From assembly GCA_002010075.1 (NCBI GenBank), contig MTMG01000017.1, positions 55,141 through 119,140 on the forward strand: a stretch of DNA of 64,000 bases, written 5' to 3'. Source of the stretch: Methanomicrobia archaeon JdFR-19. GTDB lineage: Archaea > Halobacteriota > Methanosarcinia > DSM-18856 > Methermicoccaceae. This document shows positions 1 through 64,000 of this stretch, piece after piece. Below the pieces are notes generated by a model, which saw only the letters and a program-made list of their open reading frames with translations, was not told the DNA's origin and made no database searches. Positions within the stretch are counted from its first letter, which is position 1, and every line of letters begins with the position of its first letter. Both the position numbers and the translations under genes were made by a program.

Positions 1-1
1 T

Positions 2-922
2 TTGGCAGGATTTCATGTAACGAGGGCGGCCCTCAGAGACATATATGTGATGGGTGCTGTACCGGTGGCAGTCATTTCAGATATCCATCTTGCAGACGAC
101 GGAGATGTTTCAAAGATTCTTGAACATGTTGCAGGGATATCTGCGGTGTGTGAGGTAATGGATGTACCTTATGTGAGTGGTAGCACGCTGAGAATAGGCG
201 GGGACATGGTGATAGGAGACAGGATGACTGGAGGGGTTGGTGCCGTTGGAATAGGTGAGATAAGCAAAATGAAACTTAGGAAAAATGTGGTTGTGGGCGA
301 TGTTATTGTTATGACAGAGGGAGCGGGAGGGGGGACGATATGCACTACTGCACTGTACAATAATATGCCAGAGATAGTGGAGGAGACAATAAACGTCGAT
401 TTTTTGAGGGCTGCACATACTTTACTTCAGAGTAAATTATCCCAGCATGTTCATTCAATGACCGATGTTACGAATGGTGGGTTGAGAGGAGATGCAGAGG
501 AGATATCTAAAGTAAGTGGTACGAAGCTTGTTGTGTTCGAGGAAGAAGCCAGAAAACTTGTGAATAAGAAAGTAATTGACATGCTTGATAAATTGAATAT
601 CGACTATCTTGGCGTTTCTTTGGATTCGTTGTTATTGGTACTTCCTGAAAAATATGCTCTGTCTGTTATAGAGCTGTTCGACGACGTTGGCGTGCGGGCC
701 GGTGTTGTTGGAAGGGTCGAAGAGGGCAGGGGAGCAGTACTGGTTGAAAATGGAGAGGAGAAAGATTTCACACCACGTTTCAGGGAGTCTGCATACACTC
801 CGATAAAGAAGGTTGTTGGAGAGTTGACACCACCCGACTTTGATTATATGAAAGAGAAGGTTGAAATAGCTACAAAAAAAGCGATAGAGAAGAAGAAAAG
901 GGTTGTTAGTAAGTTGAAATGA
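2..922 (+). CDS. AIR synthase-related protein (PurM/HypE/SelD superfamily), 5' partial
   Basis: ATP-dependent aminoimidazole-ribonucleotide-synthase-fold protein, cut by the left window edge; about the last 306 residues are present. Seen: the superfamily N-terminal core with a GAVP turn, a conserved HVHSMTDVTNGGLRGDAEEIS segment typical of the second domain, and a lysine-rich tail. Relatives include HypE, selenophosphate synthetase, thiamine-phosphate kinase and methanogen marker proteins, and the true substrate cannot be told from this fragment. It ends in TGA just before a minus-strand tRNA. The TTG at position 2 is only the first in-frame codon, not a supported start. Confidence 0.75.
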   Translation: MAGFHVTRAALRDIYVMGAVPVAVISDIHLADDGDVSKILEHVAGISAVCEVMDVPYVSGSTLRIGGDMVIGDRMTGGVGAVGIGEISKMKLRKNVVVGDVIVMTEGAGGGTICTTALYNNMPEIVEETINVDFLRAAHTLLQSKLSQHVHSMTDVTNGGLRGDAEEISKVSGTKLVVFEEEARKLVNKKVIDMLDKLNIDYLGVSLDSLLLVLPEKYALSVIELFDDVGVRAGVVGRVEEGRGAVLVENGEEKDFTPRFRESAYTPIKKVVGELTPPDFDYMKEKVEIATKKAIEKKKRVVSKLK

Positions 923-926
923 AAAA

Positions 927-999
927 TGGGCTCGCCCGGATTCGAACCGGGGATCTTTGCCACGTCAAGGCAACGTCATAACCCCTAGACCACGAGCCC
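927..999 (-). tRNA. tRNA-Val (anticodon GAC)
   Basis: On the minus strand a full cloverleaf folds: acceptor GGGCTCG pairs with CGAGCCC, the anticodon stem TTGCC/GGCAA closes a TTGACGT loop with anticodon GAC, and the T arm is CCCGG-TTCGAAT-CCGGG. The discriminator is A73 at 927. The 3' CCA is not encoded. No intron is present. Confidence 0.96.
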
Positions 1000-1141
1000 G
1001 CTATCGATTTTAGTAGGTGTCTTATTAGTTTTGAGAGGTTTATGTATTTAGAGTTTATGATGGACAGGTTATAAACAGCGTATGAAAGAAATACTCATTA
1101 AGCTCAAATTTTATAAATGATGAACTGGATGATGTGAGAGG

Positions 1142-2014
1142 ATGTTAACGCTTGCGATACCAAAGGGAAGTTTAGAGGCTGGAACACTTCAGCTATTCAA
1201 AGAGGCTGACCTCGAAATAAAGAAAACTGAACGAGAGTACAATCCAAAGATAGATGACCAAAGGATAGGCAAAGTGAAAATACTGAGACCTCAAGAAATC
1301 CCGAAGTATGTTGAAGAGGGGTACTTTGACATCGGTATTTCTGGTTTGGACTGGGTACTTGAGAGCGGAGCGGATGTGGTTGAGGTTGCAGACTTACCAT
1401 ATACAAAACAGGGAATGGGCAGTGTTAGGATAGTGATAGCTGTACCTCAAGACTCGCCTTGGAACTCTCCAACAGATATAAAACCAAATTCGAGGATTTC
1501 GACCGAGTATCCCAATCTCACTTCCGAGTATTTTAAGAAATTGGGAATCCCTGTGGAGATAAAGTACTCGTATGGTGCAACAGAAGCAAAGGTTCCAGAG
1601 CTTGTTGATGTGGTCGTTGATTTAACAGAAACTGGCTACACCCTCCTAAAGAATGGACTAAAGATAATAGGAACGATACTTGAGTCGACAACTAAGTTGA
1701 TAGCAAATAAAGATAGCTGGAAGGACCCTGTAAAAAGAAGTGAGATCGAAGAAATCAGCATACTTCTCCGTTCGGCCATAGAGGCAAGGGGAAAGGTCAT
1801 GATAAAGCTCAACGCTCCTGAAGATAAACTTGATGCGATAATAAATGCTCTACCCGCTCTCAAGAAACCAACCGTTTCAGCCCTTTATAAGACTAATTAT
1901 TATGCGGTTGAGACAGTAGTCGATAAGAGCGAGGTAAACATCTTGATACCAAAACTGAAGGGGCTTGGTGCCGAGGACATAGTGGAGATGAAGATATCGA
2001 AACTAATCTACTGA
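1142..2014 (+). CDS. hisG: ATP phosphoribosyltransferase, long form (HisG)
   Basis: First enzyme of histidine synthesis, joining ATP and PRPP to give phosphoribosyl-ATP in the cytoplasm. The 290-residue length and start MLTLAIPKGSL match the long HisG class. The two-lobed catalytic domain includes GYFDIGISGLDWV and the PRPP-binding run ending DVVVDLTETGYTL near residues 158-170. A C-terminal ACT-like regulatory domain (about 215-290) normally binds histidine, so feedback inhibition is expected and no HisZ partner should be needed. No other his genes are adjacent. It lies 10 nt upstream of an ACT-domain gene and may be cotranscribed with it. Confidence 0.95.
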   Translation: MLTLAIPKGSLEAGTLQLFKEADLEIKKTEREYNPKIDDQRIGKVKILRPQEIPKYVEEGYFDIGISGLDWVLESGADVVEVADLPYTKQGMGSVRIVIAVPQDSPWNSPTDIKPNSRISTEYPNLTSEYFKKLGIPVEIKYSYGATEAKVPELVDVVVDLTETGYTLLKNGLKIIGTILESTTKLIANKDSWKDPVKRSEIEEISILLRSAIEARGKVMIKLNAPEDKLDAIINALPALKKPTVSALYKTNYYAVETVVDKSEVNILIPKLKGLGAEDIVEMKISKLIY

Positions 2015-2024
2015 TGTGGTAGAT

Positions 2025-2528
2025 ATGAGGGTAACGATGGATCTGGAGCTTAAAGATGTGCCGGGAAAACTCGTAGAGGCTCTTCTTCCGTTTTAGGAAG
2101 TGGATGCGAACATACAGAGTGTTGTACATTTTAGGGACAAAAAAACATCAAGGGGTACGGTTTATGTGAAGGTTGTTGCTGAGACTACTCCTGAAAACAT
2201 TGATAAGATTCTGGACAAACTCATAGAAAGAGGAATATCAGTTGCATCGTGTGGAGAAGAAAGACTCGTTGAAGAGGGTTCGGTTTTGGTGATTGGGCAC
2301 ATAATACATTCTGATATCAGAGACACCATAGACAAAATAGATTCTACGGGATATGCTGAAGTGGTTGAGTTGAAAATATCTATGCCAGCCATTGAAAAGC
2401 CATCTGCAGCATATCTTGTAATAAGAGCAAAAACAAAGAGACATCTTCAGAAGGCAATAGACATACTCAAGCAAGTGTCTGAGGATAAGGAGCTTCTTGT
2501 GGTCGAGCCAATTTCTGGTATTATTTAA
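2025..2528 (+). CDS. ACT-domain regulatory protein with an in-frame TAG at codon 24
   Basis: Read from ATG 2025, the protein starts MRVTMDLELKDVPGKLVEA, a textbook ACT-domain beginning, meets TAG at 2094-2096, and continues in the same frame as EVDANIQSVVHFRDK to TAA at 2526-2528. In ACT domains the helix after the DxPG turn runs into GxNIxSVxH, so the TAG falls inside the first helix where relatives have an ordinary residue. Starting at GTG 2100 instead would delete the first strand and most of the helix. The gene follows hisG by 10 nt. Role: probably an amino-acid-sensing regulator; the ligand is unknown. I read the TAG as sense, probably pyrrolysine. Confidence 0.85.
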
Positions 2529-2574
2529 AATTATTTAAATATTTATTCAGTCTTAAAGGGGTGAGGTGAGTATT

Positions 2575-3468
2575 GTGAAGGTAAATGGAGTTGAGATAGA
2601 GGATACTTTTGCAGAGGCGTTTCCGATAAAGGTTGGAAGATTTTTGATAACGGGAGCAACGAGAAGATGGGCAGAAGTTGCAGCTCTGGAGGCAACGGGG
2701 TTTGGAACATCCGTTATAATGTGTCCAGCAGAAGCAGGCATCGAAAAGAGAGTGCGGGCAAGTGAGAGTCCAGACGGAAGACCGGGAGTTTACGTGCAAA
2801 TATGCACATTCAGCTACAAATCCCTCGAAGACCAGATTCTCAGGAGAATTGGTCAGTGTGTGCTAACTGCACCAACAACAGCAGTTTTTAATGGGCTTCC
2901 AGATGTCGAGAAGCAACTCAACGTAGGATTCAAGTTGAAGTTCTTTGCGGATGGGTATGAGAGGGAAGTTGAAATCAGTGGTAGAAAGTGTTATGCGATA
3001 CCGATGATGGAAGGAGAATTTATAACAGAGGAAAATGTGGGGGCAGTAGATGGTGTTGCAGGAGGAAACTTCTTCATTTTCGGTGAAAGTCAAATGGCAT
3101 CTCTAACAGCCGCGGAAAATGCCGTAGATGCAATAATGGAACTCGAAGGCTCTATAACTCCGTTCCCGGGAGGCATTGTTGCCTCGGGTTCAAAACCTGG
3201 CTCAAAAAAATACAGTTTCATGAAAGCAACAACCAATGAAAAGTTCTGTCCCACGCTGAGAGAGTCCGTGGAGGATACGAACATTCCAGAGGGGTGCAAA
3301 GCAGTCTATGAGATTGTGATAAACGGTTTGAATGTGGAGGCAGTCTCACAAGCCATGAGAATTGGGATAGAAGCTGCTACGAAGGTTCCAGGAGTTATGG
3401 GAATCAGTGCAGGAAATTATGGGGGAGATCTTGGACCATACAAGATAAACTTGCATGACCTCTTCTAA
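2575..3468 (+). CDS. ftr: Formylmethanofuran:tetrahydromethanopterin formyltransferase
   Basis: Transfers the formyl group between methanofuran and tetrahydromethanopterin, the second step of the archaeal C1 pathway and reversible in oxidative metabolism. The start MKVNGVEIEDTFAEAFP and the 297-residue length match Ftr. I chose GTG 2575 rather than GTG 2566 because GAGGTGA lies about seven bases upstream and the family starts at this point. The body contains LITGATRRWAEVAALEATGFG and the C-terminal GNYGGDLGPYKINLH. It converges on cdhE with a T-rich 26-nt gap that can terminate both transcripts. Confidence 0.97.
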   Translation: MKVNGVEIEDTFAEAFPIKVGRFLITGATRRWAEVAALEATGFGTSVIMCPAEAGIEKRVRASESPDGRPGVYVQICTFSYKSLEDQILRRIGQCVLTAPTTAVFNGLPDVEKQLNVGFKLKFFADGYEREVEISGRKCYAIPMMEGEFITEENVGAVDGVAGGNFFIFGESQMASLTAAENAVDAIMELEGSITPFPGGIVASGSKPGSKKYSFMKATTNEKFCPTLRESVEDTNIPEGCKAVYEIVINGLNVEAVSQAMRIGIEAATKVPGVMGISAGNYGGDLGPYKINLHDLF

Positions 3469-3494
3469 CGTTTTCCCCTTTTATTTTCCATTTT

Positions 3495-4892
3495 TTATTT
3501 TTCTGGGGGCCAGTTTTTCTCCATCCATCCTGGAATTCTTCCGGAGTCTTGTGGTCCGACAAATACCTTCAAGCCCGTCAAATCCTCTAATTCTCCTTGA
3601 ACTCTTGCAGCAAGCCCAGGTATCACAACAGTTCTGTGAGAGAGTTTGCTGAAGTCGAACTCATCCAAAGTCTCTTTTATTTTCTGTGCAGTGAGTTGTC
3701 CTCCTGCAACTGCAGCCTCAACTCCGATTCCATCCGTATTCACAACAGCAAGATAACAGTCAATTCCGTTTGATGAAAGGTCACTTTCCACAGTATAGTA
3801 TGTAAGAGCAAAGTTTGTTGTAACGAACACAGGAGAATTCTCATCAGGCTCTCCTATCTCCCTTATGCCTGCTTCAACCTGAACTGGTGTCCTTGGGTCG
3901 GTGTATATGGTCTCCCTTATATGAACCTCTGCAAGAAGAGAGTGCGGTTGAGTTCCATGGAGAATCAAAATATCTCCGTACTTAACAATCATTAAACTTG
4001 CAAGAACCGCCTCCCAGTATGATGCGCTCAGCTCATCTTCATACACGAGCCAAGCTGTTGCAGGCACACCCATCAATGGATATGCAATTTCTTTCTGTCC
4101 CTCGAGTATGGCACCCCTTCTCAGTTTGAGGAAGTTGTGGAATGTCTCTCTCAACTTCTCGCCACTCGGGAAAGTGCCGGGGTCGAGTACGAGTTTCTCA
4201 ACTCCAGCACCTCTGAATGTTATGGCCATCGATTTCAAGAGATTGAGGTCTCCAAATGAACAAAGTGTGACTGGAACATCGTACTTCATTACAAGTTCCA
4301 GCACTTCTTTCCAGTTCTCTTTGTTTGCTCCGTATATGAGCGGATTTCTATCTGAAGCAACTTCCATACCAGCTTTGAGAACACTTGGGTCGAATGAACA
4401 CAGAACAAGGGGGAGATCTGTTATTTCAACAACTTCCTTAACGGTCTCTTTAAACTTCTCCGGGTCTCCAGAAACACTTCTAATTGCTATTCCATCCAAC
4501 GTCAGAAATTCACCTACATAGAACTTCCTAAAGTTTTCTATCTCCGAGACTCTTTCCTTGAGCTCGTCCATGTCCATGGTGTCCCATACATCATAGAACA
4601 AGGCGGTTGGGTTAAAGAAAGTGAGTTGATGTCTGTAAAGAACATCATCCCCTCCAATCTTAACAGCTCTCTCTCCCACACCAATCGTTATCTCCTTCAC
4701 TTCGGGTGCGAGAAGCTCTGCCAATTTGTTGTATCCTTCCTCATCCTCCTTCACAAGAGGTATGCAATCCTCAAGTTTTGCATCTCTGTTGATTAACTTC
4801 GAAGCGAATGCCATACATGTTGGCTCTCCACACTCTCCGCAGTTTGTTTTTGGAAGTAGTTGATAAACCTCGAGAGGACTTTTTACCTTCAT
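3495..4892 (-). CDS. cdhE: Acetyl-CoA decarbonylase/synthase, corrinoid Fe-S protein large (gamma) subunit
   Basis: Carries the methyl group on a cobamide between tetrahydromethanopterin and the acetyl-CoA synthase centre, as part of the corrinoid iron-sulfur module with CdhD. The N-terminus has the low-potential 4Fe-4S motif TNCGECGEPTCMAFA with a fourth Cys about 16 residues on (residues 18-43). A TIM-barrel middle and a C-terminal corrinoid-binding domain follow; total 465 residues, normal for the family. It starts one base after the cdhD stop, so the two are translated as a pair. No cdhA, cdhB or cdhC is present next to it. Confidence 0.96.
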   Translation of the reverse strand: MKVKSPLEVYQLLPKTNCGECGEPTCMAFASKLINRDAKLEDCIPLVKEDEEGYNKLAELLAPEVKEITIGVGERAVKIGGDDVLYRHQLTFFNPTALFYDVWDTMDMDELKERVSEIENFRKFYVGEFLTLDGIAIRSVSGDPEKFKETVKEVVEITDLPLVLCSFDPSVLKAGMEVASDRNPLIYGANKENWKEVLELVMKYDVPVTLCSFGDLNLLKSMAITFRGAGVEKLVLDPGTFPSGEKLRETFHNFLKLRRGAILEGQKEIAYPLMGVPATAWLVYEDELSASYWEAVLASLMIVKYGDILILHGTQPHSLLAEVHIRETIYTDPRTPVQVEAGIREIGEPDENSPVFVTTNFALTYYTVESDLSSNGIDCYLAVVNTDGIGVEAAVAGGQLTAQKIKETLDEFDFSKLSHRTVVIPGLAARVQGELEDLTGLKVFVGPQDSGRIPGWMEKNWPPEK

Positions 4893-6209
4893 TCAGCTCA
4901 CCAACCTCGTTATCCAGTCTGAAATCTCGGTATCATTACCCTTGACTGATCCAAATAAGGTGTTTGTAAGCTCTTTCAATACTTGGACACTCGTGGGATG
5001 CATCATCATAAACAAATCACATCCGGCAAGTGCAAGTGTCAGCCCGGTTATTATTTCCCAGAGTGGTCCTCTGAACTCTCTAGGTCCCCAGTCAGAGTCA
5101 TCTTCGAGTGGAGAGGAGACCATCCACGCTTCTCTTGCACCCCACGCATTCGTTGTACCAGATGATATTGGAAAGCTGAGCTCATCATCTCCCATAAGTC
5201 CAGCGATTCTGATCCTCTCCATGTTCGTGTATGCATAGTCAAGACCGTAGCCGAGTGCTGCAGTTGTTGGATCAATGATTATTTGGTCCCTTTCAAGACC
5301 ACACTGTTTCATTAACTTTCTATTCAACTCCTTCTGAGAGTTCAGGTCTATCTGTGTCCATGCAAGCACAACATGGTTGTATTTTTTGGCAACCTCTCCT
5401 ATCTTCACATAATCAAGGTTGAAGGATGCAGATGCCAACAAACACCTCTCCCCCTCTGCGACTTCAGCGGCCTTCTCAAGTACATCTGGGTCTTTTTGAG
5501 GATTTCCAGAGCCACCTATCACTATTGGGACATCCACAGCCTGAAGAACTTCCTCAACGGTTTTCGATGCCTCTGCTGGAGAGGTATCCTTTATAGATGG
5601 GTCAGTACTTATCAAGTGTATTGTAATCATATCTGCCCCGAACTCTTTTACAGCTTTTTTCGCCCATTCCCCCGGGTCATGCATAACATCCTCATAATTC
5701 ACCCTTACCGTCTTTGCCAATTGGATTGGCATATCAAAAACATCCAGAGTCACTCTATTTGGGTTTGGCATGGGGGCATCAAAATAATATGGAAGTGCAG
5801 TCTCGCCACCGATTGTTATGGTGTGCTTTCTTGTTCCTCCGTCCGAGGATGTTGCACCGAGTGTCACCTCCACTATCTTGTTCTTCCATTCAGTTATATG
5901 TCCAACAGAAAACTCTTCTTCAACGAGCGTGGCTGGTATCTGCTGAGCAACCGGTATTTGTCCCTCTTCTAGTTCTTTCCTCTCAGCCAGACTCCAAGCA
6001 GGATAGCCCAAGAACTGTGATATGTTCAGAAGGTGTGCAGCAATCTGTGCAAGCTCTTGACCAATAGCGTATGAGAATGAGTTACTGACACCAGCTGGAA
6101 ACTCCAATTCAACTTCTACATCTCCTTCAATTTCCACGTTCTCAAGTGCTTCAACCTTTAACTTTTTCAGAAGTTCTCTTAGTTCGTTGATGTCTATTTC
6201 CTGAGGCAT
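4893..6209 (-). CDS. cdhD: Acetyl-CoA decarbonylase/synthase, corrinoid protein small (delta) subunit
   Basis: TIM-barrel subunit that pairs with CdhE in the corrinoid protein of the archaeal CODH/ACS complex. Seen: 438 residues beginning [20 protein letters not shown], the segment [20 protein letters not shown] near residues 130-150, and the long conserved barrel through [23 protein letters not shown]. The cooC-like gene lies 21 nt upstream and cdhE directly follows, which is the usual archaeal order downstream of cdhC. Here the operon begins with the cooC-like gene instead, because thi4 diverges immediately upstream. Confidence 0.96.
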
Positions 6210-6230
6210 GCTCTACAAAACCCCTTATCC

Positions 6231-6980
6231 TTATAAGTTTCTTTCGTTGATAAGTCGCTCTGCAATCTGAGAAACAACCTCATACGAGCTTAGATGTGTG
6301 TGGATTGGCTCCCCTTTCAGGTCAAGTTCTGCCAGTCGAGAATCAAATGGTATTGTGCCTATGACGTCTATCCTAATTTCCTCAGCCTCTTTCATCATCT
6401 TGTCTCTGTTTGACTCATTGACTTTGTTTAGTATAAGATACAGCTTCCCGATACCAATATCTAGTTTTGAAGACAGTTCTTTTATACGCTGGGCAGTCTT
6501 TACACCGCGTTTTGATGCATCAGCAACCACAAGCACATAGTCCACATCTCTTATCAGCTTTCTACTTATATGCTCAAGACCCGCGGATGTGTCTATGACG
6601 ACCACATCGTAGTTGTGCATGATTCTGTCCATTATACCTCTCAATAGGTTGTTAACATAGCAATAACATCCTGGGCCATCTGGCCTCCCCATCACGAGCA
6701 AGTCGTATTCCTCTTCCACCATGACCTCGTATATCTTAGCTTCAAATATTGCTTCTTTATTTGAGTCTGGTGGCATGGCATCTCTTTCTTCAAGCATGAA
6801 TTCTCTCATATCTCCAACCGTCTTCTCAACCTCCACCCCAAGAACATCTGCAAGGTTGGAGTCTGGGTCTGAATCAATCGCAAGGACAGTCATACCCTTG
6901 TTTACAAAGTATCTGATGAGCATACCAGCCACAACTGTCTTTCCAGTGCCACCCTTACCTGTAACTGCTATCGTTATCAT
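6231..6980 (-). CDS. CooC-like nickel-insertion ATPase of the CODH/ACS cluster
   Basis: MinD/NifH-family P-loop ATPase thought to assist nickel loading of CODH/ACS. It begins MITIAVTGKGGTGKTVVAG, with the deviant Walker A motif GKGGTGKT at residues 8-15. It also has DSDPDSNLAD (residues 37-46), a PGCYCYVNN pair of cysteines (about 104-112, fitting a dimer-interface metal site), and the switch-like DTSAGLEH. At 249 residues it is full length. It is the first gene of the cooC-cdhD-cdhE transcript and diverges from thi4 over about 80 bp. Confidence 0.9.
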   Translation of the reverse strand: MITIAVTGKGGTGKTVVAGMLIRYFVNKGMTVLAIDSDPDSNLADVLGVEVEKTVGDMREFMLEERDAMPPDSNKEAIFEAKIYEVMVEEEYDLLVMGRPDGPGCYCYVNNLLRGIMDRIMHNYDVVVIDTSAGLEHISRKLIRDVDYVLVVADASKRGVKTAQRIKELSSKLDIGIGKLYLILNKVNESNRDKMMKEAEEIRIDVIGTIPFDSRLAELDLKGEPIHTHLSSYEVVSQIAERLINERNL

Positions 6981-7060
6981 GGGGATTTACCCTCATTTCT
7001 CATTGATTATAAAATTTTGGGAGAAAGTTTTATAAATATAGAGCATTAAAAACCACCTTC

Positions 7061-7843
7061 ATGGTTGTCAAGTTTGCAGATGTTGGAGAACAGGAGGTCA
7101 CAAGAGCGATAGTCTCCAGATTTTCAGATATGCTTGAAGAATACTCGTTTTCAGACGTTATAGTCGTCGGCGGAGGGCCTGCTGGACTGATGACTGCAAA
7201 GGAACTTGCGCATGAAAATGTAAAGGTGTTGTTAGTTGAGAGGAATAATTATTTGGGGGGCGGATTCTGGCTTGGCGGATTCTTGATGAATAAAGTAACG
7301 GTGAGAGAGCCAGCCAATGAAATCCTTGACGAGCTTGGAATTCCCCATGAAGAATATACAAAAGGGCTTTATATTGCAGATGGCCCTCACGCATGCTCCA
7401 AACTTATAGCATCAACATGTGATGCAGGGGTCAAAATACTCAACATGACTACCTTTGATGATGTTGTGCTGAGAGGAGGAAATAGAGTTTCAGGGGCTGT
7501 GGTCAACTGGACACCAGTCACTGCACTGCCAAGAGAGATATCGTGTGTTGACCCAATTGCGTTGGAGTCAAAGTTCGTCGTTGATGCAACAGGACATGAT
7601 GCCCAAGTTGCATCGAGACTCAGAGAAAGAGGTTTGCTTGAGGTTCCCGGACATGGTGGAATGTGGGTTAAGATGTCGGAGGACTTGGTGGTTGAAAACA
7701 CAGGAGAAGCTTATCCAGGTTTAATCGTTGCAGGAATGGCTGTTGCAACAGTGTATGCATTGCCAAGAATGGGACCAACATTTGGCTCTATGTTGCTGTC
7801 AGGAAAAAAGGCTGCTGAAACAATTCTTGAAAAACTAGATTGA
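7061..7843 (+). CDS. thi4: Thiamine thiazole synthase Thi4/Thi1 with active-site cysteine
   Basis: Makes the thiazole part of thiamine from NAD and glycine. The 260-residue protein has the dinucleotide-binding GGGPAGL (residues 37-43), GGGFWLGG and the C-terminal [21 protein letters not shown]. At the sulfur-donor position the sequence reads SCVDP (Cys162). Yeast Thi4 has Cys here and sacrifices it, whereas characterised methanogen enzymes have His and use sulfide. The residue here therefore suggests a suicidal or Cys-type enzyme; this rests on motif alignment by eye. A TATA-like TTTATAAATATA about 30 bp upstream and no clear ribosome site suggest a leaderless mRNA. Confidence 0.93.
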
Positions 7844-7880
7844 CCTAAAAACTCTGTTGAGTTGGTCGAGATTGGGGGTC

Positions 7881-8648
7881 TCAGAGGGCGAGACTCCCTG
7901 TTCTATATCCTTCGAGGTCTATACACACGTACGAAAACCCCACTCTCTTTATGCCACTGATTATTTTATCTCTCAATTCAAAAGCTTTGGATATCTCATC
8001 TGGAGATAGTTCTATTCTTGCAATTTTTCCATGGTATCTTACTCTAACAACTCTAAATCCAAGAGAATAAAGAATATCCTCTGCTTTTTCAATTTTTTTA
8101 AGTTTTTCATGTGTTATTTCGTCTCCGAAAGGTATTCTTGATGAAAGACATGCCATACTTGGTTTATTCCAGTTCGGAAGACCCAAAGACTTTGCCATTT
8201 CTCTTATTTCCTCCTTTGTATAGCGAATAAGTGGTGTTTTTACACCCATTTCAATGATTGCTTTATAGCCAGGTCTATGTCCTTTCAGTTCATCTCTATT
8301 TGTACCATCGACCAAAGTGGTGTATCCAAGTTCTCTTCCAAACTCATACAGTCTCTTGAATATGGATAACTTACAGTAATAACATCTGTCTTTGCTGTTT
8401 TTGAAGTAGTTTTCATCATGCTCGTGATTTATTATGTAATGCTTAATACCAATCCAATTTGCAATTTCTTTTGCCTGCTCCAACTCTCTTTCTGGCATAC
8501 TACCATCGTTCACAGTCACAGCTATGCTATCGTTTCCAAGCACATCGAAACAGAGTTTTGCAAGCAGGCTTGAATCAACACCCCCAGAATACGCAACAAT
8601 GACCCTTCCAAACTTCTTGATCTCTCTTTCAATATCCTTGAGCATCAT
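7881..8648 (-). CDS. larE: Nickel-pincer cofactor sulfur transferase LarE
   Basis: ATP-pyrophosphatase enzyme that places sulfur on the nicotinate-derived precursor of the nickel-pincer nucleotide cofactor. Seen: PP-loop AYSGGVDSS (residues 19-27), a CYYC pair in KDRCYYCKLS, and the conserved PSMACLSSRIPFG containing the third Cys. The three-cysteine pattern is that of the 4Fe-4S LarE class, which can recycle sulfur, rather than the single-Cys sacrificial type. Length is 255 residues. It diverges from pscS over a TATA-rich 38-bp gap. LarB, an earlier enzyme of the same pathway, is about 6 kb away; no larA or larC was seen. Confidence 0.87.
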   Translation of the reverse strand: MMLKDIEREIKKFGRVIVAYSGGVDSSLLAKLCFDVLGNDSIAVTVNDGSMPERELEQAKEIANWIGIKHYIINHEHDENYFKNSKDRCYYCKLSIFKRLYEFGRELGYTTLVDGTNRDELKGHRPGYKAIIEMGVKTPLIRYTKEEIREMAKSLGLPNWNKPSMACLSSRIPFGDEITHEKLKKIEKAEDILYSLGFRVVRVRYHGKIARIELSPDEISKAFELRDKIISGIKRVGFSYVCIDLEGYRTGSLAL

Positions 8649-8686
8649 AAGTACATTATATATACTATATAATAAACTAACCAGAC

Positions 8687-9877
8687 ATGAACCTCGAAAG
8701 ATACTCTCCCAAAAATCTGAGAAGGCCTTCCTATGGCTATATCAACGTACATCCCATACAGAGAGGTGGGATACTAACAGAAGAGGCAAGAGAAGTTTTG
8801 GTTGAGTGGGCAGATGGATACTCTATCTGTGATATGTGTGTGAAGGGGAGAGTTGACCTACTAAAGACACCTTCTGTGCAAGAGTTCAAGTACGACGTTG
8901 CAGAATTCCTTGGAATGGATGAAGCAAGATTTACTGCAGGTGCAAGACACGCAAAGTTCGTTATAATGAACTCGGTTGCAAAAAGAGGAGACGCCATTGT
9001 TGTGGATAGTCTTGCACACTATACAACATATCTTGCAGCAGAACTGAATGAACTCAAACTTTACGAGGTGCCCAATACTGGGCATCCAGAGTACAGGATT
9101 GAACCTGAGTCTTACGCACAAACGTTTGAAAACGTGAAGGAGAAAACTGGAGGCTATCCTGCACTAGCTCTTTTGACACACGTGGATTATAAGTATGGAA
9201 ACGTATCAGATGTTAAAAAGGTCGGGAAGATTTGTGAGGAGTACGACATACCATTGATACTTAACACAGCATATTCCTCGGGAGTTATGCCAATAAATGG
9301 CAAGAAACTGGGGGCTACCTTCATTGTTGGCAGTGGACATAAGAATTGGGCGGCAACAGCACCTATCGGAGTTCTTGCAACGATTCAAGAATATTCCGAG
9401 ATCGTATTCAGAAAATCAAAGATAAAAGGGGACATAACTGGCAAAAGCTTTGGTATGAAAGAAACTCCCTTGTTTGGGTGCGCGCCTGTGTATGGGTTGC
9501 CCATTATAACTTTGATGGCATCGTTTCCAGGTGTTGTTGAGAGAGTTAAGAGATGGGACAGAGAGGTTGATAAGGCAAGGTATATTGTGAAAGAATTAGA
9601 GAAGATATCAGGGATTCATCATATCGGAATAAAGCCAACCCAACACACCTTAAATGCATTTGAGACTCCTTCTTTTTATGAAGTGTCAAAGAGCCATAAG
9701 AAAAGAGGGTACTTCTTGTATCACGAGTTGAAAAAGAGAGGTGTGATGGGTGTTCAGCCAGGACTGACAAAGAGCATCAAAATCAACACATATGGGCTTA
9801 CAGATGATGAAGTTGAGAAGGTGATATGGGCTTTTAAGGATGTTGCAGCCTCATATGGAATAGATGTTGAGGATTGA
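8687..9877 (+). CDS. pscS: O-phosphoseryl-tRNA(Cys):Cys-tRNA synthase (SepCysS)
   Basis: PLP enzyme that converts phosphoseryl-tRNA(Cys) to cysteinyl-tRNA(Cys), the methanogen-type route to cysteine. At 396 residues it is full length. Seen: the start MNLERYSPKNLRRPSYGYIN, N-terminal Cys-containing YSICDMCVKG, and the PLP-lysine region VGSGHKNWAATAPIG near residues 207-221. It needs SepRS (not in the window) and fits an archaeon lacking or supplementing CysRS. It ends TGA at 9877, and the MoeB-like gene starts 2 nt later, so the two are likely cotranscribed and SepCysS may use a sulfur relay from this E1-like partner; that link is inference. Confidence 0.95.
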   Translation: MNLERYSPKNLRRPSYGYINVHPIQRGGILTEEAREVLVEWADGYSICDMCVKGRVDLLKTPSVQEFKYDVAEFLGMDEARFTAGARHAKFVIMNSVAKRGDAIVVDSLAHYTTYLAAELNELKLYEVPNTGHPEYRIEPESYAQTFENVKEKTGGYPALALLTHVDYKYGNVSDVKKVGKICEEYDIPLILNTAYSSGVMPINGKKLGATFIVGSGHKNWAATAPIGVLATIQEYSEIVFRKSKIKGDITGKSFGMKETPLFGCAPVYGLPIITLMASFPGVVERVKRWDREVDKARYIVKELEKISGIHHIGIKPTQHTLNAFETPSFYEVSKSHKKRGYFLYHELKKRGVMGVQPGLTKSIKINTYGLTDDEVEKVIWAFKDVAASYGIDVED

Positions 9878-9879
9878 GT

Positions 9880-10584
9880 ATGAGGAAATACTCAAGGCAG
9901 ATAATTGAAATCGGAGAAGAGGGACAAAGAAAGTTGTTTGACTCTTCTGTTCTTGTGGTTGGAGCGGGTGGGCTTGGATGTTCAGCAATTCAAGTACTTG
10001 CAGGAGCTGGAATTGGAAAGCTTGGAATCGTAGATGGTGATGCCGTGGATATAACAAATTTGCATAGACAGACAATCCATGCTGGAAAAATAGGGATGAA
10101 CAAAGCATTATCTGCAAAACAGTTTGTAAACTTGTTGAATGAGGATGTGGTGGTAGAAGCATACAATACAAATTTGAATAATGATAATGCGGAAGAATTA
10201 ACTTCGGAGTATGATGTTGTACTTGACTGCACTGATAATTTTAAAACCAGATACATTTTGAACAGCGTCTGTGTAAGACAGAGGAAACCACTCATTCATG
10301 CAGCACTCATGGGATTTGAGGGTATTGTAATGGACATATTGCCAGGGGGAGCATGCTACCAGTGTGTCCATCCCAATCCACCTGATGAAATTGGAGAGAT
10401 TGGGGTAGTTGGAGCCACACCCCATATATTGGGTGCGATTCAAGCAGTCGAGACAATGAAGTTATTGCTGGGAATGGGGAGCATGTTGGTGGGAAGAGCA
10501 CTTCATATTGATTTGCTGAGCATGGAATTCTACGAGATAAAGGTTGAAAGAAATCCATCCTGCCCTATCTGCGGTGATATCTGA
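9880..10584 (+). CDS. E1-like adenylyltransferase, HesA/MoeB/ThiF family
   Basis: Adenylates the C-terminus of a ubiquitin-like sulfur carrier. Contains the ATP-binding GAGGLGCSAI (residues 29-38), the DGDxVxxxNLHRQ motif as DGDAVDITNLHRQ, the conserved CTDN (DCTDNFKTR), and two CxxC zinc pairs (CYQC near 158-161, CPIC near the C-terminus). I take ATG 9880; an upstream TTG at 9874 in the same frame lacks support. Molybdopterin, thiamine or tRNA sulfur carriers are all possible clients. The position right behind pscS favours a role in sulfur transfer to tRNA or thiazole. Confidence 0.9.
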   Translation: MRKYSRQIIEIGEEGQRKLFDSSVLVVGAGGLGCSAIQVLAGAGIGKLGIVDGDAVDITNLHRQTIHAGKIGMNKALSAKQFVNLLNEDVVVEAYNTNLNNDNAEELTSEYDVVLDCTDNFKTRYILNSVCVRQRKPLIHAALMGFEGIVMDILPGGACYQCVHPNPPDEIGEIGVVGATPHILGAIQAVETMKLLLGMGSMLVGRALHIDLLSMEFYEIKVERNPSCPICGDI

Positions 10585-10587
10585 AAT

Positions 10588-10614
10588 GTACAACACTTTT
10601 GTAGGTGTGTGTAC
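10588..10614. other. Imperfect inverted repeat between moeB-like gene and speH
   Basis: GTACAACAC and GTGTGTGTAC form a stem with one bulge around an 8-nt loop, four bases after the moeB-like stop and about 70 bp before speH. It could be a terminator or a site controlling the polyamine operon. A TATA-like ATATATTTTA lies further downstream near 10650. Confidence 0.35.
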
Positions 10615-10684
10615 TTAACATAAAAACAAATGTTTTAAATTTATGATATATTTTAGCCCTATTATGGTGAGATAAGGATGGGTG

Positions 10685-11047
10685 ATGCCTATGATTGTGG
10701 GAATGCATATAATCGCGGAGCTCTATGGTGTGCCAAAGGAATTGATCACTTACGAAGATACTGTGAGGGAAATAATGGAGGAGGTTATGAGGGAAGCACA
10801 ACTTACGAAGGTCGGCTCAGTATATAAGCAGTTCAATCCACACGGTGTTGCAGGTGTTGCCTTGATAGCAGAGAGCCACATATCCATTCATACTTGGCCA
10901 GAGTATGGGTTTGTAAATCTCGATATATTCACGTGTGGAGATGTTAGCAAAACAAAGAAAGCTTTTGATTTATTTATAGACAAGTTTAAACCAAAATCTT
11001 ACAAGCATCACATATTCAATAGGGGTTATAAATGTTCAGAAGAATAA
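10685..11047 (+). CDS. speH: S-adenosylmethionine decarboxylase proenzyme (class 1B)
   Basis: Supplies decarboxylated SAM, the aminopropyl donor for polyamine synthesis. It is a small archaeal-type proenzyme of about 120 residues; the self-cleavage site is the Ser in AESHISIHTWPEYGF (around residues 59-73), which becomes the pyruvoyl group. Starts at GTG 10682, ATG 10685 or ATG 10691 are all possible; relatives start near this point. The 3' end overlaps bpsA by 16 nt, so the two are translationally coupled. Confidence 0.94.
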   Translation: MPMIVGMHIIAELYGVPKELITYEDTVREIMEEVMREAQLTKVGSVYKQFNPHGVAGVALIAESHISIHTWPEYGFVNLDIFTCGDVSKTKKAFDLFIDKFKPKSYKHHIFNRGYKCSEE

Positions 11048-12039
11048 AAAAACAGATAGTTCAGGCACTATCATCAAGTAATAAAAGCATATATGAGCTG
11101 ATGGGCTCTCAGGATGCAAGTATATCTGAATTTTTCTATGTACTCAAAGAAATGAAGGATGAAGGGATGATATCTATAGAAAAAGGGATCGTCTCACTTC
11201 TGCACGACCACACAAATAAGTATGTGGGAAGGCAGTATGAAGGAAAATGTCGTGTGTGTGATGGGACTGGGTATTCTATTCATGGTTATGAAAGTATTCT
11301 TGAAGAGTTTAAAGATATAATTAAAAACCGACCCAATTGCATCGAAGAGTATGATCAGGGTGCCATGAGTGTTGAAGATGTTGTTAGAAGAGTTGCGTTT
11401 ATTCATGAGAGGGGAGATTTGCTGGATGCAAATATACTCGTGATGGGTGATGATGACCTCTTTAGCATCGCAGCATCACTCACCGAGCTCCCCAAAGAGG
11501 TATTTGTTTTGGATGTTGATGATAGGATAATTTCATTTCTGAAAAATGTTGCAAATGAAAGAGGACTTCCCATAAAGGCGATGAAGTATGATGTCAGAGA
11601 CCCGATTCCATACGAATTAAAAAATAAGTTTGATGTATTCATTACAGACCCAGTAGAAACACTTCCCGGAATTGGGCTGTTTTTGTCAAGAGCAGTATCT
11701 ACTCTGAAGGGTGTTGGCTCATCAGGATATTTTGGGTTAACAACGCACGAGGCAACAAGAAAGAAATGGTATGAAATTCAGAAAATTCTACATGATATGG
11801 GCTTTGTTATCACAGATATAAGAAGAAGGTTCAGCATATATCCACAGGAGGGTAAACTTTTCTTTGATTTTAGTAAAATCATAGAGGACATAGTACCGCT
11901 TGACAGCGAGTGGTACAGTTCTTCTTTTCTGAGGATAGAAGCAATCAAAGAGCCAAAACCGATTTACGATGGGAGAGTTGATATCGGTAATGAACTATAT
12001 GAGGATGAAGAGAGCAGTATTCCAGACATCAGATTATAA
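11032..12039 (+). CDS. bpsA: Branched-chain polyamine synthase BpsA (N4-bis(aminopropyl)spermidine synthase)
   Basis: Adds two aminopropyl groups to spermidine to give a quaternary branched polyamine, known from hyperthermophiles where it stabilises nucleic acids. At 335 residues it shows an N-terminal winged-helix-like part, a CRVCDGTGY zinc-like element (residues about 65-73), and the signature MGDDDLFSIAASL of the catalytic Rossmann domain. Its acidic C-terminal tail is typical. Its start lies inside speH, which provides its co-substrate. The 3' end overlaps the convergent epimerase gene by 11 nt. Confidence 0.92.
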   Translation: MFRRIKKQIVQALSSSNKSIYELMGSQDASISEFFYVLKEMKDEGMISIEKGIVSLLHDHTNKYVGRQYEGKCRVCDGTGYSIHGYESILEEFKDIIKNRPNCIEEYDQGAMSVEDVVRRVAFIHERGDLLDANILVMGDDDLFSIAASLTELPKEVFVLDVDDRIISFLKNVANERGLPIKAMKYDVRDPIPYELKNKFDVFITDPVETLPGIGLFLSRAVSTLKGVGSSGYFGLTTHEATRKKWYEIQKILHDMGFVITDIRRRFSIYPQEGKLFFDFSKIIEDIVPLDSEWYSSSFLRIEAIKEPKPIYDGRVDIGNELYEDEESSIPDIRL

Positions 12040-12949
12040 CAGAGTAATGAGAAATCAGCTTTTCAATACCTTCTTTCAAGCTAACTTTTGGCTTGAATCC
12101 AATAATCTCTTCTGAATGGCTCATGTCTGCCAGTGTATGATATACGTAGTTCTTTATTGGATTTTCAACGTATATTGGTTTTATATCTGTGCCAAGAACA
12201 TCGTTTATAAGTGAAACTACATCGTTGAAGGAGTGGTTTTTCCCAGTTCCAACATTGAAGATATAGTTTCGGTTAGCTTTCTTGATTTTCTTTATAAGCA
12301 ACTCAACAAACCTTACAACATCCCCAACATATATGAAGTCTCTCGTTTGAGTTCCATCCCCGTATATCACTGGACTTTTACCTTCTAACATAGTCCAGAT
12401 GAATTGGGAAACAATGTTAGCGTATTTCCCTTTGTGCAACTCATTCTCTCCGTACACGGAAAAAAACCTCAGTCCTGTAGAATTCACTCCAAAGTTCTCA
12501 TAATAAAATAGTGCTGTATCTTCATTGAATTTTTTAGAGAGTTCATAGTACGAACTTGGCTGGACCTACATGTCTTCCCTATGTGGGGGTGGACACTTCG
12601 AGTAAAGGGAAGATGTGGATGCATATATGACATCAGCACCAACTTCTGAGGCACACTCGAAGATGTTGATGGTTCCATTCACATTCACATCCATCGCTTT
12701 GTGCAGGTCTTCTTGAAACATGGGTGCAGAAGATGCTGATCCAAGATGAATTATGAAATCTGCATTCTTGCATATTTGTTCAAACTCCTTGTCAAGAATG
12801 CTCATCCTCACAAACTCGACATCGTTTAGATTATCAACCCTACCGAGTGAGAGGTCATCAACAGCAACTACCTCGTGCTTGTCACTCAAACTGTTTGCTA
12901 TGTGTGAGCCTATAAAACCAGCTCCTCCAGTTATCACAATATCCGGCAT
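12029..12949 (-). CDS. NAD-dependent nucleotide-sugar epimerase/dehydratase with in-frame TAG at codon 128
   Basis: Extended short-chain dehydrogenase. The upstream part has the NAD motif TGGAGFIGSH (residues 7-16) and a Ser-rich ASTSSLY element. The reading frame then reaches REDM, TAG (12568-12566) and continues VQPSSYYELSKKFNE with the catalytic Tyr-xxx-Lys, then LRFFSVYGEN and the C-terminal substrate domain. The total is 307 codons, normal for the family. Without read-through the first fragment lacks the catalytic Tyr and Lys and the second lacks the cofactor site. The residue before VQPSS is variable in this family, so the TAG site tolerates substitution. Likely role is sugar-nucleotide synthesis for glycans. 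Confidence 0.88.
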
Positions 12950-13003
12950 AACTCACAAGTTTATCGTATTATTTTTATACTTAACCCAAATAAGGAAGGA
13001 GTC

Positions 13004-14053
13004 ATGAAGTGGATGATCGTAAGTATGGTGTTTTTATGCGTACTTAGTTTGGGATGTGTTCAGACCGTGACAGAAGAGAAAACCCTCTACATTGTGAACT
13101 TACCACCATCGACAATGCTTGACCAGCTCAAGGCAGGTGATATAGATGGTTTCATAGCATGGGAGCCGTTCAATGCAGAAGCTGTTGTTTCTGGATACGG
13201 CAAATATCTCATACAGTCAGGTGAGGTCTGGCCCAACCATCCGTGTTGTGTGCTTGCGGTATCAGACTCATATAAGGATGACAGGGTCATCGAGGCACTT
13301 GTTTGGGCACATATAAAGGCAACCCGATTTATAAATGACCCAGCAAATCATGATAGGGTTGTTGAGTATGCCATGGAGTTTACAGGGAAGGACAGGGATG
13401 TGGTAGAACTTGCCATAAGCAACATAAAGTATGTGGAGTATCCAAACAAGACAGAATTCCGAAATTATTATCATAAGTTGAAGGAAGGGCAGATACTCAA
13501 AGTGAGTTTAGAAGAGCTTGGGTATTCCGATGAAGATGCGTTTTTCAATGACTTTCTAAATAGTTCATACTATGAGGACGTTGTCTCCCATCTAAACGAG
13601 AACCCAGCTTGGATGCCTGACAAAGTCTCGCCAGATGAGGTAGTAAGGATTGGATACCTTTCTGCAGACCTCCATCAGCTTGCCATATACATTGCACTCA
13701 AAGAGGGATATTACAAGGAGGTCGGACTTGTTGAAGGAGAGAATCTAATTGTGAAACCACCTTATGTAAATGGAGTTGCAGTGATGGAAGCCTTCAAGAA
13801 CAAAGAGATTGACGCAGCTTATCTGGGCGGTGCACCAGCGACCCTGAAAAGGATAAACGATATGACTGATATACATGTGGTTGCTGGTGTAAACAATGAA
13901 GGGTCTGCAATCGTTGTCAGGGCAGACTCGGACATAAATACAACATCAGACCTTGAAGGGAAGACAATAGCAACACCGGGTGTTGGAACTGTCCAAGACT
14001 TCATAGTACGACAAGTGGCATCCAACGAAGGGTTAACAATAGTGTTAAAGTGA
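13004..14053 (+). CDS. NitT/TauT-type ABC substrate-binding lipoprotein, apparently circularly permuted
   Basis: Extracytoplasmic solute-binding protein of 349 residues with a lipobox (LSLGC, Cys18). In ordinary relatives the order is RIGYL...GVGTVQDF, then MLxxLKxGDIDGFIAWEP...WPNHPCC. Here the second half comes first (residues about 27-200: TMLDQLKAGDIDGFIAWEP and GEVWPNHPCC), and the usual N-terminal lobe is last (about 211-349: VVRIGYLSADLHQLAIYIA to EGLTIVLK). Joining the end to residue 27 would restore the normal sequence. Its probable partners, the permease and ATPase, lie on the opposite strand facing it. The substrate is unknown; the family handles nitrate, sulfonates and thiamine precursors. 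The stop is TGA, overlapping larB by 9 nt. Confidence 0.82.
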   Translation: MKWMIVSMVFLCVLSLGCVQTVTEEKTLYIVNLPPSTMLDQLKAGDIDGFIAWEPFNAEAVVSGYGKYLIQSGEVWPNHPCCVLAVSDSYKDDRVIEALVWAHIKATRFINDPANHDRVVEYAMEFTGKDRDVVELAISNIKYVEYPNKTEFRNYYHKLKEGQILKVSLEELGYSDEDAFFNDFLNSSYYEDVVSHLNENPAWMPDKVSPDEVVRIGYLSADLHQLAIYIALKEGYYKEVGLVEGENLIVKPPYVNGVAVMEAFKNKEIDAAYLGGAPATLKRINDMTDIHVVAGVNNEGSAIVVRADSDINTTSDLEGKTIATPGVGTVQDFIVRQVASNEGLTIVLK

Positions 14054-14836
14054 TTGACGTTTCGATGTCACAAGGTTTGCAATCTTTGCTGCAAATGCAC
14101 CTGCAACAAACCCCGCATCGATATTGACAACAGCCAATACGGAACACGACTGGAGCATTGAGAGGAGAGCAGCCTATCCCCTCCCTCCCATCCCATATCC
14201 GGTTGATACTGGCAAACCTATCACTGGCACATCAACCAGAGCAGAAACAATTGCGGGCAGTGTCCCCTCTCTACCAGCAACAACGATCATGACATCCACA
14301 CCCTCAGACAGCATCGACGATAATGAAGGAAAGAGTCTGTGAATGCCCGCCACACCCACATCATATGCACATACAACATCACATCCCATCTCCTCTGCAG
14401 TTATTCGAGCCTCCTCTGCAACTGCAACATCACTGGTTCCAGCACACAGTATCCCAACCTTTCCTCCTTTCTTCATATCTTCACGCTTCTTCACAACAAC
14501 CATTTTTGCTTTTTCGTGCTTTAAAACATTAAGTTTCATTTTTTTAAAATTTAAGCAAACTTCATTCATTTTATTTCCAGAAATTCTTGTTATTATGACT
14601 TTTCCATTCTTTTCTATCAATCTTTTGGATATTTCAACTATTGTATTGGCATCTTTTCCTTCTGCAAGCACGGCTTCAGGTACTCCTGTACGGACAATCC
14701 TTCCCACATCAACCTTTGCCAACTCTCCAGCTTCCTCATACTCAAACATCCTTATGGCTCTCTTTGCTTCGTCAACATCAATTTCCCCACTTAGGAGTTT
14801 TCTCAGAATCTCATCCAACATCCAACCCACCATCAC
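14045..14836 (-). CDS. larB: Pyridinium-3,5-biscarboxylic acid mononucleotide synthase LarB with in-frame TAG at codon 221
   Basis: PurE-like carboxylase that starts nickel-pincer cofactor synthesis from nicotinate adenine dinucleotide. The body shows [24 protein letters not shown] and [31 protein letters not shown]. The frame reads GMGGRG, TAG (14176-14174), then [10 protein letters not shown] and [15 protein letters not shown], and ends TAA at 14045. The part after TAG is the highly conserved LarB C-terminus, so a stop at TAG would remove a needed 42-residue segment. The start is GTG 14836 or ATG 14833, overlapping the ATPase stop. It is the last gene of the dap/ABC operon. Confidence 0.9.
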
Positions 14837-15579
14837 AAACTTTTGATTATCTCTTCACGAAGTGTCTCTAATATTCGTTTTCTTAGTGCAGTAGCTTCGG
14901 GGCTCGCTCTGTCTCTCGGCCTCGGCAGTTCCAACGTTATATCCTCTTTTATTCTTCCTGGTGATGCTGTCATCAGAAGTATCCTGTCTCCAAGGAATAT
15001 TGCCTCATCAACATTATGGGTAACATAAAGTACTGTTTTCTTCTCCTTCATCCATAGGTTTGCCAGTTCTTCTTGGAGTATGTTCCTCATCTGTGCATCC
15101 AGAGCTCCAAAGGGCTCATCCATCAACAGGAGCTTTGGATTAACTGCAAGCGCTCTTGCAATTCCAACTCTTTGCTTCATACCTCCAGAGAGCTCGTGAG
15201 GGTAATTTCTCTCGAACTTACTCAACCCTACCATCTCTATATATTTCTTTGCTATTCTTGTTCTCTCTTCTTTTGGAATACCACGTATTTCAAGACCGAA
15301 CTCTACGTTCCTGAGCACATTTCTCCAAGGAAAAAGCCCATACTCCTGAAAAACAAATCCTATATCTCTTTCATGATGTGAAAGTGGTTCTCCGTCGAGA
15401 AGTATTTCACCTTTTGTCGGCTCCTCAAGACCCGCAATGATTCTCAGGAGAGTGGTTTTACCACATCCACTCGGACCAACTATGCATACAAATTCACCTT
15501 CTTTAACAGTGAAGGTGATGTTCTCCAGAGCAACAAATCCGTCGAACGTTTTTGTGATATTTTTGAGAGTCAGCTCCAC
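14833..15579 (-). CDS. ABC transporter ATP-binding protein, NitT/TauT (SsuB/TauB) type
   Basis: 248-residue ATPase energising uptake across the membrane. Walker [10 protein letters not shown] (residues 34-42), Q-loop [10 protein letters not shown], signature LSGGMKQR, Walker [13 protein letters not shown] and H-loop VTHNVDEA are all intact. Its start overlaps the permease end by 10 nt and its TGA overlaps the larB start, so the three are one translational unit. It pairs with the permease directly upstream and most likely with the convergent binding protein at 13004. Confidence 0.95.
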
Positions 15580-16424
15580 TTGAACACCCTCCTCTGTACG
15601 AAAAGCAATACTTCATTCATGATATAGCCGACAAGACCTATTGCAATCATACCACAAACAATTTCGGCAGAGCCACCACCTATAGAGTACATATCCCATA
15701 TGAACAGACCAACACCACTTGAAGACCCTCCAATCATTTCAGCAGCAACAACGCACATCCATCCAACACCCAATCCCACACGAATGCCAGTAATTATATT
15801 TGGAAAGGATGCGGGTATGACAATTTTCCACACTATTTCTCGCTCTGTTGCACCAAACGTTCTTGCGACATCTATGTATATCGGATTTACAGCTTTCACG
15901 CCCTGAATCGTATTGAGAAGGATGGGGAAAAAAGCTCCCACGAACACAACAAATACTTGAACCATTGCTGCGACTGATGTACCGAGTCCGAGTAGATGTG
16001 AGATTATTTGAAACCAACCTGTTTCTTTCAGACCTCTGAATAGTACAAAGCCAAGGGGAATCCATGCAAGAGGCGGTATTGGTCTAAATGTTTCGACTAT
16101 GAAGTTTAAAAGATTCTCTGCAAGTTTGTATCTACCTATTATAATGCCAAGGGGAATAGCTATTACAGTTCCTATAATAAATCCTTTCAACACAATCTTT
16201 ATGGATGCGAGGGTATGCTCTTGTAAAGTCCTTCCCAGTATTGGCTCTCCTACTGTAATGAGTTGGTAGAATGTGGTTGCAGTCTCAACTGGAGTTGGCA
16301 GTTCACGTATCCAGAGAGATAGAACATACCACAGCACTATAAAAATTACGAGAGAGACAACTCTAAACTTCCTCTCTCTCCATTTTGGGCTGATGTCCGT
16401 CCAGAAATAATATGATGATTTCAT
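15570..16424 (-). CDS. ABC transporter permease, NitT/TauT (SsuC/TauC) type
   Basis: 284-residue inner-membrane permease. About six hydrophobic helices are visible, the first at [18 protein letters not shown]. The coupling EAA-like loop is [38 protein letters not shown] (written here as one element around residues 178-215). It starts on the dapB stop (ATGA overlap). No substrate-specific feature is seen. Confidence 0.94.
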
Positions 16425-17194
16425 ATTCCCAACGAGCTTAAGAAGTCATCCATCGAATACAATCCAGGTTGCTGAGTGACTATCCATCTTGCTGCTTTGA
16501 CTGCTCCAATGGCAAATATGTTTCTTGAATGAGCTTGATGCCTCAACTCGATTCTGTCTCCATCTCCCGCAAAGATCACAGTATGGTCTCCCACTATGTC
16601 TCCCCCTCTAATTGCATGAACACAAATCTCATCTCCACGCGGGGAGACTCCAGACCTGCCATATACAATATGTGAAGCACCTGTTTCTTTTTTGATTATT
16701 TCCACGATACGCTTTGCAGTCCCACTTGGCGCATCAATCTTTTTTCTATGGTGGGCTTCTACAATCTCAATGTCGTATCCTTTCAGAAGTCTTGTCGCTT
16801 CTTTCACCACCCTCAAAAACACATTAACACCTATTGAAAAGTTGGGGGATATGATGCAAGCTATGTTCCCCTCCACAGCGTTTTTTATCTCTTCAAATTG
16901 CTCATTTGAAAAACCCGTTGTTCCAACAACTGCACACACACCACAAGATGCTGCAGCCTTCACATTCTTAGTTGCGCCATCTGGAACTGTGAAATCAATA
17001 AGTACATCAGGGTGAACTTTACGCAGACATTCCTCTACTTTTTTCGCATCCTCCACGATCACATTTCCTATTTTGTCTCCTATGCCAACCACATCCAGTG
17101 CAAGGCAGAGTTCCATGTCTTCACTTTTCATCACATTATCTATTACAAGAGAGCCCATCCTACCTTTTGCTCCACTCACAGCAATTCTCAGCAT
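16421..17194 (-). CDS. dapB: 4-hydroxy-tetrahydrodipicolinate reductase
   Basis: Second dedicated enzyme of lysine/diaminopimelate synthesis, using NAD(P)H. The dinucleotide motif GAKGRMGS sits at residues 8-15, and the catalytic EAHHRKKIDAPSGTA at about 146-160. At 257 residues it is full length. It follows dapA by 6 nt and its stop overlaps the permease start, so lysine genes and a transporter share one transcript. Confidence 0.96.
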   Translation of the reverse strand: MLRIAVSGAKGRMGSLVIDNVMKSEDMELCLALDVVGIGDKIGNVIVEDAKKVEECLRKVHPDVLIDFTVPDGATKNVKAAASCGVCAVVGTTGFSNEQFEEIKNAVEGNIACIISPNFSIGVNVFLRVVKEATRLLKGYDIEIVEAHHRKKIDAPSGTAKRIVEIIKKETGASHIVYGRSGVSPRGDEICVHAIRGGDIVGDHTVIFAGDGDRIELRHQAHSRNIFAIGAVKAARWIVTQQPGLYSMDDFLSSLGI

Positions 17195-17200
17195 AGAAGC

Positions 17201-18076
17201 TCACCCAAGCAGTCCGAGTTTTTTCAGCTCTCTCTCCAGTATAGCTTCATTCTCTGGGCTAAGAGACCCCAAAGGTAGTCGTAAATGTCCTGCTGCAAGT
17301 CCAATCATTTCTGCAGCCTTTTTAACTGGTATCGGGTTTGTCTCGAGAAATAGCGCCCTCACTAGAGGCATCAGCTTGTAATGGTATTTCCTCGCCTCCT
17401 CGATATCACCGCTCAACATAGCATTGGTGAGAGATGCCACAAGAGAGGGTACGACATTCGCAGCAACGGATATTACTCCAATGCCCCCTAGTGCCATGAT
17501 AGGAAGTGTCAGACTGTCGTCTCCAGATATCACGAAGAACTCTTCATCTTTTGTGAGCTCTATTATCTTTGAAATTTGGTTGAGGTCCCCACTTGCTTCT
17601 TTCACACCAACTATGGCAGGGTATTTTGACAGTTCGTACATCAGCTCTGCATCTATGTTTAAACAAGTTCTTGATTTTATGTTGTAAAGTATGATGTCAA
17701 CATCTGCAACATTCATAATTGTCTCAAAGTGCTTTATGAGACCTGCTTTGTTTGGTTTGTTGTAATATGGCGTTACTAAGAGACAAGCATCCGCTCCCGC
17801 ATCTGCTGCAAACTTCGTCAGCTCACAAGCTTCGGCTGTGCTATTTGACCCAGTTCCTGCAATCACAGGAACTGTGGAGTATTCAATGGCTATTTCAATC
17901 AGTCTCTTGTGTTCATCAAAACTCAATGTAGAGGATTCTCCTGTTGTTCCACAAACCACTATGGAATTCACGCCACCATCAATCACGTAAGAAATATTAT
18001 TCCTAAATCCCTCTTCATCTATTTCATCCTCTCGCGTAAATGGTGTTATCAACGCTACTGATGTTCCTTCATACAT
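17201..18076 (-). CDS. dapA: 4-hydroxy-tetrahydrodipicolinate synthase
   Basis: Condenses pyruvate with aspartate semialdehyde. The start MYEGTSVALITPFTRE is chosen because a GAGGTG ribosome site lies seven bases upstream of ATG 18076; the longer in-frame extension overlaps the S17e gene and is not needed. The TPYYNKP motif carries the catalytic Tyr, and the Schiff-base Lys is in VGVKEASGD. At 291 residues the length is usual. It sits 10 nt after rps17e and before dapB. Confidence 0.96.
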   Translation of the reverse strand: MYEGTSVALITPFTREDEIDEEGFRNNISYVIDGGVNSIVVCGTTGESSTLSFDEHKRLIEIAIEYSTVPVIAGTGSNSTAEACELTKFAADAGADACLLVTPYYNKPNKAGLIKHFETIMNVADVDIILYNIKSRTCLNIDAELMYELSKYPAIVGVKEASGDLNQISKIIELTKDEEFFVISGDDSLTLPIMALGGIGVISVAANVVPSLVASLTNAMLSGDIEEARKYHYKLMPLVRALFLETNPIPVKKAAEMIGLAAGHLRLPLGSLSPENEAILERELKKLGLLG

Positions 18077-18086
18077 TCTAAACACC

Positions 18087-18281
18087 TCAGACAGCACTCA
18101 TTCTGTTCTTCTTCCTCGTTATATATCCCGCCACCATGTTCCTGATTTTCTTACTTTTAATATTTGTTAGCTCTTCTACCTTTTTCTTATTTTGCTCAAA
18201 TTCAGAACCAAATTCAGAACCAAATCTTTTCAGCAATTGTTCTGATAGCACCTTGATATATGTAGGTCTCACGTTTCCCAT
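18087..18281 (-). CDS. rps17e: 30S ribosomal protein S17e
   Basis: Archaeal/eukaryotic small-subunit protein of 64 residues: MGNVRPTYIKVLSEQL at the start and KSKKIRNMVAGYIT toward the end, both strongly conserved. Start ATG 18281 has GGAGGTG five bases upstream. It opens the minus-strand transcript leading into dapA and dapB, an arrangement known from other euryarchaea. The sequence repeats GSEF twice in a row (residues about 21-28), a small local duplication also visible in the DNA. Confidence 0.93.
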   Translation of the reverse strand: MGNVRPTYIKVLSEQLLKRFGSEFGSEFEQNKKKVEELTNIKSKKIRNMVAGYITRKKNRMSAV

Positions 18282-18327
18282 CCAGAGGCACCTCCACACC
18301 AACTTAAATAAAGATTTGTTAAATTCT

Positions 18328-18377
18328 TTATCAGAAAATAGTATATATTATTTATCGGAATAAGCATTCCGATAAGT
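18328..18377 (+). promoter_or_regulatory. Promoter-operator copy 1 with palindrome ATCGGAAT-N4-ATTCCGAT
   Basis: TTATCAGAAA, a TATA-like TATATATTAT and a palindrome at 18354-18373 (24 bp if the flanking bases 18352-18375 are counted) precede an ATG at 18378 by four bases. The same arrangement and spacing recur at 20137-20186 before the FAD oxidase gene. The operator lies between TATA and start codon, so a bound protein would block initiation. Confidence 0.72.
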
Positions 18378-18428
18378 ATGGAAGACAATCTTGAAGCAAC
18401 GATATATGAAATTTAGAAATATATATAA
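18378..18428 (+). CDS. Possible short leader or remnant ORF behind promoter copy 1
   Basis: From ATG 18378, exactly where the FAD oxidase starts relative to the matching promoter, twelve codons MEDNLEATIYEI run to TAG (18414-18416) and then KYI and TAA. It may be a leader peptide, or what remains of a gene removed downstream of a duplicated promoter. It does not resemble the FAD oxidase N-terminus apart from an acidic start. No function is claimed. Confidence 0.3.
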
Positions 18429-18438
18429 ATGGCAGGGC

Positions 18439-18804
18439 TCAGTCAGTAGATGCCCTGCCTATGGCTTTAAGCAGTTCTATCATTATGCCCATTCCCTTCT
18501 GCACATCCTCGTCCTTCATCGCTTTGATAAGTCCCCAAGTGCTGACTTTAGGTGGGTTTAGCAGTGCCTTATCCAGATTGGGGTCTTGTAAACCCCTTTC
18601 CAAGACATCAATCAAGTCAGTGCTTGCTACCGTATTTATCAGCTTGAATACGACAGACATGACCTCTGCTATATCATGCACCATTTGATCGTTCAGAAAG
18701 TCACGCAGAAACTTGACAGTGTTTAGTACCTCTACAAGAGCGTCGAGTTCAGACTGATCTAATTCAACTGGAATCGTCTCTTTTTCTTTCATTTCTCCTG
18801 TCAT
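18439..18804 (-). CDS. DUF1641 family protein
   Basis: Cytoplasmic helical protein of 121 residues. The start is ATG 18804, preceded by AAGGAGGGAG. The family core with LIxxLxxGLxDP is seen as IDVLERGLQDPNLDKALLNPPKVSTWGLIKAM (about residues 65-97). DUF1641 proteins commonly sit beside sulfide:quinone oxidoreductase-like or formate dehydrogenase genes, as here, where it follows the flavoprotein gene by 16 nt. The biochemical role is unknown. Confidence 0.82.
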   Translation of the reverse strand: MTGEMKEKETIPVELDQSELDALVEVLNTVKFLRDFLNDQMVHDIAEVMSVVFKLINTVASTDLIDVLERGLQDPNLDKALLNPPKVSTWGLIKAMKDEDVQKGMGIMIELLKAIGRASTD

Positions 18805-18820
18805 TTTTTCTCCCTCCTTT

Positions 18821-20014
18821 TTACATGAGTGCCTTGAGTTCTGTGTCCCAGTAGATGTAGTAATACATGCGGTAAATGAGCCAGCCAAGTTTCGTTGGCT
18901 TGAAAGGTTCAAGTGGCTTATCATACATCCAAGTCGCAATGTGGGCCTCACCTCTCGTGGATGGAGTATATATGGCTCCTACGAATGGGCATCCGAGTTC
19001 TCCCATGTATGACACCTTTATGCCATTGCCATGTAACTCATTTATCAGGTTCTGAGCCACTATCAGCGACTGGTAGTGTGCACCTATACCAGTTTTAACA
19101 GCACCCGCTGTACTTCCATCTCCCATGGCATAAACTTCATCATAATTACCAACCGGCCCTCGATATTGCAGGGTGTATTTGTCTACAGGAATCCAGCCAC
19201 CCTCTACTGCTATACCGGAATCAGAGAATGCTTTTATGCCCTTGTGTGGTGGAATCGTAATCAACAAATCATATTTTATACGTTCGCCATCCGCACCCAC
19301 AACCTCTTTATTATTTGCATCTACTTCGGAAAGCTTGAAGTTTCTTGTTATGTTGATATTCCGCTCTTCAAACACTTTAGTTGCTATTTGGTTATATGCT
19401 GGAGGTCCAATGGTTTCAATGGGCCATAAGAACTCGATTTCAACATTCTTACGTACTTCTTCACCTCTGATATAGCGCAAATAAGCGTCCAGCATCACTG
19501 TGAACTTACCCGGGGCACCAGGACAAGGGATGGGCATCTGTGGGGTTAATATGACTATCCGTCCCTTATCAAAAGTCTTCACAAGTTTCCCTAGCTTAAG
19601 AGCATCCTCTATCGATGTATAGAACGTGTTGAAATCATTTGAGAGGCCCGGAACACTTTCCACATCAGCTTGGCATCCAGTTGCAATTACGAGGTAGTCG
19701 TAGGAGTAGCTCCTACCACTTGCAACAGTTACTTTTCGATCTGCCAGATCCACACTTTTTACCTCTCCATCTCTTCCAAATACTGCCTTTACTCTCGGAC
19801 TAATCACTTTCTTCCTTGGCATAGTCAGGTCTTCCGGTGTGTAAAGCCCAAAGGGAATGAAAGTGAAACCGCCTTGGAATACGTTCACGTCATTCTTGTC
19901 CAGTATTGTTATTTCTACCTCACCCTTGGCGATTTCCTTTCTGAATTCTCTTGCCAGTTTGTTCGCTACCGCTGACCCTCCAAGACCAGCACCCAAAATC
20001 AAAACTTTCTTTGA
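18821..20014 (-). CDS. Sulfide:quinone oxidoreductase-like FAD-dependent oxidoreductase
   Basis: 397-residue flavoprotein. The start MSKKVLILGAGLGGSAVAN is chosen for its perfect GGAAGGAGGT ribosome site; the ORF extends further upstream without support. FAD motifs are GAGLGG (residues 8-13), YDYLVIATGCQ (about 106-116) and a C-terminal MGDGSTAGAVKTG. A Cys in PIPCPGAPGK and one in GCPFVGA may be redox-active. Relatives oxidise sulfide or pass electrons to quinone-like carriers at the membrane. The partner DUF1641 gene follows. True substrate is uncertain. Confidence 0.82.
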   Translation of the reverse strand, partial: SKKVLILGAGLGGSAVANKLAREFRKEIAKGEVEITILDKNDVNVFQGGFTFIPFGLYTPEDLTMPRKKVISPRVKAVFGRDGEVKSVDLADRKVTVASGRSYSYDYLVIATGCQADVESVPGLSNDFNTFYTSIEDALKLGKLVKTFDKGRIVILTPQMPIPCPGAPGKFTVMLDAYLRYIRGEEVRKNVEIEFLWPIETIGPPAYNQIATKVFEERNINITRNFKLSEVDANNKEVVGADGERIKYDLLITIPPHKGIKAFSDSGIAVEGGWIPVDKYTLQYRGPVGNYDEVYAMGDGSTAGAVKTGIGAHYQSLIVAQNLINELHGNGIKVSYMGELGCPFVGAIYTPSTRGEAHIATWMYDKPLEPFKPTKLGWLIYRMYYYIYWDTELKALM

Positions 20015-20081
20015 CATCTTTATACCTCCTTCCAAAAAACTAAAAAGCACCTCCATTAGACTGCTCTTTTCCCAATTTCTA

Positions 20082-20119
20082 TACATTTGTATATAAAAGT
20101 TTCTCTACATTTGTATATA
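20082..20119. repeat. Direct repeat TACATTTGTATATA, two copies, upstream of the SQR-like gene
   Basis: The 14-mer occurs at 20082-20095 and 20106-20119, 24 bp apart start to start, just upstream of the SQR-like gene on the minus strand. On that strand it reads TATATACAAATGTA, so one copy may supply a TATA element and the pair may be a regulator's double site. Confidence 0.55.
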
Positions 20120-20136
20120 TATAACAAAACATAAGC

Positions 20137-20186
20137 TTATCAGAAATCTATATATATTATCAATCGGAATATATATTCCGATTAAC
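20137..20186 (+). promoter_or_regulatory. Promoter-operator copy 2, with 22-bp perfect palindrome, driving the FAD oxidase operon
   Basis: TTATCAGAAA, a TATA-like TATATATTAT and a perfect palindrome at 20162-20183 (half site AATCGGAAT, A/T centre) stand immediately before ATG 20187. TATA-to-ATG spacing of about 30 bp implies a leaderless mRNA. The element matches copy 1 at 18328. Confidence 0.75.
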
Positions 20187-21845
20187 ATGACCGAGTATTA
20201 CTATGTTGAGGATCAAGCAGATATCCCTCAATTTATTAGAGACCTCCTAACAAAGTCTCCCGCCAGAGTAGTCACACCCCTCAATGTAGATGAATTAAGA
20301 GAGGTGGTGGAAAAGGCAGTTGAAGAGGGGGTTCCCCTTGTGCCAAGGGGTGCAGCAACTTCTGCATACGGAGGTATTATTCCAATCAAGGAGGGGGTTG
20401 TGGTAAACCTCTCAAAAATAAATAAGATAGGCGAGGTCAAAGGCAGATGTATATGGGTCGAGGCTGGTGCAACTTGGAGCAACGTTTATGAGAAGATATC
20501 TCCTACCTTTGATGTACTGGCATATCCAACGAGCTGGTTTTCCACGATTGGTGGATGGGTTGCAACTGGTGGATATGGCATACACTCAATGAAGTTCGGA
20601 CACTTTTCTGAGCAGGTTGAGGCAATTGATGTGATTGATTCGTATGGGATGAGAACCGTGAGGAGACGAGACCCAGAATTCAAATACTACTTCGGTACTG
20701 AAGGACAGTTTGGTATAATTGTTCGTATAAAGCTAAGAATCAGGAAGAGCGTTGCTTCAACTGTACATCTGATACATGGCAACCTCGAGGCATTTGAGAG
20801 ATTATCCTCTGTTAAAGTTTCACATGTTGTTTATTATGATGAGAACAGATTGAGGGAAATAAATGAACTCTCCAAAAAAGAGATACTCTCCTTGAGTGAT
20901 AGCATACTGGTTGAAGTAGAAGAAGATGATGAGTTTGTAGGTGTATTTGAAAATGAGGAAGAGAGATGGAAGGCAAACTATCTCTGGAACGAAAGGTTCT
21001 TCCCATTGCGCTCGAAAAAAATGGGACCGGGAATTTTGGCTTCCGAACTTGTTATGCCGATAGAGAGACTGAAAGATTTTGTAAGAAAAATTGAAAAAAC
21101 AGCCCATAGATTTGGAGTCTCCATATCCATAGAAGCACATGCCGTTGGGAATGGAAGATGTTTGGTCATACCAAGTTTCACAACAAATAAAAGAGGGCTT
21201 ACTTATTTAGCACACCTCTTTCTAGTGTTGACACTCACTCAGATCGGAACAGAATATGGCGGAGTTCCATATGGGACTGGTATTTGGAACCTTCCGTTTG
21301 TTCATGAAAGATTTTCAAACCTTGCAGAATTGATGTCGTACAAAAAGGAAGTAGACCCACAAGAAATTTTCAATCCAATGAAAACATTCCAAGGACCGAC
21401 TCTTCTTCCATCGAATCCAAGACTGAGGAAGATAATACTTTCAACATTGAGTAAATTTGTGTTTGTTCCATCAAAAAAGGAGTCAGATAAGGGGTGTAAA
21501 GATGCCCTTGCTGAAAGTATAAACGCATGTGCAAAGTGTTCCGCATGTGTAAGTGTGTGTCCAGCGTACTATATAACTGGTGATGAGACTATTACGCCCA
21601 GAGGAAAACTGTACAAAGCCAGAAATATTGAGCAACTTTCGAGAGATGAAGCTGAGAGAATGTTTTTCTGTCTGCACTGTGGGAGATGCGAAGAAGTGTG
21701 TCAGGAAGGACTGAGATTGCTTGAGTCATGGGATTTGCTTGAGGATATATTAAGAGAGAGGTTTGATTTTCCAAGAGAGAAAGTTGAGGAGTTTGTTGCG
21801 GAGATAGACAGAAAGGATGTCTACAAAATCATTAGGAGTTGGTGA
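20187..21845 (+). CDS. FAD-linked oxidase with C-terminal 4Fe-4S domain (glycolate/D-lactate dehydrogenase-like)
   Basis: 552 residues. The N-terminal FAD_binding_4 domain carries PLVPRGAATSAYGG (residues about 50-63) and STIGGWVATGGYGIHSMKFG. A C-terminal FAD-oxidase domain ends at YKKEVDPQEIFNP, followed by two ferredoxin-like clusters, CAKCSACVSVCP and CLHCGRCEEVCQ (about 447-505). Relatives oxidise 2-hydroxy acids such as D-lactate or glycolate. It leads a plus-strand run into the glutamate synthase genes and is probably controlled by the palindrome upstream. Substrate is not determined by the sequence. Confidence 0.85.
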   Translation: MTEYYYVEDQADIPQFIRDLLTKSPARVVTPLNVDELREVVEKAVEEGVPLVPRGAATSAYGGIIPIKEGVVVNLSKINKIGEVKGRCIWVEAGATWSNVYEKISPTFDVLAYPTSWFSTIGGWVATGGYGIHSMKFGHFSEQVEAIDVIDSYGMRTVRRRDPEFKYYFGTEGQFGIIVRIKLRIRKSVASTVHLIHGNLEAFERLSSVKVSHVVYYDENRLREINELSKKEILSLSDSILVEVEEDDEFVGVFENEEERWKANYLWNERFFPLRSKKMGPGILASELVMPIERLKDFVRKIEKTAHRFGVSISIEAHAVGNGRCLVIPSFTTNKRGLTYLAHLFLVLTLTQIGTEYGGVPYGTGIWNLPFVHERFSNLAELMSYKKEVDPQEIFNPMKTFQGPTLLPSNPRLRKIILSTLSKFVFVPSKKESDKGCKDALAESINACAKCSACVSVCPAYYITGDETITPRGKLYKARNIEQLSRDEAERMFFCLHCGRCEEVCQEGLRLLESWDLLEDILRERFDFPREKVEEFVAEIDRKDVYKIIRSW

Positions 21846-21847
21846 TT

Positions 21848-23089
21848 ATGAAACCATTCCATCAGCCACCACATCAGATGCCACATTCAGCTGATGCTCC
21901 ATCCAAATCAATGGCAAGTCAGTTTGCTGTCAGAAGGGGAGACGAGTGTGCGAATTGTGGACTCTGTAAGAGGGTATGTATCTACGGTGTTCATGAGAGA
22001 CTTGAAGAAGACCCAAGATTTATGGCACCTCCAAAGCAGGAAATGTGCAGAGGCTGTTTGAGGTGTGTAATGGAATGCCCGAGAAATGCCATAACAGTCG
22101 TTCCAAATGCAGACAGTGATGTTGAGAACATAATTCTTTTCGAAGCTTCAACTGGAAAGGTTCCTGTGAGTGGAGCGGGCTATGGTGGCAGGTTTGGAGG
22201 ATATGGATTTGATGGAATATGGCTTGATATGTCTGAGATAGTGAGACCAACGCGGGATGGCATACATGGAAGGGAGTATATATCCACGGTGGTAGAGATA
22301 GGCAGGTTCCCACCTTATCTTAAGTTTGGTGATGGTGAAGTAGAGAAGAGTATGGAAGAGTTGTTCACAATAGAGGTACCATTTCCAATACTTTTCAGAG
22401 AGGTATCTGCAATGGATTCTGTAGTTGAGTGCATACTTGAAGCAACATCCAAACTGGGCACATACATGATCGTGAGTGAGGATACATATGACGCTTATCC
22501 TTCTTACAGAGATAATATGCTTGTGGAGGTAGATGTCGAAAGTGGGATGATGGACGAACAAAGAACAATAACGAGGGTTGAAGTACGCTCTGGTATCGAG
22601 GAATTGGTGTATAAACTGTTCAAGAACGGATGCGCAATCGTGCATTTGACCGCAAGAGGAGATGGAAGGAGTTATGATGGAAAGTTTGCAGGAGATATTG
22701 TTGAGAGTGTTCATGATTATCTTATGAGTAAGGGGGTAAGAGAGGTTGCATCTATTGTTTTCAGTGGTGGCATATTGAAGGCAGAACATGTTCCCAAATC
22801 ACTCATACTTGGTGCAGATGCGGTGGCTATTGATAAGCCGTTGTTGATTGCCCTCGAATATGCAGATTGTCTCTCATCTGATTTGAGCATTGACTGGGGT
22901 GTTCAGAGAATCATCAATCTTATGTGTTCTTGGAGAGACCAGCTACTCGAGGTGCTTGGTGCGATGGGCATGAGAGATGTTAGAAGAATCAGGGGCGAGA
23001 AGGGAAGGGCTATGTTCATGAGAGACCTTGAAAATGAGTTTATACAGAACTGTGGATTTGAGGTGCATGAAAATGACGACGGAACTTAA
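21848..23089 (+). CDS. Ferredoxin-domain paralogue of the glutamate synthase FMN subunit
   Basis: Two 4Fe-4S motifs near the N-terminus (CANCGLCKRVC and CRGCLRCVMECP), then a barrel region related to GltB2. The C-terminal DWGVQRIINLMCSWRDQLLE clearly parallels the end of the neighbouring GltB2 protein. Missing are the GGYGGTGAAP FMN loop and the CRRCGNC cluster that GltB2 has, so it may be a non-catalytic or differently acting partner subunit. Start ATG 21848 is three bases after the FAD oxidase stop. Its end overlaps the gltB2 start by 23 nt. Confidence 0.75.
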   Translation: MKPFHQPPHQMPHSADAPSKSMASQFAVRRGDECANCGLCKRVCIYGVHERLEEDPRFMAPPKQEMCRGCLRCVMECPRNAITVVPNADSDVENIILFEASTGKVPVSGAGYGGRFGGYGFDGIWLDMSEIVRPTRDGIHGREYISTVVEIGRFPPYLKFGDGEVEKSMEELFTIEVPFPILFREVSAMDSVVECILEATSKLGTYMIVSEDTYDAYPSYRDNMLVEVDVESGMMDEQRTITRVEVRSGIEELVYKLFKNGCAIVHLTARGDGRSYDGKFAGDIVESVHDYLMSKGVREVASIVFSGGILKAEHVPKSLILGADAVAIDKPLLIALEYADCLSSDLSIDWGVQRIINLMCSWRDQLLEVLGAMGMRDVRRIRGEKGRAMFMRDLENEFIQNCGFEVHENDDGT

Positions 23090-24527
23090 AATATATCCAA
23101 AAGTGAAAATAGCACCACACAGCATTCTTGACTCGATTAATACAAAAGTTATTGTGAGGAATGAAAATTGTATAGCATGTGGTACTTGTGAGAGTGTATG
23201 TATAAACAAGGCACATACGAGACCGAGAGGCTATAACACAGTTATAACCCTTCCTGAAAAGTGCGAGTTTTGTGGTAAGTGTGTTGAGAACTGTCCAATG
23301 AACGCTCTATCAATTGAAAGAAATATGCTAATGGATGTTATGGGGGATTCCAGATGGACACCAGAGCTCATAATATCAACATGGAAACAAGCATCTACTG
23401 GCTCATCCCCTACGTCAATTGAGTGTGAGGTTGGTAGAAGTGGAGGAGGATTTGACAGACTCCATTTCAAATTCAGAGACAGGGCGGTGAAGAAAGAGTA
23501 TGTGGATACCTCGATAGAGCTCAACAAGAGAGAATCTGGTCCGAGGATAAGAATAGACGTTCCTTGGTATGGGGGTGGCATGTCATATGGTTCGATTAGC
23601 AAGAATGTTATGCTTGCAAGAGCTATTGCTGCAAAGGAGTGGAACACATTTACATGTACTGGTGAAGGGGGATATCCTGAGGAGCTGGTTCCATATAAGG
23701 ACCATGTGATAACACAGATTGCAACTGGGCTTTTTGGCGTTAGCGAGGAGACAATAAAAAGGGCAAGAATTGTTGAGTTCAAGTATGCACAAGGTGCAAA
23801 GCCAGGATTGGGTGGCCATCTACTTGCAGACAAGGTCACGCCCGATGTTGCAAAAATGCGAGAGGTCGTTCCATATAGAAGCCTCTTTTCACCATTTCCC
23901 TTCCACAGCGTGTACTCAATAGAAGACCACAAAAAGCATGTGGATTGGGTGAGAGCAATAAAGCCAGAGCTGGTAGTTTCTGCAAAAGTCTCTACACCAT
24001 CTGATGTTGATATGGTTGCAATTGGTGTTTATTATGCTGGTGCGAACATTGTGCACATAGATGGCGGGTATGGGGGGACTGGAGCAGCGCCAAATATTGC
24101 AAAAAAGAATATAGCAATGCCTTTAGAGTATGCAATACCAAAGGTGCATAGATTTCTTGAACATGAAGGTGTTAGAGATGAGATAGTCTTGATAGCAAGC
24201 GGAGGTATTAGAAGTGTGTATGACATTGCAAAAGCGATTGCTTTGGGGGCAGATGGTGCAGTCATTGGAACTGCAGAGCTTGTTGCATTGGGGTGTAGAA
24301 GATGTGGGAATTGTGAGAGTGGAAGAGGATGTCCATTGGGAATAGCAACAACAGACCCAGAATTAAGTTGTGAGATTGATGTTGATTGGGCATCTCAGAG
24401 ACTGATAAATTTGTTTGCTTCTTGGAAAGAACAGCTTGTTGAAATCCTTAGGAAGGTAGGAGTTGAAAGTGTTGAGGAGCTAAGAGGGAGGACTGACCTT
24501 CTAAGATATGAGGGGGCGAAGATATGA
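23067..24527 (+). CDS. gltB2: Glutamate synthase, archaeal FMN/Fe-S subunit (domain 2)
   Basis: Reduces 2-iminoglutarate, formed from 2-oxoglutarate and glutamine-derived ammonia, to glutamate. N-terminal ferredoxin clusters CIACGTCESVC and CEFCGKCVENC feed electrons. The FMN barrel holds PWYGGGMSYGSIS, GAKPGLGGHL and HIDGGYGGTGAAP, and a C-terminal CRRCGNCESGRGCP carries the third cluster. I chose ATG 23067, inside the previous gene. The TGA overlaps the gltB1 ATG, so domains 2 and 1 are coupled. Length 486. Confidence 0.93.
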   Translation: MKMTTELKIYPKVKIAPHSILDSINTKVIVRNENCIACGTCESVCINKAHTRPRGYNTVITLPEKCEFCGKCVENCPMNALSIERNMLMDVMGDSRWTPELIISTWKQASTGSSPTSIECEVGRSGGGFDRLHFKFRDRAVKKEYVDTSIELNKRESGPRIRIDVPWYGGGMSYGSISKNVMLARAIAAKEWNTFTCTGEGGYPEELVPYKDHVITQIATGLFGVSEETIKRARIVEFKYAQGAKPGLGGHLLADKVTPDVAKMREVVPYRSLFSPFPFHSVYSIEDHKKHVDWVRAIKPELVVSAKVSTPSDVDMVAIGVYYAGANIVHIDGGYGGTGAAPNIAKKNIAMPLEYAIPKVHRFLEHEGVRDEIVLIASGGIRSVYDIAKAIALGADGAVIGTAELVALGCRRCGNCESGRGCPLGIATTDPELSCEIDVDWASQRLINLFASWKEQLVEILRKVGVESVEELRGRTDLLRYEGAKI

Positions 24528-25975
24528 GATACCAGAGAGAGTTGGAAGGTGGATGTGGAGTTCTCGGTGTTATATCAACCACACCAATAAAGGGAAAATA
24601 TCTATTCAGACCTCTTGTACAAATGCACAACAGGGGGAATGGAAAGGGAGGGGGAATTGCTGCAATGGGGCTTTCTCCAGAGGAATGGGGAGTTGATGAG
24701 GACATATTATATGAAGACTACATGCTCACTATTGCATATCTTGACCCATCTGTTAGAGACGAGGTTGAAAGTGAAATATACTCTGTTATGAACGTTGATT
24801 TTTCCAAAAGAATAGAGACGCTTGAAGATTATCGAGAAATTGGACTCAACGTAAAGCCACCAGAAGTTCTGGTATATTTCTGTAAACCCAAAAAATCTGC
24901 TCTTGAGAACTTTAAGCTATTCCATCCAGAATTGCAAGATAGTGAACTTGAAGACGAATTTGTATTCAGGAATTCAATAAAATTGAATAAACACTATTAT
25001 TCATCTGATAGAAGGGCGTTTGTCCTTTCGCATGGAAAGAATATGATAGTACTCAAGGTAGTTGGTTATGCAGAGCAAGTGATAAAATATTACAGGCTTG
25101 AAGACATTAGTGCCCATGTCTGGATTGGTCATCAGAGATACCCCACAAGGGGGAGAGTATGGCACCCAGGAGGGGCACATCCATTTGTGGGATTGAATGA
25201 TGCTTTGGTGCACAATGGCGACCTTGCAAACTATCACTCCATTGCAACATATCTCAAAGAGAGAGAGTGCGAGATTCTGTTCATGACAGATACTGAAGTT
25301 GCAGCTCTTCTATTTGACATGCTTACAAGAGTATATAAGTATCCAATAGAATATGCGATTGAGGCGATGGCTCCAACATGTGAGAGAGACTTCTGTCTAT
25401 TGTCACCGGAAAAACAGAGAGTATATAGAGCAATTCAATCAATTCATGCCAGATTCTCTCCGGATGGTCCATGGTTCTTTATAATTGCCAAAAACTACCC
25501 TGAAAGTGGGAAAATGAGCTTGATAGGCATAACAGATACATCAATGCTAAGGCCTCAAGTTTTTGCTCTTCAGAGAAGGAAAGAGAGCATAGGAATCATA
25601 GCATCAGAAAAACAGGCGATAGATGCATTGTTGGAGGAAGTACAAGAGCTTGGATTTGATCCGATTGCAGATGCCTACTGGAATGCAAGAGGCGGAAGCT
25701 ACACAGATGGTGGTGCGTTTATTTATGAGTTAACAGAGCAGGGATTGAAGATAACAGACAAATTTGGAAAGGATGTTATAGCGGATACGTTGCCATTCGA
25801 TGTCAAAGAACCAATCGACAGGGATGAAAGAGCGGAGATAGAATACGTACTTCGTTCTGGAGATGCCTACTCTGCTTTCGAATTGATATCACAGATAATA
25901 GATTTCAAGGAAGTAAGAGACATACTGCTTAAGATAAGTGAAGAAGGTGATGAAGAGAAGGAGTGTGTGATTTAG
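24524..25975 (+). CDS. gltB1: Glutamate synthase glutaminase domain (domain 1), ending at a TAG that is in frame with gltB3
   Basis: Class II glutamine amidotransferase releasing ammonia for GltB2. A ten-residue propeptide precedes the catalytic Cys in ELEGGCGVLGV (Cys11). The amidotransferase motifs HNRGNGKGGG, HQRYPTRGR and HNGDLANY follow. The 483-residue frame ends at TAG (25973-25975), the only TAG in the window that could be a terminal stop. The next codons stay open into gltB3 in the same frame. Read through, the product is a GATase-GXGXG fusion of 818 residues (24524-26980). The alternative is a normal stop with reinitiation. Confidence 0.9.
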   Translation: MRYQRELEGGCGVLGVISTTPIKGKYLFRPLVQMHNRGNGKGGGIAAMGLSPEEWGVDEDILYEDYMLTIAYLDPSVRDEVESEIYSVMNVDFSKRIETLEDYREIGLNVKPPEVLVYFCKPKKSALENFKLFHPELQDSELEDEFVFRNSIKLNKHYYSSDRRAFVLSHGKNMIVLKVVGYAEQVIKYYRLEDISAHVWIGHQRYPTRGRVWHPGGAHPFVGLNDALVHNGDLANYHSIATYLKERECEILFMTDTEVAALLFDMLTRVYKYPIEYAIEAMAPTCERDFCLLSPEKQRVYRAIQSIHARFSPDGPWFFIIAKNYPESGKMSLIGITDTSMLRPQVFALQRRKESIGIIASEKQAIDALLEEVQELGFDPIADAYWNARGGSYTDGGAFIYELTEQGLKITDKFGKDVIADTLPFDVKEPIDRDERAEIEYVLRSGDAYSAFELISQIIDFKEVRDILLKISEEGDEEKECVI

Positions 25976-25990
25976 ACCCTAACCTTGCTC

Positions 25991-26980
25991 ATGGACAGAA
26001 GGTATCCATCCAAAGTGAGAAGGAGCGTAGCTCTTTCGAGGTATAGGGAGATACTATACGAGGTATTAAGAAGATGTCCGAAAACAAGTGGAAAGAATCA
26101 GAAGTATGTATTTGCAGGATGGGGTGATGATATACCAGAGCCTTTGAAAGCTCAGACGCTTGTTGTGGATGCAAAAGATTTTCCACAAGAGGGTCCAGAA
26201 AGTCTCTCAAGGTTTGTTGTTAGAGCAGTAAAAGAGGGATGGAAGGATTTCATACTTTTCAATCTGAGAGGGCATAGGTTCGTGGCATGCGGACTTCAAA
26301 AAAGTCATGGGATATCAATACATGTCTATGGGAGTAGCGGGGATTACTTGGCATCAGGTCTTATGGGAGCAGAAGTATATGTTCATGGAAATGCGCAAGA
26401 TCAAGTTGCTCAAATTATAAAAGATGGAAAGCTGGTTGTGTATGGAGATGTTGGGCAAGCATTGTTGTATGGGGCAAAGGGAGGGGAAGTATACATCATG
26501 GGGAGCACTGCAGGGAGACCACTTATAAATGCAGTTGGCTGTCCAAGGGTTGTGATAAATGGAACATGTTTAGATTATCTTGCAGAATCTATGATGGCAG
26601 GAGATCCCCTAAAAGGTGGTGGTTTTGCAATCCTCAATGGAATAACTTTTGATGAGCGTGGTAGGATAACTGAACTACCAGAGCCATATCCGGGTGGGAA
26701 CCTCTTTTCACTTGCTTCTGGGGGAGCAATCTATGTGAGAGACCCCTACTTCAAAGTGGGAGAGGATCAACTCAATGGAGGGAAAATCACAACCCTCACG
26801 GAAGAAGACTGGAACCTCATAGAACCTTATCTCAGGGAGAACGAAAGATTATTTGGAATCCCAGTGGAAAGACTTCTAACGGTGGAAGGGAAGATAAGAA
26901 AACCATGGGAGGTTTATAGAAAAGTGGAAGTTTCCCCACTAAGGGCTCTTCAATCGTTAAATGCTCTTGGAGAATCATAA
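25991..26980 (+). CDS. gltB3: Glutamate synthase GXGXG domain (domain 3), possibly translated as a fusion to gltB1
   Basis: Right-handed beta-helix domain that holds the other glutamate synthase parts together. The glycine-rich repeats SGDYLASGLMGAEVYVHGNA and VYGDVGQALLYGAKGGEVYIMG are obvious (residues about 115-180). The first candidate ATG is 25991 but has no purine-rich ribosome site in the preceding dozen bases (CCCTAACCTTGCTC). It is in frame with gltB1 through TAG 25973. This supports synthesis by read-through as the C-terminal part of the gltB1 product. It ends TAA, 12 nt before glnA. Confidence 0.9.
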   Translation: MDRRYPSKVRRSVALSRYREILYEVLRRCPKTSGKNQKYVFAGWGDDIPEPLKAQTLVVDAKDFPQEGPESLSRFVVRAVKEGWKDFILFNLRGHRFVACGLQKSHGISIHVYGSSGDYLASGLMGAEVYVHGNAQDQVAQIIKDGKLVVYGDVGQALLYGAKGGEVYIMGSTAGRPLINAVGCPRVVINGTCLDYLAESMMAGDPLKGGGFAILNGITFDERGRITELPEPYPGGNLFSLASGGAIYVRDPYFKVGEDQLNGGKITTLTEEDWNLIEPYLRENERLFGIPVERLLTVEGKIRKPWEVYRKVEVSPLRALQSLNALGES

Positions 26981-26992
26981 GAGGTGATAAAA

Positions 26993-28321
26993 ATGAGCAA
27001 AAATAAAAAAGAAAAGATATTTGAGGTGGTAGAGGAGAAAAATGTGAGTTTTGTAAGACTGCAATTCGTTGACATCGAGGGAATACCAAAGAATGTTACC
27101 ATACCAGTTGCTCAATTGGAAAAAGCTATAGAGAATGGAATCGGTTTCGACGGCTCTTCGATCAAAGGCTTCGTTAGGATAGAGGAGTCTGACATGCTTC
27201 TGCGTCCTGACTTAGATACGTTTGCAATACTGCCATGGACTGTGAATAGCGAGTGTGAAGCAAGATTAATATGTGATGTGTGTCTCCCAGATGGTACCCC
27301 CTTTGAAGGGTGCCCAAGATATGTGCTGAAAAGGAATCTTGAAGAAGCTGCCAAGATGGGATACATTATGAACACTGGACCTGAAATGGAATTTTTTATA
27401 TTTAAGAGAGAGGATGGTGAGCCAACTACAAAGCCCCAAGACTATGGTGGATACTTTGATCTTGCCCCGATAGATCTCGCCGAGAATATAAAGAACATCA
27501 TTGTAAGAGTACTGGAGGAAATGGGCTTCAGTGTGGAGGCTTCGCATCACGAAGTTGCATATGGTCAGCACGAGATTGACTTCAAGTATGATACCGCCCT
27601 GAATACTGCAGACAACGTCATAACATTGAAGTACGTTGCAAAGACCATAGCCCTGAAAAATGGACTTCACGCAACATTCATGCCAAAGCCAATTTTCGGA
27701 ATCAATGGCTCTGGTATGCACACTCATGTCTCACTTTTCAAGGGAGATGAAAACATATTCTACGACCCAGATGAGGCAGATGGTATAAGCGATGTGCTGA
27801 GATACTTCGTGGGTGGAGTGCTCTCCCACATAAAGGCAATCACTGCTGTAACGAATCCAACTGTGAATTCATATAAGAGACTCGTACCTGGATATGAAGC
27901 TCCTGTGTACATCACATGGTCTGGACCAAATCGTAGCTCTCTCATACGGGTGCCTGCAGGAAGAGGTAAGAGTACAAGGATTGAAATAAGAAGCCCTGAT
28001 CCGTCGTGTAATCCGTATCTTGCGTTTTCAGTAATACTGGCTGCAGGTCTCGACGGTATAAAGAATAGAATCGAACCGCCACCAAGAGTAGATATGAACA
28101 TATACGAACTGAGTGAGGAAGAGAAAAAATCACTTGGTATAGATTCTTTGCCAGGGACTCTTGAAAAAGCTGTTGAGTACCTAAAAGAAGATGAACTGAT
28201 AAAAGAAGCTTTGGGGGAACATGTGTATAATGATCTCATAAAAGCCGAGATGATGGAATGGAGTGCCTACAATGTTACAATTCATGATTGGGAGATTGAC
28301 AGGTACATAAATAAGTACTAA
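26993..28321 (+). CDS. glnA: Glutamine synthetase type I
   Basis: Makes glutamine from glutamate and ammonia, feeding the glutamate synthase encoded just upstream. The 442-residue protein has GIGFDGSSIKGF (residues about 45-56), the metal-ligand GPEMEFFIF, the ATP site GSGMHTHVSLFKG and RIEIRSPDPSCNPY. There is no clear adenylylation-loop Tyr motif of the beta type, as expected for the shorter archaeal alpha form. Start ATG 26993 has GAGGTGAT upstream. TAA is followed by an AT-rich convergent gap with aroE. Confidence 0.97.
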   Translation: MSKNKKEKIFEVVEEKNVSFVRLQFVDIEGIPKNVTIPVAQLEKAIENGIGFDGSSIKGFVRIEESDMLLRPDLDTFAILPWTVNSECEARLICDVCLPDGTPFEGCPRYVLKRNLEEAAKMGYIMNTGPEMEFFIFKREDGEPTTKPQDYGGYFDLAPIDLAENIKNIIVRVLEEMGFSVEASHHEVAYGQHEIDFKYDTALNTADNVITLKYVAKTIALKNGLHATFMPKPIFGINGSGMHTHVSLFKGDENIFYDPDEADGISDVLRYFVGGVLSHIKAITAVTNPTVNSYKRLVPGYEAPVYITWSGPNRSSLIRVPAGRGKSTRIEIRSPDPSCNPYLAFSVILAAGLDGIKNRIEPPPRVDMNIYELSEEEKKSLGIDSLPGTLEKAVEYLKEDELIKEALGEHVYNDLIKAEMMEWSAYNVTIHDWEIDRYINKY

Positions 28322-28353
28322 ATTCGGAAATAATAAAAAATTTAATTTTTATT

Positions 28354-29157
28354 TTAATTTTTTAATTCCTTTCTTACAGCTTTTTCCATCAAATCAACCG
28401 GAGGATCAATTCCTGTCCATATTCTGAAAGACTCTGCGCCCTGATATACTAACATCTTTACACCATCAATCGTTCTCGCCCCAACTTCTTTTGCGTCTTT
28501 CAACAGCCTCGTTTCGACAGGATTGTAGACAATATCAAACACAACTTTAGTGGAATCAAGCAATCGTTTTGGTATCAAACTTTTGTCTTCTTGCATCCCA
28601 ACACTAGTGGTATTTATTATTATGTCTGCCCATCTCACAAGTTGAGGCAATTTATCGAGGCCAGAATATTCCATTCCCAGTCTATCGCAGATCTCCTTTG
28701 CTTTACTAACTGTTCTATTTGCTACGACCACTTCAGCACCTTTTATATGCAGAATATAAGAAACCGCTCTTGCAGCGCCCCCCGCCCCGATTATCAATAC
28801 CTTTGCTCCTTTGACCTCGACGCCCGCCTCTTTCAAAGAACGATATGCTCCTGTTGCATCTGTATTAAATCCTTGTATCTCAGAATCGAATCTTATTGTA
28901 TTGACGGCACCTATCTGAGAGGATATCTTATCTGGTGTACAGAACTTCATAACTTCGACCTTATGGGGTATGGTTATGTTAAGTCCCAAAAAGCCGAGTG
29001 CTTTTGCACCCAGTACTGCATGTCCAAGCTCCTCTGGCAAAACATCGAATGCAAGATATTCAGCATCAATACCTAAATACTTCAACGCAGTATTGTGCAT
29101 GATAGGGGATAGCGAATGGTGAACCGGATGTCCTATGATCCCTAACAATCGTTTCAT
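28354..29157 (-). CDS. aroE: Shikimate dehydrogenase
   Basis: NADPH-dependent reduction of 3-dehydroshikimate. Seen: MKRLLGIIGHPVHHSLSP at the start, NITIPHKVEVM with the catalytic Lys (residues about 59-69), the nucleotide motif GAGGAARAV (about 124-132), NRTVSKA, and VYNPVETRLL. At 267 residues it is full length. It stands alone, facing glnA. The start borders a long AT-rich gap. Confidence 0.96.
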   Translation of the reverse strand: MKRLLGIIGHPVHHSLSPIMHNTALKYLGIDAEYLAFDVLPEELGHAVLGAKALGFLGLNITIPHKVEVMKFCTPDKISSQIGAVNTIRFDSEIQGFNTDATGAYRSLKEAGVEVKGAKVLIIGAGGAARAVSYILHIKGAEVVVANRTVSKAKEICDRLGMEYSGLDKLPQLVRWADIIINTTSVGMQEDKSLIPKRLLDSTKVVFDIVYNPVETRLLKDAKEVGARTIDGVKMLVYQGAESFRIWTGIDPPVDLMEKAVRKELKN

Positions 29158-29967
29158 ATGTCCTTTGTTTTGATGCAGTTTTAAGTATTTTTGCCCTACT
29201 CACAAACTCTCAAATAAAATAATTGTGTATTTTTAATATAATTAAATATAACTATTGTCTACATATTTAAATTATTAACATTTAATTTGCAAAAATATAT
29301 GACTGAAAATTAAAATACTATTATTAATATCAATATAATTTTTAATCACATATATTATATTTTCATGGAACTGGTATGATTGTAATAAAGTCCAGACAGT
29401 TTTATTATTAGTGGTAATAATCACGGATCTTTTCAATTTACATTCGTTTTATCATCATATATTCATATATAATATGGAATGAAAAGTATTCTGGGTAAGA
29501 TTTTGTGAGAGCTTTATTCCAAACTATATAACAATACGCTTACTCTGTTCTCTATATCCCCCCTTATTCATACAAATTTTGCGTCAGAGAATTTATTGAA
29601 AATCTGTTATTATATAATTTGGAATAGAGGATCCAATAGGGAAGCACATATAAAAAATTAAATAAAAGATTTATTATAATTATGTTTTTCCTCCGATACT
29701 CAAACAAAAACACTAGAAAATAAAATTATAATTAGATATATATTAAAATACTAATAGTAAAAAATATTTTTTATTTGTATATTTATTATACTAATATAAA
29801 ATTCAAAATACAAATAATATTTTTAAAATAAAAAATACTTAATTATATTACTAACATTATTTTAATTTTTTAGGATTTTTTTGTATGTGATTAGAAAGAA
29901 AGAGAGTTAAAACGAATATGTTTGACAAATCAAAAAATTAAAATAATACATAAACTTAGATGGAAGT
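29158..29967. other. AT-rich gap of about 0.8 kb with no supported gene
   Basis: Dense in AT tracts and stop codons in all frames, even when TAG is read as sense. Base use is clearly more AT-rich than in the flanking genes. No tRNA, long repeat or coding pattern was found. Possible roles are a promoter/terminator zone, a replication-related unwinding region, an unrecognised RNA, or eroded sequence. Confidence 0.6.
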
Positions 29968-30075
29968 ATGGCATCTTATAGTTGGTTGGTGGGATATATA
30001 ATCCTCATACTTGCATCTCTTGTAAGTCTGATTGGAATGAGATATGTGTGGGGGCGAGAAAATCATAAAGATTGA
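29968..30075 (+). CDS. Small single-helix membrane protein (35 residues)
   Basis: From ATG 29968 the protein MASYSWLVGYIILILASL continues to a short charged tail ending ENHKD and TGA 30073. One transmembrane helix (about residues 6-29) is evident. It overlaps the 5' end of the WtpC-like gene by 32 nt, suggesting coupled translation. The form resembles small accessory subunits that sit beside transporters, but no family can be named with certainty. Confidence 0.5.
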   Translation: MASYSWLVGYIILILASLVSLIGMRYVWGRENHKD

Positions 30076-31126
30076 AAATCTTAATCTACATTTAGATGGT
30101 TTTTCCTTGTCTAATATCAGTCTATTTGTTGATGCAGAGTATTTTACGATTCTTGGGAGAACAGGGTCTGGAAAAACCCTTTTGCTTGAATGTATTGCGG
30201 GTCTGAAGACTCCAAACTCAGGAAGAATAAGTTTAATGGGCAAGGATATAACAAACTTGAAGCCAGAAAAGAGATGCATAGGCTATGTGCCACAAGATTA
30301 TGCACTTTTCCCCCACATGAGTGTTGAAAAAAACATAAAGTTTGGCATCATCATGAGAAAAATGCATCCTGACAAGGTGAAAAGGATTTCTGATCACTTG
30401 AACATTTCTCATCTTTTGGAGCGGTCTGTGAGAGACCTCAGTGGTGGAGAGAAGCAGAGAGTTGCACTAGCCAGAGCGCTTGTGCTTGAGCCGAAAGTTC
30501 TGCTTCTTGACGAGCCGACTGCAGCCCTTGACAAACAAACAAAAGAAGAGATATGGAAAGTCCTCAAAGAGGTAAGGGAAGATATGAACATAGCCATCAT
30601 ACATGTGACGCATGACTTTGAAGAAGCTTTTGCACTTGGCGATAGGACTGCCGTGATGGAAAATGGAAAAATAATACAGGAAGGGGTGCCTGAAAAAGTT
30701 TTTAGAGAGCCAATGGATGACAGAATTGCGAATTTCCTTGGTGCGAGGAACATCATCGAGGGTGAAGTTGTTGATGTACGGAGAGATGTTTTGAATGTAT
30801 CATGGAATGGATATACTTTGGAAATACCCAAGAACAGTTTTAGTCTCTCACTCAAAGAGCGTATAAAATTATGCATACGTCCCGAGGATGTTCATATAGT
30901 CCGAGAGGACATACCATCAAAGCGGCGAGAAAATCAACTTATTGGCAGAATCATAAAAGTACTTCCACGAGGTGCTTTTGTTACGATGTTTGTTGAAGTG
31001 GGTTCAGAAGAGCTCGTTGTGGACGTTCCAACTCATGTCTATGAGAAACTTGGATTGTTTGAAGATAAAGAAATAAAAATATCGCTTAAAAAAGACAGAT
31101 TGCACTGTATGGGGGCTGTTGAATGA
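30044..31126 (+). CDS. Molybdate/tungstate-type ABC transporter ATP-binding protein (WtpC/ModC-like)
   Basis: 360-residue ATPase: Walker A GRTGSGKT (residues about 38-45), QDYALFPHM, signature LSGGEKQR, Walker B LLLDEPTAALD, then a C-terminal TOBE/MOP-like regulatory domain (about 235-360) typical of molybdate, tungstate and related anion transporters. No binding protein or permease gene is next to it, unlike normal wtpABC. Its TGA overlaps the DUF364 ATG. Tungstate or molybdate would serve formylmethanofuran dehydrogenase, but the substrate is inferred. Confidence 0.82.
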   Translation: MCGGEKIIKIENLNLHLDGFSLSNISLFVDAEYFTILGRTGSGKTLLLECIAGLKTPNSGRISLMGKDITNLKPEKRCIGYVPQDYALFPHMSVEKNIKFGIIMRKMHPDKVKRISDHLNISHLLERSVRDLSGGEKQRVALARALVLEPKVLLLDEPTAALDKQTKEEIWKVLKEVREDMNIAIIHVTHDFEEAFALGDRTAVMENGKIIQEGVPEKVFREPMDDRIANFLGARNIIEGEVVDVRRDVLNVSWNGYTLEIPKNSFSLSLKERIKLCIRPEDVHIVREDIPSKRRENQLIGRIIKVLPRGAFVTMFVEVGSEELVVDVPTHVYEKLGLFEDKEIKISLKKDRLHCMGAVE

Positions 31127-31851
31127 TATTAGAAGAAATAAAAAGTAAATTCATTGAGGTTGCAAAAGACTTGCTTGACGAAGATATAAAGATTAGGTCA
31201 AAACCGTTGTCACCATCAGAGGCGATAGGAGAGCCCACAAGGAGAGACTTTCCGATTCTCAAAGGAAAAGAAGTTCTCATGCAGGCAGAATTTAAAATGG
31301 CATTGGGACAAGCCTTCACATCAATGCCAGGAAACTATGAAGGCACATTACGAGAAGTTGTCTCTCTGCCACTGTCAAACGACTTTGAAAGAGCGATTCT
31401 CGTTGCATCTATGAATGCTGTTCTTAGATATTTGGGAATGATAAACGGAACCATTCACTGCAAGAATGATGGACCAGAGCTTTGTGGTATGAAAATTGCC
31501 AAAATGATTGAAGAGGAATTTGGTAGTTGCACACTTGGAGTAATTGGACTCCAACCAGCCATTGTCGATCACTGTACAAGAAGAATGAACGTTTTGGTCT
31601 CAGATTTGAATCCCTCCAACATAGGAAAAACAAAGTTTGGTGTTAAAGTACTTGATGGAGAGTATCCTGAAGAGATTGTTAAAAGTTCAGATGTACTGCT
31701 GGTGACCGGAACAACTGTTGTCAATGGAACGATTGACAAGATAACGGAGCTGGCAAATATGTATCAAAAGCCCATACTATTCTATGGAACAACCATTTCA
31801 GGTCCTGCATACTTGATGGGATGGAAAAGAGTTTGCCCCGAATCAGCTTAA
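31123..31851 (+). CDS. DUF364 family protein
   Basis: 242 residues with an N-terminal DUF4213-like part (KMALGQAFTSMPGNYEGTL) and a C-terminal Rossmann-like DUF364 part (GVIGLQPAIVDHCTRR, DLNPSNIG, LLVTGTTVVNGTID). Related proteins occur near metal or cofactor transport genes and have been suggested to act in heavy-metal chelation, though biochemical proof is lacking. Coupling to the WtpC-like ATPase (ATGA overlap) supports a role in metal-oxyanion handling. Confidence 0.78.
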   Translation: MILEEIKSKFIEVAKDLLDEDIKIRSKPLSPSEAIGEPTRRDFPILKGKEVLMQAEFKMALGQAFTSMPGNYEGTLREVVSLPLSNDFERAILVASMNAVLRYLGMINGTIHCKNDGPELCGMKIAKMIEEEFGSCTLGVIGLQPAIVDHCTRRMNVLVSDLNPSNIGKTKFGVKVLDGEYPEEIVKSSDVLLVTGTTVVNGTIDKITELANMYQKPILFYGTTISGPAYLMGWKRVCPESA

Positions 31852-31950
31852 AGTGATAGTTCCTACTAAATTCCATAGGAAGTTTGCTCCACACAATATT
31901 TATTATATAGATGAAAGTATAAGTTTATTCGTAATAGGAGAGGTAAGGAT

Positions 31951-32703
31951 ATGGCAAGAGATCCAACTGGTATCTTGGGGTTTGATGAGCTTATTGAGGG
32001 GGGGCTGATACCAAACAGAGTCTATCTCGTGAGTGGGCCTCCTGGCTCAGGGAAAACAACATTTGGAGTTCAATTTCTTTCATATGGCGCGTTGAGGGGT
32101 CAGAAGGGAATCTATGTGACGTTGAGTGAGACCCCAAAAACAATAATCGAAGATGCATCCCGCTATAACTTCAAAGTACCTCAACTACTAAAGACAAAGA
32201 AGCTGATGTTTCTTGACCTTGGTCCTGAAATGGAATACGGGTATGTGGATGAACTTCATAGTCTCATATCTCCAACTTCCCCCGAGGGTGGGGAGGATGT
32301 CGCCCCTGAATTGGATGCCCCCAAACCAGCCGAGATATTCAAAAAAATCAAGAGCTACGTGGATGCAAATAATGTAAGGAGACTGGTGATTGACTCGATT
32401 AATGCGATAAGATTTACATCATACCCGCAAGCAAGGGCAGAAAAAGAAATAAACCGGTTCATAAGAAATCTGAAAAAATTGGGATGCACAACACTCCTTC
32501 TCTCTGAGATGATGGATATGGATACATATCCACCAGAGCAATTTGCATCCCATGGGGTGTTTCTCCTTCACAATTTCCTCCTTGGAGGGGAGATGACAAG
32601 GGCAATTCAGATTATCAAGATGAGAGGGACAAAGCACGATTGCAATATGAGGCGTCTTACATTCACCCCAGATGGGATTAGAGTGCTTGATGTTTTAAAG
32701 TGA
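31951..32703 (+). CDS. RAD55/KaiC-like RecA-family ATPase
   Basis: 250-residue single-domain ATPase: Walker A GPPGSGKTT (residues 29-37), Walker B-like LVIDSINAI, and a C-terminal KMRGTKHD motif typical of KaiC/GvpD-type proteins. Such proteins act as signalling or regulatory ATPases rather than in recombination. An inverted repeat TTCCTA/TAGGAA at 31860-31881 lies between it and the preceding gene. A small unknown gene follows by 4 nt, and a large sensor kinase lies next to that on the opposite strand. Confidence 0.85.
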   Translation: MARDPTGILGFDELIEGGLIPNRVYLVSGPPGSGKTTFGVQFLSYGALRGQKGIYVTLSETPKTIIEDASRYNFKVPQLLKTKKLMFLDLGPEMEYGYVDELHSLISPTSPEGGEDVAPELDAPKPAEIFKKIKSYVDANNVRRLVIDSINAIRFTSYPQARAEKEINRFIRNLKKLGCTTLLLSEMMDMDTYPPEQFASHGVFLLHNFLLGGEMTRAIQIIKMRGTKHDCNMRRLTFTPDGIRVLDVLK

Positions 32704-32707
32704 TATT

Positions 32708-33145
32708 ATGAGTAAAAAAGTACCGGCGGTATTGGTTCAGTGTTATAAACTTGGGTTTGAAGTAGGTTATCATGGACACTCAGAAATTGGATGGGTAGGT
32801 CAAAGATATGCATCACTCCTTAATATCGCATCACGCATGGGTCTTGAAAATCTGGCAATTGAATATTATGAAAAAGGAAAAAAAGACGGTGTTTTGAAGA
32901 AAAACTACGACATCCATTCGAGGTTCTATAAACAGAAAATGAAGGAGGAAGCACAGAAAAAACCTAAGCTGTTATGGTCTCTTGAAAAAATGTTAATGGA
33001 TGCAAGATTTGAAGGCATATCTCCTACATCACTGAAACCCCTATTCATGAAATCACCACCTTTTCTTGACGTTGCCAGAGTTCTTAGAATACCTCGGAAT
33101 TTGTTTGGATTAAAGCACATCAATTTCATGAGGCTGAAGAAATAA
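32708..33145 (+). CDS. Uncharacterised protein, cotranscribed with the KaiC-like ATPase
   Basis: 145 basic residues, no signal peptide or membrane segment. The N-terminal part (KLGFEVGYHGHSEIGWVGQR) is followed by a Lys-rich helical middle. I recognise no domain. Its start is 4 nt after the KaiC-like gene, and it ends just before the convergent sensor kinase. It may be a partner of the ATPase. Confidence 0.65.
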   Translation: MSKKVPAVLVQCYKLGFEVGYHGHSEIGWVGQRYASLLNIASRMGLENLAIEYYEKGKKDGVLKKNYDIHSRFYKQKMKEEAQKKPKLLWSLEKMLMDARFEGISPTSLKPLFMKSPPFLDVARVLRIPRNLFGLKHINFMRLKK

Positions 33146-33154
33146 AAGAAATAA

Positions 33155-36100
33155 TCATTTTTCCTCCCTTATCTTTAGAAACGGATAATCGCTCAGTCGT
33201 TCAAGCTCTTCTATTTTTTTCGCTCTCTCTGCCACTGCCCTCTTCATGACGTCTATGAGTTTTTTGTTTTCAATTGGTTTTGTCAGGTAGTCAAAAGCTC
33301 CCCTCCTAACTGCCTCGCTTGCGGTCTCAATGGTTGGTTGTCCTGTGAGAATGATAACTGGAACAGCAAGCTCTGAGATTTCTATGTGTCTGAGAACGTG
33401 CATACCATTCTTGCCGGGCATTATTATGTCGAGAAGTACAACATCAATTGGCTCTGTTGATAATTTGTATATGCCCTCATCGGCATTCTGAGCCTCCAAA
33501 ACCTCAAACCCTTCTCTCTCTAGTACTATCCTTAAAGCCTTTCTCAACTTGGGTTCATCATCAACAATGAGTACCCTTCTACCAGATGTTATGGCGGTTG
33601 ATGCCCTGCCTTCAAGAGGCAGTTTTACTGTGAACGAGGAGTACTCTCCCTCTTTTGACTCAACAAGGATTTCTCCCCCATGTGCTTTTACGATGTTATG
33701 TGCAATCGAGAGCCCGAGTCCGGTTGCCTCTTCACTCTGTTTTGTTGTGAAGAATGGATCGAATATATGCTCTATAATATCTTTAGACATTCCAATTCCA
33801 TTGTCTCTGATCTCAATACTCACGTATATTCCTTCTTTTTTTGTTCTGACTATTATCTTTTTGTTTTCATGGGTTTCTGGATATTTTTCGTTGAGAGCAT
33901 ATATCGAGTTAGTTAGTATGTTGAAAAATACTTGCATCATGTGTTCAGGCTGACACAATACTTTTGGAATGGGATGTAAATCCTTTTCAACTTTTATCGA
34001 TGACACCTTAAACTCATGAGAAAGAACTGAAAGTGTTTTTTCCAATATAATGTTTAAATCAACCTCCTTCAGCTCTTTCTCTCCTTTTCTTGAGAACTCT
34101 AAAAGCTCTGCAACAATTCTTTTTATTCGGAGGGCTGCTTGTTCAATCTCAGTAAGCATTTCCATCTTCTCTTCTTCATCAATATCATCCTTGAGTAACC
34201 ATGTGTAGTTGAGTATTATCGTGAGCGGGTTGTTAATCTCATGTGCAACACCGCCTGCAAGCATTCCAACAGAGGCAAGTCTGTCTGAGTGCGATAGTCT
34301 ATCTATGAGTTTTTTTCTCTCCTTTTCAGCAAGAGTTCGTTCGGTCACATCAACGATTGTCCCAACCCTTACACTCTCTTCGCCATAGTTGGTAGAATAT
34401 TCATACAGCTCACAATAAACAATTGAACCATCTTTTCTCACAAGTCTTATAGGAAATCCCTGACCCTTTTCATATGATTTTCGGAATTCATGTAAAGAGG
34501 GTTTATCATCTGGATGCACGAGGTTTTCAAGAGATTTTCCAAACAGTTCTTCTTTGAAGTATCCAACCATCGAAGCCATGGCATCACTGACATACTTAAA
34601 CACTCCCCCACGTTCCATGTACACACCAAGTGCTTCATTCTCAGAAAGCATCATAAACAGTTCCTCAGACTCGCGCCTCATCTTTTCTTCCTCAATGAGG
34701 TGGAGTGCTATTCCAAGGTCATCTGTTAGCCCTTCAAGTAATCCTCTTTCTTCATCGTCCAATATGATCGATATATCATCGACATACACGTTCAATGCAC
34801 CGTATACCCTCCCCTCAAAGGCAATGGGTATGGATATGCTTGAGATGGGAAGGTGGGGATATTCAGGACTAACAACCAGTTTGTTCTCTCTTATTGCTTT
34901 ACATACTGGATCAGTACTTTCGGCATCCTTCCAACAGAGATTTACACCAGACAACTCTTCTTTTCCATCCCCAGAATATGCTACTGGAACAACAGTTCCA
35001 GATGGGTCTTTCAGAGCAACCCACACAAGTCTGTATCCCCTTAACGAATTCAAAAGTTCACAGACTCTCTGAAGAAGGCTATCTCTATCCCTCTCAACAA
35101 CTATCAACTGGTCTATCAATCTTATTGTGCGGAGAAGTTCATTTGCACGTCTTTGACCGCTCTCTGCCTTTTTCAAGAGCTCTGCATCAAGAGATGCTCT
35201 TAAAGCAGCAGATGCATGCTCTACCAACTGATTTACAATTCTAACATCATCTTTGTCAAACTCTCCAACGAGAACAACTGCACCAGCAGTCTCTTTGCCA
35301 AACTTGAGGAGTGAGTGGATGACCTCGTTAGAGGACGAAGTTTTCTGCTTCAGTAGTACCTCATTCACAATCTCTCTCAATTTCTTTTGCTTCTCTTCAT
35401 CTACATTTGTTGGAAATACAAATTCTCTCTCTATCTCACCATATCTCATTACTAGTATGCCGTGTGATGCTTCTGTGAGTCTGATTGCACCCTCAAGCAC
35501 TTCTTCCGCCACCTGCTTAAAATCAAGAGAGCCACTGATATTCTTTGCAATTGAATTCAGAATTGATAGCTCTTCTACATGTCTTCTGAGAGAGTTGTAA
35601 GCCTGTTCAAGCTCTTTCTCCATTTTAGTTCTCTCTGTTATGTCTTGTCCCAGAGCCACTATCTCCATTCTGTCCCAGAGCGGAATTGCAACACTCTGCC
35701 AAGAAATCAGTCTCTCTTCTCCATTCTTAGATCTCAAAGCACATTCACATGTACAGCTAATCTTCTCACTGACCAACTTCTCAAAAACTTCTTTTACAGT
35801 TTTTTTATCACGCTCCACAACAAAATCAAAGAATCTCATGCCTGCACTTGCCCCAAGCATATCTGACAGTGATTGGCTCATACGCAGTATTTTACCACCC
35901 TCATCGAGAATTACAACATAGGATGGTGTGGTCTCCATTAATTTGTTCAGTAATTCGCGTTCTTTCAGTAGTTCTCTTCTACTCTCTTCCCATTTCAGTA
36001 TTCTTTTCTTTAAAAACTCGTAATACTTTGTTGCTTTTTTTGTATCTCCTTGACCGCCAGCCAGCAAAGTATCTCCGTAATAGGGATTCTCACAGACATA

Positions 36101-36490
36101 CCCATCAAACAGTACATACGGATACAGATGCAGGATAGAAAGCAGTAGGCTTTTGTCAGAACTTAGCTCTGGGTACACACACATCACTGAGCCACTGGGA
36201 AGGTTTTTATGAACTGAAAATGGAGGGTCTACCAATACAAGCCTGAGTTTATCAGACTCAAGTGATGAAAGGGTGCCTCTCCATTCCTTTTCGTTCTTTG
36301 GATGTTTTACAACTGCATTTTTCAAACAAATCTCTTTGAATCCTTGTGGAGCTATACATACAACATACTCCCCATTCTTTATGCCATCTTCAACAAAACA
36401 TCGCACATCGTCACTCATTCTATCTTTATCTTCGTATAGATATAGATACATACTCCCAAGTCCGTGTGTGCAAAGTGAGCCCATGTTCAA
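33155..36490 (-). CDS. Hybrid sensor histidine kinase: MEDS-PAS-GAF-GAF-PAS-HisKA-HATPase-receiver
   Basis: 1111-residue soluble kinase without transmembrane helices. Domains in order: MEDS-like N-terminus (YLYEDKDRM and DPPFSVHKNL, about 1-170), PAS (about 180-290), GAF (about 310-440), GAF (about 455-620), PAS (about 625-745), HisKA with the phospho-His in GGVAHEINNPLT, HATPase with NILTNSIYAL, DNGIGM and TGLGLSIAHNIV, and a receiver with DDEP and the phospho-Asp in VVLLDIIMPGKNG (near 1021). MEDS domains occur with methanogen and DcmR-type sensing of methyl compounds. The ligand is unknown. Confidence 0.9.
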   Translation of the reverse strand: MNMGSLCTHGLGSMYLYLYEDKDRMSDDVRCFVEDGIKNGEYVVCIAPQGFKEICLKNAVVKHPKNEKEWRGTLSSLESDKLRLVLVDPPFSVHKNLPSGSVMCVYPELSSDKSLLLSILHLYPYVLFDGYVCENPYYGDTLLAGGQGDTKKATKYYEFLKKRILKWEESRRELLKERELLNKLMETTPSYVVILDEGGKILRMSQSLSDMLGASAGMRFFDFVVERDKKTVKEVFEKLVSEKISCTCECALRSKNGEERLISWQSVAIPLWDRMEIVALGQDITERTKMEKELEQAYNSLRRHVEELSILNSIAKNISGSLDFKQVAEEVLEGAIRLTEASHGILVMRYGEIEREFVFPTNVDEEKQKKLREIVNEVLLKQKTSSSNEVIHSLLKFGKETAGAVVLVGEFDKDDVRIVNQLVEHASAALRASLDAELLKKAESGQRRANELLRTIRLIDQLIVVERDRDSLLQRVCELLNSLRGYRLVWVALKDPSGTVVPVAYSGDGKEELSGVNLCWKDAESTDPVCKAIRENKLVVSPEYPHLPISSISIPIAFEGRVYGALNVYVDDISIILDDEERGLLEGLTDDLGIALHLIEEEKMRRESEELFMMLSENEALGVYMERGGVFKYVSDAMASMVGYFKEELFGKSLENLVHPDDKPSLHEFRKSYEKGQGFPIRLVRKDGSIVYCELYEYSTNYGEESVRVGTIVDVTERTLAEKERKKLIDRLSHSDRLASVGMLAGGVAHEINNPLTIILNYTWLLKDDIDEEEKMEMLTEIEQAALRIKRIVAELLEFSRKGEKELKEVDLNIILEKTLSVLSHEFKVSSIKVEKDLHPIPKVLCQPEHMMQVFFNILTNSIYALNEKYPETHENKKIIVRTKKEGIYVSIEIRDNGIGMSKDIIEHIFDPFFTTKQSEEATGLGLSIAHNIVKAHGGEILVESKEGEYSSFTVKLPLEGRASTAITSGRRVLIVDDEPKLRKALRIVLEREGFEVLEAQNADEGIYKLSTEPIDVVLLDIIMPGKNGMHVLRHIEISELAVPVIILTGQPTIETASEAVRRGAFDYLTKPIENKKLIDVMKRAVAERAKKIEELERLSDYPFLKIREEK

Positions 36491-36511
36491 CTCTGTGAAA
36501 TTTATTGTACT

Positions 36512-37174
36512 TTAATCTTTTCCTTTTGTTTGATGTTTCAAACAATCTTTAAGATATATGACATTACCTCTTCCAACCTTGTACCTCTCTATTAACCCCT
36601 TCTTTTCAAGCTCAGATAATGCAAGACTGGTTTTCGATTCTGACCATCCAAGTCTTTTTCTTAGATCTTTTTGAGTTATTCTTCCACCCTCCTCATCTAA
36701 AATAGATAAAATTAGTTTGAGGTCTGGCTTGATTTTGTCTAAATTACTATCCTTTCTGAGAAACTTGTAGAGGATAAATACGAGCACCACACCAATTACC
36801 AACAACCATACGAAATTCTTGTCTTTTGATGTATTCTGTTGGACATCTTGTCCAAGGTCTTCTGCCATAAACGGTGGATAGAGAAGGAGGTCAAGATGGT
36901 AGCTTCCATTACCTCTAACCTCGATGATTTCCTCACCATAATATGCCAATTCCCCATCCACATACGAAAAAGCCTTGATCAGATATGTGCCATTTGGTAG
37001 TGATAGGGAGTATGTGCCATCTGGAGAGACGATTGTTTGCTCGGTCGATGTATTCACTGTTATTACAACATCCTGAAGTGGGTCAAGCGATGGAAATGAA
37101 TAGGCTGTGCCATATACGAGAGTAAGTGCTGGTTGTGGCAATATTATGAGCGACAGAATCAAGATATATTTCAT
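36512..37174 (-). CDS. Membrane-anchored winged-helix regulator with secreted beta domain
   Basis: 220 residues from MKYILILSLIILPQPALT, a signal peptide. Next comes a beta-rich, carboxypeptidase-regulatory-like extracellular domain (TVNTSTEQTIVSPDGTYSLSL), a transmembrane helix (WLLVIGVVLVFILYKFL) and a cytoplasmic MarR/ArsR-like winged helix (ITQKDLRKRLGWSESKTSLALSELEKKGLIERY). This is a known archaeal one-component layout. It diverges from the surface protein gene at 37251 over 76 bp and may regulate it. Confidence 0.82.
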   Translation of the reverse strand: MKYILILSLIILPQPALTLVYGTAYSFPSLDPLQDVVITVNTSTEQTIVSPDGTYSLSLPNGTYLIKAFSYVDGELAYYGEEIIEVRGNGSYHLDLLLYPPFMAEDLGQDVQQNTSKDKNFVWLLVIGVVLVFILYKFLRKDSNLDKIKPDLKLILSILDEEGGRITQKDLRKRLGWSESKTSLALSELEKKGLIERYKVGRGNVIYLKDCLKHQTKGKD

Positions 37175-37250
37175 GCTGTTAAAAGCTTTAGAACACTTTA
37201 ATAAAAGTATGGTTAAATTCTTTTTCAATACGATTATGCTCGGTGATAGT

Positions 37251-38129
37251 ATGAAAGGCAAGGCGTTGGTTGTAGGAATTATTGTTATAGTTGGAGTTGT
37301 CGGTTTAGGAGGCGTGAGTGGTGCGGACCCTGTAAAGCAGAGTCATGGGGTTGACATAGAGATAAACAAAACACCCGTAATTATAAAGCAGAGTCATGGG
37401 GTTGACATAGAGATAAACAAAGCCGGGATAAACAAAACCCTCAAAATAAACAAAACTCTCAGAAAAATGAGCCGTAATGAGAGAGTCGTTAATATAATGA
37501 ACAGAAATATCGAGCGGATTGAACAAGTATTAAGAAAAGCAGAGCAGGTAAAATTACCAGAACAATACAGGACAGAGTATATCTCCCATATTGAAATAGC
37601 AAGAGAACACCTTGAGAATGCAAAGAATCTGCTTAACAACACATCAAATGAGACGCTGACAATTAGTACCATACGTAATGCGAGGGAAGAGATTAGGGAG
37701 GCTATGTTAGAGATTAGAGAAGCCACGAGAGCGATCAAGAGAGTGCTTACTAAACTTGGAGAGGAAAAAGGGGTCATTGTTCTGCAAGACCAGAAACTCA
37801 ATGCAACTGGAAATGGTCTCGTGGCATTTTCAGGGAACTTCAGTGTGTGGGGCGAAATTGGCGCAGGCAACGTCAGATTATTTGATACGGAAGGAGACAT
37901 GAATGTTTATATTTCAAATGCAAGTACCGCTGTCAACAAAAATGGCTCTCTTTTGTATTCAGGGGTGAGTGGGCAGATTGAAGTCAGTGGTTCAAGCTTC
38001 ACCATGGCTATCTCAGGGAACAACATCTCCATCCAAATTGAAGGGACTGGTTCTCTCATAATGAGGGGGAACGGGACGTATACTGTGGATGATGAAAGTG
38101 GAAGCTGGTACAGGGGGTTGAAAGAGTGA
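37251..38129 (+). CDS. Secreted protein with coiled helix and beta-rich C-terminus, internal 17-residue repeat
   Basis: 292 residues. ATG 37251 has GGTGAT upstream and opens a signal peptide (ALVVGIIVIVGVVGLGGVSGA). KQSHGVDIEINK occurs twice, 17 residues apart, followed by further INKT units. A long charged helix (about 85-180) follows, with many N-glycosylation sequons (NNTSNETLT), and then a beta-rich part (VLQDQKLNATGNGLVAFSGN). I recognise no enzyme. Its TGA overlaps the start of a small lipoprotein gene. It is probably cell-surface. Confidence 0.72.
   Translation: MKGKALVVGIIVIVGVVGLGGVSGADPVKQSHGVDIEINKTPVIIKQSHGVDIEINKAGINKTLKINKTLRKMSRNERVVNIMNRNIERIEQVLRKAEQVKLPEQYRTEYISHIEIAREHLENAKNLLNNTSNETLTISTIRNAREEIREAMLEIREATRAIKRVLTKLGEEKGVIVLQDQKLNATGNGLVAFSGNFSVWGEIGAGNVRLFDTEGDMNVYISNASTAVNKNGSLLYSGVSGQIEVSGSSFTMAISGNNISIQIEGTGSLIMRGNGTYTVDDESGSWYRGLKE
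37333..37421 (+). repeat. Tandem 51-bp-period repeat with 38 identical bases
   Basis: The 38-bp segment at 37333-37370 recurs exactly at 37384-37421, inside the surface protein gene and in frame. Complete identity at the DNA level indicates a recent duplication. Confidence 0.9.
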
Positions 38130-38329
38130 AGAAAGCGGTTGTGTGTATGGCGATTGTGCTGTTGATTGGCATGGGATGTGTTGGAACTAACGTGGAGGTG
38201 AGCAACGAAACCATTACAGACTTGGCAGAGGAGGATGTTGTAGATCTGCTTGAAGTGTCGAATGAGCTGGAGCAGATATCTCAGGAGATATCTGAACTTG
38301 AGTCAATACTTAACGAGATGGAGCAGTGA
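38126..38329 (+). CDS. Small lipoprotein
   Basis: 67 residues starting at GTG 38126. The lipobox IGMGC places the lipidated Cys at 18, and the rest is a very acidic helix with a heptad look (LEQISQEISELESILNEMEQ), likely a short coiled coil. It overlaps the upstream surface-protein gene (GTGA) and is probably coexpressed with it. No family recognised. Confidence 0.65.
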   Translation: MKKAVVCMAIVLLIGMGCVGTNVEVSNETITDLAEEDVVDLLEVSNELEQISQEISELESILNEMEQ

Positions 38330-38340
38330 TTCAATTTCAA

Positions 38341-38921
38341 TTACTTCAATTTTTTACGGTTTTTCCCAATGATCACATGAAGAATATGTTCTCCGTTCCA
38401 CCACAACTCTGGAAAATGCACTACATTGAAATATTTTTTCGTAATCAATATCACTTCTTTATGGTTATTTCTTGCCCTTGAAATATAACTCCCCATTTTA
38501 AAATAATTCGACTCCTGATTTATCATTAGAATAAGTAAGGTCCCATTTTTTAAAACTCTGTATGCCTCAGAAACCGCAAGTTCTGGTCTGAGTAAAAACT
38601 CCATTGAAGTGATAAAAAGCACTGCATCAAAAACATTATCTTTAAAGGGAAGATACTCGCCGACACCCTGAATAACATCTTCTGAACAAAACTTTAAGGC
38701 ATTTTTGTCTGGGTCAACACCAACCATCTTAAATCCCAGTTCTCTCTCAAAAACACATGGACCACATCCGACATCGAGTACGAGCCTGCCATGAACATAT
38801 CTGTTGATTATCTCAGTCTCTCTCTCCAAAACCCACGTACCAAAATCATCTTTATAAAATGATAGATACGATGGAAGACATGGTATGAAATATTTGCTGG
38901 GGCACCCACAAGAGTGTTCAT
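38341..38921 (-). CDS. SAM-dependent methyltransferase, apparently frameshifted near its 5' end
   Basis: The clean ORF (38829-38341) starts only at TTG and includes the SAM motif VLDVGCGPCVFE and the acidic VGVDPDKN. Upstream, ATG 38921 overlaps the ArsR stop as ATGA, the usual coupling. From there the frame reads through YHVFHRIYHF and then leaves the methyltransferase frame at a T-run (38856-38859). One extra T would give IYHFYKDDFGTWVLERET and join the two. So either a one-base deletion, a sequencing error or slippage is present, or the protein uses the short TTG start. The substrate may be a metalloid, given the ArsR partner. Confidence 0.62.
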
Positions 38922-39268
38922 GTACCCCTGACTTTTTCTATCTCTCTTGCAAGTCTCTCATTCTCGCTCAACTGTTCAAGAAGTGCTTCTCTCATCAACT
39001 CGCATGCCCTTATTATTTTGCTATTTGAAACTCTGTAGTATATCTTTGTACCTTCCCTTCTTGTCTCTACAACTCCCTTCTGTCTGAGGATTGCAAGTTG
39101 CTGTGAAATGTTAGTTCTCGATATCCCAGTAAGCAATACAAGTTCACCAACAGACTTTTCCCCATCTCTGAGATTGTAGAGTATCTCTATTCTTGTAGGA
39201 TTTGCGAATGTTTTACATATCTCTGCCTGTCTTATGAATAGACGCTTTTTAGCCGACAAATGCTCCAT
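38918..39268 (-). CDS. ArsR-family winged-helix transcription regulator
   Basis: 116 residues from MEHLSAKKRLF. The HTH (FANPTRIEILYNLRDGEKSVGEL, GISRTNISQQLAILRQKGVVETRREGTKIYYRV) is unmistakable, with a helical tail. A TATA-like TTTATATTTATAT about 25 bp upstream of ATG 39268 suggests a leaderless start here; ATG 39280 is an alternative. It diverges from the HdrD/GlpC-like gene and overlaps the methyltransferase start, so it probably controls both sides. Metal-binding Cys pairs are not obvious. Confidence 0.88.
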   Translation of the reverse strand: MEHLSAKKRLFIRQAEICKTFANPTRIEILYNLRDGEKSVGELVLLTGISRTNISQQLAILRQKGVVETRREGTKIYYRVSNSKIIRACELMREALLEQLSENERLAREIEKVRGT

Positions 39269-39382
39269 GAGATATCCCATATCATATAAATATAAAAAAG
39301 TGCCGAAAGTTGCACTCAATGATACATTCATATTATCGCCCCACAAAAGACAAAATATTAAAATACTTAAACGTTTTGAACT

Positions 39383-40492
39383 ATGGAGGGCTTGGAGGGT
39401 GAGATGATAGCGAATTATCATTCAGCAGTCAAATCGTGTATTGATTGCGGTAAATGTGGCGAGATCTGTCCAATCTGCAAGGTTTCAGATAACATCTTAT
39501 ACACGCCAGATAACAAAATAAAACTCCTGAGTAAAATCGAGAATGGAGAGGAACTAACAAAAGATGAATTTGATACAATATATCTGTGCACAAGGTGTAG
39601 GGCGTGTAATGAAGTGTGTCCCGTTGATATTCCTATTGCAGATATAATTCAATATGAGCGTGGTCTTCTGGCAGAACAAGGAAGAGAGCCTGAGAAGACT
39701 AGGCACATCATCAAAAACATAGTCGAAAAATGGAATCCGAAGGGACTGGATAATGAAAAGAGAAAAGAATGGATTTCAGACGATCTGAAATTTTCAGATG
39801 ATTCTGAAATTGGTTATATGGCTGGTTGCTGGGTTGCATTTGCACATGGCGAAATAGCAAGAAATACGATAAGAATTCTCAATCATTGCGGCATATATCC
39901 AAAAATTCTTGAAAAAGAAAGATGTTGTGGGCTGTTTGTTATAGACAATGGACATCTTAATGAGGCAAAGGAATACGCAAAGAATTATGTGGAATATATC
40001 GAGTCTTGTGGTGTTAAGAAACTCATTGTGTCGTGTCCAGCATGTTATAGTGTTCTTAAATTTGAGTACCCCAAACTCTACAGAAAGCCCAGTTTTGAAG
40101 TTGTTATGTCCCTCGGGGTGTTCAAAGAGTTAATAGAGTCTGGGAGATTAAAAATGAACAAAATCAACAAAGTCGTGTCTGTGAGAGATGGCTGTCCATT
40201 GAGAGACAGACGTGATGTACCAAGGTATATTCTTCGTGAGCTAGGTGTAAATGTGGTCGAATTATTTGATGAGGATGTGTGTTGCGGAGCTCCTGCCGGT
40301 GTGAAACCAAACTACCCTGAAATTGCAGATGCTGTGGGCATGTTAACAATAAAGAGGGCAAAAGAGATATCTGAAATGCTGATAAGTTATTGTCCTTTTT
40401 GTCTCTATCATCTTGAATGGGTAAGAGAGAAGTATGGAGCTGACATCATCATGAAGGATTTATCCACTCTCCTCATCGAAAGTATTTCTTGA
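39383..40492 (+). CDS. HdrD/GlpC-like Fe-S protein with two CCG domains
   Basis: Soluble iron-sulfur oxidoreductase. It has two ferredoxin clusters (CIDCGKCGEICPIC and CTRCRACNEVCP, residues about 19-85) and two cysteine-rich CCG domains (ERCCGLFVIDNG with SCPACYS, and DVCCGAPAGVKP with YCPFCLYH). The layout is that of heterodisulfide reductase HdrD and of electron-transfer subunits of flavin oxidases. A partner flavoprotein is not adjacent. ATG 39383 fits a leaderless start; ATG 39404 has GGAGGGTGAG just upstream and is an alternative. The 3' end overlaps the convergent DUF134 gene. Confidence 0.85.
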   Translation: MEGLEGEMIANYHSAVKSCIDCGKCGEICPICKVSDNILYTPDNKIKLLSKIENGEELTKDEFDTIYLCTRCRACNEVCPVDIPIADIIQYERGLLAEQGREPEKTRHIIKNIVEKWNPKGLDNEKRKEWISDDLKFSDDSEIGYMAGCWVAFAHGEIARNTIRILNHCGIYPKILEKERCCGLFVIDNGHLNEAKEYAKNYVEYIESCGVKKLIVSCPACYSVLKFEYPKLYRKPSFEVVMSLGVFKELIESGRLKMNKINKVVSVRDGCPLRDRRDVPRYILRELGVNVVELFDEDVCCGAPAGVKPNYPEIADAVGMLTIKRAKEISEMLISYCPFCLYHLEWVREKYGADIIMKDLSTLLIESIS

Positions 40493-40903
40493 CTCGACTT
40501 TAGAAAGCTCAAGCTCGATTTTACATGAGGGACATCTCAATCTTCTTGGCATCCTCTTAAATAAATAGAACCACGTACTCCCACACCCTTCACATGTGCA
40601 TCTGATGGTATAGGGATGTGAACCTTTTAGCTCTATTGCCTTTCCTTCTATTAGACCCTCAATAACTTTCCTTCTCCCCTCTTTCAGGTCCATCCAGAGC
40701 GTTTTTCTACTCACCCCCATCATCTTTGCAGCTTCCTCTTGTCCAAGACCGAGAAAGTCAACAAGTCTCATTGCCTCAAGCTCTTCGATTGTAATCTCAA
40801 CCCTTTCAAGTGTATTCAGTGGAAGTCCTCTCGGCTTGAATAACATTGCTTTTGGAAACTCTTTTATCCATCTCGGTCCTTTTGGGCGTCCTCTTCTATG
40901 CAT
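40460..40903 (-). CDS. DUF134 family HTH protein with zinc ribbon
   Basis: 147 residues. The N-terminal DUF134 signature is RRGRPKGPRW, followed by a sigma-70-like HTH (LEAMRLVDFLGLGQEEAAKMMGVSRKTLWMDL) and a C-terminal zinc ribbon (CTCEGCGSTW and LRCPSCK). DUF134 proteins are predicted DNA-binding regulators and commonly neighbour NifX-like and Mrp genes, as here. It ends in TAA inside the 3' part of the Hdr-like gene on the other strand. Confidence 0.85.
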   Translation of the reverse strand: MHRRGRPKGPRWIKEFPKAMLFKPRGLPLNTLERVEITIEELEAMRLVDFLGLGQEEAAKMMGVSRKTLWMDLKEGRRKVIEGLIEGKAIELKGSHPYTIRCTCEGCGSTWFYLFKRMPRRLRCPSCKIELELSKVESRNTFDEESG

Positions 40904-40904
40904 A

Positions 40905-41816
40905 TCAAACCCTGTAAAACATTTCTCCTTGATAAAAGATACTTTTTATGTTATACTCTTTACTCAGTTTGTTCAGAAACTCTAACACGTCATCTCCGGA
41001 AAGGCCAGTCAGTTTGGCAATATCTGGCATCCTTAGAGGTCTTCTCGAAAGTATTTCAATAAGCTCATCAATATTCAATTTTTTAGAATGGGAAATATCT
41101 GATTCTTTGTAGTATCTTGCATCTATGCCTTCATTTCTTATTTTCTCACATATTTCACTCAGCTCTTGTTCTCTGAGTGGCTCTACTTCTGAATTCTGTG
41201 GAGGTCTCCATGGCGTATTAACATCCACTCTCAAAGGTTTTAACTCCTTTAGATAACAAATATACTCGGAAAACTCTCTCATGAGTGGGACACCACCCTC
41301 GTGTCTGAAGAACATACTCTGAATTGAAAGATGGGCTCGTATATTCTTAATGCTCTCCTTTATTTCGTGTATTCTCATGTACTCACAAGGTCTGTTCACA
41401 CTCACAAAGGTATCTTGTGTAACTGCATCGAGTTTTGCTTCCACAAGGTCAAGTTTTCGGAGATCTTCTGCGACATCTATTAGTAGCGAGGAATTCGTGA
41501 GGATGATCAATGGTTTTTTTACACTTCCTCTTACAACGTCTATGACCTCTCCAAGTTGAGGATTCAGCGTTGGTTCTCCAGAACCGGATAAGGTTATTAC
41601 ATCCACATCCACACATTCGATTTTCTCGTTCAGTTCGTCTTCCAGCACTCTGATATCGATTCTTCTGGAGAATTCGTTTCTTGAGCATATCTTGTGTTGT
41701 GTTTGTCCAAGCTGACAATATATGCAGTCGAGTGTACAAGTTTTGGGAGGTTGAATCAAGTCAATACCGAGAGATCTTCCAAATCTCCATGAGAGAACAG
41801 GACCATAGACTATCAT
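40905..41816 (-). CDS. Radical SAM protein (COG0731-type)
   Basis: 303 residues. The cluster motif is CTLDCIYCQLG (residues 27-37), the SAM-contact GSGEPTLNPQLG follows, and a winged-helix-like C-terminal domain (about 230-303) contains RMPDIAKLTGLSGDDVLEFL. Relatives are mostly of unknown reaction. It starts on the Mrp stop (ATGA overlap) and is followed by DUF134, so it belongs to the Fe-S/cofactor cluster. Confidence 0.85.
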   Translation of the reverse strand: MIVYGPVLSWRFGRSLGIDLIQPPKTCTLDCIYCQLGQTQHKICSRNEFSRRIDIRVLEDELNEKIECVDVDVITLSGSGEPTLNPQLGEVIDVVRGSVKKPLIILTNSSLLIDVAEDLRKLDLVEAKLDAVTQDTFVSVNRPCEYMRIHEIKESIKNIRAHLSIQSMFFRHEGGVPLMREFSEYICYLKELKPLRVDVNTPWRPPQNSEVEPLREQELSEICEKIRNEGIDARYYKESDISHSKKLNIDELIEILSRRPLRMPDIAKLTGLSGDDVLEFLNKLSKEYNIKSIFYQGEMFYRV

Positions 41817-42604
41817 GAAAAGCCTCTTAGGATTTTATCCACAATCTCATCAAATACTTCTACAATTTTCGAGTCTGTCAGTGGATTGCCAGAATCCATT
41901 GCCTTCGAGATAGCTGGTTCGAGGGCAATTTTCCCAAGGAGTTGTATTCCCTCCTCTTCCATTATCTTCTCTCCACCCCCCTCCCCAAAGATTTCGATTC
42001 TATATGAGCAGTTTGGACAGACCAAATAACTCATATTTTCTATGACTCCCAATGGCTTTATGTTGAGTTTTCTGCAAAACTCAACTGACTTCTCAACAGC
42101 AACCCTCGAAACTTCGGAAGGTATTGTGACAACTATGGCACCATCTACTCCAGGTATTGTCTGAGCTATGTTCAACGCCTCATCTCCAGTTCCCGGTGGT
42201 AAATCAAAGAGCAAGAAGTCAAGTTCTCCCCACTCAAGTTTGGAAAGGAATTCTCTTAGAACATTATATTTCAAGGGCCCCCTCCATATTACAGGAGATT
42301 TCTCATCACTTAAAAGAAGGCCCACAGAAAAAACTTTTATCCCCATTATACCCTCTGGAGGGATGATTCCACCCTCGGTAATCTCAGGTCTCTCAGACAC
42401 TCCAAGCATTCGTGGTATTGCTGGGCCATGGAAATCGTAGTCAAACACCCCTACCTTATAACCTCTCTTTGCAAGAGTTACAGCCATGCATGATGTAGTT
42501 GTGGATTTTCCGACTCCACCCTTGCCGCTAAGTATCACAAGCTTGTGCTTTACAGATGCAAGCCTCTCTTCAATCTCTTTGTTGATATCATTTTGTTGTT
42601 CCAT
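41813..42604 (-). CDS. Mrp/NBP35-family iron-sulfur cluster carrier ATPase
   Basis: 263 residues. Deviant Walker A GKGGVGKSTT is at residues 27-36, with DFDFHGP-type DYDFHGPAIPRMLG and DLPPGTGDEALN. The cluster-binding pair lies in YLVCPNCSYR. It probably builds or delivers 4Fe-4S clusters to apoproteins. It heads the pair with the radical SAM gene, which needs such a cluster, and lies beside a NifX-like gene. Confidence 0.94.
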   Translation of the reverse strand: MEQQNDINKEIEERLASVKHKLVILSGKGGVGKSTTTSCMAVTLAKRGYKVGVFDYDFHGPAIPRMLGVSERPEITEGGIIPPEGIMGIKVFSVGLLLSDEKSPVIWRGPLKYNVLREFLSKLEWGELDFLLFDLPPGTGDEALNIAQTIPGVDGAIVVTIPSEVSRVAVEKSVEFCRKLNIKPLGVIENMSYLVCPNCSYRIEIFGEGGGEKIMEEEGIQLLGKIALEPAISKAMDSGNPLTDSKIVEVFDEIVDKILRGFS

Positions 42605-42636
42605 CTTTCTGCCACCTTTTCAATTCGGTTTATCTC

Positions 42637-42999
42637 TTATCTATCCCGCTCACATCTATCCATTTCGGTTGCTAATCTCAGAAGTCCCCTTTCCAGCATA
42701 TCAATGTTCTCCTTTACAGTACCTTCTTCACATAGATACACTTCAACACCAAATTTTTTGAATGTTCGCAGAGCTTTTAGCCCAAGGCCCCTACATATAA
42801 CTACATCGACTCTCTCTTCTATTAAAAACTCGGATGGATGCCCAACTCCGCCCATATGCTCACCACGGTTCTGCATCACTTCTACATAACCCTCATCGGT
42901 GTCAACAATTGTAAAGGTGGGGGCGCGACCAAAGTGCTCGTAGACCACATCACCAAGCCCCCCTTTGTTGGTTGGTATGCCTATTTTCAAAACCTTCAC
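42637..42999 (-). CDS. NifX/NifB-like dinitrogenase iron-molybdenum cofactor-binding family protein
   Basis: 120 residues, the small single-domain form. The start KIGIPTNKGGLGDVVYEHFGRAPTFTIVD and middle GVGHPSEFLIEERVDVVICRGLGLKAL match the family fold (ribonuclease-H-like) that holds Fe-S/Mo precursors. No nitrogenase genes are here, and many anaerobic archaea have such proteins in Mrp/DUF134/DUF5320 groups. Actual ligand unknown. Confidence 0.9.
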   Translation of the reverse strand: MKVLKIGIPTNKGGLGDVVYEHFGRAPTFTIVDTDEGYVEVMQNRGEHMGGVGHPSEFLIEERVDVVICRGLGLKALRTFKKFGVEVYLCEEGTVKENIDMLERGLLRLATEMDRCERDR

Positions 43000-43007
43000 C
43001 TCCTTGT

Positions 43008-43262
43008 TTAGCTCTCCTTGTTCAACTCATCCTTTTTTTTCTCAGAATGCTCGAGTTCTTGTATTCTTTTTTCTATCCATTTCAATTCTTCATTAAGGAA
43101 CTCCCTGTATTCTTTGAGAACTTTTATTTCCTCCTGTGGGGAGGAGGGAAACCACCAAGGTGCCCACCAGCACCCTCTAAACCTTCTAAAGTACCATCCC
43201 CCTCCTGGTCTCTCCCATGGTGGAAGATAGCTGAACCTGCCTCTTCCTGGCCATCCGTACAT
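43008..43262 (-). CDS. DUF5320 family protein
   Basis: 84 residues. The Gly/Trp/Arg-rich first half (GWPGRGRFSYLPPWERPGGG) and a coiled-coil second half (LKEYREFLNEELKWIEKRIQELE) are the hallmarks of the family, which accompanies NifX-like and Mrp proteins in anaerobes. It starts the minus-strand cofactor cluster and lies 8 nt before the NifX-like gene. Function unknown. Confidence 0.82.
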   Translation of the reverse strand: MYGWPGRGRFSYLPPWERPGGGWYFRRFRGCWWAPWWFPSSPQEEIKVLKEYREFLNEELKWIEKRIQELEHSEKKKDELNKES

Positions 43263-43360
43263 TTTACATCACCTCCATTCAAACATTACAATTCCATCTA
43301 TATTAATTTTTACACTATTGAGTAAAAATATTTATCTATTATTAAGTTGAGAGTAATAAC

Positions 43361-44173
43361 ATGAGGGTGAGCGTTCTTGTAAATGATATAAGTAAGGGGA
43401 ACATCAAAGCACAGCACGGATTATCTTTTCTGATAGAACTGGATAACATCACAATTTTGATGGATACTGGAGCCTCTCCAGATGTTTTGATGCATAACGC
43501 CAGAGAGATGAAAACCGGAATAGAGTATACAGACGTTGTCGTGCTGAGTCACGGACATTACGATCACGTGGGAGGTCTTTTTGGAGTTTTGAATATAACA
43601 GAGAAAAAACCTCTGCCAATCGTAATGCATCCAAGTGCCATTAAACCAAAACTGTCGCTTCATCCAAGACTCAGATACATAGGTGCACCATATAGATGGG
43701 AAGAAGTTGAGAAGGCAGGGGGGGTATTGCTATTCGCAACTTCTCCATTAAAACTATCACAAGATTCAGAGACAAGTGGGGAGATTCCAAGAAGAAGTGA
43801 ATTTGAAAAAGTGGAGGGATTTTGGACGTTGGAGAGGGGCGCTCTCATACCAGATCTCATGATGGACGATATGTCTCTGATTGTGAGAACGAAAAGAGGC
43901 CCGGTCGTTTTTACAGGGTGTGCTCATGCAGGGATTGCCAATATCCTGAATATGGTGGTCGAAATGTTCGGTGAAGTCCATGGTTTAGTGGGCGGATTTC
44001 ATCTTTTTGATGCGAATGAAGAGAGGATTATAAAGACGGTTGAGATTTTGAGTGAAATAGAGCCGGAGATTATACTACCTTGCCACTGCACAGGAAAGAA
44101 TGCGATAGAAATAATGAAGGAAATGTTGGAAGGAGTTCAACCTCTCAAAGCAGGAGACATAATTGAGATATAA
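43361..44173 (+). CDS. Metallo-beta-lactamase-fold hydrolase (dihydropterin phosphate synthase-like family)
   Basis: 270 residues with the metal site LSHGHYDHVGG (residues about 63-73), a later His in GCAHAGIANIL, and the C-terminal LPCHCTGKNA. This subgroup includes the enzyme making the ribofuranosyl-aminobenzene part of methanopterin, which would fit an organism with Ftr, but several functions share the fold. It diverges from the DUF5320 gene and belongs with it by position only. Confidence 0.8.
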   Translation: MRVSVLVNDISKGNIKAQHGLSFLIELDNITILMDTGASPDVLMHNAREMKTGIEYTDVVVLSHGHYDHVGGLFGVLNITEKKPLPIVMHPSAIKPKLSLHPRLRYIGAPYRWEEVEKAGGVLLFATSPLKLSQDSETSGEIPRRSEFEKVEGFWTLERGALIPDLMMDDMSLIVRTKRGPVVFTGCAHAGIANILNMVVEMFGEVHGLVGGFHLFDANEERIIKTVEILSEIEPEIILPCHCTGKNAIEIMKEMLEGVQPLKAGDIIEI

Positions 44174-44280
44174 CGCCGAGGGCGAGATTCGAACTCGCGC
44201 GATGCAAACGCATCACTGGTTTTCCTGTTTATCAATTCACATCTCAAGACCAGCGCCTTAGGCCACTAGGCTACCTCGGC
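44174..44280 (-). tRNA. tRNA-Ser (anticodon TGA) with a 21-nt intron
   Basis: The acceptor GCCGAGG pairs with CCTCGGC, the discriminator is G73, the D arm is GCC...GGC, and a long variable arm GATGC-GTTT-GCATC marks a class II tRNA. The T arm is GCGAG-TTCGAAT-CTCGC. The anticodon stem CTGGT/ACCAG encloses CTTGAG, a 21-nt insert (44222-44242) and A38, so the intron sits at the canonical 37/38 position. CCA is not encoded. Confidence 0.93.
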
Positions 44281-44281
44281 A

Positions 44282-44935
44282 TTACTTACTATACTCTTCT
44301 GCATAAATGACTTTTTCTATTCCAGTCCATTCCAGTATCTGCTTGGCTAAGCTCTCTTTCATCCTAAGCCATCTGATATCATAGCCCATCTCGTTAGGAA
44401 TCCATATCATTACAACATTGTCAGAGACCTCAATCTTCATATCTTGATTTAGATACAGCTGAAGCAATCCTTTCACCTTTTCCAAGTCATCATCTACTTT
44501 CTCTTCTATCTTGTAGTTGTATATGATTGTCTTGCCAGCAAGAGGATTGTTGAAGTCTACTCTGACCCTCCTTCCTATTACCTTTGTTATTGTACCTATT
44601 CTGCCTTCTATATTCACTCTCGCCCCTTCAACAGGATTCTCAAACTTCGTTATTGAGAACATCTTTACGAGCTCTGGTCTCCAATTCCCAAATCCTTTTT
44701 CAGGTGGGATGACAACTTCCCCTTCGTATCCAACATCCTTGTCCATGATGTCTTCTTCAAGACCCATTACCAAATGTCCAGCACCTATGACCACCACATC
44801 TCCACCGTATCTCATGTTCTCACTGTATATTCCATGCTCCTTTGCAACATCTTCGTATGTAGTGTCAAATACAGTGCCATCCTCGAGCTTTCCGATGTAG
44901 TTGAGTTTTATGAAGTCTCCCTTATTGAATGTCAA
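44282..44935 (-). CDS. FKBP-type peptidyl-prolyl isomerase, long archaeal SlyD-like form
   Basis: 217 residues: the FKBP core (GDFIKLNYIGKLEDGTVFDTT, VVIPPEKGFGNW, inserted IF chaperone flap) and an extra C-terminal domain (about 150-217) known in archaeal long FKBPs. It catalyses proline isomerisation and chaperones folding in the cytoplasm. It ends one base after the tRNA-Ser 5' end. Confidence 0.93.
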   Translation of the reverse strand: MTFNKGDFIKLNYIGKLEDGTVFDTTYEDVAKEHGIYSENMRYGGDVVVIGAGHLVMGLEEDIMDKDVGYEGEVVIPPEKGFGNWRPELVKMFSITKFENPVEGARVNIEGRIGTITKVIGRRVRVDFNNPLAGKTIIYNYKIEEKVDDDLEKVKGLLQLYLNQDMKIEVSDNVVMIWIPNEMGYDIRWLRMKESLAKQILEWTGIEKVIYAEEYSK

Positions 44936-44968
44936 TTATCTCACCGCTTCACACATATACTCAAAGGG

Positions 44969-45850
44969 TTAAAAACCTCTCGCAACATATGCATATGCTA
45001 TGAATTCTCTTATCAGTTTTGAAAAGAGAATAGCACCTTGTGAGAAATCATAATGTGGTATTAACTCAACAACATCCAAACCAACTGCCATTTTACGAGT
45101 TTTTTTAATTATGTACTCTACATCCCATGGACTCAACCCAAAAGGTTCGGGATTTCCAACTCCTGGAGCATAGGCAGGATCAACAACATCAGCATCTATC
45201 GAAATATACAAGTGTTTACATCCAGCATCCTTCAACCCATCAAAGATTTCACCGAGAGCTTGCTCAACCCCCTCATTTTTTATTTTGAATGAAGTTACAA
45301 ATTTTATTCCCGCACTCCTTACAAATTCAAACTCTTCTCTTGATCCACTTCTCACCCCGACAACAGAATACCTATTTGGTGGTATGAGTTTGAGGATTTG
45401 ATACGATGTTGAAGCATGTCCCTTGTCCAGCCCCTCATAGCTTTCTCTCATATCAAGGTGAGCATCAAGCACAATGACTCCAACATCTTCAAAAATGTCT
45501 GTACATGCGCCAACACACCCTATGCTTAAAGAGTGCTCCCCTCCCATCATGATTGGTATCTTACCATCTTTCAGGATTTGTTTTGTCTGTGTCCACACCC
45601 TGTTAATACAATCCTCTACAAGACATCCCATGTCTAAATTCCCGATATCACACACTTTAATATCCGTAATATCGATATCCAGCTCAGGACTATATGTTTC
45701 AAAGTTGTAAGATGCTTGTCTTAGTGCATCTGGAGCAAATCTGCTCCCTGTTCTGAACGAAGATGTTCCATCGAAAGGAGCCCCAAATATAACAAAATCA
45801 GACTCCTCATACTCTGCATCTGCATCTGCAAAAGTTGGTTGTATGTACAT
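44969..45850 (-). CDS. speB: Agmatinase family ureohydrolase
   Basis: 293 residues with the binuclear manganese motifs GGEHSLS, DAHLDMR and SIDADVVDP. It removes urea from agmatine or aminopropylagmatine in polyamine synthesis; in thermophiles the second substrate is common. It starts 2 nt after the eIF-5A stop, and eIF-5A needs spermidine for its modification, so the pairing is functional. Confidence 0.93.
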   Translation of the reverse strand: MYIQPTFADADAEYEESDFVIFGAPFDGTSSFRTGSRFAPDALRQASYNFETYSPELDIDITDIKVCDIGNLDMGCLVEDCINRVWTQTKQILKDGKIPIMMGGEHSLSIGCVGACTDIFEDVGVIVLDAHLDMRESYEGLDKGHASTSYQILKLIPPNRYSVVGVRSGSREEFEFVRSAGIKFVTSFKIKNEGVEQALGEIFDGLKDAGCKHLYISIDADVVDPAYAPGVGNPEPFGLSPWDVEYIIKKTRKMAVGLDVVELIPHYDFSQGAILFSKLIREFIAYAYVARGF

Positions 45851-45852
45851 TT

Positions 45853-46236
45853 TTATCTTATGTCAAGTTTGATTTTTCCCATGGATGTAAGATATTGTAC
45901 ATCCTTACCCTCTTCCAGCTTCGCAAGCTCCTCCTCAGTGACCTTAATCTCAAATGTAGAATAGGTTTCCATATCCATCAACTGCACAACATTCCCACTT
46001 ATTGACAAAACTTGAGCAGTTTTTCTCTCAACAATTGGCACATATATTTTTGCATCTACTGGTTGAACGAGTGACCTCTTCTGATTATCAAATAGACCAA
46101 TTGCATCTATTCTTGCTTTCGCAGAGCCATGTTTCCCTGGTTTGGATTTTGTTATGCTCTTTATGACACATACCTCGTCATCTATCAAAACGTATCTGCC
46201 TTCCTTTAGTTTTCCCACCTCAGTTTGTTCTTTCAT
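45853..46236 (-). CDS. eif5a: Translation initiation factor 5A
   Basis: 127 residues with N-terminal SH3-like and C-terminal OB domains. The modified lysine lies in the loop SKPGKHGSAKA (Lys around residue 36). It helps ribosomes through difficult peptide bonds, including proline runs, and requires (deoxy)hypusine made from spermidine. It is the first gene of the eif5a-speB pair. Confidence 0.97.
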   Translation of the reverse strand: MKEQTEVGKLKEGRYVLIDDEVCVIKSITKSKPGKHGSAKARIDAIGLFDNQKRSLVQPVDAKIYVPIVERKTAQVLSISGNVVQLMDMETYSTFEIKVTEEELAKLEEGKDVQYLTSMGKIKLDIR

Positions 46237-46294
46237 CCCAACCCACCATCCACGGGTATCAGTGGTATTGTATATAAGTTTAATTTCTTGTGAT

Positions 46295-48499
46295 TCAACC
46301 TTTGTATTCGCTTCCTACAATTTCCCTTATCGCTTTTGCAGTCTTATCACCGACAAGCGGTGCCTTTTTAAGTTCTTCTTCTGAAGCACTCATAACTTTC
46401 TCAACACTTCCAAATTTTTTTAAGAGATTCTTTGCGACTTTTGGTCCAACGCCAGGAATAGATGAGACAACATATTCCTGTCTTTCACTGAGTGTTTTAA
46501 ATGTCTTTTTTCCATGAACTATTGGTCTCTCTCCTCTTTCTTCTTGCTCTCTCCTCGCAACTATCTTGAGAAATTCGGCTGTTTCTTCTTTGTCTTTTGT
46601 GAAGACAATGGGTATTCCAAAATCAACTGTTATAGATGCAAAGAGTCCCTTTATTGCATTTGGATGGACATTTCTGACACTATATACATCCTCCCCTTCC
46701 ACTATCAATATCGGTCTACTGAATGTTTTTGAAAGGTCTGAAAGCTGGAGGAATAGATCTCTATTACCATCAACCAACGAATTAATCAGGTCTTGTGCCG
46801 TCTTTCTCTCAACCCCCACCCTCTCACTCAGAATATAATCCCCAACTTCGAGAGTAGTCGGAAAAACTTCAGTTTCATTCTCCAGATATTTCACAATTCC
46901 CGACCTCAATTCTCTTATATCTACATATATAACCGGCTTTCTTTCCTCTTTCTTCTTCTCTTCTCTCTCCACAGATATCCCAATTTTCCCTACCTTCTCC
47001 TCCATCCTCCTCTCCTTTCTCATACTTGACCAGTAAAAAGCTTCATCTCTCGTGCCTTTTGTTATCAAGACTACTACCCTTCCGTAGTGTCTCCTTCCCG
47101 TCCTTCCTTTTCTCTGTATCGACCTTATCTCAGATGGGACTGGCTCGTAAAAGATTACCAAGTCTGTGGATGGAATGTCAAGTCCCTCCTCAGCAACAGA
47201 TGTTGCAACAAGAACGTTATATTCTCCGGTGCTGAACTTCTTCAAAGTCTCTACCTGTTCTTTCTGAGACAGTCCCTTATCTCCTTCTCGACTTCCTTGT
47301 CCAACAAATCTGATGGCTCTGACACCTTCAACATTTGAAAGCGTCTCGAGTACCATCTGGGCACTATCTCTGAAATTCGTGAACACGATGATCAGTGAAG
47401 AAGGATTCTCTTCAATCTGTTTTCTTATTATCTCACTCACCATCTCCAACTTCGGATGCTCTACGTCTATATTCTGAAGTCTGTAAATTATCCCTTTTCT
47501 CTCTATTTCAGAGAGAAGTCTCTTCGAAGCTTTGCTACCCCTCAGAGACTCTGCCTCACCTCTCAATCGTTCGATATATTTTCTGAAGGCACTTACGCCC
47601 TGTGTCTCTATCAGCTCTATACCATGTGAAAGTTTCAGAAGCTCTGCAATGATTGAAAGTACATGGTAAAGGTACTGCTCCTTTGAATTCTTTATTTCTG
47701 ATAGAATTCTCTGTTGTAGAGATAACAACTCTTTTTTGGTTGGGTTCTTTGGAATCCTTATACCAAATGGACACATTTCAATTAGTTTGTCTGTCATGTC
47801 CTCAAATATCGAATATAAATCACTTCTCAGTTTTTTTATCTCTGGTGGTAAAGGAACCTCTATCCATTCTATTTCTTTCTTAGGTATGTATTTCCTCACA
47901 TCAGGGTCTTTCTCGCCCTTGTAATGGACATACTCGATTCCAAGATTTGAGCACACTTCCTTTATTCTTTCCTCATCAGAACCGGGCGAAGCAGTCATTC
48001 CAAGAACGAGGGGGTCATCACATTCTTCATAGTATTTCTTTGCAATGTACGTATATGCATAATTACCAACCGCTCTATGTGCCTCGTCGAATATGACCAA
48101 AACAAAATCCTTTAAAGATGCTCTTCTGGCTATCAAATCATTCTCAACAACTTGGGGGGTAGATACGATTATCTTTGATTTACTCCATATCTCATGCCTC
48201 TTGTGGGGTGGAATTTCGCCAGTGAGCATCCCTATTTCGTTGATGTTCAGTGCATTTTTGAAAAAAAGAGTGTGTTGATTAACCAAAGGCCTCGTTGGAG
48301 AGAGGACGAGTACTTTTCCATCCTCTTTTTGGAGTCTTGCAACCATAACTAGTAAAGCAACAACTGTTTTTCCAAGACCTGTTGGAAGAATTACCAGACT
48401 CGACCCTCTAAGAGATTTTTCTGCCAACTCAATCTGATATGTTCTGTAGGTTATTATGCCCTTCTTTATGAGAGGATGCTCGACAAACTTTGTTTCCAT
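46295..48499 (-). CDS. hef: Hef helicase-nuclease (XPF/FANCM family)
   Basis: 734 residues: a superfamily 2 helicase half (LPTGLGKTVVALLV, DEAH in FDEAHRAVGNY, AEEGLDIPSTD, QRKGRTGRR) followed by an XPF nuclease half with GVERKTAQDL and tandem helix-hairpin-helix (SIPGVGPKVAKNLL, PLVGDKTAKAI). It processes stalled replication forks and branched DNA. Neighbours DUF763 and PINA on the same strand fit a repair operon. Confidence 0.96.
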   Translation of the reverse strand: METKFVEHPLIKKGIITYRTYQIELAEKSLRGSSLVILPTGLGKTVVALLVMVARLQKEDGKVLVLSPTRPLVNQHTLFFKNALNINEIGMLTGEIPPHKRHEIWSKSKIIVSTPQVVENDLIARRASLKDFVLVIFDEAHRAVGNYAYTYIAKKYYEECDDPLVLGMTASPGSDEERIKEVCSNLGIEYVHYKGEKDPDVRKYIPKKEIEWIEVPLPPEIKKLRSDLYSIFEDMTDKLIEMCPFGIRIPKNPTKKELLSLQQRILSEIKNSKEQYLYHVLSIIAELLKLSHGIELIETQGVSAFRKYIERLRGEAESLRGSKASKRLLSEIERKGIIYRLQNIDVEHPKLEMVSEIIRKQIEENPSSLIIVFTNFRDSAQMVLETLSNVEGVRAIRFVGQGSREGDKGLSQKEQVETLKKFSTGEYNVLVATSVAEEGLDIPSTDLVIFYEPVPSEIRSIQRKGRTGRRHYGRVVVLITKGTRDEAFYWSSMRKERRMEEKVGKIGISVEREEKKKEERKPVIYVDIRELRSGIVKYLENETEVFPTTLEVGDYILSERVGVERKTAQDLINSLVDGNRDLFLQLSDLSKTFSRPILIVEGEDVYSVRNVHPNAIKGLFASITVDFGIPIVFTKDKEETAEFLKIVARREQEERGERPIVHGKKTFKTLSERQEYVVSSIPGVGPKVAKNLLKKFGSVEKVMSASEEELKKAPLVGDKTAKAIREIVGSEYKG

Positions 48500-48515
48500 C
48501 GATATAATACATAGC

Positions 48516-49619
48516 TCATGATTTTATAAAATCTTGCAGTCTTTTCAGAGCAAGCATCTTCTCTTTCTTTTCACATTTTGCATCCTCAATCGCACTTCTG
48601 AGAACGTCTATGGTGTTGTCGTATGTCTCTCTATCAACTGGGAATGGGTGTCCATCCTTTCCGCCGTGCGCAAACGTATATTTTACCGGGTCTTTCCAGC
48701 TCGCTTTGACCCCCCACAAAAGCTCGGATAACAATGCAAGAGCCCTTATCTTCTTTGGACCCATACCCTTGATGAGTATGAGTTCTTCATAGGACTCAGG
48801 CTGAAGTTCATACGCTTTCATGAAAACTCCCATGCAATCTTTTCCTATCCTTATTTCGTGGTGGGATGGCATGGTAAAATGCTCAACAGCAGAGAAATCT
48901 AGGAGGGTAGTTTGGAGAGGTGAGTTTGATGATATGACAGGCACAATATGTGCAGGATTGTCCCTTACAATGTCAAGACTGGCTTTTCTTGCTTCTCTAC
49001 TCTGTGATGATGTCATATCCAACACCTTCTTCTCTCGTGTATCCGAGCATATTGCTGAATGAGGCTCCTCACAAAAGTCCATAACATCCATAGAAAGCCA
49101 GTGATATCTCCTCGCATACCTATCCCTCATTCCTTGCTGTATAACTGCCCATTCACCCTTCTCACTCATGACAAAGGAGTGATGATAAAGTGAGAAACCA
49201 TCCTGAACACATGCATTATCGACCTTTGCACTTAATTTACTCGCAACCACCATCTCATCAATCTTTTTATTACTTAACCCAAATTCATCACCTATTTTTG
49301 GTATCTCTTTTACTGTCTTTAATGATGACTTTCCTTTACCCCCTGCCAGCTTCACTCCCACATCCACATCTGAAAGAGCTAGTTTGAGGGCACCACATGT
49401 TGTCGTGGTTGTTCCCGAGCTGTGCCAATCAAAACCAAGGACATGTGAAAATGCTTGGAACCAGAAAGGGTCAGACAGTCTTCTCAACAAGTGTTCAGTA
49501 CCGTATTCCATTACTATGACCTCACATACACCTCCTGCCAGTTTTACCATCCTCTCAAAAAGCCATCGTGGTGCTCTTCCGCTGTGAAGAGGCAGATTAA
49601 CATATCCCGTCCTTTTCAT
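48516..49619 (-). CDS. DUF763 family protein
   Basis: 367 residues from MKRTGYVNLPLHSGRAP, the family's typical beginning; the longer ORF start is not needed. A basic C-terminal helix-hairpin-helix-like piece (ILIKGMGPKKIRALALLSEL) suggests DNA binding. DUF763 proteins occur in archaea and thermophilic bacteria, often with repair or PINA genes, but the activity is undefined. It starts 14 nt after the PINA gene and ends 16 nt before hef. Confidence 0.88.
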   Translation of the reverse strand: MKRTGYVNLPLHSGRAPRWLFERMVKLAGGVCEVIVMEYGTEHLLRRLSDPFWFQAFSHVLGFDWHSSGTTTTTCGALKLALSDVDVGVKLAGGKGKSSLKTVKEIPKIGDEFGLSNKKIDEMVVASKLSAKVDNACVQDGFSLYHHSFVMSEKGEWAVIQQGMRDRYARRYHWLSMDVMDFCEEPHSAICSDTREKKVLDMTSSQSREARKASLDIVRDNPAHIVPVISSNSPLQTTLLDFSAVEHFTMPSHHEIRIGKDCMGVFMKAYELQPESYEELILIKGMGPKKIRALALLSELLWGVKASWKDPVKYTFAHGGKDGHPFPVDRETYDNTIDVLRSAIEDAKCEKKEKMLALKRLQDFIKS

Positions 49620-49632
49620 ATTCTCACTATCC

Positions 49633-51480
49633 TTACTCGATTGTAATACTCTCGCCGTTTTCAAGTGCGTCTTCTATTATTCTTGCAAACTCAGATGCCC
49701 TTGAAATCTTCACCTCTCCATTCTTACTGACGGTTGCTGTGAAAAGATAGCTGCCTCCCACATAGATATCCACATCCTCTCCGGCATATTCTGGCAACTT
49801 TATTACCAAACTCTTCTTGGTAACATAAATCTCTCCAATCCCTTCCCCTCTGTCCCTACTCTCCCCTGTTTTCTCCAGCACTTGTATGGGTATTCCCAGC
49901 TTTCCCTCGATCTTCTCTATTCGCTTTCCACCCCTCCCTATTATTTTGGGGATATCCTTTTTTGATGCATAAACAAGTGCCCTTCCACCCACAATCTCGA
50001 CATCTATGCCATCTGACACGTACCTTGAAAGGCTACGCTTCACACTATCTGCTGCAAGTTTGGCTTCGGGCATTTTGGCTTCTTTCTCAATGGGCATCAC
50101 GACAGTTTGTTCTCCATATGTATATATCTCATACTCAGGTCGCTTTGTTTCAAAATCTTCAACTATTATAACCGGTCTTGCAAGGTCTTCCTGAAACATT
50201 CCATGAGGTACTTTCACGGTAAAACGTAGGTCATAGACCTTTTTTACTTCTCCTTTGTCTATGAAGACAACAGTATCCACCACCTGCGTAATCATACCGA
50301 GGTCTATTCTACCAATCAATCTCTGAATGGCATCTATTGCACGATTAGCATGCACAACTCCAACCATGCCAACTCCAGAAAGTCTCATGTCTGCGAATGT
50401 CATGAAGTCCGAAGTCTTTCTAACCTCATCGTATATTGTGTAATCGGGACGGACCAGTAGTAAGAGTTCTGCTGTATTTGTCATATTTCCGTTGAGTTTG
50501 GAGTACTGGGTTATCTCGTCTCCTACCTGAAGGTCTCTTGGAGACTCCATTGTTTTTACAATGAATCCTTTCTGAGTTAGGAAGCGAGCTATACTCGCAG
50601 CAAATGCACTCTTCCCCGCACCAGGGGGACCAGCTACCAAGATTCCCCTCTGTCTCTCGACAACCCTCCTCTTCAGTTCATCAGCGAATCTGTATGAATC
50701 TATATCCACAAGGGCAGTGGGTCTGACTGCTGTTATCTCAATCGCATCTGAAAATGGTGGCTTCGCAACGGCTATCCTCATATCGCCAATCTGAAACACC
50801 TTTGCTTCTGGATAGTCTATTTCAAGAAACGCTTTAGAGTCTCTGTTCACCCTTGCATACAATTCCCGAATTATTTCCTCAAGCTCTCTATCAGACAGTT
50901 TTTTATCTCTGATTTTCTCAAGTCTCTGATCCCCTATTGGGCCTCTTTTTGCGAGAGGGTAACAATTGCTTTTAAGATGGACTGAAGTTGTGTCTGGTGT
51001 GAAGAAACTCTCTATTGTAAGTTTTTTCTTTCCAATCCTCCTGAACGTGTATTCAACCTCTATCCCACACGCCTCTGCAACCTCTCCCTGAACTTTATCT
51101 GCTGTTATGAGAACTGCATCTTTCTCTAGAGCCACATCTCTTATGAGAGCATCAACCACACCACTCTTTGCTAGTTTTATCTGGTCTAATGTGGGTCTTT
51201 TTCCTACTCGATGTATTTCTACAACACCCTCTTTCTCCATTTTATTTAATTTTTTAAGTTCTGCGAGTCCTTTATGTCCCGTACTCAGTCCTCTGTTAGC
51301 AAGAGCCTCCAATTCAGATATTACTGCCTCTGGTATGTAGACTTTAACTCCCACAAGTTTCCTGCGTTTTATCAAAGATGCTACCTGACCATTTATCAAC
51401 GCACTTGTGTCTGGTACTATACCTTTTTCTACCATTTTCTGCTTCTTTCTTGCTTTCTCATCATTTTCCATATAACCCAA
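49633..51480 (-). CDS. PIN- and KH-domain AAA ATPase (PINA family)
   Basis: 615 residues. N-terminal PIN-like domain (VPDTSALINGQVASLI, residues about 21-36, through ITADKVQGEVAE), then a secretion-type ATPase with Walker A VAGPPGAGKSAFAA and YDEVRKTSDFMTFADMRLSGVGMVGVVHA, then a KH domain (IIGRGGKRIEKIE) and an acidic tail. Archaeal PINA promotes Holliday junction migration with Hjc-type resolvases. Start ATG 51480 or ATG 51471. It heads the PINA-DUF763-hef transcript. Confidence 0.92.
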   Translation of the reverse strand: MGYMENDEKARKKQKMVEKGIVPDTSALINGQVASLIKRRKLVGVKVYIPEAVISELEALANRGLSTGHKGLAELKKLNKMEKEGVVEIHRVGKRPTLDQIKLAKSGVVDALIRDVALEKDAVLITADKVQGEVAEACGIEVEYTFRRIGKKKLTIESFFTPDTTSVHLKSNCYPLAKRGPIGDQRLEKIRDKKLSDRELEEIIRELYARVNRDSKAFLEIDYPEAKVFQIGDMRIAVAKPPFSDAIEITAVRPTALVDIDSYRFADELKRRVVERQRGILVAGPPGAGKSAFAASIARFLTQKGFIVKTMESPRDLQVGDEITQYSKLNGNMTNTAELLLLVRPDYTIYDEVRKTSDFMTFADMRLSGVGMVGVVHANRAIDAIQRLIGRIDLGMITQVVDTVVFIDKGEVKKVYDLRFTVKVPHGMFQEDLARPVIIVEDFETKRPEYEIYTYGEQTVVMPIEKEAKMPEAKLAADSVKRSLSRYVSDGIDVEIVGGRALVYASKKDIPKIIGRGGKRIEKIEGKLGIPIQVLEKTGESRDRGEGIGEIYVTKKSLVIKLPEYAGEDVDIYVGGSYLFTATVSKNGEVKISRASEFARIIEDALENGESITIE

Positions 51481-51604
51481 CGTTATGTAACATCATTTAT
51501 ATATACTCTACAACCTCGGGCAGATGTATTTTTAGGGAGTGGATTCTGTCCCGCACCATTTAGAAATATTTAAATTCTATATAGTATATCTGACTCCGAT
51601 AACA

Positions 51605-52645
51605 ATGTATGGCTCGAAACTACTCACAACCATGTTGATTTTACTCGTAATGGTCCCCGTCTGTTATGCATCATATATTCCGCAGAGTTTCTCACTCTCA
51701 GACAATTACTATACCGTGTACGGAGGACCACAGCTTGATGCAGTGATTGCGGGCGAGAGCGAGTTTGAGAGAGGAGATGAGGTCTATCTTCTCATCGACA
51801 TATACAACCGCGGCAAGATTCTTGGTTTCGAGAGCGAAAAAACACCATCTAACGCAAATGAGATTGCCCTTGCCGAAATTGAAAAGAACTATGAAGAGGG
51901 AGTGACGACTGCCATAGGGATTCTTGCAACACTTGAAAACCCCTATGGTGCTCCATTCGATATAAAATCCTCAACTCAAAGCGTTGGCTCTCTCAGAGGG
52001 GGTGAAGAGACTCGCGAACCAGTTGAGTTTGAGCTGAAAGTGTATGAAGATGCACCTGCAGGGGAATATACACTAATTCTCAATTTGACATATGAATACC
52101 AGAAGAACGTGGAGGTCAGTGGAACCCCTAATACACCAGAGGTAAATTTCTGGTATGATGATGAAGAAACGTTGATACCGATCAAAATTAAAGTAAAAAA
52201 AGAGCCTTTGTTTGAGGTCGTGAGTGTTGATTGCGACCTTTACCCCGGAAAGAAGAGCATCATAGAAGTTGTGTATAAGAACGTGGGGGAAGAGACTGCA
52301 AGGGAAGCTATCGCAAGGATCAGTGTTGTTGACCCATTCTCAAGCATAGATGACCAAGCATATCTTGGAGACATAGAACCAAATAGCACAGCAACCGCTA
52401 TCTTCAAACTGAAAGTTGACAGTGATGCCATTGCAAAACCATATGCCATTGACAGTGAGATAAAATACAAAGACGAAATCGGGGACACAAGGATATCTGA
52501 TATCATAAAGATACCTGTTGAAGTAAAACAGGGTGAGAGTGGCGTTGTACCCCTCGAAAAAATCGTTGTTGTCATAGGCATTGTAATTGGCATAATAATA
52601 GGGAGATACCTGTTTAAGAGAAAGTTTGATATGGGTAAGCGTTGA
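51605..52645 (+). CDS. COG1361-type S-layer-like surface protein
   Basis: 346 residues from ATG 51605 with a signal peptide (LLTTMLILLVMVPVCYA). Two CARDB/NEW3-like beta domains follow (about 25-200 and 205-315: VDCDLYPGKKSIIEVVYKNVGEETAREA), with a C-terminal membrane helix (VVVIGIVIGIIIGRYLF) and basic stop-transfer. This is the common archaeal anchored envelope protein. The CDP-alcohol transferase follows by 5 nt. Confidence 0.82.
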   Translation: MYGSKLLTTMLILLVMVPVCYASYIPQSFSLSDNYYTVYGGPQLDAVIAGESEFERGDEVYLLIDIYNRGKILGFESEKTPSNANEIALAEIEKNYEEGVTTAIGILATLENPYGAPFDIKSSTQSVGSLRGGEETREPVEFELKVYEDAPAGEYTLILNLTYEYQKNVEVSGTPNTPEVNFWYDDEETLIPIKIKVKKEPLFEVVSVDCDLYPGKKSIIEVVYKNVGEETAREAIARISVVDPFSSIDDQAYLGDIEPNSTATAIFKLKVDSDAIAKPYAIDSEIKYKDEIGDTRISDIIKIPVEVKQGESGVVPLEKIVVVIGIVIGIIIGRYLFKRKFDMGKR

Positions 52646-52650
52646 ACTCT

Positions 52651-53223
52651 ATGTGGTTCTCTGCCATGCTAAAAGACTTCAAACGTAGGGTACGGGAAAA
52701 GTTTAGTATTGGTTTGAATGTAAATCCCAACCTCATAACACTTGTTGGGCTGATAGCTTGCTTGGTAGCTGGCATCTTTTTTGCAGAAGGTGAGCTGTTT
52801 GTTGGGGCTGTTTTCATAATCCTCGGTGGTTTCTTCGATGTGCTTGATGGTGCAGTTGCAAGAGAATGTAAGAAAGAAACAAAGTTTGGAGCGTTCATTG
52901 ATAGCGTGAGTGATAGAATAGGAGAAGGTGGGATAATCATAGGCGCCATGTGGGGAGGATATACCGCATTCTGGATATTTCCTGACTGGTTTATTGGTGC
53001 AATTGCACTATTGACATCTTTCATGGTCTCATATACCCGAGCTAGAGCAGAATGTATCGGCATATCTATGGAGAGTGTGGGGATAGGGGAAAGAGCTGAA
53101 AGAATGATGATAGTTGCAATAGGTGCTTTTTTGAATGTCCTGAACTGGGCTTTTGTTGTTCTCGTTGTCGTTTCTACAATCACAATACTGCAACGGATTT
53201 TTCATGCAAAAAGGGTAACTTAA
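52651..53223 (+). CDS. CDP-alcohol phosphatidyltransferase (archaetidylinositol-phosphate synthase-like)
   Basis: 190-residue membrane enzyme with the complete motif DVLDGAVARECKKETKFGAF..DSVSDR (residues about 68-93) and several hydrophobic helices. It transfers a polar head group, most often inositol phosphate in archaea, to CDP-archaeol. The start is ATG 52651 or ATG 52666; the enclosing ORF begins at TTG without support. Confidence 0.92.
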   Translation: MWFSAMLKDFKRRVREKFSIGLNVNPNLITLVGLIACLVAGIFFAEGELFVGAVFIILGGFFDVLDGAVARECKKETKFGAFIDSVSDRIGEGGIIIGAMWGGYTAFWIFPDWFIGAIALLTSFMVSYTRARAECIGISMESVGIGERAERMMIVAIGAFLNVLNWAFVVLVVVSTITILQRIFHAKRVT

Positions 53224-53318
53224 TAATTTTAAGTTTTAAATTTCAAACAGATATAAAAAACATTTAAATAGTATAAGGTAGAGAATAAATGGGCAACGAG
53301 GGTGGGTGAGATATATCT

Positions 53319-54257
53319 ATGAAAGCAAATAGAAGTGCATGCACACAAACTCAAGCCCAGATGGGCATCGGCACCTTGATTATTTTCATAGCAATGGTGC
53401 TGGTGGCTGCAGTAGCTGCTGCCCTTCTTATAAAAACCACGGGTATTCTTCAGCAAAAAGCTTCAAAGACAGGAGAAGAAGTCACAAAGGAAGTATCATC
53501 AAATATCCAAATAGACAGGCTTGTGGGAGAGAGGGAGTACTATGGTACTCTCAAAGTGAATTCGAGCGGTATATACAATGTGGATGATGAAAGTGTAAGC
53601 TCTCTCAGTCTTCCAAAGTATGCAGGACTCGATATTGTGAATATAGGTGAAGACTCGATTACTGTGAGCTGTGAGAAAGGGAGTGAAGAGATATTTGAAA
53701 CAACGCTTAGTCCAGATGGTTATACCACATACGAAGAACTTAGCCAAGGAACATACACTCTGAGTGCAGATGGAGAGAGTATAACATTAACAGTGAGCAA
53801 TACAGCCGAGTACGGATACATAACAAAATTGTACCTTTCAGTATCCACTGGCCCAGGAAGTGACCCAATCGACCTATCGCAGGCAGTGATATATATGTCC
53901 GATGGAGAACACATGGCAACAATATCCTACAACCTGAGTGTTGTCGAGGGTGAACTTGTAGCAAATAATGTTGCAGACGAAGGGCATTTCCAACTCAGAA
54001 TGGTAAGAAGTGCGAAGGGAGAGGAGTTTGACCCAACTGAACCTGTTTTAAGAAGTGGAGATATTTTTGAAATAATAATCGATGTTAGAAAAGTCTTCAG
54101 ATACAATGTCTTTACAAGTGACTTAAACTATCAAGGTATAGCTCCAAGAACCGATTTCTCAATACAATTGAGACCTGAAAGTGGAGCGGTTGCACTGATT
54201 GACTTTGTAACACCCGGTGCTTACTTCAATGATAAGTATATAATACTAAGGAAATAA
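53319..54257 (+). CDS. Archaellin / flagellin FlaB-type protein
   Basis: 312 residues. The N-terminal hydrophobic segment [21 protein letters not shown] is diagnostic of archaellins, followed by [13 protein letters not shown]. The usual Arg/Lys-Gly before the prepilin-peptidase site is not evident; the N-terminus is a polar [14 protein letters not shown], so processing may be unusual. No other fla/arl genes are nearby, so this is an orphan copy. GGTGAG precedes ATG 53319. Confidence 0.85.
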
Positions 54258-54272
54258 GCTTAATAACAATGA

Positions 54273-54875
54273 ATGGAAATGTTGAGTGTGAACAGAATTT
54301 GGGTAGTTATTCTGATGTTCACAATTCTTGGCTGTGTAGGTGGGGGAGGTAATATGGTGAATGAAAAAGTGGTAATGGTTATAGCTCCACATGATTTCAG
54401 GGATGAGGAACTGCTTGTACCCAAGAATGTACTTGAAGAGAATGGTGTGGATGTTGTGATTGCAAGTACGCAAAAGAAAGAGGCAGTGGGGATGTTGGGT
54501 GCAAGAATAACCCCAGATATTACGATATCTGAAATAGATCCTAACGAATTTGATGCCATTGTTATCGTGGGAGGAGTAGGTTCAAGAGAATATTTATGGA
54601 ACAATACAAATCTTCACGAGATAATCAGAGAATTCTACAAACAAAACAAAACGATTGCAGCAATATGTATATCTCCCGTTGTGTTGGCTCATGCAGGAGT
54701 TCTTGACCAGATGGATGCAACAGTTTTCCCAGATCCAGAGTGCATAGAAGAGATAGAGAGGTGTGGTGCCACATACGTTCGAGAGCCAGTTGTGGTTTCT
54801 GATAACATCATCACAGCAGATGGACCAAAAAGTGCAGAGGCATTTGGGAGAGAAATACTAAAATCGCTGAGATAA
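54273..54875 (+). CDS. DJ-1/PfpI-family protein with lipoprotein-like N-terminus
   Basis: 200 residues. A short hydrophobic stretch with FTILGC (Cys21) looks like a lipobox, which is unusual for this normally cytoplasmic family. The core shows KVVMVIAPHDFRDEEL, VVIASTQKK, VIVGGVGSREYL and the nucleophile elbow AAICISPVVLAHAG (Cys at AICIS). Relatives are deglycases, chaperones or proteases; activity is undetermined. It ends 12 nt before argC. Confidence 0.88.
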   Translation: MEMLSVNRIWVVILMFTILGCVGGGGNMVNEKVVMVIAPHDFRDEELLVPKNVLEENGVDVVIASTQKKEAVGMLGARITPDITISEIDPNEFDAIVIVGGVGSREYLWNNTNLHEIIREFYKQNKTIAAICISPVVLAHAGVLDQMDATVFPDPECIEEIERCGATYVREPVVVSDNIITADGPKSAEAFGREILKSLR

Positions 54876-54887
54876 GGAGTGGGTGGT

Positions 54888-55895
54888 GTGAAGGTCGGAA
54901 TAATTGGGGCATCAGGGTACACAGGGGGAGAACTGCTGAGGATATTGCTCCTCCACCCAGAAGTGGAGATAGAATGTGCCACATCAAGGAGGTTTGCTGG
55001 AGAACGCATTTCAAAAGTTCATAAACATTTGACTGGGCTCACAGATGCAGTATTTGAAAACCCAAAGCCAGAGAAAATAGCAGAAAGATGTGATTTTGTC
55101 TTTGTGGCTGTACCACACGGAAGTGCCATGCACATAGTTCCTGAACTGTTGGATGGAGGAGTAAGGGTTGTTGACCTCAGTGCAGATTATAGACTGCCAA
55201 AAGAGGTATTTGAGGAGGTATATGGAATCGAGCACATCTCCCCAAGGGAAGCAGTATTTGGTTTGTGTGAGCTTCACCCAGAAGTCAAAGATGCACAGCT
55301 TTGTGCAAATCCAGGATGTTATCCGACTGGTGCGGTGCTTGCTGTGGCTCCACTCGTTGCTGAGGGCATTGTTGAAAAGGTTGTACTTGATTCAAAAAGC
55401 GGTATAAGTGGGGCTGGAGCTGAGCCGAGCAGTGCTACACATTATCCAAATGTTTCTGATAATGTCTCTGCCTACAAACTCACAACACACAGACACACCG
55501 CCGAAATTAAACAAGAGCTTGAAAGACTGCATCCATATGTGAAGACATACTTTACACCACATGTTGTGCCTGCTATCAGAGGTATTCTAACTACTGCACA
55601 CGTATTCCTGAAAGAAACAATTGATGAAGAGACGATTCACACCTTCTATAGAGAATTCTACGCAGAGAAACATTTCATACGAATTCTGGATACCATTCCA
55701 ACTCTCTATGGGGTAAGAGGCTCAAATTTCTGTGATATAGGATTCGAAATTGAAAAGAACTCTGATAGAGTGGTTGTCGTATCTGCAATAGACAACCTAA
55801 TGAAAGGCGCATCTGGGCAGGCAGTACAGAATATGAACATCATGTGCGGTTTTGATGAGAGAGAGGGTCTGTGGATATCTCCAACAGCCCCTTAA
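54888..55895 (+). CDS. argC: N-acetyl-gamma-glutamyl-phosphate reductase
   Basis: 335 residues from GTG 54888 (VKVGIIGASGYTGGELLR). The nucleotide motif GASGYTG is at residues 7-13, the catalytic Cys is in NPGCYPTGAVLA, and HRHTAEIKQEL and SGQAVQNMN are conserved. It makes N-acetylglutamate semialdehyde for arginine synthesis. AAGGAG lies nine bases upstream. No other arg genes are adjacent. Confidence 0.95.
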   Translation: MKVGIIGASGYTGGELLRILLLHPEVEIECATSRRFAGERISKVHKHLTGLTDAVFENPKPEKIAERCDFVFVAVPHGSAMHIVPELLDGGVRVVDLSADYRLPKEVFEEVYGIEHISPREAVFGLCELHPEVKDAQLCANPGCYPTGAVLAVAPLVAEGIVEKVVLDSKSGISGAGAEPSSATHYPNVSDNVSAYKLTTHRHTAEIKQELERLHPYVKTYFTPHVVPAIRGILTTAHVFLKETIDEETIHTFYREFYAEKHFIRILDTIPTLYGVRGSNFCDIGFEIEKNSDRVVVVSAIDNLMKGASGQAVQNMNIMCGFDEREGLWISPTAP

Positions 55896-55940
55896 TTTTT
55901 ATATATGTTCTGATGTTAGAAGGAGTTGAGAGGGTTAACA

Positions 55941-56498
55941 ATGAACACTTCAAGAATGAACACTGATCTGAGAGTAAGAGACATAATGACGAAAGAGGTT
56001 GTGAGTGCGGATGTGAACACACCTCTTCATGAGATTGCGTCTCTCATGGTGAAATACGATGTCGGCTCAGTCGTGATGACTGAAGGTGGAGAGCCAGTAG
56101 GGATAATAACTGAGAGAGATTTTGCAAGAAAGGTAATACCAAAAAACAAGAAGCCAGAGGAGTTCTCTGCTAGGGATGTAATGTCTTCTCCCATTATTAC
56201 TATAGCACCTGATGAGACCCTAAACGATGCCATAGAAAAAATGATTAGGATGAAGGTCAGAAGGTTGCCTGTCGTTGAGGATGGGCATCTTGTGGGGATA
56301 ATAACTGACATGGACATAATACATGTGAGTGCAGGACTGACAGAGGTGTTGCGAGAACTTATAGAGATGCAATCCTCTCCCATCTATTTGGCGGTCGAGG
56401 AAGAGGAAGAGATGGGTGTCTGTGAGATGTGTGGTCAGCTTTCTGCTGACTTAAAACTTGTTGATGGAAAACTTATGTGTGAGAGTTGTAGAGAGTGA
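55941..56498 (+). CDS. Two-CBS-domain protein with C-terminal zinc ribbon
   Basis: 185 residues: tandem CBS motifs (VRDIMTKEVVSADVNTPLHEIA to PVGIITERDFARKVI, and ARDVMSSPIITIAPDETL to LVGIITDMDII), then a zinc ribbon CEMCGQ...CESC at the end. CBS pairs bind adenosine nucleotides and act as energy or redox sensors. It is the first of four consecutive CBS genes on this strand; the second starts 6 nt downstream. Confidence 0.88.
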   Translation: MNTSRMNTDLRVRDIMTKEVVSADVNTPLHEIASLMVKYDVGSVVMTEGGEPVGIITERDFARKVIPKNKKPEEFSARDVMSSPIITIAPDETLNDAIEKMIRMKVRRLPVVEDGHLVGIITDMDIIHVSAGLTEVLRELIEMQSSPIYLAVEEEEEMGVCEMCGQLSADLKLVDGKLMCESCRE

Positions 56499-56504
56499 GT
56501 GATT

Positions 56505-57509
56505 ATGAGCAAAAAAACAAGAATTGGAGTTAAAAAGGACTATCGAAATGTAAAGCTGTCTGCACCTTTGGATAGAGGTTCTGAAGAGTTTCATAGTCAT
56601 GAGGCAAAGCATCCAAGCGAAGTTGAGCTCCTCGGAACCAAGGATGTTGTATGTGTGCCAAGGACGACGACGATAATGGGTGCTGTGAAGACAATGGCGG
56701 AGCATAGTGTCAGGAGAGTGCCAGTTGTGGATGCAGGTTCGAGGATTCTGGAAGGAATTGTCCTAACAACACACATCGTTGATTTCCTTGGAGGGGGAGA
56801 CCGTCATAATTTGGTTAAAAATAAATACAAAGGAAACTTGCTTGCAGCCATAAACGAAGAAGTTAGGGAGATAATGGATGAAAATGTACCGGCAATTTCA
56901 GTTAGAGCTACATTTTCAGATGCCTTGGATACGATGATTGAAAAGGGTGTGGGTGGACTTCCTTTACTAAACAATGAAGACCGAGTTGTGGGGATTATTA
57001 CAGAACGGGATGTCATAAAGTTCGTTGCTGGGAAAACCCCAGAAGCAACTACTCATCCAAATACAAGATTACCATCTTTTGAAGGCTATTTACGAAAACT
57101 CTCAGAAAAACATGTTAAGGACTATATGAGTGACGAAGTGATATCAATGAGTCCAGAAGAAACAATAACAGAGGGTATGAGGGTAATGATATCACATGGG
57201 TTTAGAAGGATACCCTTGATAAGGGACGGAGTATTGGTTGGTGTAGTTACTGCGTCTGATATTTTGAGATATCTTGCAACAGGAGAAGTTTTTGAGAAGC
57301 TTGTAATGGGAATGACGCATGAGGCTTTTGATGTACCAATTAGAACTCTCGTAAGAAAGGATGTTGTTACAATAGGCAAAATGGCAAAACTAAAGGATGC
57401 TGCTCTTAAAATGGTCGAAAATCAAGTTGGATGCCTTCCTGTAATCCAAAAAAGAAATTTAGTTGGAATAATAACTGAGAGAGATATTGTAAGTTCTCTT
57501 GTAGAGTGA
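56505..57509 (+). CDS. Four-CBS-domain protein
   Basis: 334 residues with four CBS repeats: TKDVVCVPRTTTIMGAVKTM, VREIMDENVPAISVRATFSD, VKDYMSDEVISMSPEETITE and VRKDVVTIGKMAKLKDAALKM. There is no catalytic domain. A basic N-terminus precedes them. The two Bateman modules probably form a nucleotide-sensing ring; targets are unknown. Second of four adjacent CBS genes. Confidence 0.87.
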   Translation: MSKKTRIGVKKDYRNVKLSAPLDRGSEEFHSHEAKHPSEVELLGTKDVVCVPRTTTIMGAVKTMAEHSVRRVPVVDAGSRILEGIVLTTHIVDFLGGGDRHNLVKNKYKGNLLAAINEEVREIMDENVPAISVRATFSDALDTMIEKGVGGLPLLNNEDRVVGIITERDVIKFVAGKTPEATTHPNTRLPSFEGYLRKLSEKHVKDYMSDEVISMSPEETITEGMRVMISHGFRRIPLIRDGVLVGVVTASDILRYLATGEVFEKLVMGMTHEAFDVPIRTLVRKDVVTIGKMAKLKDAALKMVENQVGCLPVIQKRNLVGIITERDIVSSLVE

Positions 57510-57531
57510 GTTCTCGAGGGGTTGGCAGGAT

Positions 57532-58410
57532 ATGAAGACAGATGTGAAAGTTGAGAATATAATGAGTGCGCCAGTGTATGTAATCTCATCAAAGGAGCCA
57601 CTTTCAAGGGCAAGGAATCTGATGTTGAGGTATAAAGTTGGCAGGCTTGTGGTGGTTGACAATGACGTGGCTGTAGGAGTTATAACAAGAACAGACATTG
57701 CAAAAGCACTTCTACAACCAGAACCTATGTGGAGAAGGAGACCTGTAGATAGCATACTTGTAAAACATGCGATGAGCGAGCGTTTCATAAAAGTACATCC
57801 AAAAACAACAATTGAGGAAGCAACAATTCTCATGGTTGAAAATAATATCACAGGGGTGCCGGTTGTTGATGGCAACAACATTCTTGGTATAGTCACACTA
57901 ACAGACATTGTAAAATATGTCTCTACCCTTGATATCCCTGTACTTGTGAGAGAGGTGATGGAAGATTTTGTACCAACCGTGAATAGACACCAATCTATAT
58001 CTCGAGTAGTGGAGAAGTTCGAAACAGAGGGGATTGATAGGGTTGTTGTGCTCGAGGACAACGGTCATCCCGTAGGCATCATAACAAAGTCAAACGTTGC
58101 TTTGGCTGAGTTAAATGAGTTGTTGAAAGATATTTCACAAGGAAAGGAGATAAAAATGGTCAGAAAGGATTCTTACGGAGGTCAGAAGAAATATAGATAC
58201 ATAAAGGAGATGTCTCTCACAGCCGAGGATATCATGAGGGAGTCACTGATAACCGTTAGAGACGATGAAAAGGTGAGTGAGGCTGCGAAATTAATGATAC
58301 AGGAGAGGATTAGGGGACTTCCTGTTATAAACGAAAAAGACGAATTGTGTGGGTTACTGACTGAAGAAAATATAGCAAGCACGCTGTTAAGGAGGGGAGA
58401 GAATGACTGA
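57532..58410 (+). CDS. CBS-domain protein (four repeats)
   Basis: 292 residues: MKTDVKVENIMSAPVYVISS begins the first repeat, others start at VKHAMSERFIKVHPKTTIEE, VREVMEDFVPTVNRHQSISR and AEDIMRESLITVRDDEKVSE. A basic linker (MVRKDSYGGQKKYRYIKEM) separates repeats 3 and 4. There is no catalytic domain. Its stop overlaps the next CBS gene's ATG by 8 nt. Confidence 0.87.
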   Translation: MKTDVKVENIMSAPVYVISSKEPLSRARNLMLRYKVGRLVVVDNDVAVGVITRTDIAKALLQPEPMWRRRPVDSILVKHAMSERFIKVHPKTTIEEATILMVENNITGVPVVDGNNILGIVTLTDIVKYVSTLDIPVLVREVMEDFVPTVNRHQSISRVVEKFETEGIDRVVVLEDNGHPVGIITKSNVALAELNELLKDISQGKEIKMVRKDSYGGQKKYRYIKEMSLTAEDIMRESLITVRDDEKVSEAAKLMIQERIRGLPVINEKDELCGLLTEENIASTLLRRGEND

Positions 58411-59212
58411 CTCGATTGCTGAAATTAGCACACATGCTCCTACAATAGATAAAAATGAATACATCTCGAGAGCCCTTGACCTTATGGATAAGCACAAAAC
58501 GAGAAGATTACTTGTATTGCGAGAGGGCGAGGTGTATGGTGTATTGACACTTAGGGGAATTATGCGAACACTCGGGAGGAGGAGAACCTCAATTATTTCC
58601 CCTTCATCTCTCCATGTCACCTCAGCTGTAACAGATAATTACATAATAAACAGTGGTGAAATGTCAGTAGAAGAAGCAAAAAAACACCTTTCTGCTGGGA
58701 AAGAGGTAATAATACACAAGGAAGGAGATGATTGGAAGTGGATTGAACCAAAGAACTTGCTTGAATATTACAACGCACGTAAGATAGAAGGCAGTGCGAA
58801 TGAAGTAATGATCGAGAGTTATCCAGTACATTCAAAAGACAGGCTTATCCATGCCAGAAGAATCATGATAGAGAGAGATGTGGGAAGACTTCCTGTTATG
58901 GACGAAGGAGAGTTGGTCGGAATAATAACCGAATATGATGTTGCAAATGCTATGAGAGCCTTCAGAGAGCTTGTTCCAACAAATTATCAGGAAAACAGAA
59001 TTCGAATGATTCTTGTTGAGGATGTCATGAGCAAGAATGTGATATACTTTGAGCTGTCTACGCCACTCGAAGAAGTCGTGAAAACACTTCTGGAGCGCGA
59101 TATAGGTGGAGCGCCGGTACTCAATGCGATCGGTGATGTAGTGGGAATGCTGAATAGACGAACGATTCTCAGACGTTTGGTGGATGATAGAGAAAGATAT
59201 AAATTGAGCTGA
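58403..59212 (+). CDS. CBS-domain protein (fourth in the tandem cluster)
   Basis: 269 residues. A first, more divergent repeat (STHAPTIDKNEYISRALDLM) is followed by LTVTxxTDN-like linker sequence, then clear repeats ANEVMIESYPVHSKDRLIHA and VEDVMSKNVIYFELSTPLEE. It overlaps the preceding CBS gene and precedes a PRC-barrel gene, so the whole set is probably one operon arising by duplication. Confidence 0.85.
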   Translation: MTDSIAEISTHAPTIDKNEYISRALDLMDKHKTRRLLVLREGEVYGVLTLRGIMRTLGRRRTSIISPSSLHVTSAVTDNYIINSGEMSVEEAKKHLSAGKEVIIHKEGDDWKWIEPKNLLEYYNARKIEGSANEVMIESYPVHSKDRLIHARRIMIERDVGRLPVMDEGELVGIITEYDVANAMRAFRELVPTNYQENRIRMILVEDVMSKNVIYFELSTPLEEVVKTLLERDIGGAPVLNAIGDVVGMLNRRTILRRLVDDRERYKLS

Positions 59213-59237
59213 GCTGTTGATGTTTGGGGGAAAGAGT

Positions 59238-59516
59238 ATGCATATTGAGCTTACCAATCTACTGGGTTTAGACCTCTACACAACAAAGGGAGTATACGTT
59301 GGAAGGGTACAAGATGTGGTCATAGAGTCATCAGAAGGTGTAATCGTGAGCCTCGCGGTTGTGAATGTGAATAAAAAGCTGTTCAATGTTGGTAACAAAG
59401 GAATTCTGATACCATACAGGTGGATCACTGCAGTAGGAGACATAGCACTCATGATGCATCCCATGAAGGCATCATCAAGTGAGGAGAAAGTTCCTGAATT
59501 CAGGGCTGGAGAATGA
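59238..59516 (+). CDS. PRC-barrel domain protein
   Basis: 92 residues from ATG 59238 (MHIELTNLLGLDLYTTKGVYVGRVQDVVIE), a complete PRC barrel as found in archaeal RimM-like or CdvA-related contexts. PRC barrels bind proteins or RNA-processing partners. GGGGGAAAG lies upstream; an alternative ATG is at 59220. The stop overlaps the Thg1-like start (ATGA), so the two are coupled. Confidence 0.87.
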   Translation: MHIELTNLLGLDLYTTKGVYVGRVQDVVIESSEGVIVSLAVVNVNKKLFNVGNKGILIPYRWITAVGDIALMMHPMKASSSEEKVPEFRAGE

Positions 59517-60211
59517 AATCGTTCAAAGACTATGAGGTCTATTCAGAGCTTAGGGTTGTCCCTCCCATAATTGTGAGAGTAGACGGTGTAAACTTCAAAA
59601 AGAAGTTATCCGAGTACAAGAAACCTTATGATGAAAGACTAAAGAATGCGTTTGTTGAGGTTGCAAAGGCTATCTTCAACAGCCCATTCACACCAGAATT
59701 AATATACCTATTTTCAGATGAACTGAATGTATATCTCGAGAATTTGCCTTTTAGAGGAAGAATTGAAAAAATAAATTCTGTGGTGTCTGGACTTGTTTCT
59801 TCTTTGTTCACACTTCAAATGAACAAAGAGTTCTTCTTTGATTCAAGGGTGATTCCTATAAAGAAAGAAGAGGTTTTTGAGTACCTTGCATGGAGGCAAA
59901 ATGAGTGCTGGAGAAACTGTTTAAACTCATATGCGTTCTATACACTTCTCAAGGAAGGATATGACCCACAAGAAGCGATAAAAACGCTTGAGGGAATTAA
60001 AAGTAAAAAACTTCATGATATCTTGTTCTCAAAAGGCATAAATATAGCAAAGGTTCCGGCATGGCAGAGAAGAGGTATACTTATTTATCGAGAAGAATAT
60101 CAAAAAGAGGGCTATAACCCAATTACAGGAGAGAGAGTAAGCACTAAAAGGAAAAAAATAGTGGTGAATGAAGAAATCCCTCTCTTCAAAAATTTGAAGA
60201 ATAAAATTTAA
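59513..60211 (+). CDS. tRNA(His) guanylyltransferase-like protein (Thg1-like)
   Basis: 232 residues with the polymerase metal motifs [12 protein letters not shown] (residues about 22-33) and [10 protein letters not shown], both resembling Thg1/TLP active sites. Archaeal Thg1-like proteins add nucleotides 3' to 5' and either place G-1 on tRNA-His or repair 5'-truncated tRNAs. It converges on EF-2 with 4 nt overlap. Confidence 0.87.
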
Positions 60212-62394
60212 CTTAAAAAGTCCTCCGGCTTCGGTACTTCGAGCTTCAGACCCTTTCTTTCTCTAATGCCCCTTATAACATCCTCCAACATACCGGTGGG
60301 TACGGGCTCAAATCCGGCAAATTCTGTACTCCATATTGCTCTTCCTTCTGTTGCACTTCTCAACGCTCCCGCAAATCCAAATAGCTCTGCGACTGGGGCT
60401 TTCGCCTCGATGATGGTTATATCTCCCTCCTGTTCCATCGACAGAATTATCCCCCGTCTTCCCTGAACCTCCCGGAGAGCCCCACTCATGTGCTCTTGAG
60501 GAACATGAATGAACACCTTCTGCATGGGCTCAAGAAGTGTTGGGCTTGCCTTCAAAATGGCTGCATGAATTGCACTTCTCACTGCAGGTATGACCTGAGC
60601 TGGCCCTCTGTGAACAGCATCCTCATGCAATTTTGCATCAACCAACTTAACTTTCACGCCCTGTACTGGCTCTCTTGCAAGTGGTCCAGCCCTCATTACT
60701 TCCTCAAATCCTTGGTGTATTAACTCCATGGTCTCTCTGAGATGCTGTATTCCTTTGGTCACGTCAACAAACACATTCCCTTCATATATGTGCGTAACAC
60801 CTTTTGCATCTTCCTTGTCCATGCCCCCTTCTATCAACTTATTCCTTCTATCTAGTTCGTTCATCTTCATCGTTATCTCGCCATCTTTTATCATCTCAAG
60901 CACTTTGGGCTCTAATGGCTCAACCATTATGTAGAACCTATTGTGCTTGTTTGGTGATTTGCCCTCTACCACATCACTCTTCCCCAGCACGGTCTCTCTA
61001 TAGACAACAATAGGTGGCGAGGTTGTTATCTCAACACCTTTATCTCGTTCTATCTTATGACAGACAACTTCAAGATGTAATTCGCCCATCCCAGCAAGTA
61101 AATGTTCTCCGGTTTCTTCGTTGATTGTCACCCTCAAAGTTGGGTCTTCCTTCGATGTCTGGCGCAATACTTCTATGAGTTTAGGTAGGTCTTTCATGTT
61201 CTTCGCTTCAATTGCAACAGTAACCACCGGCTCACTGTAATGTCTTATCTCCTCAAAGGGTGTCATAGGAATCGACGATGCTGTGGTTCCAACTATGGCG
61301 TCCTTCAAACCAGTGACTGCCACTATATTGCCTGCTGGAACCCTCTCTACATCAACCCGTTCTGGACCCATATATATGCTGACTTGCTGAACTCTGTCAA
61401 CTTTATGGGTGCCAGAAATATGAAGGTCAACTCCTTTTTCAATCGTTCCAGAAAACAATCTCCCGCTTGCAACCTCTCCAGCGTGCGGGTCAACTTGTAT
61501 ATCAGTTATCATGAGGGCTATCGGGGCGTTTGGCTCGCAGTTCAGCATGGCTTGTCCAATCTCACTGTTGATGTCTCCTTTCCATATCACAGGGATTCTT
61601 TCTTTCTGGGCATCAAGTGGATTTGGCAAAAATCGAACTACCATATCATTCACGACTTCGTGGAGTGGGCACTTCTCTGCAAGCTCCTTTACATTATCAC
61701 TCTTGCAACACTCAATAACTTCTTTGAAACCTACTCCGCTCTTCTTCATATATGGCACACTGATTGCCCAGTTATACAAAGCTGAACCAAATGAAACACT
61801 ACCATCTGATGCACTGACCTTCCATTCTTGATATTTATCCGGTGCCATGTTCTTTATGAGCTTATTAACTTGGTCTATGACCTTTCCCAACTTTATCTGC
61901 ATTGTTTGAGGGTCGACTTTGAGCTCGTTAATGAGTCTGTCAACCTTGTTGATGAACAAGACAGGGCGCACCCTTTCTTTGAGAGCTTGTCTGAGAACTG
62001 TCTCTGTCTGGGGCATAACACCCTCAACAGCGTCAACAACCACAATTGCACCATCAACCGCTCTCATAGCACGAGTAACATCCCCTCCAAAGTCCACGTG
62101 TCCGGGAGTGTCAATGAGATTTATCAGATACTCTTCACCCTCATACTCGTGCACCATTGAAACGCTGGCTGCGTTTATCGTTATACCTCTCGCCTGTTCT
62201 TCTTCGTCATAATCCATGAAAAGTTGTTTACCTGCAAGCTCCTTGGATATCATGCCTGCTCCAGCAAGCAAATTGTCTGTTAGAGTTGTTTTTCCATGGT
62301 CAATATGTGCAACTATCCCCATATTCCTGATCTTCTCAGGCTTGTACATCAGCTCTTTAATTTTCTCTATTGTTTCTTTCCTCGCCCTCGCCAT
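60208..62394 (-). CDS. fusA: Translation elongation factor 2
   Basis: 728-residue GTPase driving ribosome translocation. Seen: G1 [17 protein letters not shown] (residues about 26-42), [35 protein letters not shown], and in domain IV the diphthamide region [20 protein letters not shown]. No break or TAG within. It is divergent from the secreted TAG-containing protein gene. Confidence 0.98.
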
Positions 62395-62501
62395 TTCACT
62401 ACCTCACACAAGAACCATCATAGAGTCATCTTAAAACCCCTCTTACACCTATTTAAGTATGATGGTTATGTTTTTATTCTAAATAAACAAAATTATCCAT
62501 A

Positions 62502-63065
62502 ATGATACGGGATATATCCATTGTACTGATTGTGATACTGGCCATTTCTCTCACAATTGGTAGTGTGGACTCTGTTTATACAGACGACAAAAAGTATAAG
62601 CTGAATGAAGTAGCGGTGATAACAGTTATTGCGGATGATGGGGACATTGTGAGTGTCCAAGTGAGTAAGAAGAATGGACCCACATACACAATTGTATGGA
62701 ACTCAAGTGCATAGATGATACCATACGCCACATTCGATGGTGATACAGGATATGTAGTTTTTAACTGGGATATTTCTCAATATAATGATGGAAAAGGCAC
62801 ATATAGAATCGAGGCATTCATAGGTGGTGACCCAGTATACGGTATTCCAACCGGAAAGTACACAACGGTCAAAGTAAAAAAATCAAAAAACACAAATGAA
62901 ATAGAAGAAAATGTGGAAGAGATTGAAAATATTGAAAGTGTGGGAAGTGCCACCAGTGAACCAGTTGGAGAAGTGATTGACGAGGGTGTTGTTGTTATAC
63001 AGGGTGAAGTGGTCAAAAGACACTTCTCACTCGTGAGTATTCTGAGAAGACTGTTTGGTATATGA
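62502..63065 (+). CDS. Secreted beta-sandwich protein with in-frame TAG at codon 71
   Basis: From ATG 62502 there is a signal peptide (ISIVLIVILAISLTIGSVDS), then a beta domain KYKLNEVAVITVIADDGDI...YTIVWNSSA, TAG at 62712-62714, and directly on MIPYATFDGDTGYVVFNWDI...GTYRIEAFIGGDPVYG, an acidic linker and a basic tail. The strands on both sides of TAG form one Ig-like domain; the second half has no signal peptide of its own. So the TAG is read as an amino acid, or the gene is broken. Total 188 codons ending TGA. Role unknown; it may bind a surface component. Confidence 0.78.
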
Positions 63066-63076
63066 CGCGACAAGAC

Positions 63077-63877
63077 TCAAATCTCTAAAAATGCCCTCCT
63101 AATTCCTTCCATGTTTCTTATCTCTTCGGCCTTTTTCTTTGCTGTCTCTATCGCATATTTTATCTGATCAAAAGTCAGGTTTCCAACTCTGCCTTTCTGT
63201 ACGGCAGTTATACAACCATCTGAGTCTACTACAACGGTTATTCTCGCCCCAGCAACTTGTTCCTCCTCTTGGACAGGGTCAATAAGCAATCTCCCCCCCA
63301 CCTCCACAAAAGTCACAGGGATTGGAACACTTCTCATTGGGAGGGGTTCATCTGAACCAAGGTCATATCTTTCTGCAGGTATCTTTGCATTGAACAGCGC
63401 TGCTATGGCACCAAGACCAGAGGCATCCATGATGTTTCCTCCATCATCCAGCACATGAACATCTATAAAGACTATCCAGACTTGCTCTCCCGAAGAAATG
63501 CAGAGTTTTGTTAGGTCTATACAATTCGATTCCCTCACTCCCCTGTCCACAACTCTCGCAAGTTCAATGGCATCCTCACTTGGGGGTCCCGCCTCGAATA
63601 GTGGAGAGGCAGCAGGTATTAACTCAACATTCGTTATAATCACACCACTTTCTGGTGCATCTGGAAACGGTTCTCCGGGCTGTATTTTAACACCCACCAC
63701 GACCTGGGTATCGCCCCACACGACTCTTGCAGAGCCTTCGGCTTTTTTTATAACTCCGGTTTCCAAACTTATACTCCTAATTTCATCAAAACCTCTTCCA
63801 TCAAGTCTTTTACCCTGAATGATGAGATTGTAGATGTAGTCCTTTCTCAACTCAGCCATCACTTCTTCACTCGTCAT
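63077..63877 (-). CDS. rrp42: Exosome complex component Rrp42
   Basis: 266-residue RNase PH-fold subunit that is non-catalytic but completes the Rrp41-Rrp42 hexamer of the archaeal exosome. Seen: IIQGKRLDGRGFDEIRSI, VVVGVKIQPGEPFPDAPESG and VFIDVHVLDDGGNIMDASGLGA. Its start overlaps the Rrp41 stop by 11 nt (rrp41-rrp42 operon). Confidence 0.96.
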   Translation of the reverse strand: MTSEEVMAELRKDYIYNLIIQGKRLDGRGFDEIRSISLETGVIKKAEGSARVVWGDTQVVVGVKIQPGEPFPDAPESGVIITNVELIPAASPLFEAGPPSEDAIELARVVDRGVRESNCIDLTKLCISSGEQVWIVFIDVHVLDDGGNIMDASGLGAIAALFNAKIPAERYDLGSDEPLPMRSVPIPVTFVEVGGRLLIDPVQEEEQVAGARITVVVDSDGCITAVQKGRVGNLTFDQIKYAIETAKKKAEEIRNMEGIRRAFLEI

Positions 63878-64000
63878 CTATTCCAACCTCCTCTTTGAAC
63901 TCTTCTATATCCTTCTTAAACTCGACCTCACTACTCTCTTTTCTTTCTCTCTCCTCATCTTCACGCTCATATCTGTTTATCAGAGCTTCTCTCTGCATCT
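63867..64000 (-). CDS. rrp41: Exosome complex exonuclease Rrp41, 3' end only
   Basis: The frame entering from the right edge reads EALINRYEREDEERERK and ends EEVGIDDE then TGA at 63867-63869. Such an acidic C-terminal tail and the overlap with Rrp42 match Rrp41, the catalytic phosphorolytic subunit. The catalytic core lies outside the window. Confidence 0.8.
   Translation of the reverse strand, partial: MQREALINRYEREDEERERKESSEVEFKKDIEEFKEEVGIDDE

Follow-up and report, generated by a model that had tools for sequence, protein, structure and literature searches.

UAG as a probable sense codon for pyrrolysine in the genome of the archaeon JdFR-19, which encodes a split PylRS

To our knowledge, stop codon reassignment has rarely been reported in archaea. 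An archaeal 'Pyl code', in which all TAG codons are read as pyrrolysine, was reportedly described in Science in 2025, with Methanococcoides among the cases. The use of TAG for pyrrolysine is thus a kind of code already reported for other archaea, and the novelty of the present case lies in its lineage, whose PylRS is split and of bacterial type. The part of PMC9499178 considered here names a PylSn+PylSc class of archaeal PylRS, giving JdFR-19 and Ca. Hydrothermarchaeum profundi as the organisms that have it. In the literature searched, including the portions consulted of papers naming JdFR-19, TAG reassignment in JdFR-19 or in the related isolate B74_G9 was not found. The analysis presented below suggests, with a probability of roughly 0.88, that TAG is a sense codon in JdFR-19, likely read as pyrrolysine wherever it is found, in which case TAA and TGA would be the only stop codons.

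The window, a stretch of 64,000 nucleotides, belongs to a metagenome bin (G000) of 1,289 kb from the Juan de Fuca subsurface, which is 89.75 % complete and has an estimated contamination of 0.54 %; the TAG census covered a 452-kb sample of this genome. The main comparison was made with B74_G9 (G001), an isolate of the same genus whose sequence is also a metagenome assembly, put together separately from that of JdFR-19. All five TAG codons highlighted in the first-pass annotation of the window were in frame where that annotation had placed them, and profile and homologue alignments confirm that homology runs through the codon in three of them (12566, 14174 and 25973). In the gene encoding a NAD-dependent sugar-nucleotide epimerase (12029..12949, minus strand; TAG at 12566, codon 128), matches to Pfam (residues 4–234) and TIGR02197 (residues 4–302) cross the TAG, which is shared with B74_G9; synonymous and non-synonymous differences number 19/6 before the codon and 30/6 after it, and Ile stands opposite in the relative G006. 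The larB gene, encoding a nickel pincer cofactor protein (14045..14836, minus strand; TAG at 14174, codon 221), matches NF033503 across the TAG with 236.8 bits (cut-off, 175; residues 42–254). LarB lies outside the B74_G9 contigs examined. In the relative G009, Glu occupies the TAG position and 24 of the 25 aligned residues past it are identical. The TAG at 25973 had been placed between gltB1 and gltB3; it is indeed in frame, but it lies inside one fused gene (24524..26980, plus strand; codon 484) encoding a glutamate-synthase-type GATase and GXGXG protein. Among the matches listed, 119 of 120 homologues of this protein are at least 740 aa long, and in every one of these the column of the TAG is occupied (E in 51, D in 21, T in 15, S in 10, K in 6 and others in 16). 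The fused protein had no solved structure match at 1e-10.

The remaining two sites differ from each other in their support. The gene at 2016..2528 (plus strand; TAG at 2094, codon 27) shares its TAG with B74_G9, its synonymous to non-synonymous differences from that genome are 8/1 before and 23/1 after the codon, and the sequence past the TAG weakly matches the LOR/SDH region (PF04455, 26.5 bits, residues 90–155); read-through of this gene is therefore supported by the same-genus genome. On the other hand, the open frame at 62487..63065 (plus strand; TAG at 62712), whose TAG is also present in B74_G9, does not change in a protein-like manner relative to that genome (6/11 before the TAG and 11/11 after it) and has no Pfam or NCBIfam family match, so that its coding status and read-through are unproven. 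The first-pass claim that TAG lies inside four genes is supported for 2094, 12566 and 14174 and unproven for 62712.

The distribution of gene ends is consistent with a sense reading of TAG. Among 63 non-overlapping window ORFs of at least 100 aa, 32 end in TGA, 28 in TAA and three in TAG, and the last are the 12566, 14174 and 25973 sites, all already counted as in-frame cases. Because all three TAG ends belong to interrupted genes, the earlier statement that no TAG is needed as a terminator in the window was borne out. The probability of finding no TAG among 68 ends is 2e-5 under the 14.8 % TAG share of G006, a relative without PylS, and 0.38 under the 1.4 % share of the Pyl-using relative G044; the window tally alone is therefore weak, and the strength of the case sits in the interrupted genes. 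In the 452-kb sample, 25 of 323 ORFs of at least 200 aa end in TAG, and the median tail past TAG is 62 codons, versus 12 codons past TAA and 12 past TGA; in G044, TAG ends one of 72 ORFs, with a tail of 2 codons. A large set of genes truly ending in TAG, which had been named as a result that would speak against reassignment, was not found in the sample: of the 252 standard-code genes in its mapped part, TAG could be the true end of four or five, and TAG appears to end genes in JdFR-19 rarely, if ever. The tails behind those four or five codons are short. The gene end at C2:79523-79786, which is TAA in JdFR-19 and TAG in B74_G9, is probably an antisense shadow, judging from its letters.

The conserved extensions past TAG that the first-pass annotation proposed to look for were found, and they change as protein does. 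Over the 20 codons past TAG, synonymous and non-synonymous differences between JdFR-19 and B74_G9 number 51/33, versus 187/502 past TAA and TGA taken together (Fisher p = 2.3e-9), in gene sets that retain some antisense shadow frames. The sequence past TAG is thereby shown to evolve as protein, whereas the sequence past TAA or TGA does not. Reading on to the next TAA or TGA was rejected as a control, as it did not separate TAG from TAA (359/222 past TAA, 458/455 past TGA and 283/157 past TAG); the 20-codon test was adopted because the read-on control had entered neighbouring genes. Protein-like change was seen on both sides of 36 TAGs in 32 genes. Within TAG-as-sense genes, 66 TAGs could be mapped, of which 60 are also TAG in B74_G9 and the other six are sense codons there (CAG, AAG, GAG or TAT), with TAA or TGA at no site; in the reverse direction, six more TAGs of B74_G9 are sense codons in JdFR-19. 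Counting against a sense reading, TGA occurs at four places in B74_G9 within genes called in JdFR-19. Stop-free alignments with relatives enclose 24 TAGs in 20 ORFs, the residues opposite being R (4), E (3), G (3), T (2), Q (2) and N (2), with seven other residues once each and one gap. After filtering, 93 of 220 HSPs were kept in the tblastn set of relatives; unfiltered searches against the sister genome and relatives were swamped by antisense shadow frames and by a stretch at C3:58-63 kb, taken for rRNA. A Pfam domain spans the TAG in seven of ten TAG-interrupted proteins scanned, and the interrupted genes include those for LarB, GltB, a TldD-type protease, an Obg-like GTPase and CofH-like proteins.

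The search for pylS, pylT and pylBCD proposed in the first-pass annotation recovered all of them, with PylRS encoded as pylSn and pylSc. The gene for tRNA-Pyl, pylT (L003:946-1016), is present both here and in B74_G9; it has the CUA anticodon required for reading UAG and a predicted fold with a 6-bp anticodon stem and a 5-nt D loop. Two separate adjacent frames beside it match the NCBIfam models TIGR03912 (pylSn, 91.8 bits; cut-off, 51.15) and TIGR02367 (pylSc, 297.9 bits; cut-off, 178.15), and the PylRS aligns with the solved structure 3dsq over residues 10–280. A PylRS tree of 60 rows sets 15 fused enzymes against the split clade to which that of JdFR-19 belongs (support, 100/100). The genes pylB (417.6 bits; cut-off, 348.2), pylC (334.6 bits; cut-off, 248.3) and pylD (222.4 bits; cut-off, 150.05) were also detected, the pyl genes being spread over three genomic places. 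As a positive control, counting from Met places a TAG of the methylamine methyltransferase MtmB at codon 202, the known Pyl site, and MttB has a single in-frame TAG. It is from this machinery and the MtmB codon that pyrrolysine is inferred as the residue.

These observations have to be weighed against a facultative reading in the style of Methanosarcina, in which UAG would be a rare, leaky stop and pyrrolysine would matter in methylamine methyltransferases only, the rest being incidental. According to the part of PMC9499178 considered here, Pyl-tRNA and release factor compete for UAG, and read-through is limited where another stop codon follows closely; the four or five short TAG tails agree with such an account, as do the retained aRF1 motifs. 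In aRF1, NIKS and the GTE loop are unchanged, and the motif YHCASEF retains its Y, C and F, while the column that holds Ala here is variable (D 90, G 17, N 5, A 4 and S 4 among the 120 sequences listed, its own included); relative to the listed homologues, no lineage-specific change that would block UAG reading was seen in the decoding motifs. A narrowing of the release factor was considered, as YHCASEF looked unusual against 30 class-mates, but was dropped because the motif is ordinary among the 120 listed homologues. However, the TAG tails in JdFR-19 are long and change as protein, unlike the single short TAG tail of G044, and TAG interrupts proteins such as LarB, GltB, the TldD-type protease, the Obg-like GTPase and the CofH-like proteins, which makes the facultative reading improbable.

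Less probable still is that UAG is a sense codon for one of the standard amino acids (Gln, Glu or Lys, for instance) and is decoded by another suppressor tRNA, with tRNA-Pyl limited to a few genes. The six replacements by CAG, AAG, GAG or TAT in B74_G9 would fit this, as would the prevalence of Glu opposite the GltB TAG (51 of 119 listed homologues), but tRNA-Pyl carries the sole CUA anticodon among the 14 tRNA genes of the sampled 452 kb, and the residues opposite the 24 TAGs are mixed, with none dominant. That both genomes are metagenome assemblies might suggest sequencing errors, pseudogenes or a binning artefact; this is very hard to maintain, being already contradicted by the 60 of 66 TAGs common to two separately assembled genomes, by purifying selection on the codons past TAG and by the low contamination estimate (0.54 %).

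UAG is thus best read as a 62nd sense codon, used genome-wide for pyrrolysine, and the earlier proposal of a genome-wide reassignment that includes ordinary metabolic genes is supported by the machinery and the conserved protein past TAG. PylBCD would make pyrrolysine, the split PylSn/PylSc would charge it onto tRNA-Pyl, and the charged tRNA would beat aRF1, with its ordinary-looking motifs, to UAG. Read-through would be cheap, because UAG is still required as a terminator by few genes, if any, and mutation could then spread pyrrolysine across tolerant, mostly polar positions. We give about even odds to the broader proposal that a subsurface Methanosarcinales lineage, using a split PylRS of bacterial type, separately evolved an archaeal all-TAG pyrrolysine code, and that scores to hundreds of its proteins contain pyrrolysine as an ordinary residue under weak constraint. 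A further archaeal case on another PylRS type raises the question of what drives such a change: the emptying of UAG as a gene end, a release factor that stays the same, or the tolerance of the residue. Standard annotation of the JdFR-19 genome cuts proteins at TAG, and the annotated proteins are probably too short because TAG is likely read as pyrrolysine; the protein-database entry for GltB (P0121), for example, is a 483-aa fragment. The natural split PylRS/tRNA-Pyl pair, which would need to support the translation of an entire proteome, could also be useful for genetic code expansion.

The present case resembles the reported archaeal 'Pyl code' in that TAG is found within ordinary genes and in MtmB, genes ending in TAG are few or absent, and the pyl set is full. 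It concerns another lineage, however, in which PylSn and PylSc are split and of bacterial type and the pyl genes are spread over three places, and it is known from genome sequence. With the Methanosarcinaceae it shares tRNA-Pyl, PylBCD and TAG in MtmB and MttB, whereas their PylS is fused and 35–42 % identical to the PylRS found here, and in the sampled G044 TAG seldom ends an ORF and the tail behind it is short. The separate pylSn and pylSc beside pylT correspond to the PylSn+PylSc class, the JdFR-19 enzyme being the very one named there, although the genome-wide use of TAG found here is absent from the part of that account (PMC9499178) considered. As in the stop reassignments of eukaryotes such as ciliates, a stop codon appears to have been emptied and reused as sense; in ciliates, however, as far as the portion of PMC4698671 drawn on here describes them, standard amino acids and an altered eRF1 are involved, whereas the aRF1 motifs of JdFR-19 are ordinary.

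The assembly of Methanomicrobia archaeon JdFR-19 comprises 1,288,683 bases in 27 contigs, with the window at C1:55141-119140, and a table in PMC5369317 describes a member of the Methanosarcinales recovered from subsurface fluids of the Juan de Fuca Ridge (1,289 kb, 27 scaffolds, 43.2% GC; 42.9% in our 452-kb sample). The first-pass annotation had proposed that TAG is a sense codon across the window, probably pyrrolysine, and that no TAG is needed there as a gene end. The latter statement holds, as TAG terminates three of 63 non-overlapping ORFs of at least 100 aa, each of them one of its in-frame cases. The five TAGs it listed are all in frame: that at 2094 is flanked on both sides by protein-like change relative to the sister genome, and those at 12566 and 14174 fall within profile matches. 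The TAG at 25973, which had been placed between gltB1 and gltB3, lies inside one fused GATase/GXGXG protein, while that at 62712 is at most a candidate sense codon.

Scarcity of TAG ends is by itself a weak sign, because the pyrrolysine-using relative G044 has a single TAG end among 72 ORFs (tail, 2 codons). As for the distance to the next stop, among 323 JdFR-19 ORFs of at least 200 aa in the 452-kb sample, ending in TAA (98), TGA (200) or TAG (25), its median is 12, 12 and 62 codons, respectively. At the same length threshold, TAG ends 21 of 212 ORFs in the first 20 contigs of the sister genome (median tail 30 codons) and 13 of 88 in G006, a relative without PylS (median 12). In G009, a class-mate with a fused PylS (loci L051-L057), it ends 3 of 70 (median 111), all three with tails of at least 40 codons; therefore, this genome also looks like one in which TAG is sense.

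JdFR-19 was compared with the only same-genus genome found, Methanosarcinales archaeon isolate B74_G9 (G001; 59 of 90 contigs used, 227 kb mapped at 94.0% identity). Gene calling with the standard code gave 252 protein-like ORFs, which end in TGA (139), TAA (85) or TAG (28). Within 20 codons past the end, synonymous/non-synonymous changes numbered 70/180 after TAA, 117/322 after TGA and 51/33 after TAG (TAG versus TAA+TGA, Fisher p = 2.3e-9), and a sense codon in G001 replaced 4 of 27 mapped TAG ends versus 5 of 215 TAA/TGA ends (p = 0.011). With TAG as sense, 245 genes were called, 60 of which contain 74 TAGs; some of these, being close to the 5' end, may fall upstream of the real start codon, so the number taken as shown is restricted to 36 TAGs (32 genes) whose flanks both change in a protein-like manner. 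In G001, the 66 mapped TAGs correspond to TAG (60), a sense codon (6) and never TAA or TGA. At 90.9%, TAG is conserved slightly less well than Asn, which has the lowest value of any amino acid (92.5%), as would be the case for a tolerated residue. A contrary sign is that genes called with TAG as sense contain TGA at four places in G001.

Tails of at least 59 codons follow 19 of the 28 TAG-ended ORFs, a set that may still include antisense shadows. Among the nine short-tailed ORFs, two show CAG or TGG, both sense codons, in place of the TAG in G001, one encodes a SpoU-type methylase whose G044 alignment spans the TAG, one overlaps an antisense gene of the AP-endonuclease family and one has a 7/3 synonymous/non-synonymous tail; the four others could be real TAG ends. 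Stop-free alignments to G006 (540 kb), G009 (140 kb) and G044 (120 kb), some of them weak (27-34% identity), enclose 24 TAGs in 20 ORFs, facing R (4), E and G (3 each), T, Q and N (2 each), L, P, I, S, A, M and V (1 each) and one gap. A Pfam domain spans a TAG in 7 of 10 scanned proteins from these ORFs.

A search for pylS, pylT and pylBCD elsewhere in the genome recovered them all: pylT, pylSn and pylSc grouped near C6:53-54 kb, pylB and pylC at C6:6.2-8.3 kb and pylD at C18:1.4-2.2 kb, that is, in three places rather than a single pylTSBCD cluster. In the predicted fold of tRNA-Pyl, the anticodon stem has 6 bp and the D loop 5 nt; among 14 tRNA genes in the 452-kb sample, this is the only one with a CUA anticodon. 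PylSc residues 10-280 align to the solved PylRS 3dsq (3e-84). Among the methylamine methyltransferases, MtmB carries TAG at codon 202 counting from Met, and MttB has a single TAG. Two MtmB-family proteins, L048 (C14:15182-16522) and L049 (C9:38669-39991), lack TAG, with Met and Phe opposite the MtmB pyrrolysine codon in a three-sequence alignment, and may act on other substrates. A second class-II synthetase besides PylS and PheST (C18:11598-12281, 534 aa) is similar in size to O-phosphoseryl-tRNA synthetase.

While the pyl genes, the TAG positions and the protein-like change after TAG are observed, the pyl gene products would make and charge pyrrolysine, and UAG would be decoded in every gene. 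The release factor aRF1 (L141:992-2209) retains its decoding motifs, which makes competition at UAG the simpler picture compared with a narrowed release factor. The nearest named relatives of aRF1 are 'Methermicoccaceae archaeon' proteins (77% and 67%), which have in common with it a small residue plus Glu in the YxCxxxF motif.

The Codetta screen of more than 250,000 genomes describes new codes for arginine codons in bacteria and treats nine archaeal stop codons for which an amino acid was inferred as unresolved candidates; matches to Pfam models for proteins that contain pyrrolysine were excluded (PMC8629427). JdFR-19 itself is already named as a PylSn+PylSc archaeon in a review (PMC9499178). 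PylS matches at 1e-40 occur in 102 of 237 genomes of the class; PylSc identity to G001 is 94%, and matches beyond the genus (35-42% identity) are mostly frames of at least 400 aa, the fused type. Among the best 120 of 4,635 protein database matches, the nearest out-of-genus relative is the PylSc of a 'Methermicoccaceae archaeon' (61%), and the others share 49-54%, several bearing bacterial names. In a 60-row PylRS tree, a 100/100 branch parts the JdFR-19 clade from 15 fused rows. Proteomics in a 2025 Science paper reportedly showed that all TAGs encode pyrrolysine in some archaea.
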